IMG/VR virus record: IMGVR_UViG_3300008624_000613
Coordinates: 1 to 21,081 of that record
Strand: one strand, 5' to 3'
Length of the DNA stretch: 21,081 nucleotides
From: a virus
Each line of letters opens with the position of its first letter. The first letter of the stretch is position 1. The notes beneath the pieces were generated by a model, which made no database searches, was not told the DNA's origin, and was given only the letters and a program-made list of their open reading frames with translations. Below, in pieces: positions 1 through 21,081 of this stretch. The position numbers and the translations under genes are program-made.

Positions 1-304
1 CAATCCTTTGATGTTAGCATTGTATCAATTACTTGCAGAAGGCAGAGCGGCTAGAAACTGGGCTATGATGGCAGAAACAATTGAAGATAAATTTATATCT
101 TCTAGATATGCCAAAATTGCTAAAGATGAAAAATTCCACGCTTCTATTGGAAGAATGGAACTTGAGAAACTTTGTAATACACAAGAAGCTCAAGATGAAA
201 TCAATTCAGTTATCAACAACTTCAGAAAAGACTTATTTGCAATAACATCTTCAAAAACTGGAACAGTAAAAGAATCTGTTCAGTTAATGGAAACATACGC
301 ATAA
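1..304 (+). CDS. Ferritin-like di-iron protein, C-terminal part (5' truncated by window edge)
   Basis: The reading frame is open to the left edge, so only about the last 101 residues are seen; the TTG at 8 and ATG at 11 are probably internal. The fragment is all-helical in character. It contains an E-G-R-A-A-R-N-W stretch, a second helix rich in Glu and Met, and a D-E-K-F-H segment, giving an E-x-x-H motif like that of di-iron helical bundle proteins (ferritin, rubrerythrin and related oxygenases). Family-level function would be iron binding or di-iron redox chemistry; the substrate cannot be inferred. A strong terminator follows the TAA by about 25 bases, so this is the last gene of its transcript. 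It could also be a helical protein that only resembles ferritins, since the first iron-ligand helices are outside the window. Confidence 0.5.
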   Translation, partial: NPLMLALYQLLAEGRAARNWAMMAETIEDKFISSRYAKIAKDEKFHASIGRMELEKLCNTQEAQDEINSVINNFRKDLFAITSSKTGTVKESVQLMETYA

Positions 305-327
305 TAAGAATTTAAATTCTTAAGACT

Positions 328-357
328 AAAGGGCGGTAATTTTATCGCCCTTTTTTT
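328..357 (+). terminator. Rho-independent terminator
   Basis: GGGCG (331-335) pairs with CGCCC (346-350), the stem continuing through a G-T wobble and A-T pairs around a small AT loop, followed by seven T (351-357). It closes the upstream ferritin-like gene. The stem is very close to that at 6005-6029. Confidence 0.9.
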
Positions 358-361
358 ATGA

Positions 362-369
362 CTTAAATA
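362..369 (+). promoter_or_regulatory. T4-type late promoter (CTTAAATA)
   Basis: TAAATA core ending at 369. T4 late promoters are a single box about 10 bases before the start site, which puts +1 at 375, exactly the A of the downstream ATG. No Shine-Dalgarno sequence is present. It lies 12 bases after the terminator stem. Confidence 0.75.
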
Positions 370-374
370 TCAGT

Positions 375-1241
375 ATGGAACACAGCAAAGATTATTCAGA
401 AAAAATATTAAAAAAAATTGATGACGATTTACAAGATTCAGATCAAACAATTAAAAACTTAAAAGCACACACAGAAGTTAATGCACTCAAAACAGGTAAG
501 AAACTAGAGTACGGAAAAAGTCGTTGGGACTATGAAAAGAAAAGAGCATTAGAAAGAGGTGCATATCATTTTGACTGGAGCAAAAAAGATAATATTGAAG
601 ATGTGTTAATGTTCCACGGTAACATTGATATGGATTGTGATTACTTTATCAAAACATACGGTGACGCCGCATTAGACAACGCAGTGCATTGGGCAACACG
701 AAACAAAAGTGTTGGCGGAAACTATGCAATAGATCAAGAAGTATATGATATAGTTAGATCAGGTGGTGATCCAGAAAGTAAAATATATGGTAGAGCGAAT
801 ATGTTTACTGATCCAAAAGCGATTGCACTTGCTGAAGGACTTCTAGGGCTCTATGATTACGAATTAAAATTACACTCTCAGGTATGTGGTCAATTATTAC
901 ATATGCACATGGACAACTTTGCGGCAAGGCTAGACAGACAAAATACGTTTGACGAGCTTGATTACGATGTTGATCCAAAAAAAGTACATAGGTTTGTAGT
1001 ATTCTTAAACGATTGGAGTATGGGACAAATATGGCATCAAGGTACAGCAACACATACACATTGGAAAGCAGGAGATATTATTAGTTGGCATTGGCAAGAC
1101 TTTCCACACGGTACAGCAAATATGGGTTGGGACACAAGATATATTTTGCAGTACACAGGTAGAACAACAGACAAAACTTGGAAATTTATTGAAGGAACTA
1201 ATAAAGATTCCAAGCATACTTTAGACATTCATAATGGATGA
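375..1241 (+). CDS. 2OG-Fe(II) oxygenase-family protein
   Basis: A 288-residue protein. The first 60 residues are charged and helical. The C-terminal half looks like the double-stranded beta-helix fold of 2-oxoglutarate/Fe(II) dioxygenases: H178-x-D180 (in HMHMD) as first iron ligands, H245 (in FPHGTAN) as distal ligand, and R255 (in TRYILQY) in the place of the 2-oxoglutarate-binding arginine. Such enzymes hydroxylate or oxidise proteins, nucleic acids or small molecules; the substrate is not evident here. T4-like marine phages commonly carry several of these proteins. The ATG at 375 coincides with the predicted +1 of the late promoter, implying a leaderless message. The 3' end overlaps the next gene by 8 bases, suggesting translational coupling. 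The ligand pattern is clear; activity is inferred. Confidence 0.8.
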   Translation: MEHSKDYSEKILKKIDDDLQDSDQTIKNLKAHTEVNALKTGKKLEYGKSRWDYEKKRALERGAYHFDWSKKDNIEDVLMFHGNIDMDCDYFIKTYGDAALDNAVHWATRNKSVGGNYAIDQEVYDIVRSGGDPESKIYGRANMFTDPKAIALAEGLLGLYDYELKLHSQVCGQLLHMHMDNFAARLDRQNTFDELDYDVDPKKVHRFVVFLNDWSMGQIWHQGTATHTHWKAGDIISWHWQDFPHGTANMGWDTRYILQYTGRTTDKTWKFIEGTNKDSKHTLDIHNG

Positions 1242-1434
1242 AAAAAAGAGATCACTAGCTAAAGTCGTTTCATGGAGATTAATTGGGTTAATAGTATGGC
1301 CAACGGTTAGTTACGCAGTGACAGGTAATTGGGCTGAAACAGGAATACTAACAGGAGCATACTTGTTTATGACTTTAATGTACTACGTTCATGAACGTGT
1401 TTGGGATAAAATTAAGTGGGGAAGAGACAAATAA
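1234..1434 (+). CDS. DUF2061-like small membrane protein
   Basis: A 66-residue protein beginning with a charged K-K-R-S-L-A-K segment and S-W-R, then two hydrophobic segments (about residues 14-30 and 37-52), then Y-Y-x-H-E-R-V-W and a basic C-terminus. This arrangement (K-x-x-S-W-R near the start and a YxHERxW motif at the end of the second helix) is what I recall of the DUF2061 family of small predicted inner-membrane proteins, whose function is unknown. The start overlaps the oxygenase stop by 8 bases with no obvious ribosome binding site, so it is probably translated by coupling. Its presence directly after the oxygenase may be functional or only positional. Confidence 0.75.
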   Translation: MDEKKRSLAKVVSWRLIGLIVWPTVSYAVTGNWAETGILTGAYLFMTLMYYVHERVWDKIKWGRDK

Positions 1435-1447
1435 ACAGTATTTCCAA

Positions 1448-1475
1448 TAGACTTTTAATATAATTCTGCTATAAT
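1448..1475 (+). promoter_or_regulatory. Possible sigma-70-type promoter
   Basis: TAGACT (1448-1453) and TATAAT (1470-1475) are separated by 16 bases, with a second TATAAT at 1459-1464. This would start transcripts near 1482, just inside the adjacent late-promoter box. The very AT-rich context makes chance matches likely, but a closely similar TAGAC...TATAAT pair stands upstream of nrdA. Confidence 0.4.
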
Positions 1476-1479
1476 ATTA

Positions 1480-1487
1480 CTTAAATA
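1480..1487 (+). promoter_or_regulatory. T4-type late promoter (CTTAAATA)
   Basis: TAAATA core ending at 1487; predicted +1 at 1493, one base before the ATG at 1494. There is no Shine-Dalgarno sequence between box and gene. Confidence 0.7.
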
Positions 1488-1493
1488 CCATAT

Positions 1494-1793
1494 ATGCAGA
1501 ATGAAACTAGAAGTTTACTGGAAGAATTAACTAATATGCCCTTGTCAAAAGACAAGGAAAATGTAGTAGAAAGCAGAGCATCTCACATTATTGAATCTGC
1601 TATAAGACTTATATCCTTCATTAGAGAAAACTTTGATCCCGAGACTGCATATAAACTAGAAAAACGATTTCATTCATCTATTAAAAATATGGATAGTAAC
1701 AAATTTTCAAAAGGTGTTGCTCGCATTAAAGAAAATAGAGACATTAAAGATAATGTTCTAAAAATTAAAGATGGTGAATACAAAGAGGACTAA
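1494..1793 (+). CDS. Small phage protein of unknown function
   Basis: A 99-residue protein, highly charged (Lys, Glu, Asp, Arg) and predicted mostly helical, with no membrane segment, no cysteines and no motif I recognise. The centre (about residues 28-47) is an amphipathic helix with Ile/Leu spacing, followed by a basic stretch, then a charged tail ending KED. It is preceded by a late promoter and possibly an early-type one, and is followed after 2 bases by the next gene, so the two are co-transcribed. Co-expression with the ligase-like protein downstream is the only functional hint. Confidence 0.75.
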   Translation: MQNETRSLLEELTNMPLSKDKENVVESRASHIIESAIRLISFIRENFDPETAYKLEKRFHSSIKNMDSNKFSKGVARIKENRDIKDNVLKIKDGEYKED

Positions 1794-1795
1794 CC

Positions 1796-3016
1796 ATGTT
1801 GATAGAAGATGTCCTATTAGAATTTAAAAGGACCCACCTAGAACATATAGAAGATATTATTATTACAGATGGCTACAATGGAGGCAAAGCTGTAATAGAT
1901 TACTTCCGTGGATTATTAGTAACACTTCAAGGCACGTCGTCTGAAGCTATGTCTGTTTCAGTTAAATGGGATGGAGCACCTGCCGTTGTATGTGGTACTC
2001 ATCCTGAAACTGGAAAATTCTTTGTAGGTACTAAATCAGTATTTGCTCAAAATGCCAAAGTAAACTACACTAAAAAAGATATAGCAAACAATCATGGAAC
2101 AGAAGATTTAGGACAAAAACTATTAAAATGTCTTGTACACTTAAAAAAATTAAACATACAAGGAGTAGTACAAGGAGACCTACTGTTTACTGACAATGAC
2201 ATTGTAAGAAAAAACTTTAATAATGTTCCACATTTAACATTTAAACCTAACACCATTACATACGCAGTACCAGAAGATTCTGATATTGGTAGACAAATAG
2301 ATACTGCTAAAGTAGGAATTATATTTCATACAACATACAATGGTGAAGTACTTGCTGATATGACAGCATCCGCAGGAGCAGACACTGAATCATTTTCAAA
2401 ATTACCCGATGTATTTTTTGACAATGCAACATACAAAGATGTGTCAGGCTCTGCTAAATTTACAGCAGAAGAGACACAAAAATTTATGAGTGGTATTGAA
2501 AAGTTAGAAGGACTACTTAATAATGTACCACGTAATCTTTCAGACTTGTTAGGACAAAACAATGACTTTGTGGGTTACTTCCAATTATATATTAATGCAA
2601 TGGTTAAACAAGGACAACTACCAAACAATATAAATCAATTTTTACAAGGTTTTAAAAAGTTTTATGCAGAAAGAATGCAACAACAAATTGCAGGATTAAA
2701 AGCACAAAAGGCATTACAATTAAGACAAGATAAAATGAAACAAATGCCAGTATTCATGGCTAGAATTAAAAAACCTTTACAAGCGATGCTAACATTTTAT
2801 AAGTCAGTACAACTATTAAAAGGCTTTGTACTTAAAAAAATGAACCAAGCAATGGCTATTGGCTCTTTTGCACAAACTAACAATGGACTAGAAGTAACTG
2901 ATCCAGAAGGATTTGTTGCTGTTGATAAAACTGGTAATGCTGTTAAACTTGTAGATAGATTAGGGTTCTCAAGAAGAAACTTGGCTGTTGTCAAAAAATT
3001 CCAAAAAACTAATTAA
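1796..3016 (+). CDS. Conserved-type phage protein with covalent nucleotidyltransferase (ligase-like) motifs
   Basis: A 406-residue protein. Residues 57-60 are K-W-D-G, matching the KxDG motif I of ATP-dependent DNA/RNA ligases and mRNA capping enzymes, in which the lysine is nucleotidylated. Further candidate motifs follow in family order: V-V-Q-G-D-L-L (124-130, motif III-like), K-V-G-I-I-F-H-T-T-Y (172-181, IIIa-like), E371-G-F-V374 (motif IV, EGxV) and V-K-L-V (383-386, motif V, with one lysine instead of the usual KxK). Between about 220 and 350 lies a helical, Gln/Lys-rich insertion absent from minimal ligases. I believe this corresponds to a family of unknown function found in T4-like marine phages (possibly annotated DUF6267, from memory). 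It could be a divergent RNA/DNA ligase or an inactive relative. The 3' end overlaps the minus-strand gene by 48 bases. Confidence 0.8.
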   Translation: MLIEDVLLEFKRTHLEHIEDIIITDGYNGGKAVIDYFRGLLVTLQGTSSEAMSVSVKWDGAPAVVCGTHPETGKFFVGTKSVFAQNAKVNYTKKDIANNHGTEDLGQKLLKCLVHLKKLNIQGVVQGDLLFTDNDIVRKNFNNVPHLTFKPNTITYAVPEDSDIGRQIDTAKVGIIFHTTYNGEVLADMTASAGADTESFSKLPDVFFDNATYKDVSGSAKFTAEETQKFMSGIEKLEGLLNNVPRNLSDLLGQNNDFVGYFQLYINAMVKQGQLPNNINQFLQGFKKFYAERMQQQIAGLKAQKALQLRQDKMKQMPVFMARIKKPLQAMLTFYKSVQLLKGFVLKKMNQAMAIGSFAQTNNGLEVTDPEGFVAVDKTGNAVKLVDRLGFSRRNLAVVKKFQKTN

Positions 3017-4045
3017 AGTTTTATTAACTTCCTCACTTAACTTTTCTTTATTAAAAAGTGTATCATAATTATGTTGTCTTAATGCAATTGTCTGACGATA
3101 TATATCTTGCCAATCTTTTGTTCTTAAATCTTTACACAACGAAACAATCTTATCAATTTTTTTATCTTTATCGTTTTCTAAATCATACGATTCATCAAAA
3201 TAAGAACCAAATGTTTTAAATCCTATCTCTCTTAATTTTTGTAGATACAAATGATTACCATGGACTACAAATACGTGTTGAGCCATAATAGGTTTCCATA
3301 TTTTCTCAGTCATAAAAACGTCTGTATCATTATCGTTAGTTTCAGAAACTATTGAACAGACTGTATCAACATATGGCATTTCTGTTATGTCTTGATCCTT
3401 GCCCCAACGTGGATAGTCTTTAGGATCTATACCTGGTAACTCATACTTCTTTTCCAATCTACGTTTTGGTTCTCCTTCAACAAACGTGTATATACTATTA
3501 TCTAATACACCTTGTTCCAACAATTTATTGTAAAGTTTAACTCTATGCTTTCTTGGTTCTTTATTCAAATATAAGAAGTCGTGTTTTTTATACCAGTAAC
3601 TACCAAAGTGATCATGAGTAAATTTAAACTTATTGTTTAAATGCTTATCATACATATACCACCAGAACCAACTAACGCCACCTGTCCAATTAAATGACGT
3701 TACTCCTTCTATATCGTTTGGATATATATTACCAGCATTAATATTTTCTTGTGATTCCCAAGGTGACGCCATTATAAATTTAAACCCTTGACTATGCAAT
3801 AGCTTAACTCTTTTTAATAACTCTACTTGATATTCTGAATTAGCACATATTCTATTATTAGCAATAGTTCTATCAATAAAAGCAAACCGTCTATTATATG
3901 AATCTAAATCATAATTGTGTAGAGTGTAGTACTCTCCTGTATAATCTATCTTTTGATCTGGTAAAGAGTGTGCATCTAAAAACCGTTCATAAGACTGATG
4001 ATTACCAGTTTTCATTAGATCAGTTAGGAAAAAATTACGTTGCAT
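2969..4045 (-). CDS. Probable glycosyltransferase
   Basis: A 358-residue protein and the only gene on the minus strand. The C-terminal part contains F-M-T-E-K-I-W-K-P-I (244-253) followed by a hydrophobic strand (VFVVHG) and an L-x-x-L-R-x-x-G-F-K-T-F segment (268-279) ending in D-E-S-Y-D. That pattern resembles the nucleotide-sugar-binding C-terminal half of fucosyltransferase- or exostosin-like glycosyltransferases. An aromatic-rich centre (W-F-W-W-Y near 126-130) and an R-K-H-R-V-K-L-Y-N-K-L helix (165-175) precede it. There is no signal peptide or membrane segment, so it would act in the cytoplasm. The ATG at 4045 has no clear ribosome binding site; an alternative Met is at residue 11. 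It is convergent with the ligase-like gene (48-base overlap) and divergent from the gene at 4064. Family assignment is tentative. Confidence 0.6.
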   Translation of the reverse strand: MQRNFFLTDLMKTGNHQSYERFLDAHSLPDQKIDYTGEYYTLHNYDLDSYNRRFAFIDRTIANNRICANSEYQVELLKRVKLLHSQGFKFIMASPWESQENINAGNIYPNDIEGVTSFNWTGGVSWFWWYMYDKHLNNKFKFTHDHFGSYWYKKHDFLYLNKEPRKHRVKLYNKLLEQGVLDNSIYTFVEGEPKRRLEKKYELPGIDPKDYPRWGKDQDITEMPYVDTVCSIVSETNDNDTDVFMTEKIWKPIMAQHVFVVHGNHLYLQKLREIGFKTFGSYFDESYDLENDKDKKIDKIVSLCKDLRTKDWQDIYRQTIALRQHNYDTLFNKEKLSEEVNKTLISFLEFFDNSQVSS

Positions 4046-4050
4046 CTATC

Positions 4051-4058
4051 TATAAATA
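4051..4058 (+). promoter_or_regulatory. T4-type late promoter (TATAAATA)
   Basis: Exact T4 late consensus, ending at 4058; predicted +1 at 4064 coincides with an in-frame ATG. It lies only 5 bases from the minus-strand start codon, so it restarts + strand transcription after the reversed gene. Confidence 0.85.
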
Positions 4059-4063
4059 TGTGT

Positions 4064-4915
4064 ATGATAACATCCTTTTTACAGTATGTAGCCGAGGGTA
4101 GGGTCGTACGAAGACAAAGTGACCTTGCAAGATATACATTCCAAGAAATTACAGAGAGAATATATCTTAGTTTTCTTACATTGGCACTATTAAAAAACTT
4201 TTCGCAAACAGCAAGTTTTGTAAAATCTTATGCTGGCCAAACACTAACATATGGTTCATTTGATAGAGTACGAGGTACAGCAAATGACCTTCATAATATG
4301 TTAGCCATAGTAGCAGGTGATCCAGCTATTGTTCAAAAACTAGCAAACAAAAATGCCGCAATGGCCTTAAGACAAAGACAAACTGTTCCTGTAACATCTA
4401 TAAAAAGATATCTCAGAGATTTTAAAAATGACTATAAATTTTTAACACAATTAGAAGTAGCATTGGGTATTAGCAATCCTGACTATAAAAATTTAAGACG
4501 TGCCATTACTGATTATATTTCTTTAGATATTAAACGAAAAAAAGTTACTGCTACAAGATTACTACAAGCACTAAAGGCTAAACTACCAGGAACTGACTTA
4601 CAAAGACAAGCACAGGCATTTGCTAACAAACATCATTTAGAATTAGATGATGTAGTTGATGCAGAAAGAACAGTACCTGGTGTAGAACTTACTCCAAATG
4701 AAATGCAGGCATATAGACTCCTTGTTGGATCATCTAATGTTAGACGGGCAAAAGTTGCCGCTGATATGATTAGACAAGGTAAGGCAGTACCCGCTCCTGT
4801 AATGGTTGCTTATGCACCTATCGTAACAATGATAGATGACATAGCTAAAGGTGGTTATTCCTTTGTTAAACTATTACAAGTAATTCATGCCAGAGCAAAA
4901 TCTAGAAGAACGTAA
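4064..4915 (+). CDS. Helical phage protein of unknown function
   Basis: A 283-residue protein if started at the ATG at 4064, chosen because it sits exactly at the predicted +1 of the exact late promoter; the in-frame ATG at 4058 lies in the promoter box, and the TTG at 4040 is upstream of it. The protein is basic and strongly helical, rich in Arg, Lys, Ala and Leu, with no cysteine, no obvious membrane span and no catalytic motif that I recognise. N-terminal residues 4-15 contain F-L-Q-Y-V-A-E-G-R-V, and the C-terminus is A-R-A-K-S-R-R-T. A nucleic-acid-binding or structural role would fit the composition, but this is a guess. The downstream methyltransferase starts just after, or overlapping, its stop. 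Confidence 0.75.
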   Translation: MITSFLQYVAEGRVVRRQSDLARYTFQEITERIYLSFLTLALLKNFSQTASFVKSYAGQTLTYGSFDRVRGTANDLHNMLAIVAGDPAIVQKLANKNAAMALRQRQTVPVTSIKRYLRDFKNDYKFLTQLEVALGISNPDYKNLRRAITDYISLDIKRKKVTATRLLQALKAKLPGTDLQRQAQAFANKHHLELDDVVDAERTVPGVELTPNEMQAYRLLVGSSNVRRAKVAADMIRQGKAVPAPVMVAYAPIVTMIDDIAKGGYSFVKLLQVIHARAKSRRT

Positions 4916-4916
4916 A

Positions 4917-5519
4917 ATGCATCCATCTGAGTTTTGGACAGTAGACGGAAATCATTCTCAACCAACACTAATAAACGATACCACTGGACGATATAGACAA
5001 GAACGACAAAGAACAAACGCATTAAGATATGTTAAAAGTAAAAGAAATTGTATAGACATAGGCAGTCATGTAGGCCTATGGACTCGCGAACTTGCATCAA
5101 TATTTGAACAAGTATATTGTTTTGAACCTAATCCAATCTTTATAGAATGTTTTAAAAAAAATATAACTGAAACTAACGTACAATTATTTCAATATGGATT
5201 GTCTAATAAAGAACATACAACATCAATGAAAGAAACCAATTCCACAATGATGACTGAAGAGCCTGGCAGTATACAATGTCGAACACTTGATAGTTTTAAT
5301 TTAAACAACATAGACTTTATTAAAATTGATGTCGATGGTTTTGAAGTTAGAGTTTTAAACGGTGCAATTGAAACTATTACAAGAAACAAACCAGCTATTA
5401 ATATTGAAATGAAAAAAGAAAAAAGGCCAGCAACTTGTATAGAGATAAGAAAAATCCTCAGTCATTTAAGCTACTATCCTCGAAAAAGAACTAGATCTGA
5501 CATAATCTGGACAAAATAG
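4917..5519 (+). CDS. FkbM-family methyltransferase
   Basis: A 200-residue protein from the ATG at 4917, directly after the preceding TAA; an in-frame ATG at 4887 would add 10 residues and overlap the upstream gene by 29 bases. SAM-binding motif I is C-I-D-I-G-S-H-V-G-L-W-T (45-56), followed by the acidic end of strand 2 in C-F-E-P-N-P (68-73). The hallmark of FkbM enzymes, I-D-F-I-K-I-D-V-D-G-F-E followed by V-L-N-G-A, is at 132-150. The family O-methylates sugars, polyketides or other hydroxyl groups using S-adenosylmethionine. With a probable glycosyltransferase nearby, a glycan substrate is possible, but nothing in the sequence specifies it. The length is somewhat short for the family but all core motifs are present. 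Confidence 0.9.
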   Translation: MHPSEFWTVDGNHSQPTLINDTTGRYRQERQRTNALRYVKSKRNCIDIGSHVGLWTRELASIFEQVYCFEPNPIFIECFKKNITETNVQLFQYGLSNKEHTTSMKETNSTMMTEEPGSIQCRTLDSFNLNNIDFIKIDVDGFEVRVLNGAIETITRNKPAINIEMKKEKRPATCIEIRKILSHLSYYPRKRTRSDIIWTK

Positions 5520-5550
5520 TTATATAAACACTAAATTTACCAAATCTTTT

Positions 5551-5558
5551 ACTAAATA
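5551..5558 (+). promoter_or_regulatory. T4-type late promoter (ACTAAATA)
   Basis: TAAATA core ending at 5558; predicted +1 at 5564. Unlike most late promoters here, it leaves a long leader (57 bases) before the gene at 5621. Confidence 0.7.
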
Positions 5559-5566
5559 GATGCAAC

Positions 5567-5587
5567 ATGACACCGGAGCGGTGTCGT
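5567..5587 (+). promoter_or_regulatory. 5' leader hairpin
   Basis: GACACC (5569-5574) pairs perfectly with GGTGTC (5580-5585), extended by T-G and A-T pairs, with a five-base loop GGAGC that can close to GAG. It begins 3 bases after the predicted +1. There is no T-tract, so it is not a terminator; a hairpin at the 5' end commonly protects mRNA from decay. Confidence 0.65.
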
Positions 5588-5608
5588 AGTCATTAAATCA
5601 GATAATAA

Positions 5609-5614
5609 GGAGGA
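5609..5614 (+). promoter_or_regulatory. Strong ribosome binding site (AGGAGG)
   Basis: AGGAGG lies six bases before the ATG at 5621. It is the best Shine-Dalgarno sequence I found in the window, and most other starts have none. Confidence 0.85.
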
Positions 5615-5620
5615 TTTAAA

Positions 5621-5965
5621 ATGGCAGGACAAGTAAAAGTAAATCCAGCGGCAACTACTGTACCAATGAATGTTGTAGGTAAAGATCTACAATTTTTCAC
5701 AGTTGATTATATCCAAGATATATCATCTAAAACAGGACCGTTGAGTGCTCAAAAAGCGGCAATAGATGCAATTCAATCGACTTGCACTATATTAGCGGCA
5801 GGACCACTAGGAAACTCAAACACTGAACAAACGTTCATGGTTGAAGGTTCCGACGTAACAGTAGCGGCTACTTTACAAGCGGTTATCCGTGCATTAGGAA
5901 CAGTTGATTCATTTGATCATTCCGATGACACAGTAACAGCAAAAACTTTAGTAATAGCTGTATAA
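5621..5965 (+). CDS. Probable abundant virion protein (unknown family)
   Basis: A 114-residue protein rich in Ala, Thr, Val, Ser and Gly, with a single cysteine, no membrane segment and no basic clusters. The composition (alternating V/T/A stretches, ending T-L-V-I-A-V) suggests a compact beta-rich fold such as a head decoration or other structural protein. I do not recognise the family. Its expression signals are exceptional: its own late promoter, a leader with a 5' hairpin, an AGGAGG ribosome binding site and a strong terminator about 40 bases after the stop, making it a single-gene transcript. This predicts one of the most highly expressed late products. The virion role is inferred from these signals and composition only. 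Confidence 0.8.
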   Translation: MAGQVKVNPAATTVPMNVVGKDLQFFTVDYIQDISSKTGPLSAQKAAIDAIQSTCTILAAGPLGNSNTEQTFMVEGSDVTVAATLQAVIRALGTVDSFDHSDDTVTAKTLVIAV

Positions 5966-6002
5966 TAATAACAACTAGATACGAGTTTTTAGTAAAACAT
6001 TA

Positions 6003-6036
6003 AAAGGGCGGACATTTATTTGTTCGCCCTTTTTTC
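6003..6036 (+). terminator. Rho-independent terminator
   Basis: GGGCGGAC (6005-6012) pairs with GTTCGCCC (6022-6029), including one G-T wobble, followed by a T-rich tract. It ends the transcript of the 114-residue protein and is nearly the same in stem sequence as the terminator at 331-357. Confidence 0.9.
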
Positions 6037-6040
6037 TTTA

Positions 6041-6048
6041 ATTAAATA
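6041..6048 (+). promoter_or_regulatory. T4-type late promoter (ATTAAATA)
   Basis: TAAATA core ending at 6048; predicted +1 at 6054, seven bases before the ATG at 6061. The TTAAATA starts 12 bases after the terminator stem, the same distance as at 363. Confidence 0.7.
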
Positions 6049-6060
6049 TCTAAAAGCATA

Positions 6061-6531
6061 ATGCACGAATACAAAGTTCACACACTAGTTGATATAACAG
6101 AAAATGGTAATTTGAAACAAGCATTTCCATTTAAAACTATTAGTGGGGAAGTAGTACATGATAAGACAAGTCTTGCCGTAACACGAAATCAAAATTCAAA
6201 TTTTGCAACAGTACTACAATTATTACAGATGAGAGCAAACATTACTTGGGAAATACCACCTACTAGAATTAATCAATCTGTTGCTAATATGCGATTTGGT
6301 TCTAACTATGAAGGTAAACAAAATAGTTGGCACTTCCAATTTTTTACAGAACAAAGTGAGGTATATGGAAGTAGTCCCGATCCTATTGAATTTGTTACTG
6401 CAGATTTTGATCTTGTACCTATCCTATCATTTTGCAAAGAAACGGTTACATTTCCTACTAATACATTTCTTACATACGATCCACAATCGATAAACACATA
6501 CTTTTCATACGCAGGAGAAATTAATAAATAA
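6061..6531 (+). CDS. Phage protein of unknown function
   Basis: A 156-residue protein with mixed alpha/beta composition, rich in aromatic residues (Phe, Tyr, Trp) and Asn/Thr, with one cysteine, no membrane segment and no catalytic signature that I recognise. The run of F-x-T-x-x-F, W-H-F-Q-F-F and Y-F-S-Y-A-G segments suggests beta sheet, as in small virion or baseplate proteins. It is preceded by a late promoter with a 7-base predicted leader and no Shine-Dalgarno site. The stop codon overlaps the next late-promoter box. A structural role is plausible from context only. Confidence 0.75.
   Translation: MHEYKVHTLVDITENGNLKQAFPFKTISGEVVHDKTSLAVTRNQNSNFATVLQLLQMRANITWEIPPTRINQSVANMRFGSNYEGKQNSWHFQFFTEQSEVYGSSPDPIEFVTADFDLVPILSFCKETVTFPTNTFLTYDPQSINTYFSYAGEINK
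6523..6530 (+). promoter_or_regulatory. T4-type late promoter (AATAAATA)
   Basis: TAAATA core ending at 6530, overlapping the stop codon of the preceding gene. Predicted +1 at 6536, leaving a 38-base leader before the ATG at 6574 that contains the repeated segment described at 6538-6586. Confidence 0.55.
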
Positions 6532-6537
6532 TAATGA

Positions 6538-6586
6538 TTAAGGCATACACAGGCAAACATAGGCAGTTAAGGCATGACACAGGCAG
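6538..6586 (+). repeat. Imperfect tandem duplication around a start codon
   Basis: TTAAGGCAT-ACACAGGCA (6538-6555) and TTAAGGCATGACACAGGCA (6568-6586) are identical except for one extra G in the second copy. The second copy contains the ATG of the gene at 6574; in the first copy the missing G removes that ATG. A further AGGCA (6561-6565) lies between them. Confidence 0.7.
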
Positions 6587-6873
6587 AGTACCTAGCGGTA
6601 AAAAGAGATATATTCGAATTAAAGAGAGAATTAAATTTTATGCCAACTGAGTTAGAAAAAACAAACCTAGAAGCACACGTTGACTTATGTAGTGAACGAT
6701 ATAAAGGACTACATGACAGGCTATCTGCTATTGAACAACGTCTAGGCAAAATTAACGAAGACATGAAAACAGGACAAAAATCTCACTCCAAAACAATTAT
6801 AGCCACAGCAGGTACAGTTATAGCAGGACTACTTTCAACTATGGTGGTTCTTTTAATGAAAATGCCTGGCTAA
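6574..6873 (+). CDS. Small tail-anchored coiled-coil membrane protein (XhlA-like)
   Basis: A 99-residue protein. Residues 1-65 are charged and helical with heptad-like spacing of Leu/Ile (L-H-D-R-L-S-A-I-E-Q-R-L-G-K-I at 46-60), indicating a coiled coil. Residues 74-95 form one hydrophobic transmembrane segment, and the C-terminus is short. This layout matches the XhlA family of holin-associated proteins, so a role in host lysis is possible; it also matches generic phage membrane anchors. The topology would leave the coiled coil in the cytoplasm and the tail in the membrane. The ATG at 6574 is chosen since the upstream ATG at 6534 is in another frame and lies at the predicted +1. No endolysin is visible next to it. 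Confidence 0.7.
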   Translation: MTQAEYLAVKRDIFELKRELNFMPTELEKTNLEAHVDLCSERYKGLHDRLSAIEQRLGKINEDMKTGQKSHSKTIIATAGTVIAGLLSTMVVLLMKMPG

Positions 6874-6887
6874 TATTACCACAACAA

Positions 6888-7124
6888 ATGTATATAAAAA
6901 TAGCACCAGGTGTTCAAGTTTGGATTACTAATGAACAATTAAACTTCATTAACAAATATAAAAACCATATATCATTCCGAAGCTCGGAATTAGAAATAAC
7001 AGAAATTGAAACGGCTAAAATATTAGCATATAAGAGTATTTTTGTAAGAAAAAAACTTGACAACGATGTTCAATACGCTGTAAATAGACATATAAAATTT
7101 GTTAGTAATGCCAATAAAAAATGA
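6888..7124 (+). CDS. Small phage protein of unknown function
   Basis: A 78-residue basic protein with no cysteine, no membrane segment and no recognised motif. It begins with a short beta-like stretch (I-K-I-A-P-G-V-Q-V-W-I) and continues with charged helices, ending N-A-N-K-K. It follows the XhlA-like gene by 14 bases and overlaps the next gene by 17 bases, so it is within the same late transcript. There is no promoter or clear Shine-Dalgarno sequence of its own. Conservation in related phages would be needed to support a role. Confidence 0.65.
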   Translation: MYIKIAPGVQVWITNEQLNFINKYKNHISFRSSELEITEIETAKILAYKSIFVRKKLDNDVQYAVNRHIKFVSNANKK

Positions 7125-7620
7125 ACATAAACCGTTTAGCGAACTTGTAAAGCAAATTGAGGCCTACGGACTCAAGGATAAACTTGCTGACCTGGCACAT
7201 AAACAAGAAGCAAAAAGACCATTTCATCATTTACCTAAACAATTTTCTAAAGGAATCCTAATAGGAAATATAGCTATTGTACCTAAGAAACATACAGGTA
7301 CTCGTTATATCTACGTTATTGCAGACATGATTAAAGCAAAGATACTATATGATCATATTAATCTAAAACAAACAGCAATTCTAGTAGCCCATAATATAGC
7401 AGACGGAAATCAAGCCCCGGAGCAAGTATTAGAACATGATACACATTTTGCATCACAATTATTTAATATTACCAATGCTAAACGTATGATGAAAATAGCC
7501 TATAACGAAAACAACGAAGCAGATGCAGAAGTATATCTACAAAAATTACAACACGCACACGATCTTGCGGATCAATACAAAGCAAAAATACAAGGAATTT
7601 TCCAATCTACCTTTAAGTGA
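7108..7620 (+). CDS. Phage protein of unknown function
   Basis: A 170-residue protein from the ATG at 7108; a TTG at 7099 is in frame but less likely. It overlaps the previous gene by 17 bases. The N-terminal part is helical and charged, the middle (about 48-75) contains beta-like segments (G-I-L-I-G-N-I-A-I-V-P and T-R-Y-I-Y-V-I-A-D-M-I), and the C-terminal third is a helix pair with many Ala, Gln, His and Asp. It contains no cysteine and no recognised catalytic motif. Its position in a block of small late genes before a larger acidic protein suggests a virion or assembly role, by context only. Confidence 0.75.
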   Translation: MPIKNEHKPFSELVKQIEAYGLKDKLADLAHKQEAKRPFHHLPKQFSKGILIGNIAIVPKKHTGTRYIYVIADMIKAKILYDHINLKQTAILVAHNIADGNQAPEQVLEHDTHFASQLFNITNAKRMMKIAYNENNEADAEVYLQKLQHAHDLADQYKAKIQGIFQSTFK

Positions 7621-7625
7621 AAACG

Positions 7626-7633
7626 ACTAAATA
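7626..7633 (+). promoter_or_regulatory. T4-type late promoter (ACTAAATA)
   Basis: TAAATA core ending at 7633; predicted +1 at 7639, exactly the ATG of the downstream gene. An out-of-frame ATG at 7634 would be upstream of +1 and thus not transcribed. Confidence 0.75.
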
Positions 7634-7638
7634 ATGAT

Positions 7639-8499
7639 ATGCAGAGCATAGAGCTAACAAAACCAGTTACAACCGAGTCTTTACTAACAGAATTTGAATC
7701 TAGATTTAATCAAACCATGGATCTAAGCAGATTTACTAGAGAAGAATTAGAAGATACTGCAAACAAAGTAAGAACTAGAATTCACAACATTACACAAAAC
7801 GAACACTTTGGACATGAACTAAAAAATCATGACTACCAAAAAAATCAAATGATGCTTGATATAATAAATCAAGCCATTAAAGAATATGGTCAACAAAGTC
7901 CAACAATAGATAATCCAATATTAGCTAAAGCAAGTAAACCAATTAAAGATAAACTTTCAAAAGGACAAGCACTAACACCTCCTGAAAGAGGAGCGGCTTC
8001 AAAACTTATGGCAAATAAAGATGTTAAAGAAGGCGTAGAAGAACAATCAGAATTAATACTTGCGGCTAAAGATATGATGGATAAAGTTACAGCATTCCTA
8101 GAAGATTTAGCTACAATGAAAACAGAAAGTATGTTAGAACTTGCAGACAGAATTAGAGATGAAATGGGTGCAGAAAAATCAGATGCTTTCTTACAAAAAG
8201 TTAAACCTGCTATTGAACAAGCAGAATCAACACTTGGACAAACAAGACAAGAGCTTGACAATGGTGTAAGAGTACTTACAGGTGAAGAAGTTGCAACAGA
8301 CACAATAGGTGGCGACGACACAATGAATACAGACGGAGACGAAGTTGGACTAGATGATTTAGATGATTTAGAAACAGATGAATTTGGTGCCTCAGATGCA
8401 GAAGCAGGTGGAACAGAGCCTGAAGGCAGAGAAACTAGAGAATCCAAAGAAGTATTCGAACAATCTAACAGAATATATTCCAAACTAGCAGGGAAGTAA
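7639..8499 (+). CDS. Acidic-tailed phage protein, possible virion or assembly protein
   Basis: A 286-residue protein. Residues 1-215 are mostly charged helices (Glu, Lys, Gln, Met, Ala), with an S-K-G-Q-A-L-T-P-P-E-R-G loop near 107-118. Residues 221-262 form a strongly acidic, Gly/Asp-rich and probably disordered segment with D-D-L-D-D-L repeats, followed by a short mixed helix. There are no cysteines. Long charged helices plus an acidic disordered region are seen in scaffold or core proteins of phage heads, but I cannot place it in a known family. The start is set at the predicted +1 of its late promoter. The next gene follows after 4 bases. Confidence 0.8.
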   Translation: MQSIELTKPVTTESLLTEFESRFNQTMDLSRFTREELEDTANKVRTRIHNITQNEHFGHELKNHDYQKNQMMLDIINQAIKEYGQQSPTIDNPILAKASKPIKDKLSKGQALTPPERGAASKLMANKDVKEGVEEQSELILAAKDMMDKVTAFLEDLATMKTESMLELADRIRDEMGAEKSDAFLQKVKPAIEQAESTLGQTRQELDNGVRVLTGEEVATDTIGGDDTMNTDGDEVGLDDLDDLETDEFGASDAEAGGTEPEGRETRESKEVFEQSNRIYSKLAGK

Positions 8500-8503
8500 T
8501 TCC

Positions 8504-8860
8504 ATGCGTTTTAACGAATTCAAAAACACAGATAAACAATTAGAAAGTGCATTAGTTAATACACTAATGAATCTTCAAGGTGATGCTGATGATAGAAACA
8601 CATCTGCAGAAATAAGTTTTGATGCTGTAAAAGAAATAATGAGAAATACAGGTTATCCGACATTCAGCTATGACCTATTCAAACAATTATATGATAATGG
8701 TAAAACTCTTAAAAATGTTGTAAAAGATTTTGATCAAGACACTATTAAAATTAAAACAGAAAAAGACGCAGAAACAGATCCAGAAATGGATTTTGACAAT
8801 CAAGGCTCTACTGACAAGGTAAAACAAATGGCAAAGTCAGCCATGAACCGAAGAAAATAA
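8504..8860 (+). CDS. Small acidic phage protein of unknown function
   Basis: A 118-residue protein, acidic in its centre and basic at the C-terminus (M-N-R-R-K). Residues 1-75 look like a small helical domain (L-E-S-A-L-V-N-T-L-M, then F-D-A-V-K-E-I-M and Y-D-L-F-K-Q-L-Y); residues 85-105 are polar and probably disordered. There are no cysteines and no membrane segment. It starts four bases after the preceding stop, with a modest GGGAAG upstream that can serve as ribosome binding site, so it is co-expressed with the acidic-tailed protein. The two might work together, though no motif proves it. Confidence 0.75.
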   Translation: MRFNEFKNTDKQLESALVNTLMNLQGDADDRNTSAEISFDAVKEIMRNTGYPTFSYDLFKQLYDNGKTLKNVVKDFDQDTIKIKTEKDAETDPEMDFDNQGSTDKVKQMAKSAMNRRK

Positions 8861-8879
8861 TACAAGCATACATACAATT

Positions 8880-9881
8880 ATGAGTGAATATATTAACATT
8901 CATAATTTAAATATTATCAACGCCGAACTTACCAATTATTGTAATGCATCTTGTCCAATGTGTCCACGGTTTGATTTTGATTTAAATTTAATAAAAAGTA
9001 TTACCAACAATTCACACACTACATTAGAAACAATAAAAAACAATATAGGACCTAAAGTATTATCTCAATTAAAAAGATTTTACTCATGTGGTGTATTAGG
9101 AGATGGCTCTATGAATCCTGAATGTTTAGAAATTTATGAGTATATAAAACGTTGTGGGAATTCTAATTTATCATTAAACACAAATGGTGGAGCAAGAGCT
9201 ACTGACTTTTGGAAAGAGTTAGCCAAGTTAAATGTTGAAGTGACATTTTCAATTGACGGATTGGAAGATACAAATCATTTGTATCGTAGAAATATTAAAT
9301 GGGATAAACTAATGAACAATGTAGAAGCTTTTATATCAGCAGGTGGAGAAGCAAATTGGGATTTTTTAATATTCAAACATAACGAACACCAAATAGAACA
9401 AGCAGAAGTATTATCTAAAAAATTAGGATTTATTGATTTTAGGAAAAAATATACAACAAGATGGAATGACTTTAACAGTGATGGTGATTGGATACAACGA
9501 GAATCAATACAGGTAGATGATTATAAATTAGAAAAAGTTGTTAAAAAAACAAAGGCCCCAGGTGGATCCATTACACAAAAGTCTAAAATTACAGATACTT
9601 TCACAACACGAAAAATTAATTGCTTTTCATTTCATAAAAATAAGAGTGAAATTTATATAGCGGCAAACGGAGATGTTAGTCCTTGCTGTTGGTTAGGTGA
9701 TTTAAAAATACACGAAGCAAAAAACATTATAAACGATTATACAAAAGTTAATATTAATCATTGTAGTCTCGATGAAATATTATCAGGTGACTTCTTTAAA
9801 GAATTAGCAAACGGTATTGAAGGACAACAAAATGCTTACCGTCTACAAACTTGTTATCATACCTGTGGAGTTCAAGCATGA
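8880..9881 (+). CDS. Radical SAM protein with C-terminal SPASM-type cluster
   Basis: A 333-residue protein. The radical SAM signature CxxxCxxC is C21-N-A-S-C25-P-M-C28, which binds the 4Fe-4S cluster that cleaves S-adenosylmethionine to a 5'-deoxyadenosyl radical. Downstream T-N-G-G (101-104) and the S-I-D-G strand (124-127) fit the partial TIM-barrel core. The C-terminal part has further cysteines, C248, C269, C270, C295, C325 and C329, as in SPASM/twitch domains that hold auxiliary Fe-S clusters. SPASM enzymes often modify peptides or sugars; the substrate here is unknown. The gene overlaps the next radical SAM gene by ATGA, indicating coupled translation and a likely joint function. No late-promoter box is visible upstream, so it probably reads through from 7626. 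Confidence 0.93.
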   Translation: MSEYINIHNLNIINAELTNYCNASCPMCPRFDFDLNLIKSITNNSHTTLETIKNNIGPKVLSQLKRFYSCGVLGDGSMNPECLEIYEYIKRCGNSNLSLNTNGGARATDFWKELAKLNVEVTFSIDGLEDTNHLYRRNIKWDKLMNNVEAFISAGGEANWDFLIFKHNEHQIEQAEVLSKKLGFIDFRKKYTTRWNDFNSDGDWIQRESIQVDDYKLEKVVKKTKAPGGSITQKSKITDTFTTRKINCFSFHKNKSEIYIAANGDVSPCCWLGDLKIHEAKNIINDYTKVNINHCSLDEILSGDFFKELANGIEGQQNAYRLQTCYHTCGVQA

Positions 9882-11164
9882 GTAAAACTTACTGTGATTT
9901 TCCTTTCGAACATCAATATGTTCATATGTCTGGTTCTGTAAGATTATGTTGTGCCACTATGGAAAATGTTACAGATAAAAAAGGCAATAGAGTACATATG
10001 AATAATGATTCATTACAAAAAATATGGAATAATGAATACATGAAACAAGTAAGACTTAAAATGAAAAACGGAGAACAGTTGAAAGCCTGTTCAAAATGTG
10101 TTGATCAAGAAGCACGTGGTTACAAATCTATGCGTAAGGAAATCAGTCAAGAAAAAAATTTAAACAAAGTTAAAACCGATGGATCTATAGATATAATGCC
10201 ACACTCAATGGAACTACACTTTGGTAATATGTGTAATCTAAAATGTAAAATGTGTGGACAAGACTATTCAAATCAAATAGGAAAAGAATTATTAGAAATA
10301 GGAAAAAACGATAAAGAATTTTTAAATTGGGTATACAAACAAAGTGGCAATGTTAATAATTGGACTAACAATCTATCAGTAGAATACACATGGTTTCAAA
10401 ATGAAAAAACTAAAAATAAACTTATAGATTATATAAGCAAACATATCACACACTTAACTATTATTGGTGGTGAACCAACAGTTATACCAGAGTTCTATGC
10501 ATTACTAGATTATTGTGACGATAAAGATACACTAAAAAATAAAGACATAACGATAGTAACTAATCTTACTAATACCAATCCTAAAATGACACAATGGTTT
10601 CCAAAAATGAAGAACTGGACGATATGGGCAAGTATAGATGGTCTTGGAGACATAACCGAGTACATTAGATATCCTAGTAGCTTTAAAAAAGTAGTTGAAA
10701 ATTTAAATTTTTATAAAAAACTTGTACTAGAAAGTGGTAATGGAAAAATAATGTTTAGTCCTGCTATACAATTATTAAACATTCATCAATTAGATGATAT
10801 GCTAAAATGGTTTATAGATTTTGCTGACGGTAATTGGGGCAAACAATTTAATGTATCATGGATGTCTCAAGTTTGGTATCCTCGTATTTGCAATTATGAT
10901 ACTGCACCAAAACAATATAGATTACAAGTAGCTAAGAAACTTGAAAAAAGTATAGAATATTTTAGTACATACAAATCTATATCAAACTTTTATAACAAAC
11001 AAATAGAAAATTTAAGAGGAGATTTTCTAAATACAAGTGAAGAACAAAACCTACAACAATCATTTATTAGATATAATGACACACAAGATAACCACAGAAA
11101 AAATAAAACGTGGCGAAAATTACTGCCAGAGCTAGAACAATCATTGACAGAGCACCTAGCATAA
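9878..11164 (+). CDS. Radical SAM protein with N-terminal twitch domain
   Basis: A 428-residue protein from the ATG at 9878, which overlaps the previous TGA (ATGA); an in-frame ATG at 9851 would overlap further. Unusually the auxiliary cysteine domain comes first: C6, C24-C25, C71 and C74, resembling the SPASM/twitch cluster normally found after the core. The radical SAM motif C119-N-L-K-C123-K-M-C126 follows, then a G-G-E-P motif (about 195-198), typical of SAM binding. This N-terminal twitch arrangement is annotated in T4-like marine phages as a twitch domain-containing radical SAM protein. Function is unknown; as partner of the preceding enzyme it may act on the same substrate. Confidence in the chemistry class is high, and in the role low. 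Confidence 0.93.
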   Translation: MSKTYCDFPFEHQYVHMSGSVRLCCATMENVTDKKGNRVHMNNDSLQKIWNNEYMKQVRLKMKNGEQLKACSKCVDQEARGYKSMRKEISQEKNLNKVKTDGSIDIMPHSMELHFGNMCNLKCKMCGQDYSNQIGKELLEIGKNDKEFLNWVYKQSGNVNNWTNNLSVEYTWFQNEKTKNKLIDYISKHITHLTIIGGEPTVIPEFYALLDYCDDKDTLKNKDITIVTNLTNTNPKMTQWFPKMKNWTIWASIDGLGDITEYIRYPSSFKKVVENLNFYKKLVLESGNGKIMFSPAIQLLNIHQLDDMLKWFIDFADGNWGKQFNVSWMSQVWYPRICNYDTAPKQYRLQVAKKLEKSIEYFSTYKSISNFYNKQIENLRGDFLNTSEEQNLQQSFIRYNDTQDNHRKNKTWRKLLPELEQSLTEHLA

Positions 11165-11173
11165 TATAAAATA
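11165..11173 (+). promoter_or_regulatory. Variant late promoter (TATAAAATA)
   Basis: One base longer than the T4 consensus TATAAATA. Its last A is at 11173, six bases before the ATG at 11179, the same geometry as the clear late promoters. The extra A makes it a weaker call. Confidence 0.4.
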
Positions 11174-11178
11174 CAATA

Positions 11179-11883
11179 ATGAAAATATCCGAAGATGTAT
11201 TAAAAAGTAAAGGTATTCCTTACATACAAAAATATCCATACGGTGAACTAGCTAAAGTTACCAAAAATCATAAAAGACATTATGAAACTCCCGACGGTAG
11301 ACAAGTACCTTCTGTAACAACAGTTTTATCTGCAACAAAAGATATGACACAGTTAAACGCATGGCGAAAAAGAATAGGAGAACAAAAAGCACGACAAATT
11401 ACACAAGAATCTGCAAACATTGGAACCGTTATGCACTCATCTTTAGAAAAACACGTAAAAGGAAAAGAAAGAAAACCTGGCTCTAATCTTATACATCAAA
11501 AAGCACACGCGATGGCCAATGTCATTATTGATAATGGATTAAACGATGTTAGTGAAGTATGGGGATCAGAAGTTTCATTACTTTATCCAGAACTATATGC
11601 AGGCACAACTGATCTTGTAGGTGTATATAAAAACGAACCTGCTATTATGGATTTTAAACAAGCACGAAAACTTAAAAAGAAAGAATGGACTGAAGATTAC
11701 TTTTTACAATTAGTTGCATATGCAGAAGCACATAACAAAATGTATGACACACATATAAGTTCAGGCAGAGTTTTTATTTGCACACAAGACAACAAATTCC
11801 AAACATTTGAAATAGACAATTACGACTATTGGGCAGGGCAATGGTACACTAAATTAGAACAATACTACAAGTCAATCCTTTAA
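11179..11883 (+). CDS. PD-(D/E)XK exonuclease (RecB/MGME1-like)
   Basis: A 234-residue protein with the ordered motifs of RecB-type nucleases: G-T-V-M-H86-S-S-L-E-K-H (82-92), E131 in W-G-S-E, D145 in A-G-T-T-D-L-V-G, the core D158-F-K160, and Q177-L-V-A-Y181 (the QxxxY motif). P-S-V-T-T-V-L (44-50) near the start is typical of the mitochondrial exonuclease MGME1 group. Such enzymes degrade single-stranded DNA ends with Mg2+ and could serve phage recombination, end processing or host DNA turnover. It is small for a RecB-family protein but complete, with no helicase domain. The promoter upstream is of variant late type. It sits directly before the tail fibre gene with a 14-base gap. Confidence 0.9.
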   Translation: MKISEDVLKSKGIPYIQKYPYGELAKVTKNHKRHYETPDGRQVPSVTTVLSATKDMTQLNAWRKRIGEQKARQITQESANIGTVMHSSLEKHVKGKERKPGSNLIHQKAHAMANVIIDNGLNDVSEVWGSEVSLLYPELYAGTTDLVGVYKNEPAIMDFKQARKLKKKEWTEDYFLQLVAYAEAHNKMYDTHISSGRVFICTQDNKFQTFEIDNYDYWAGQWYTKLEQYYKSIL

Positions 11884-11889
11884 TAAATA
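11882..11889 (+). promoter_or_regulatory. T4-type late promoter (AATAAATA)
   Basis: TAAATA core ending at 11889, overlapping the end of the exonuclease gene; predicted +1 at 11895, three bases before the ATG at 11898. Confidence 0.7.
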
Positions 11890-11897
11890 AGTGTAAT

Positions 11898-13481
11898 ATG
11901 CCGATAGTCCAAATTTCGAGAATACAACACAGACGTGGAAAAGCCACTGATCTACCGCAATTAGCGGCTGGAGAAATAGGCTGGTCTATTGATGATCAAA
12001 AATTATACATAGGAAACGGTACCGTGGCAGACGGTGCTCCTGCAGTAGGTAATACAGAAATTATTACTTCAGGATCTTCTGCATTTTCAACAGCACTTAC
12101 TCATGTTTATCAAGGCTATCTCGGTGCTTCAACTCCAATATTAACAGGCGCTAGTGGTAATGTTAGTAGAACATTACAAGCAACATTAGATGACTACGTT
12201 TCAATTAAGGCTTTTGGAGCAGTAGGAGATGGCTCAACAGCAGACTTAACAGCAATACAAAGAGCACTTGAAGAATTATATTCAGACACAGATCAAGCAG
12301 ATGTAAGAGCACATAGAGTTTTATTCTTTCCAGCAGGAATTTATAACGTATCAGGATCTATTAAGATTCCACCTTATGCACATTTAAGAGGTGAAGGTCC
12401 AGGCAAAACAGTATTTGCTCAGTCAGGTGGAAATGCACCTGTCGCAGTAACAGAAGATAATAACGGAAATGCATTTGGATCAATTACTACAACTACACCA
12501 ACACAAATTCAAATAGAAGGAATTTGTTTTAAAAATGGTGAAGCATACGGTGGATTGTCAATTGATTGTGCAACTCACGTGTATCTACGAAATTGTAAAT
12601 TTGTAGGAACATATGTAGCAGGAGGAACAGATGCGCCTAACTCAAAAGGTATCACAGTTAGAAGTACAAATACTTACAGTTCCTCAAACGTTGTATTTGA
12701 TCAATGTCAATTTTCAAAATTTGCTAGACTAGTTGATTTAGATTATGATGTTACAAGTGTAAGATTTCATAATTGTGATTTTACAATTGGATACTACGGT
12801 GCTAGAATTGGAGAAGACACTGATGGTTCTGCAAATGGTTTAACAGTAGGCCCTAGAGATGTTCAATTTAATGGTAATAGTTGGAGCAATATTAGTCAAC
12901 AAGCTATTTGGGTTTCAGGTGCTAATGGAGACATAAGAAATATTATTTCACAAGGTAATTGGTATGGACTAAATGTAGCAAATAATTTTGAAGGTGTTGG
13001 ATCAATTCGTGAAGTGCCTATAATACAATATGACAGAGATGAATGCAGTTCAGCATTAGACTTTTTTGAAAGAACAGATTTAAGAAGAGCAGACGGCAGT
13101 TCAGAATTAAATGCCGCTCCAGAATTACAAGGAATTGGAATATCAACAAAAGCAATTAAACAAGCAACTTTACTCGACAATCAATCGGCCACCACAATAA
13201 ATGAATTTCCAGCATTGGCAGGAAAATCGTTAATTATAAAATATAAAATAGTAAGAGGAACATTAGACAGAACTGGAGAACTTATTGTTAGTGCATCAAC
13301 AAACGGTGTACAATATGACGATACGTTTACTGAAAGCGGTTCAGATGTTGGAGTAACTCTTTCAGCAGTATTAGATGACAAAGACTCTACTTCTGGTAGC
13401 GAAACAGTTGCTTTAAAATATACTACAACATCAACTGGCACGAATGCTACACTCGAATACCAAACTACAATAATGGTATAA
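11898..13481 (+). CDS. Tail fibre or tailspike with beta-helix domain
   Basis: A 527-residue protein. The N-terminus (about 4-41) has I-S-R-I-Q-H-R-R-G, then L-A-A-G-E-I-G-W and L-Y-I-G-N-G, a motif shared by many phage tail fibres and by the N-terminal domain of the Bordetella phage tropism determinant, which joins the fibre to the virion. Residues 104-127 (K-A-F-G-A-V-G-D-G-S-T-A-D-L-T-A-I) are the start of a pectate-lyase-3-type beta-helix, followed by Asn/Gly/Thr-rich coils to about 370. Residues after 400 form a separate beta-rich tip. It would be a trimeric receptor-binding fibre or spike, possibly with glycan-cleaving activity. Catalytic residues cannot be assigned by eye. It is late-expressed with a 3-base predicted leader. 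Confidence 0.9.
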   Translation: MPIVQISRIQHRRGKATDLPQLAAGEIGWSIDDQKLYIGNGTVADGAPAVGNTEIITSGSSAFSTALTHVYQGYLGASTPILTGASGNVSRTLQATLDDYVSIKAFGAVGDGSTADLTAIQRALEELYSDTDQADVRAHRVLFFPAGIYNVSGSIKIPPYAHLRGEGPGKTVFAQSGGNAPVAVTEDNNGNAFGSITTTTPTQIQIEGICFKNGEAYGGLSIDCATHVYLRNCKFVGTYVAGGTDAPNSKGITVRSTNTYSSSNVVFDQCQFSKFARLVDLDYDVTSVRFHNCDFTIGYYGARIGEDTDGSANGLTVGPRDVQFNGNSWSNISQQAIWVSGANGDIRNIISQGNWYGLNVANNFEGVGSIREVPIIQYDRDECSSALDFFERTDLRRADGSSELNAAPELQGIGISTKAIKQATLLDNQSATTINEFPALAGKSLIIKYKIVRGTLDRTGELIVSASTNGVQYDDTFTESGSDVGVTLSAVLDDKDSTSGSETVALKYTTTSTGTNATLEYQTTIMV

Positions 13482-13514
13482 CATACACTAAACTGAAAGT
13501 TGCACATAATTTCA

Positions 13515-13543
13515 TAGACAAAAAATTTTTTCATCTATATAAT
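13515..13543 (+). promoter_or_regulatory. Sigma-70-type promoter for nrdA
   Basis: TAGACA (13515-13520, five of six matches to TTGACA) and a perfect TATAAT (13538-13543) at the ideal 17-base spacing; +1 near 13550. It is the best sigma-70 promoter seen in the window and would allow host polymerase to express nrdA early. Confidence 0.75.
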
Positions 13544-13579
13544 AGCATAAAATAAAAGAACAAAACGATGGAACGATTT

Positions 13580-13593
13580 TTTCCGTACGGAAA
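13580..13593 (+). promoter_or_regulatory. Perfect palindrome TTTCCGTACGGAAA
   Basis: A 14-base perfect inverted repeat about 30 bases after the predicted start site of the nrdA promoter. It could be a dimeric repressor or activator site, or fold as an RNA hairpin in the leader; the flanking ATTTTTTCC and GGTAAAAAAT could extend or compete with it. Confidence 0.5.
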
Positions 13594-13625
13594 GGTAAAA
13601 AATTTTTGAAAATTTTATAACAAAC

Positions 13626-16088
13626 ATGATAAAACTAGATACGATAAATATGCATATAAAATCCAAAGCAAAAAAAGGAAAAAAAACTTACACAATGCCA
13701 ACCGCCAGTACAATGAACATTTCAATCACCAAACGTGATGGCAGAAAAGAATCTCTAGACATTAATAAAATTCATTTCGTTGTTGAAGAGGCCTGTGAAA
13801 ATTTACCTGGGGTCTCGGCATCACAGATAGAAATGAATGCCAACATACAATTTTATGATGGCATGACTACAAAAGATATTCAAAATGTTTTAGTACGTTC
13901 AGCAAATGATTTAATAACTCTCGAAACTCCAAATTACCAATACGCCGCGGCAAGATTACTTTTATATGATGTAAGAAAAGAAGCACACGGACAATATGAA
14001 TATACTCCTTTATTAAAATTAATTTTAAGAAATGTTAGAAATGGTGTGTATGATAAAGACATTGTAGAAAAATATTCTAAAACAGAAATTAAAAAATTAA
14101 ACTCTTGGATACGAAGAGAAAGAGATTTAAAATTTACCTATGCAGGGTTAAGACAAGTCTGTGACAAATATCTAGTACAAGATAGAAGTACAGGAGAATT
14201 ATACGAAACTCCACAAGATATGTATATGATGATAGCGGCCACGCTATTCGCTAACTATCCTGAAAAAACAAGACTATCCTACATTAAAAAATATTACGAT
14301 GCAATCTCATTACACAAAATTAACATTCCAACTCCAGTTATGGCTGGAGTAAGAACACCAGTAAGACAATTTGCAAGTTGTGTCTTAGTTGACATAGACG
14401 ACACGTTACCTTCTATCTTCTCAGGTGATATGGCAATTGGTTTATATGTTGCTAGAAGAGCAGGGATAGGAATTAATGCAGGGCGTATAAGAGGAATCAA
14501 TTCTAAAATTAGAGGTGGAGAAGTTCAACACACAGGAGTGATTCCGTTTCTAAAAAAATTCGAAAGCACTGTAAGATGTTGCACACAGAACGGAGTACGT
14601 GGAGGTAACGCAACTGTCCACTTCCCAATATGGCATCCTGAAATAGAAGATATACTGGTTTTAAAAAATAATAAAGGTACAGAAGATAACAGAGTAAGAC
14701 GTATGGATTATTCTATACAACTTTCTAAATTGTTTTATGAAAGATTTATTAATAACGAAAACATTACTCTTATATCACCACAAGTAGCACCAGGATTATA
14801 TGATGCATTTGGTACAGAAGACTTTGATGACTTATATGAAAAATACGAAGATGACAAAAGTATTCCAAAAAAAGTTGTTAAAGCACAAGATTTATTTTTT
14901 GATTTATTAAAAGAAAGAGCGGAGACAGGACGGATCTATATTATGAATATTGATCACTGTAATACTCATTCTTCTTTTAAAGACAAAGTATCTATGTCAA
15001 ACTTATGTCAAGAAATTACATTACCCACAACACCTATACAACACATTGACGATGACAAGGGAGAAATTGCACTTTGTATTCTTTCCGCTGTTAATGTTGG
15101 TACACTAAATGATGTAAGTGAATTAGAAAACTTATGCGATATATCAGTAAGAGCATTAGATCAAATTATCGACTATCAAAGATATCCAGTTAAGGCGGCA
15201 GAAATAAGCACTAAAGCAAGACGTTCTTTAGGTATTGGGTATATAGGTTTGGCACACTATCTAGCAAAAAATGGTGTAAAATATTCTGATGAAAGAGCTT
15301 GGGAATTAGTTGATAGACTTTCCGAAGCATTTCAATATTATCTATTAAGAGCATCATGTGACCTTGCAGAAGAAAAAGGTAAATGTTCTGCATTCGATAA
15401 AACAAAATATGCAGATGGTGACTTACCACTTGATCACTATAAAAAAGAAGTAGACAAAATTATACCACACAAACAAAGAATGGCATGGGAAAGTTTAAGA
15501 AAAGATATTGCAAAATATGGATTAAGAAATTCCACTTTATCTTCTCAAATGCCAAGTGAAAGTTCTTCCGTAGTTAGTAACGAAACAAACGGAATTGAAC
15601 CACCTAGAGCATTACTATCAATTAAAAAATCTAAAAAAGGACCATTAAAACAAATCGTTCCAGGTTATCCTAAACTTAAAAATGATTATACTTTACTATG
15701 GGATATGCCAAACAACGAAGGATATATTAATATTGTAGCAATAATGCAAAAATATTTTGATCAAGCAATTAGTGGTAACTGGTCTTATAATCCTAAACAC
15801 TATGAAAATAATGAAGTACCTTTATCAGTAATGGCAACAGATATGCTTAACACATACAAGTATGGTTGGAAAACTTCTTACTATCAAAACACTTATGACT
15901 TTAAAGGTGAAGAAGAAGATGTACAACCAGCAGGATATGGCGATACAGTTGAAACTGACGAAGGTGAAGAAGTAGAATTACAATTATCAGATAGACAAAT
16001 CGTTAACGGTCATGCTAAAGTTAACACTAGTGTAGAAGTCACTGCCAGTGCTAATAAAGAAGATGACTGTGATGCCTGCACAATATAA
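13626..16088 (+). CDS. nrdA: Ribonucleoside-diphosphate reductase, alpha subunit (class Ia)
   Basis: An 820-residue protein that closely follows the E. coli NrdA pattern and makes deoxynucleotides from NDPs with NrdB. An N-terminal ATP-cone (from I-T-K-R-D-G, about 34-115) is present, so allosteric activity control is likely. Active-site residues are visible: C252 and C484 (redox pair, E. coli C225/C462), N459-L-C461-Q-E463 (thiyl radical cysteine with N and E partners), and Y752-Y753 of the radical-transfer path. The C-terminal thioredoxin-reducible pair is C815-x-x-C818. The tail between Y753 and this pair is about 62 residues and acidic, roughly twice as long as in E. coli. The start is uncertain: the ATG at 13695 (or 13713) fits the usual N-terminus better, and the 23 extra residues are Lys-rich. 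A TAAATA box lies at 13645-13650 inside the extension. Confidence 0.97.
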   Translation: MIKLDTINMHIKSKAKKGKKTYTMPTASTMNISITKRDGRKESLDINKIHFVVEEACENLPGVSASQIEMNANIQFYDGMTTKDIQNVLVRSANDLITLETPNYQYAAARLLLYDVRKEAHGQYEYTPLLKLILRNVRNGVYDKDIVEKYSKTEIKKLNSWIRRERDLKFTYAGLRQVCDKYLVQDRSTGELYETPQDMYMMIAATLFANYPEKTRLSYIKKYYDAISLHKINIPTPVMAGVRTPVRQFASCVLVDIDDTLPSIFSGDMAIGLYVARRAGIGINAGRIRGINSKIRGGEVQHTGVIPFLKKFESTVRCCTQNGVRGGNATVHFPIWHPEIEDILVLKNNKGTEDNRVRRMDYSIQLSKLFYERFINNENITLISPQVAPGLYDAFGTEDFDDLYEKYEDDKSIPKKVVKAQDLFFDLLKERAETGRIYIMNIDHCNTHSSFKDKVSMSNLCQEITLPTTPIQHIDDDKGEIALCILSAVNVGTLNDVSELENLCDISVRALDQIIDYQRYPVKAAEISTKARRSLGIGYIGLAHYLAKNGVKYSDERAWELVDRLSEAFQYYLLRASCDLAEEKGKCSAFDKTKYADGDLPLDHYKKEVDKIIPHKQRMAWESLRKDIAKYGLRNSTLSSQMPSESSSVVSNETNGIEPPRALLSIKKSKKGPLKQIVPGYPKLKNDYTLLWDMPNNEGYINIVAIMQKYFDQAISGNWSYNPKHYENNEVPLSVMATDMLNTYKYGWKTSYYQNTYDFKGEEEDVQPAGYGDTVETDEGEEVELQLSDRQIVNGHAKVNTSVEVTASANKEDDCDACTI

Positions 16089-16092
16089 TATA

Positions 16093-16100
16093 ATTAAATA
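16093..16100 (+). promoter_or_regulatory. T4-type late promoter (ATTAAATA)
   Basis: TAAATA core ending at 16100; predicted +1 at 16106, three bases before the nrdB ATG at 16109. Confidence 0.65.
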
Positions 16101-16108
16101 CAACTATA

Positions 16109-17209
16109 ATGAGTAAGACTATTTTTAATCAGTCTAATATAGACTTCACTAAACAACCAATGTTTTTTGGTGACGATCAAAATGTTCAAAGGTTTGACAC
16201 TTTTAAATATCCTGTATTTGATAAACTAACACAAACACAACTAGGTTACTTTTGGAGACCTGAAGAAGTATCATTACAAAAAGATAGATCAGATTACGCA
16301 CAGTTTCGTCCAGAACAAAAACACATTTTTACATCTAATTTAAAATATCAAACACTACTAGATAGTGTACAAGGACGTGGTCCAGTAATTGCATTTTTAC
16401 CATATTGTTCACTACCTGAATTAGAAAGTTGTATTGTTACTTGGGATTTTTTTGAAACTATACACTCTAGAGCATACACACATATTATGAAAAATGTTTA
16501 TGCTAATCCAAGTGATGTACTTGATAAAATTATTGATGACAAAGAAATAATAAAAAGGGCAACATCAGTTACAAAACATTATGATGATTTTATTGATTAC
16601 GCAAAACAATGGGACGTTAATGGCAAAGGATCAACAAGAGTATTAAAGAAAAAATTATATCTAGCAATGGTAAACGTTAATATGCTAGAAGGATTAAGAT
16701 TCTATGTTTCATTTGCTTGTACTTTCGCGTTTGGTGAACTTAAACTTATGGAAGGTTCTGCTAAAATACTTTCATTAATAGCACGTGATGAATCTCAGCA
16801 TCTAGCAATTACAACACACATTATTAAAAATTGGATGAATGGTGATGACAAAGAAATGAAACCACTTATAAAAGAATGCAAAGATGATGTAATTAAAATG
16901 TGGAAAAAATGTGTTGAGGAAGAAAAAGCATGGTGTAACTATCTCTTTAAAGATGGCTCTATAATTGGACTTAATGAACGACTACTTTCTAGATATGTAG
17001 AATGGATAGCAAATAAAAGACTACGAGCATTAAACCTTGATCCAATATACGATGTTCCAGCAAATCAAAATCCATTACCATGGACTACACACTGGTTAAG
17101 TTCTAAAGGCTTACAAGTAGCACCACAAGAAACAGAAGTTGAATCCTACATTGTAGGTGGTATCAAACAAGACGTTGAAAAGGATCAATTCAGTAAATTC
17201 AAACTGTAA
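16109..17209 (+). CDS. nrdB: Ribonucleoside-diphosphate reductase, beta subunit (class Ia)
   Basis: A 366-residue protein aligned along its whole length with E. coli NrdB. It holds the di-iron centre and the stable tyrosyl radical that starts catalysis in NrdA. All ligands are in place: D85, E116, H119, E194, E228 and H231, with radical Tyr Y123 (E-T-I-H-S-R-A-Y) and radical-path Trp W49 (F-W-R-P-E-E-V). The C-terminus, F-S-K-F-K-L, matches the subunit-docking tail that binds NrdA. Thus it should be an active canonical Ia subunit, not the Tyr-lacking type. It lies 20 bases after nrdA and has its own late-type box upstream, so it may be expressed both with nrdA and alone. No intron or homing gene interrupts either subunit, unlike nrdB of T4. 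Confidence 0.98.
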   Translation: MSKTIFNQSNIDFTKQPMFFGDDQNVQRFDTFKYPVFDKLTQTQLGYFWRPEEVSLQKDRSDYAQFRPEQKHIFTSNLKYQTLLDSVQGRGPVIAFLPYCSLPELESCIVTWDFFETIHSRAYTHIMKNVYANPSDVLDKIIDDKEIIKRATSVTKHYDDFIDYAKQWDVNGKGSTRVLKKKLYLAMVNVNMLEGLRFYVSFACTFAFGELKLMEGSAKILSLIARDESQHLAITTHIIKNWMNGDDKEMKPLIKECKDDVIKMWKKCVEEEKAWCNYLFKDGSIIGLNERLLSRYVEWIANKRLRALNLDPIYDVPANQNPLPWTTHWLSSKGLQVAPQETEVESYIVGGIKQDVEKDQFSKFKL

Positions 17210-17219
17210 AATCTCTATT

Positions 17220-17227
17220 ATTAAATA
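17220..17227 (+). promoter_or_regulatory. T4-type late promoter (ATTAAATA)
   Basis: TAAATA core ending at 17227; predicted +1 at 17233, one base before the ATG at 17234. It heads the three-gene enzyme block. Confidence 0.7.
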
Positions 17228-17233
17228 CCTTTA

Positions 17234-18124
17234 ATGTACATTTCCATACAAGCAGGTATTACTGATATTACTTTAGAATCCCTCGACGGATATAAAATCT
17301 ATACAAAAAATAATACAAAAATTTCAGGACTAGATGGTTGGTATTTACTTACTACATCTAATATACAAATAAATGATATATTAATTAACAACGAATCAAT
17401 TGGAGAGTTAATACACACAGGTTACATTAAAAATAATTCTTTTCATATTTGGATACACACAAATTTAGGATGTATGATTTCTTGTTGCAGGAAAGATATT
17501 AACAGTGACGATTTTAATAAAGAACTATATGACAACTATATGCTTACTGTCGATAGACCAATTACGTTAAGTAAATTATATTCTGAAAGTATTAACTCAT
17601 TTTTTAAAAATGCAAACGGACCACATTGGTGGAAAGACAATCCCCCTTATAAAATTTTTACTACACCAACAATTAATAAAAATGAAATGTTACGTAAATT
17701 TGAATCACAATTAAAATATAATGATAACGTTGAACCTGGGTGGTCTTTCCAAACATTAAAACCAAGAGCAGACCTTCCTCTTATTAACTTTAATAAAATT
17801 GATAACAATGATGCAATTAAACTTTTTAAAACAGTTGGCTATACAAGTATATTAGATATTTTTATTGCTACTTTAGATCCTTTTAGTTACATACCAATAC
17901 ATATCGATGACAGCACAAATAAAAATCTTTGGCCATATAAAAAAGGTTGTAAAAAACTTTATTATAGTTTTAGTTCCGACAAAAATATATATTTTAAATT
18001 TAATGAAGCAGGACTTGTTCCTCTTGATAATTTACTGTTAGTTAATACTAGTGATTACGTACATTCTGTAGTAAATGATAGTAATAACTCACGAAAAGTT
18101 TTAATAGCATATGGGTGTAACTAA
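17234..18124 (+). CDS. Aspartyl/asparaginyl hydroxylase-like 2OG-Fe(II) oxygenase
   Basis: A 296-residue protein. The C-terminal third has the iron-site pattern H223-I-D225 (in Y-I-P-I-H-I-D-D) with distal H277 (D-Y-V-H-S-V-V) and R287 ten residues later (N-S-R-K-V-L-I-A-Y), the spacing seen in Asp/Asn beta-hydroxylase-type dioxygenases. The first 100 residues (I-T-L-E-S-L-D-G-Y-K-I and G-W-Y-L-L-T repeats, I-H-T-N-L-G-C-M-I-S-C-C) look like a separate beta-rich module that I do not recognise. The substrate could be a protein side chain or a small molecule. It is followed after 8 bases by a dehydrogenase, then by an amidotransferase, suggesting a shared pathway. The ligand set is visible; the family assignment is moderately sure. 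Confidence 0.75.
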   Translation: MYISIQAGITDITLESLDGYKIYTKNNTKISGLDGWYLLTTSNIQINDILINNESIGELIHTGYIKNNSFHIWIHTNLGCMISCCRKDINSDDFNKELYDNYMLTVDRPITLSKLYSESINSFFKNANGPHWWKDNPPYKIFTTPTINKNEMLRKFESQLKYNDNVEPGWSFQTLKPRADLPLINFNKIDNNDAIKLFKTVGYTSILDIFIATLDPFSYIPIHIDDSTNKNLWPYKKGCKKLYYSFSSDKNIYFKFNEAGLVPLDNLLLVNTSDYVHSVVNDSNNSRKVLIAYGCN

Positions 18125-18132
18125 TTAAAAAT

Positions 18133-18807
18133 ATGAACGTTTTAATTACAGGTGGAAACAGAGGTCTTGGTCTAGAATTTGCTAAACAATTTTCAAAATT
18201 AGGTTATAATGTTATTACCGGAGTAAGAAATATTAATAATGTTTTAGAATTAAAGAAACTTCCTAATGTTAAAATTTATAAACTTGATTTATTAAATCCT
18301 AATAGTATCTATGAGTTTTCTAATAACGTTGGGGACACCCCTATTGACATATTAATTAATAATGCTGGAAGGTTTACGTATGATCACGAAACTAAAGTAG
18401 ATGTTAAGATATGGCAAGACGAAATAATGACTAATGCTATAGGACCTATATTGTTAACACATCAATTAAAAAATAATATACTAGCAGGAACAAAGAAAAA
18501 AATTGTATTTGTATCTGCACAAAAGGCTAGTATAGGTTGGCATAGACACAGAGGAAAATTTACAATATATAGAACATCAAAAGCGGCAATGAATGCCGCG
18601 GCAAAAAGTTTATCAGTCGATTGGAAAAATGATAACATTGTTATTACTTGTATTAACCCTGGTTGGTCTCGAACTGATATGGGTGGTGCCGATGCAGATC
18701 AATCACCAGAAGAAACAGCAGAAAATATAATAAAGTCAATTAACAAAATGGATGAATCAATGAACGGAACATTTATAGATTGGCAAGGCAACTCTATACC
18801 ATGGTAA
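18133..18807 (+). CDS. Short-chain dehydrogenase/reductase (SDR)
   Basis: A 224-residue protein of the classical SDR fold. It shows the dinucleotide-binding T-G-G-N-R-G-L-G (6-13), L-D-L at 51-53, N-N-A-G (76-79), N101, S128 in V-F-V-S-A, and the catalytic Y146-R-T-S-K150, followed by I-N-P-G-W. All members of the N-S-Y-K tetrad are present, so it should be an active NAD(P)-dependent oxidoreductase. Residue R33 after strand 2 suggests NADPH, though this is uncertain. Family members act on sugars, lipids and small alcohols or ketones. It is 8 bases after the oxygenase gene and 3 bases before the amidotransferase gene, so one transcript is expected. Confidence 0.95.
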   Translation: MNVLITGGNRGLGLEFAKQFSKLGYNVITGVRNINNVLELKKLPNVKIYKLDLLNPNSIYEFSNNVGDTPIDILINNAGRFTYDHETKVDVKIWQDEIMTNAIGPILLTHQLKNNILAGTKKKIVFVSAQKASIGWHRHRGKFTIYRTSKAAMNAAAKSLSVDWKNDNIVITCINPGWSRTDMGGADADQSPEETAENIIKSINKMDESMNGTFIDWQGNSIPW

Positions 18808-18810
18808 CTT

Positions 18811-20580
18811 ATGTGTGGAATATACGGAATAACTGATCATAATCCTAAATTTATACAAAATTATATAGACACTTGTAACTATCGAGGTCCAGATGGATCC
18901 AAAGTTTGGTGTGATCCAAATTATAACGTAACACTTGGACACAATCTTTTAAGTATAATGGCAAACCCAAAACAATCAATGCAACCTTGGATAACTCCCA
19001 AAGGAAACACACTTGTTTATAATGGTGAAATTTTTAATTACTACGAACTTAAAACAAAATACAAACAATTTACAGATACTACAGGTTGCGATACCGAACT
19101 ACTTGCTTGGGGACTGGATACATTTGGACTAGCATTTTTAGAAGAAATAGATTCTATGCATGGCTTTGCATACTATGAACCAAAGAAGAAACAAATTACA
19201 TTAAGCAGAGACCATGCAGGAATTAAACCTGTATACTATGCAGAAATAAAAGAAGGATTAGTATTTGGTTCTGAAATAAAAGGACTAATAAACAAAGTAC
19301 CCAATGCTCATAATATTAATCCATTTGCTATGAAATCGTTAGAACTTATTGGAGTTAATCCATTACGTGATACATTTTTTACAAATATTAAAAAAGTACT
19401 ACCCGGAGAAAGTATTGTTTATGATATAGAAAATAAAAAAATAAAAAATAGTTATAGAATCTATACGAAACCTACCTCAAATCATAAATTTGATCCTGAA
19501 GAATATAGAGATGTAATGAGTAAAACTGTTAAAATGACTACTATTGGAAGAAGAAAAATAGGTTCATTTTTAAGTGGAGGATTAGATTCAAGTGTAATGG
19601 TATATGAAGCAAAAAAGCACTTAGGTTCCATGGATTGTTTTACACATCACTATGATCCTTTAATAGAAAATGATTGGGAAGATTTTCATTCTGACTTTGA
19701 TACTGCAAAAAGATTTACTAAAGACTTTAATTTAAATTTGAATCCTGTTTTGTGTACTCCTAAAGATTATAAAGATAATTTTTTAAAAGCAGTATATCAT
19801 TATGAAGAACCTATATTAAATTGTAGTATGCCTGCTTATTACCAAATGAGCAATTATATGAAAAATAAAGGTATTGTTGTAGCATTGACAGGAGATCTAG
19901 GAGATGAAATGCTATGTGGATACAAACATCATTACAAGTTATTATCATCAAATATTAAAAGTTGGAAAGAATTAATTAATAAAGAATTATTAACTTATAT
20001 TAGAGAACCTGTACCAATTGATCAAAACTTACCAACTAAACAAGATGTGCTGGAAGAGTTTATTAAAATTTATAACGATAGTAGCTTGTGGAATCCTGAT
20101 GACGTGTGTGCATCTTTTATAGGTCTAGAATGTCTAAGTTTTGCATCAGAGGAATATTTTGGATTTGCTGATAAATTTGGAATGGCAAATTCTATTGAAT
20201 CACGATTTCCTTATGCTACAAAACTTTTTATGAATTATGCATTATCCATTCCAAGCAAAGACAAAATACACAGTTTAGAACTTAGAAAAAGTTTACCTAG
20301 GAAAGCATACAAAAATATATTACCCAACTACATTATTGATAAAAGAAAAACAGGATGGGACAGTCCTGCACACAACTGGATAACTGAAAAGAAAAATAAA
20401 GAACTATTTGATTTCTATAAAAAATCTTTGTCTGTTAATAGACATATTCCCACATGGTTTGGTCGTGAATGGGTTAAGTCTTATAAAATGATTGCTCCAT
20501 ATAATAGCAATCCTATATATTCAAAAAAAGGTAGGTGGGAAATATGGACCAGGAACGATAAAACGTTATTTCCGATATAA
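18811..20580 (+). CDS. asnB: Asparagine synthase-type glutamine amidotransferase
   Basis: A 589-residue two-domain protein. The N-terminal class II glutaminase starts with catalytic C2 (MCGIYG) and has R25-G-P-D-G29, N-G-E-I-F-N-Y (71-77) and R-D-H-A-G-I-K-P (133-140). The ATP-pyrophosphatase domain has S-G-G-L-D-S-S (255-261), T-G-D-L-G-D-E (360-366, a variant of the usual SGEGSDE) and E-S-R-F-P-Y (463-468). Glutamine-derived ammonia would be passed to an acyl-adenylate. The product may be asparagine, but related enzymes amidate sugars or peptides, and the altered second motif together with the adjacent oxygenase and dehydrogenase leaves that open. All catalytic parts appear intact. It is last in a three-gene run. 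Confidence 0.92.
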   Translation: MCGIYGITDHNPKFIQNYIDTCNYRGPDGSKVWCDPNYNVTLGHNLLSIMANPKQSMQPWITPKGNTLVYNGEIFNYYELKTKYKQFTDTTGCDTELLAWGLDTFGLAFLEEIDSMHGFAYYEPKKKQITLSRDHAGIKPVYYAEIKEGLVFGSEIKGLINKVPNAHNINPFAMKSLELIGVNPLRDTFFTNIKKVLPGESIVYDIENKKIKNSYRIYTKPTSNHKFDPEEYRDVMSKTVKMTTIGRRKIGSFLSGGLDSSVMVYEAKKHLGSMDCFTHHYDPLIENDWEDFHSDFDTAKRFTKDFNLNLNPVLCTPKDYKDNFLKAVYHYEEPILNCSMPAYYQMSNYMKNKGIVVALTGDLGDEMLCGYKHHYKLLSSNIKSWKELINKELLTYIREPVPIDQNLPTKQDVLEEFIKIYNDSSLWNPDDVCASFIGLECLSFASEEYFGFADKFGMANSIESRFPYATKLFMNYALSIPSKDKIHSLELRKSLPRKAYKNILPNYIIDKRKTGWDSPAHNWITEKKNKELFDFYKKSLSVNRHIPTWFGREWVKSYKMIAPYNSNPIYSKKGRWEIWTRNDKTLFPI

Positions 20581-20600
20581 TAATAGCGGTTTTCTACTAC

Positions 20601-20608
20601 TATAAATA
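20601..20608 (+). promoter_or_regulatory. T4-type late promoter (TATAAATA)
   Basis: Exact T4 late consensus ending at 20608; predicted +1 at 20614, two bases before the ATG at 20616. Confidence 0.85.
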
Positions 20609-20615
20609 ATACATT

Positions 20616-20930
20616 ATGCCAGCAATAAGCAGAGATCGAATAGACCTAGCAAAAACCGGTCACCCCTGTACATTCCAAATAGGATGTATAGCAACACAAG
20701 GTTCTGTTGTGGCAAATGGCATAGCAGTTCTTAGACCAGGTGATCGTTGTTTACCACATACTATATTAAGGAGGTGTGGCAAATATCCTTGTTGTTTACC
20801 TCACCGAGCAAAAGTTAATATGGGTTCTAGTTCAGTATTTGCTCTAGGCATACCAGTGGCAAGAGCTGGTGACTCAACTGATCAAGGAGCATTGTTTCAA
20901 GGTTCACCTAATGTTTTTGCTGGAGGATAA
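20616..20930 (+). CDS. PAAR-domain baseplate spike tip protein (gp5.4-like)
   Basis: A 104-residue protein of PAAR type, the small cone that caps the tail spike and helps pierce the host envelope. Typical features are the G-H-P-C segment (15-18), Gly-rich turns throughout, V-L-R-P-G-D-R-C (38-45), and a C-terminal S-S-S-V-F-A-L-G-I-P-V-A-R-A-G-D (71-86) followed by G-S-P-N-V-F-A-G-G. Histidines H16, H48, H63 and several cysteines (C18, C24, C45, C54, C59, C60) could supply the metal ligands that stabilise PAAR tips. It matches T4 gp5.4 in length and role. Transcribed from an exact T4-type late promoter with a 2-base predicted leader. The next gene is 2 bases downstream. Confidence 0.92.
   Translation: MPAISRDRIDLAKTGHPCTFQIGCIATQGSVVANGIAVLRPGDRCLPHTILRRCGKYPCCLPHRAKVNMGSSSVFALGIPVARAGDSTDQGALFQGSPNVFAGG
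20922..20926 (+). promoter_or_regulatory. Ribosome binding site (GGAGG)
   Basis: GGAGG inside the last codons of the PAAR gene, six bases before the ATG at 20933. It fixes the start of the truncated last gene. Confidence 0.75.
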
Positions 20931-20932
20931 GA

Positions 20933-21081
20933 ATGGCAATTAATAAAGGCTTGACATCACTAGTTAATGCAGATCCAAACTTTTCAAATCAAGGTTTAGA
21001 AAATGCAATTAATGAAATTAAAAATGTTGATAAAGACGATGGCTATTTGTGGATCAAATCTACATTTGATATGGACACAGC
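20933..21081 (+). CDS. N-terminal part of an unidentified phage protein (cut by window edge)
   Basis: The open frame runs from the ATG at 20933 to the window edge, giving 49 residues that begin MAINKGLTS and include L-V-N-A-D-P-N-F and D-K-D-D-G-Y-L-W-I. The good Shine-Dalgarno site and 2-base gap after the PAAR gene support it as real and co-transcribed. Its place after the spike tip suggests a baseplate or tail protein; too little is visible to name a family. Confidence 0.8.
   Translation, partial: MAINKGLTSLVNADPNFSNQGLENAINEIKNVDKDDGYLWIKSTFDMDT

Follow-up and report, generated by a model that had tools for sequence, protein, structure and literature searches.

Spacing of T4-type late promoter boxes from start codons predicts leaderless late messages in a group of ocean-phage relatives

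Eight TAAATA boxes in a 21,081-nt stretch of virus DNA lie only 6 to 9 bases before the ATG of a gene (Table 1), and it is very likely (a probability of roughly 0.85) that they are T4-type late promoters giving leaderless or near-leaderless (0-3 bases) late mRNAs. The stretch, referred to here as the window, comprises positions 1 to 21,081 of IMG/VR record IMGVR_UViG_3300008624_000613, and the pattern belongs to a group of bacteriophages that are relatives of ocean phages. The reading is a prediction from DNA, and no RNA has been mapped; it is supported by the spacing itself, by conservation among orthologues (genes 4064, 7639, 1494, and 20616), by the use of ATG as the only start codon in the late class, and by the absence of the peak from T4 (70-169 kb), Syn9, phiM12, Cr30, and SAR11 DNA. 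In the proposed mechanism, RNA polymerase would start about 6 bases past the last A of a TAAATA/TATAAATA box, so that the RNA would begin on the A of the start codon or no more than about 3 bases from it. Translation would then initiate at the 5'-terminal AUG with no Shine-Dalgarno (SD) pairing, and later genes of an operon would be read by coupling or from an SD of their own. Where the 5' ends really lie, whether a gp55-type sigma factor is used, and how ribosomes load are all matters of inference. Spacing (d) is the distance between the final A of the box and the A of the ATG, and the predicted leader counts +1 as lying about 6 bases after the box; in T4, according to the accessible part of the source, TATAAATA occupies -13 to -6 from the RNA start (PMC1524935).

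Table 1. Putative promoter elements of the window, with their spacing to the start codon and the predicted leader
Element	Coordinates	Strand	Spacing	Start and gene	Predicted leader (bases)
TAAATA	364..369	+	d=6	ATG 375; no PHROG or Pfam match; resembles a 2OG-Fe(II) oxygenase, judged by reading alone	0
TAAATA	1482..1487	+	d=7	ATG 1494; virion structural protein (phrog_11854)	0-1
TATAAATA	4051..4058	+	d=6	ATG 4064	0
TAAATA	5553..5558	+	d=63	ATG 5621	57
TAAATA	6043..6048	+	d=13	ATG 6061	7
TAAATA	6525..6530	+	d=44	ATG 6574	38
TAAATA	7081..7086	+	d=22	ATG 7108	16
TAAATA	7628..7633	+	d=6	ATG 7639; virion structural protein (phrog_14154)	0
sigma70-type, TTGACA-17-TAAAAT	11144..11172	+	last T of -10 lies 7 bases before ATG	ATG 11179; exonuclease (phrog_298)	
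TAAATA	11884..11889	+	d=9	ATG 11898; tail spike-like, Mtd_N and pectate-lyase domains	3
TAAATA	13645..13650	+	d=45	ATG 13695; nrdA	39, with AAAGGAAA
TAAATA	16095..16100	+	d=9	ATG 16109; NrdB	3
TAAATA	17222..17227	+	d=7	ATG 17234; no PHROG or Pfam match	0-1
TATAAATA	20601..20608	+	d=8	ATG 20616; PAAR protein	0-2

The eight close-spaced boxes and their ATGs had been listed in the initial annotation, together with a ninth site, a TATAAAATA ending at 11173 (d=6 to ATG 11179), and a renewed search recovered every one of them at the position given there. TAAATA occurs 18 times in the window, 16 times on the + strand and twice on the - strand. When an ATG is counted only if it opens an ORF of 50 aa or more, 8 of these 18 have such an ATG at d=6-9, against 0.07 expected per position (pooled binomial P 3.4e-10). 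Thirteen of the + strand boxes are associated with genes; eight fit the close spacing, and five, which had not been listed before, precede genes at longer spacing. Three more + strand copies, also unlisted, fall within genes (ends 8913, 11033, and 16209), as do two additional copies of TATAAAATA, ending at 13243 and 13250 inside gene 11898-13481.

Conservation was assessed with identical upstream regions counted once and with rows dropped when the match did not begin within the first three residues, fell close to a contig end, or had a start other than ATG, GTG, or TTG (at a 110-base margin, for example, 24/110 rows for gene 4064, 26/122 for 7639, and 4/95 for 11898). In all 59 orthologue upstreams of gene 4064 a box lies at d=6-9, counted to the position that aligns with ATG 4064; in the window, the upstream ORF (2969-4045) is divergent, and an in-frame ATG at 4058 overlaps the box. 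Close spacing is likewise seen in 52/52 distinct upstreams of gene 7639 (56/60 in a wider orthologue set), in 29/34 for gene 1494, with the remaining 5 at d>=17, and in 7/8 for gene 20616. Gene 16109 is more variable (of 56 upstreams, 10 at d=6-9, 2 at >=17, and 44 without a box within 40 bases), and there are too few orthologues to judge gene 375 (2/3 at d=6-9) or gene 17234 (a single upstream). The relatives of gene 11898, aligned from the N-terminus, are divided: among 61 upstreams, 28 have the box at d=6-9, 31 have an SD, and 2 have neither arrangement. All 28 of the first class start with ATG and none has an SD; the SD class starts with GTG in 22/31 and ATG in 9/31.

The same spacing stands out in related phages. 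Across 359 related phage sequences, 345 of 3261 distinct TAAATA boxes have an ORF-opening ATG at d=6, compared with 12.2 expected. This set consists of selected groups in which the peak had already been seen, and distant loci (L125-L143 and L517-L555) were excluded from its spacing, downstream-ATG, divergence, and hexamer counts. Sites at d=6 to 9 in the set represent 108 protein families. Other start codons are not enriched at d=6 (GTG, 4 vs 5.2 expected; TTG, 4 vs 7.3); two non-start triplets show a mild enrichment that is unexplained (ATA, 31 vs 13.3; ATT, 23 vs 14.9). Looked at from the start codon, with 3400 distinct starts compared, no hexamer is more position-specific in the upstream region than TAAATA at d=6 (259 vs a background of 15.6). 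The excess at d=6 is also seen in HTVC008M (12 vs 0.71 expected), in Mosig (6 vs 0.87), and at 80 nrdB loci (46 vs 3.57); Melnitz has just 3 (vs 0.51). In HTVC008M the genes with a box at d=6 include those annotated as DNA end protector, head completion, tail completion, and base plate wedge. The close box-to-ATG pattern described earlier is confirmed.

It could be argued that in compact genomes late boxes simply come to lie near ATGs, working mRNAs being made from upstream promoters or true starts lying downstream. Same-strand gaps before the leaderless genes are indeed short (median 23), and chance boxes are common in AT-rich DNA. However, such crowding predicts a broad spread that includes d=1-5, and in a 326-sequence set only 40 sites are found at d=1-5 combined, as against 297 at d=6, followed by 67, 44, and 44 at d=7, 8, and 9; beyond d=9 the counts fall to a trough and rise again in a wide hump around d=19-33. 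Moreover, SAR11 DNA, at 30% GC, has 1167 boxes, only 5 of them at d=6, and no peak, and the upstream gene is divergent in 79 of the 390 leaderless genes that have a neighbour. Start sites further downstream are not indicated either: an in-frame ATG with an SD within the next 40 codons is rarer behind leaderless sites (11/522) than behind SD-led starts (21/322). Incidental proximity is therefore considered very unlikely.

The start codons and their surroundings are those expected if the messages were leaderless. Late leaderless starts are ATG in 216/216 cases, whereas 72/426 other starts are non-ATG. At the 80 loci an SD accompanies none of 76 genes at d=6-10, compared with 121/162 at d=17-45, and the counts at d=6-10 are 0/7 in the window, 1/13 in HTVC008M, and 1/8 in Mosig. 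The original contention that the close-spaced genes have no room for an SD is thus upheld, with the qualification that its absence is largely geometric because the box itself fills that space. It had further been supposed that genes inside operons rely on coupling. This remains plausible (the orthologues of gene 8504, for instance, have a GTG start in 37/59 cases, 22 of those 37 without an SD) but is not proved; at the 79 genes with a divergent upstream neighbour, coupling is impossible. CA-rich codons were also seen after the start, but large families dominate this signal and it is therefore not claimed.

A second set of features is fixed to the box. At d=6 (81 families, counted per family), box+5 is a pyrimidine in 96%. 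When the box lies further from the ATG, the same preferences remain with the box: at d=9 (27 families) box+5 is a pyrimidine in 87% and box+6 a purine in 93%, and at d=8 (15 families) the values are 81% and 70%. A purine at box+6 is also frequent in late boxes at d=17-40 (Syn9 21/23, Melnitz 20/21, AG-345-F15 24/32, T4 14/19, HTVC008M plus Mosig 18/26, phiM12 9/16). Judged by base composition alone, these positions look like a start signal that is tied to the box and not to the ATG.

This has a bearing on the suggestion that TAAATA here is an A/T-rich translation enhancer of SD-less genes and not a promoter. A/T-rich upstream regions are in general frequent at genes that lack an SD. Yet an enhancer would not account for a pyrimidine and purine that follow the box when d is 8-9, nor for the recurrence of the same box 17-45 bases ahead of SD-led genes. 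The exact hexamer also matters: at the 80 loci TAAATA precedes 19 starts at d=6 (permutations, mean 3.6, maximum 10) and 15 at d=9 (permutation maximum 7). At d=7 and 8 one permutation gets as high as 13, perhaps owing to shifted copies of the box itself. An enhancer in place of a promoter is thus hardly credible.

A subtler possibility is that the promoters are real but start at least 1 base away from the T4 position, so that the messages carry short leaders (about 1-10 bases) and are not truly leaderless. The range of spacings in the window (6 to 9, with d=13 for one further late box) would suit this, and no clear initiator signature, in the form of a pyrimidine-purine pair at box+5/box+6, is seen for the boxes at d=7. 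Against it, the lower limit of d=6 and the bases at box+5 and box+6 match the T4 position, and spacing is exactly d=6 in 56/56 members of the gene 4064 family and 41/43 of a family resembling the HTVC008M tail completion gene. Short leaders throughout are unlikely, though not to be dismissed. Taken together, the peak at d=6, the few sites at d=1-5, and the start-like bases fixed to the box argue that the late messages are most likely leaderless.

Not all late genes of the window follow this arrangement. The view that most of them are leaderless is supported by the majority of gene-associated + strand boxes but must be tempered by the five at longer spacings, four of which are conserved. For genes 5621, 6574, and 13695, whose boxes lie beyond a 40-base view, a longer upstream reach was used. 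TAAATA is present at d=63-69 in 9/9 orthologue upstreams of gene 5621, with an SD in 7/7, and the predicted leader in the window contains a stem-loop and AAGGAGGA ahead of the ATG. It is found at d=39-59 in 63/63 upstreams of gene 6574, where the window's box overlaps the stop codon of the preceding gene, and at d=39-78 in 23/23 upstreams of nrdA, where it falls inside the longest possible ORF (from 13626). For gene 7108, 24/28 upstreams have the box at d>=17, and in a second count 23/32 have it at exactly 22. Gene 6061 varies (69 upstreams: 18 at d=6-9, 7 at 10-16, 2 at >=17, and 42 boxless in 40 bases). Leaders are thus retained by some of the late genes, and the strategy is mixed.

The ninth site is of a different kind. 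It had been put forward as a late-promoter variant giving a leaderless message; the second part of this proposal survives as a prediction, while the first is rejected on account of a conserved -35/-10 pair (with a TTG-type -35), better read as sigma70-type, that lies 7-9 bases before the start in 39/56 orthologue upstreams of gene 11179, and at exactly 7 in 31. This pattern occurs in 0.8% of shuffled copies and in 1/646 upstreams of the other query genes; TAAATA is found within 48 bases upstream in only 1/56 orthologues. GTG follows 5 of the 31 promoters at exactly 7 bases. The gene 11179 message is predicted to be leaderless and is probably early, so that the leaderless strategy probably extends to some early genes too, again on sequence evidence alone.

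No d=6 peak is found in T4 (70-169 kb), Syn9, phiM12, Cr30, or SAR11 DNA, which agrees with the earlier remark that the arrangement is unlike that of T4; SAR11 host DNA has neither a TAAATA-to-ATG nor a TATAAT-to-ATG peak. Other relatives examined, namely jumbo phages and distant gp55 loci, show the trait weakly or not at all. TAAATAN5ATG is in no clear excess over its reversed form in Phosso (3 vs 2), PA5oct (15 vs 12), Atu_ph07 (15 vs 9), or Sharanji (5 vs 12). Loci whose gp55 is at least 67% identical to that of a relative, G010, have 30 sites at d=6 (vs 0.93 expected), and those with 40-59% identity have 5 (vs 1.49). Distant gp4 loci have 11 (vs 0.52). Separately, nine distinct 25-32 bp intergenic regions with two back-to-back boxes were seen, all first met in loci from the gp4 query.

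The G010 gp55 matches phrog_12791 (E 2.6e-87), and the adjoining gene reads like what we take to be gp47; gp55 is also annotated in HTVC008M. Searches of the window and of two contigs of its lineage (56 kb and 93 kb), all of them fragments, did not find gp55. The T4-type clamp (gp45, phrog_223) is matched in 3/49 records, one weakly and G010 not among them. Alphaproteobacterial hosts are unsupported as the cause of the spacing, as none of the 65 boxes of phiM12 and the 27 of Cr30 is followed by an ORF-opening ATG at d=6-10. A phage-encoded ribosomal protein, bS21, which several contigs of the window's lineage carry, is present in HTVC008M, Mosig, and 16/45 IMG/VR records (14 over the cut-off), but it also occurs in Melnitz, PA5oct, Atu_ph07, and Phosso, all without a strong peak, and can be at most permissive.

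Neither T4-type late promoters nor leaderless messages are new in themselves. The present boxes share with T4 gp55-dependent late promoters the TATAAATA/TAAATA core, the favoured purine at box+6, and, before other genes of these phages, a position at least 17 bases from the start; they differ from those of T4 (70-169 kb), Syn9, and phiM12, where the boxes lie at longer spacing, in leaving many genes without a leader. An SD stands behind the longer-spaced boxes in 17/19 cases in T4 and 9/23 in Syn9. Leaderless mRNAs are known in bacteria and in single phage genes such as lambda cI, and they too begin at or close to the start codon, lack an SD, and use AUG (here in the late class); the difference is that many structural genes of the T4 superfamily are involved here, through a fixed promoter-to-ATG spacing. 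In phiKZ the late promoters have a TATG motif that overlaps +1 and a potential start codon, but +1 is the G of TATG in the part of the source available (PMC4666361), so the AUG is not the 5' end. The phiKZ polymerase is phage-encoded and the motif is not TAAATA, and phiKZ was dropped as a precedent. In the literature searched, itself available only in part, no description was found of a systematic fusion of late promoters with leaderless starts across phage lineages.

A wider picture can be offered only tentatively, at somewhat less than even odds: in ocean-type phages, sigma70-type early and gp55-type late promoters may be fused to start codons genome-wide, genes may switch between leaderless ATG and leadered GTG/ATG plus SD forms by small changes between box and start, and the phage bS21 may help the ribosomes. 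If the leaderless reading is true, transcription starts and start codons would be predictable together from sequence alone (522 sites in the 359-sequence set). An earlier study tried without success to predict late promoters in pelagimyophages, as far as the accessible part of the paper relates (PMC7029224), and promoter-ATG fusion may, by inference, explain that failure. Leaderless translation in SAR11 would then be testable with the cultured phages HTVC008M and Mosig, both of which show the pattern.

All nine boxes and nine ATGs named by the initial annotation lie where it placed them in the window, which is a 21-kb virus record. At 8 of the window's 18 TAAATA copies an ORF-opening ATG stands 6-9 bases downstream of the last A of the box (the distance d), against 0.07 expected per position. 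Genes with this spacing are called leaderless here, the predicted leader being 0-3 bases, with no RNA 5' end mapped. Sixteen copies are on the + strand and two, both intragenic, on the - strand.

The annotation's pattern is borne out by box-to-ATG distances in relatives. Among 3261 boxes in 359 sequences (a set that excludes distant gp4 and gp55 loci), ATG occurs at d=6 345 times versus 12.2 expected; GTG/TTG at d=6 is not in excess in this set. Its 522 sites at d=6-9 fall in 108 protein families, 50 with at least two members. After deduplication (2916 boxes, 326 sequences), d=1-5 total 40, while d=6, 7, 8 and 9 hold 297, 67, 44 and 44; 1611 boxes have no ORF-opening ATG inside 60 bases. A motif-free scan of the regions upstream of 3400 distinct starts from nearly the same 359 sequences gave TAAATA at d=6 as the strongest position-specific hexamer. 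In box-centred counts of ATGs at d=6 that open an ORF of 50 aa or more, the best 80 of 598 IMG/VR loci around nrdB give 46 versus 3.57 expected. The distances in these loci are bimodal: one peak spans 6-10, and a second, broad hump starts near 20. The corresponding values are 12 versus 0.71 in HTVC008M, 6 versus 0.87 in Mosig, 3 versus 0.51 in Melnitz, 1 versus 0.48 in AG-345-F15, 0 versus 0.54 in Syn9, and 1 versus 0.51 in T4 (70-169 kb only). When whole records were searched for TAAATAN5ATG and the backwards-read pattern, 16 IMG/VR records summed to 144 versus 27 reversed, ranging from 24 versus 6 (G010) to 3 versus 2 (G011); G008, whose nrdB locus has 44% GC, gives 8 versus 0. AT-rich SAR11 control genomes give 63 versus 46 and 59 versus 45, and 400 kb of SAR11 has 1167 boxes, 5 at d=6.

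The T4 late box is positioned at -13 to -6 (PMC1524935), which puts +1 six bases after its last A. At d=6 (81 families) the base preceding ATG is T/C in 96%. At d=9 (27 families) the fifth base after the box is still C/T (87%) and the sixth A/G (93%), with the ATG three bases further along; at d=8 (15 families) the fifth is a pyrimidine in 81% and the sixth a purine in 70%. Because this preference persists at d=8-9, the start signal, as judged from base composition, seems tied to the box rather than to the ATG, although it was not seen in the d=7 class. With boxes at 17-40 bases, a purine is favoured at the sixth base in Syn9, Melnitz, AG-345-F15 and T4, and hardly favoured in phiM12 (9/16).

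Conservation of the spacing varies from gene to gene (table). Across 21 query genes, ATG is the start codon in 216/216 leaderless members versus 354/426 others; 11 starts whose boxes lie at other distances are not counted. Among relatives of gene 11898 whose alignment begins at the N-terminus, all 28 leaderless ones start with ATG and lack an SD, versus 22 GTG and 9 ATG in the 31 with an SD (Fisher P 2.3e-9); the box of the latter is at least 17 bases away in 25 and absent within 40 bases in 6, and two further relatives fit neither class. In the 1494 family both TTG-start members have an SD and a box at 24-25 bases; three others with a box at least 17 bases away start with ATG, one of them with an SD. 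An in-frame ATG with an SD inside 40 codons was found at only 11 of the 522 sites. A neighbouring gene is present for 390 leaderless genes, and in 79 of these cases the two are divergent. Back-to-back boxes, each 6-9 bases from its own ATG, occur in nine distinct intergenic regions of 25-32 bp; these regions probably derive from one gene pair, since all were first seen in gp4-query loci. HTVC008M has this arrangement too (18916-18943).

Features of the window; some of the orthologue upstreams counted come from contigs of the same species as the window
Feature	Position	Observation
gene 375	375	box at d=6-9 in 2/3 orthologue upstreams
gene 1494	1494	box at d=6-9 in 29/34
gene 4064	4064	box at d=6-9 in 59/59
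gene 7639	7639	box at d=6-9 in 56/60
gene 11898	11898	box at d=6-9 in 28/61
gene 16109	16109	box at d=6-9 in 10/56
gene 17234	17234	box at d=6-9 in 1/1
gene 20616	20616	box at d=6-9 in 7/8
predicted leader, gene 5621	5559-5620	57 bases; stem-loop and AAGGAGGA
sigma70-type promoter	TTGACA at 11144, TAAAAT ending 11172	17 bases between; expected start at ATG 11179
two radical SAM genes	8880-11164	in succession
tail spike-like protein	11898-13481	Mtd_N (major tropism determinant) domain at the N-terminus
SDR-like and asparagine synthase-like genes	18133-20580	named by reading the sequence only

The late genes of the window follow a mixed strategy, with predicted leaders beside predicted leaderless starts. 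TAAATA lies at 63-69 bases in 9/9 orthologue upstreams of gene 5621, at 39-59 in 63/63 of gene 6574, at 39-78 in 23/23 of nrdA (from 13695) and at 16-25 in 29/32 of gene 7108. G001, a longer contig of the window's species, has 13 genes at d=6-10 and 6 at 11-50. In contrast to its leaderless neighbours, gene 5621 has a strong stem-loop (-18.4 kcal/mol over 77 bases, z -4.9) and an extended SD in its predicted leader.

The ninth element, ahead of the exonuclease gene 11179, had been read as a late-promoter variant; its positions are right, and its sequence is that of a sigma70-type promoter, predicted to start on the ATG itself. A -10 box occupies -12 to -7. In 56 distinct orthologue upstreams the -10 ends exactly 7 bases before the start in 31 (26 ATG, 5 GTG), at 8 in 7 and at 9 in 1, and the -35/-10 pair is absent in 17; the pattern occurs in 0.8% of shuffled copies and 1/646 upstreams of other query genes. 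TTGAC-TATAAT promoters in four sets of related loci (orthologues not collapsed) peak at 6-8 bases, with 13/82, 19/88, 31/149 and 9/100 sites; the first set has 11 further sites at d=1, for which there is no explanation. Elsewhere, 6-8 bases is seen in 3/31 (Melnitz), 1/17 (Syn9), 1/5 (T4) and 1/16 (SAR11). A conserved GATAATTA-like stretch directly precedes nrdB in loci L009, L011-L014, L016-L021, L023, L024 and L027, and is possibly another -10 element near the start.

A limited literature search, over sources seen only in part, found no paper joining leaderless messages to T4-type late promoters. An attempt at late-promoter prediction in pelagimyophages is described as unsuccessful (PMC7029224), and phage transcripts in general as often leaderless (PMC5312081).

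Among the named phages listed, the window NrdB is about equally close to HTVC008M (66.8%) and cyanophage S-RIM14 (66.9%). Of 40 Syn9 and HTVC008M proteins, NrdB not included, queried against G001 and G002 (149 kb, window lineage), only NrdA matched. Matches to 140 kb of the 242-kb relative G010 were obtained for 36 of 116 G002 proteins, compared with 10 to Mosig and 9 to HTVC008M. A gp55-type sigma gene is present in G010; among named phages, its nearest relatives are in PA5oct-like phages (47.5-47.9%), Phosso (47.7%) and Atu_ph07 (43.9%). Together, these protein matches and the gp55 kinship argue that the window lineage probably forms a jumbo-like branch within the T4 superfamily rather than being a close cyanophage. 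In Agrobacterium phage Atu_ph07 a gene is annotated as translation initiation factor 3 (L557, its locus, 244-747). Ribosomal protein bS21 is encoded by HTVC008M, Mosig, Melnitz and 16/45 IMG/VR records; leaderless clades carry it, but so do some phages that lack the pattern. Leaderless late promoters are predicted, from sequence comparison alone, in the window lineage and, separately, in HTVC008M and Mosig.
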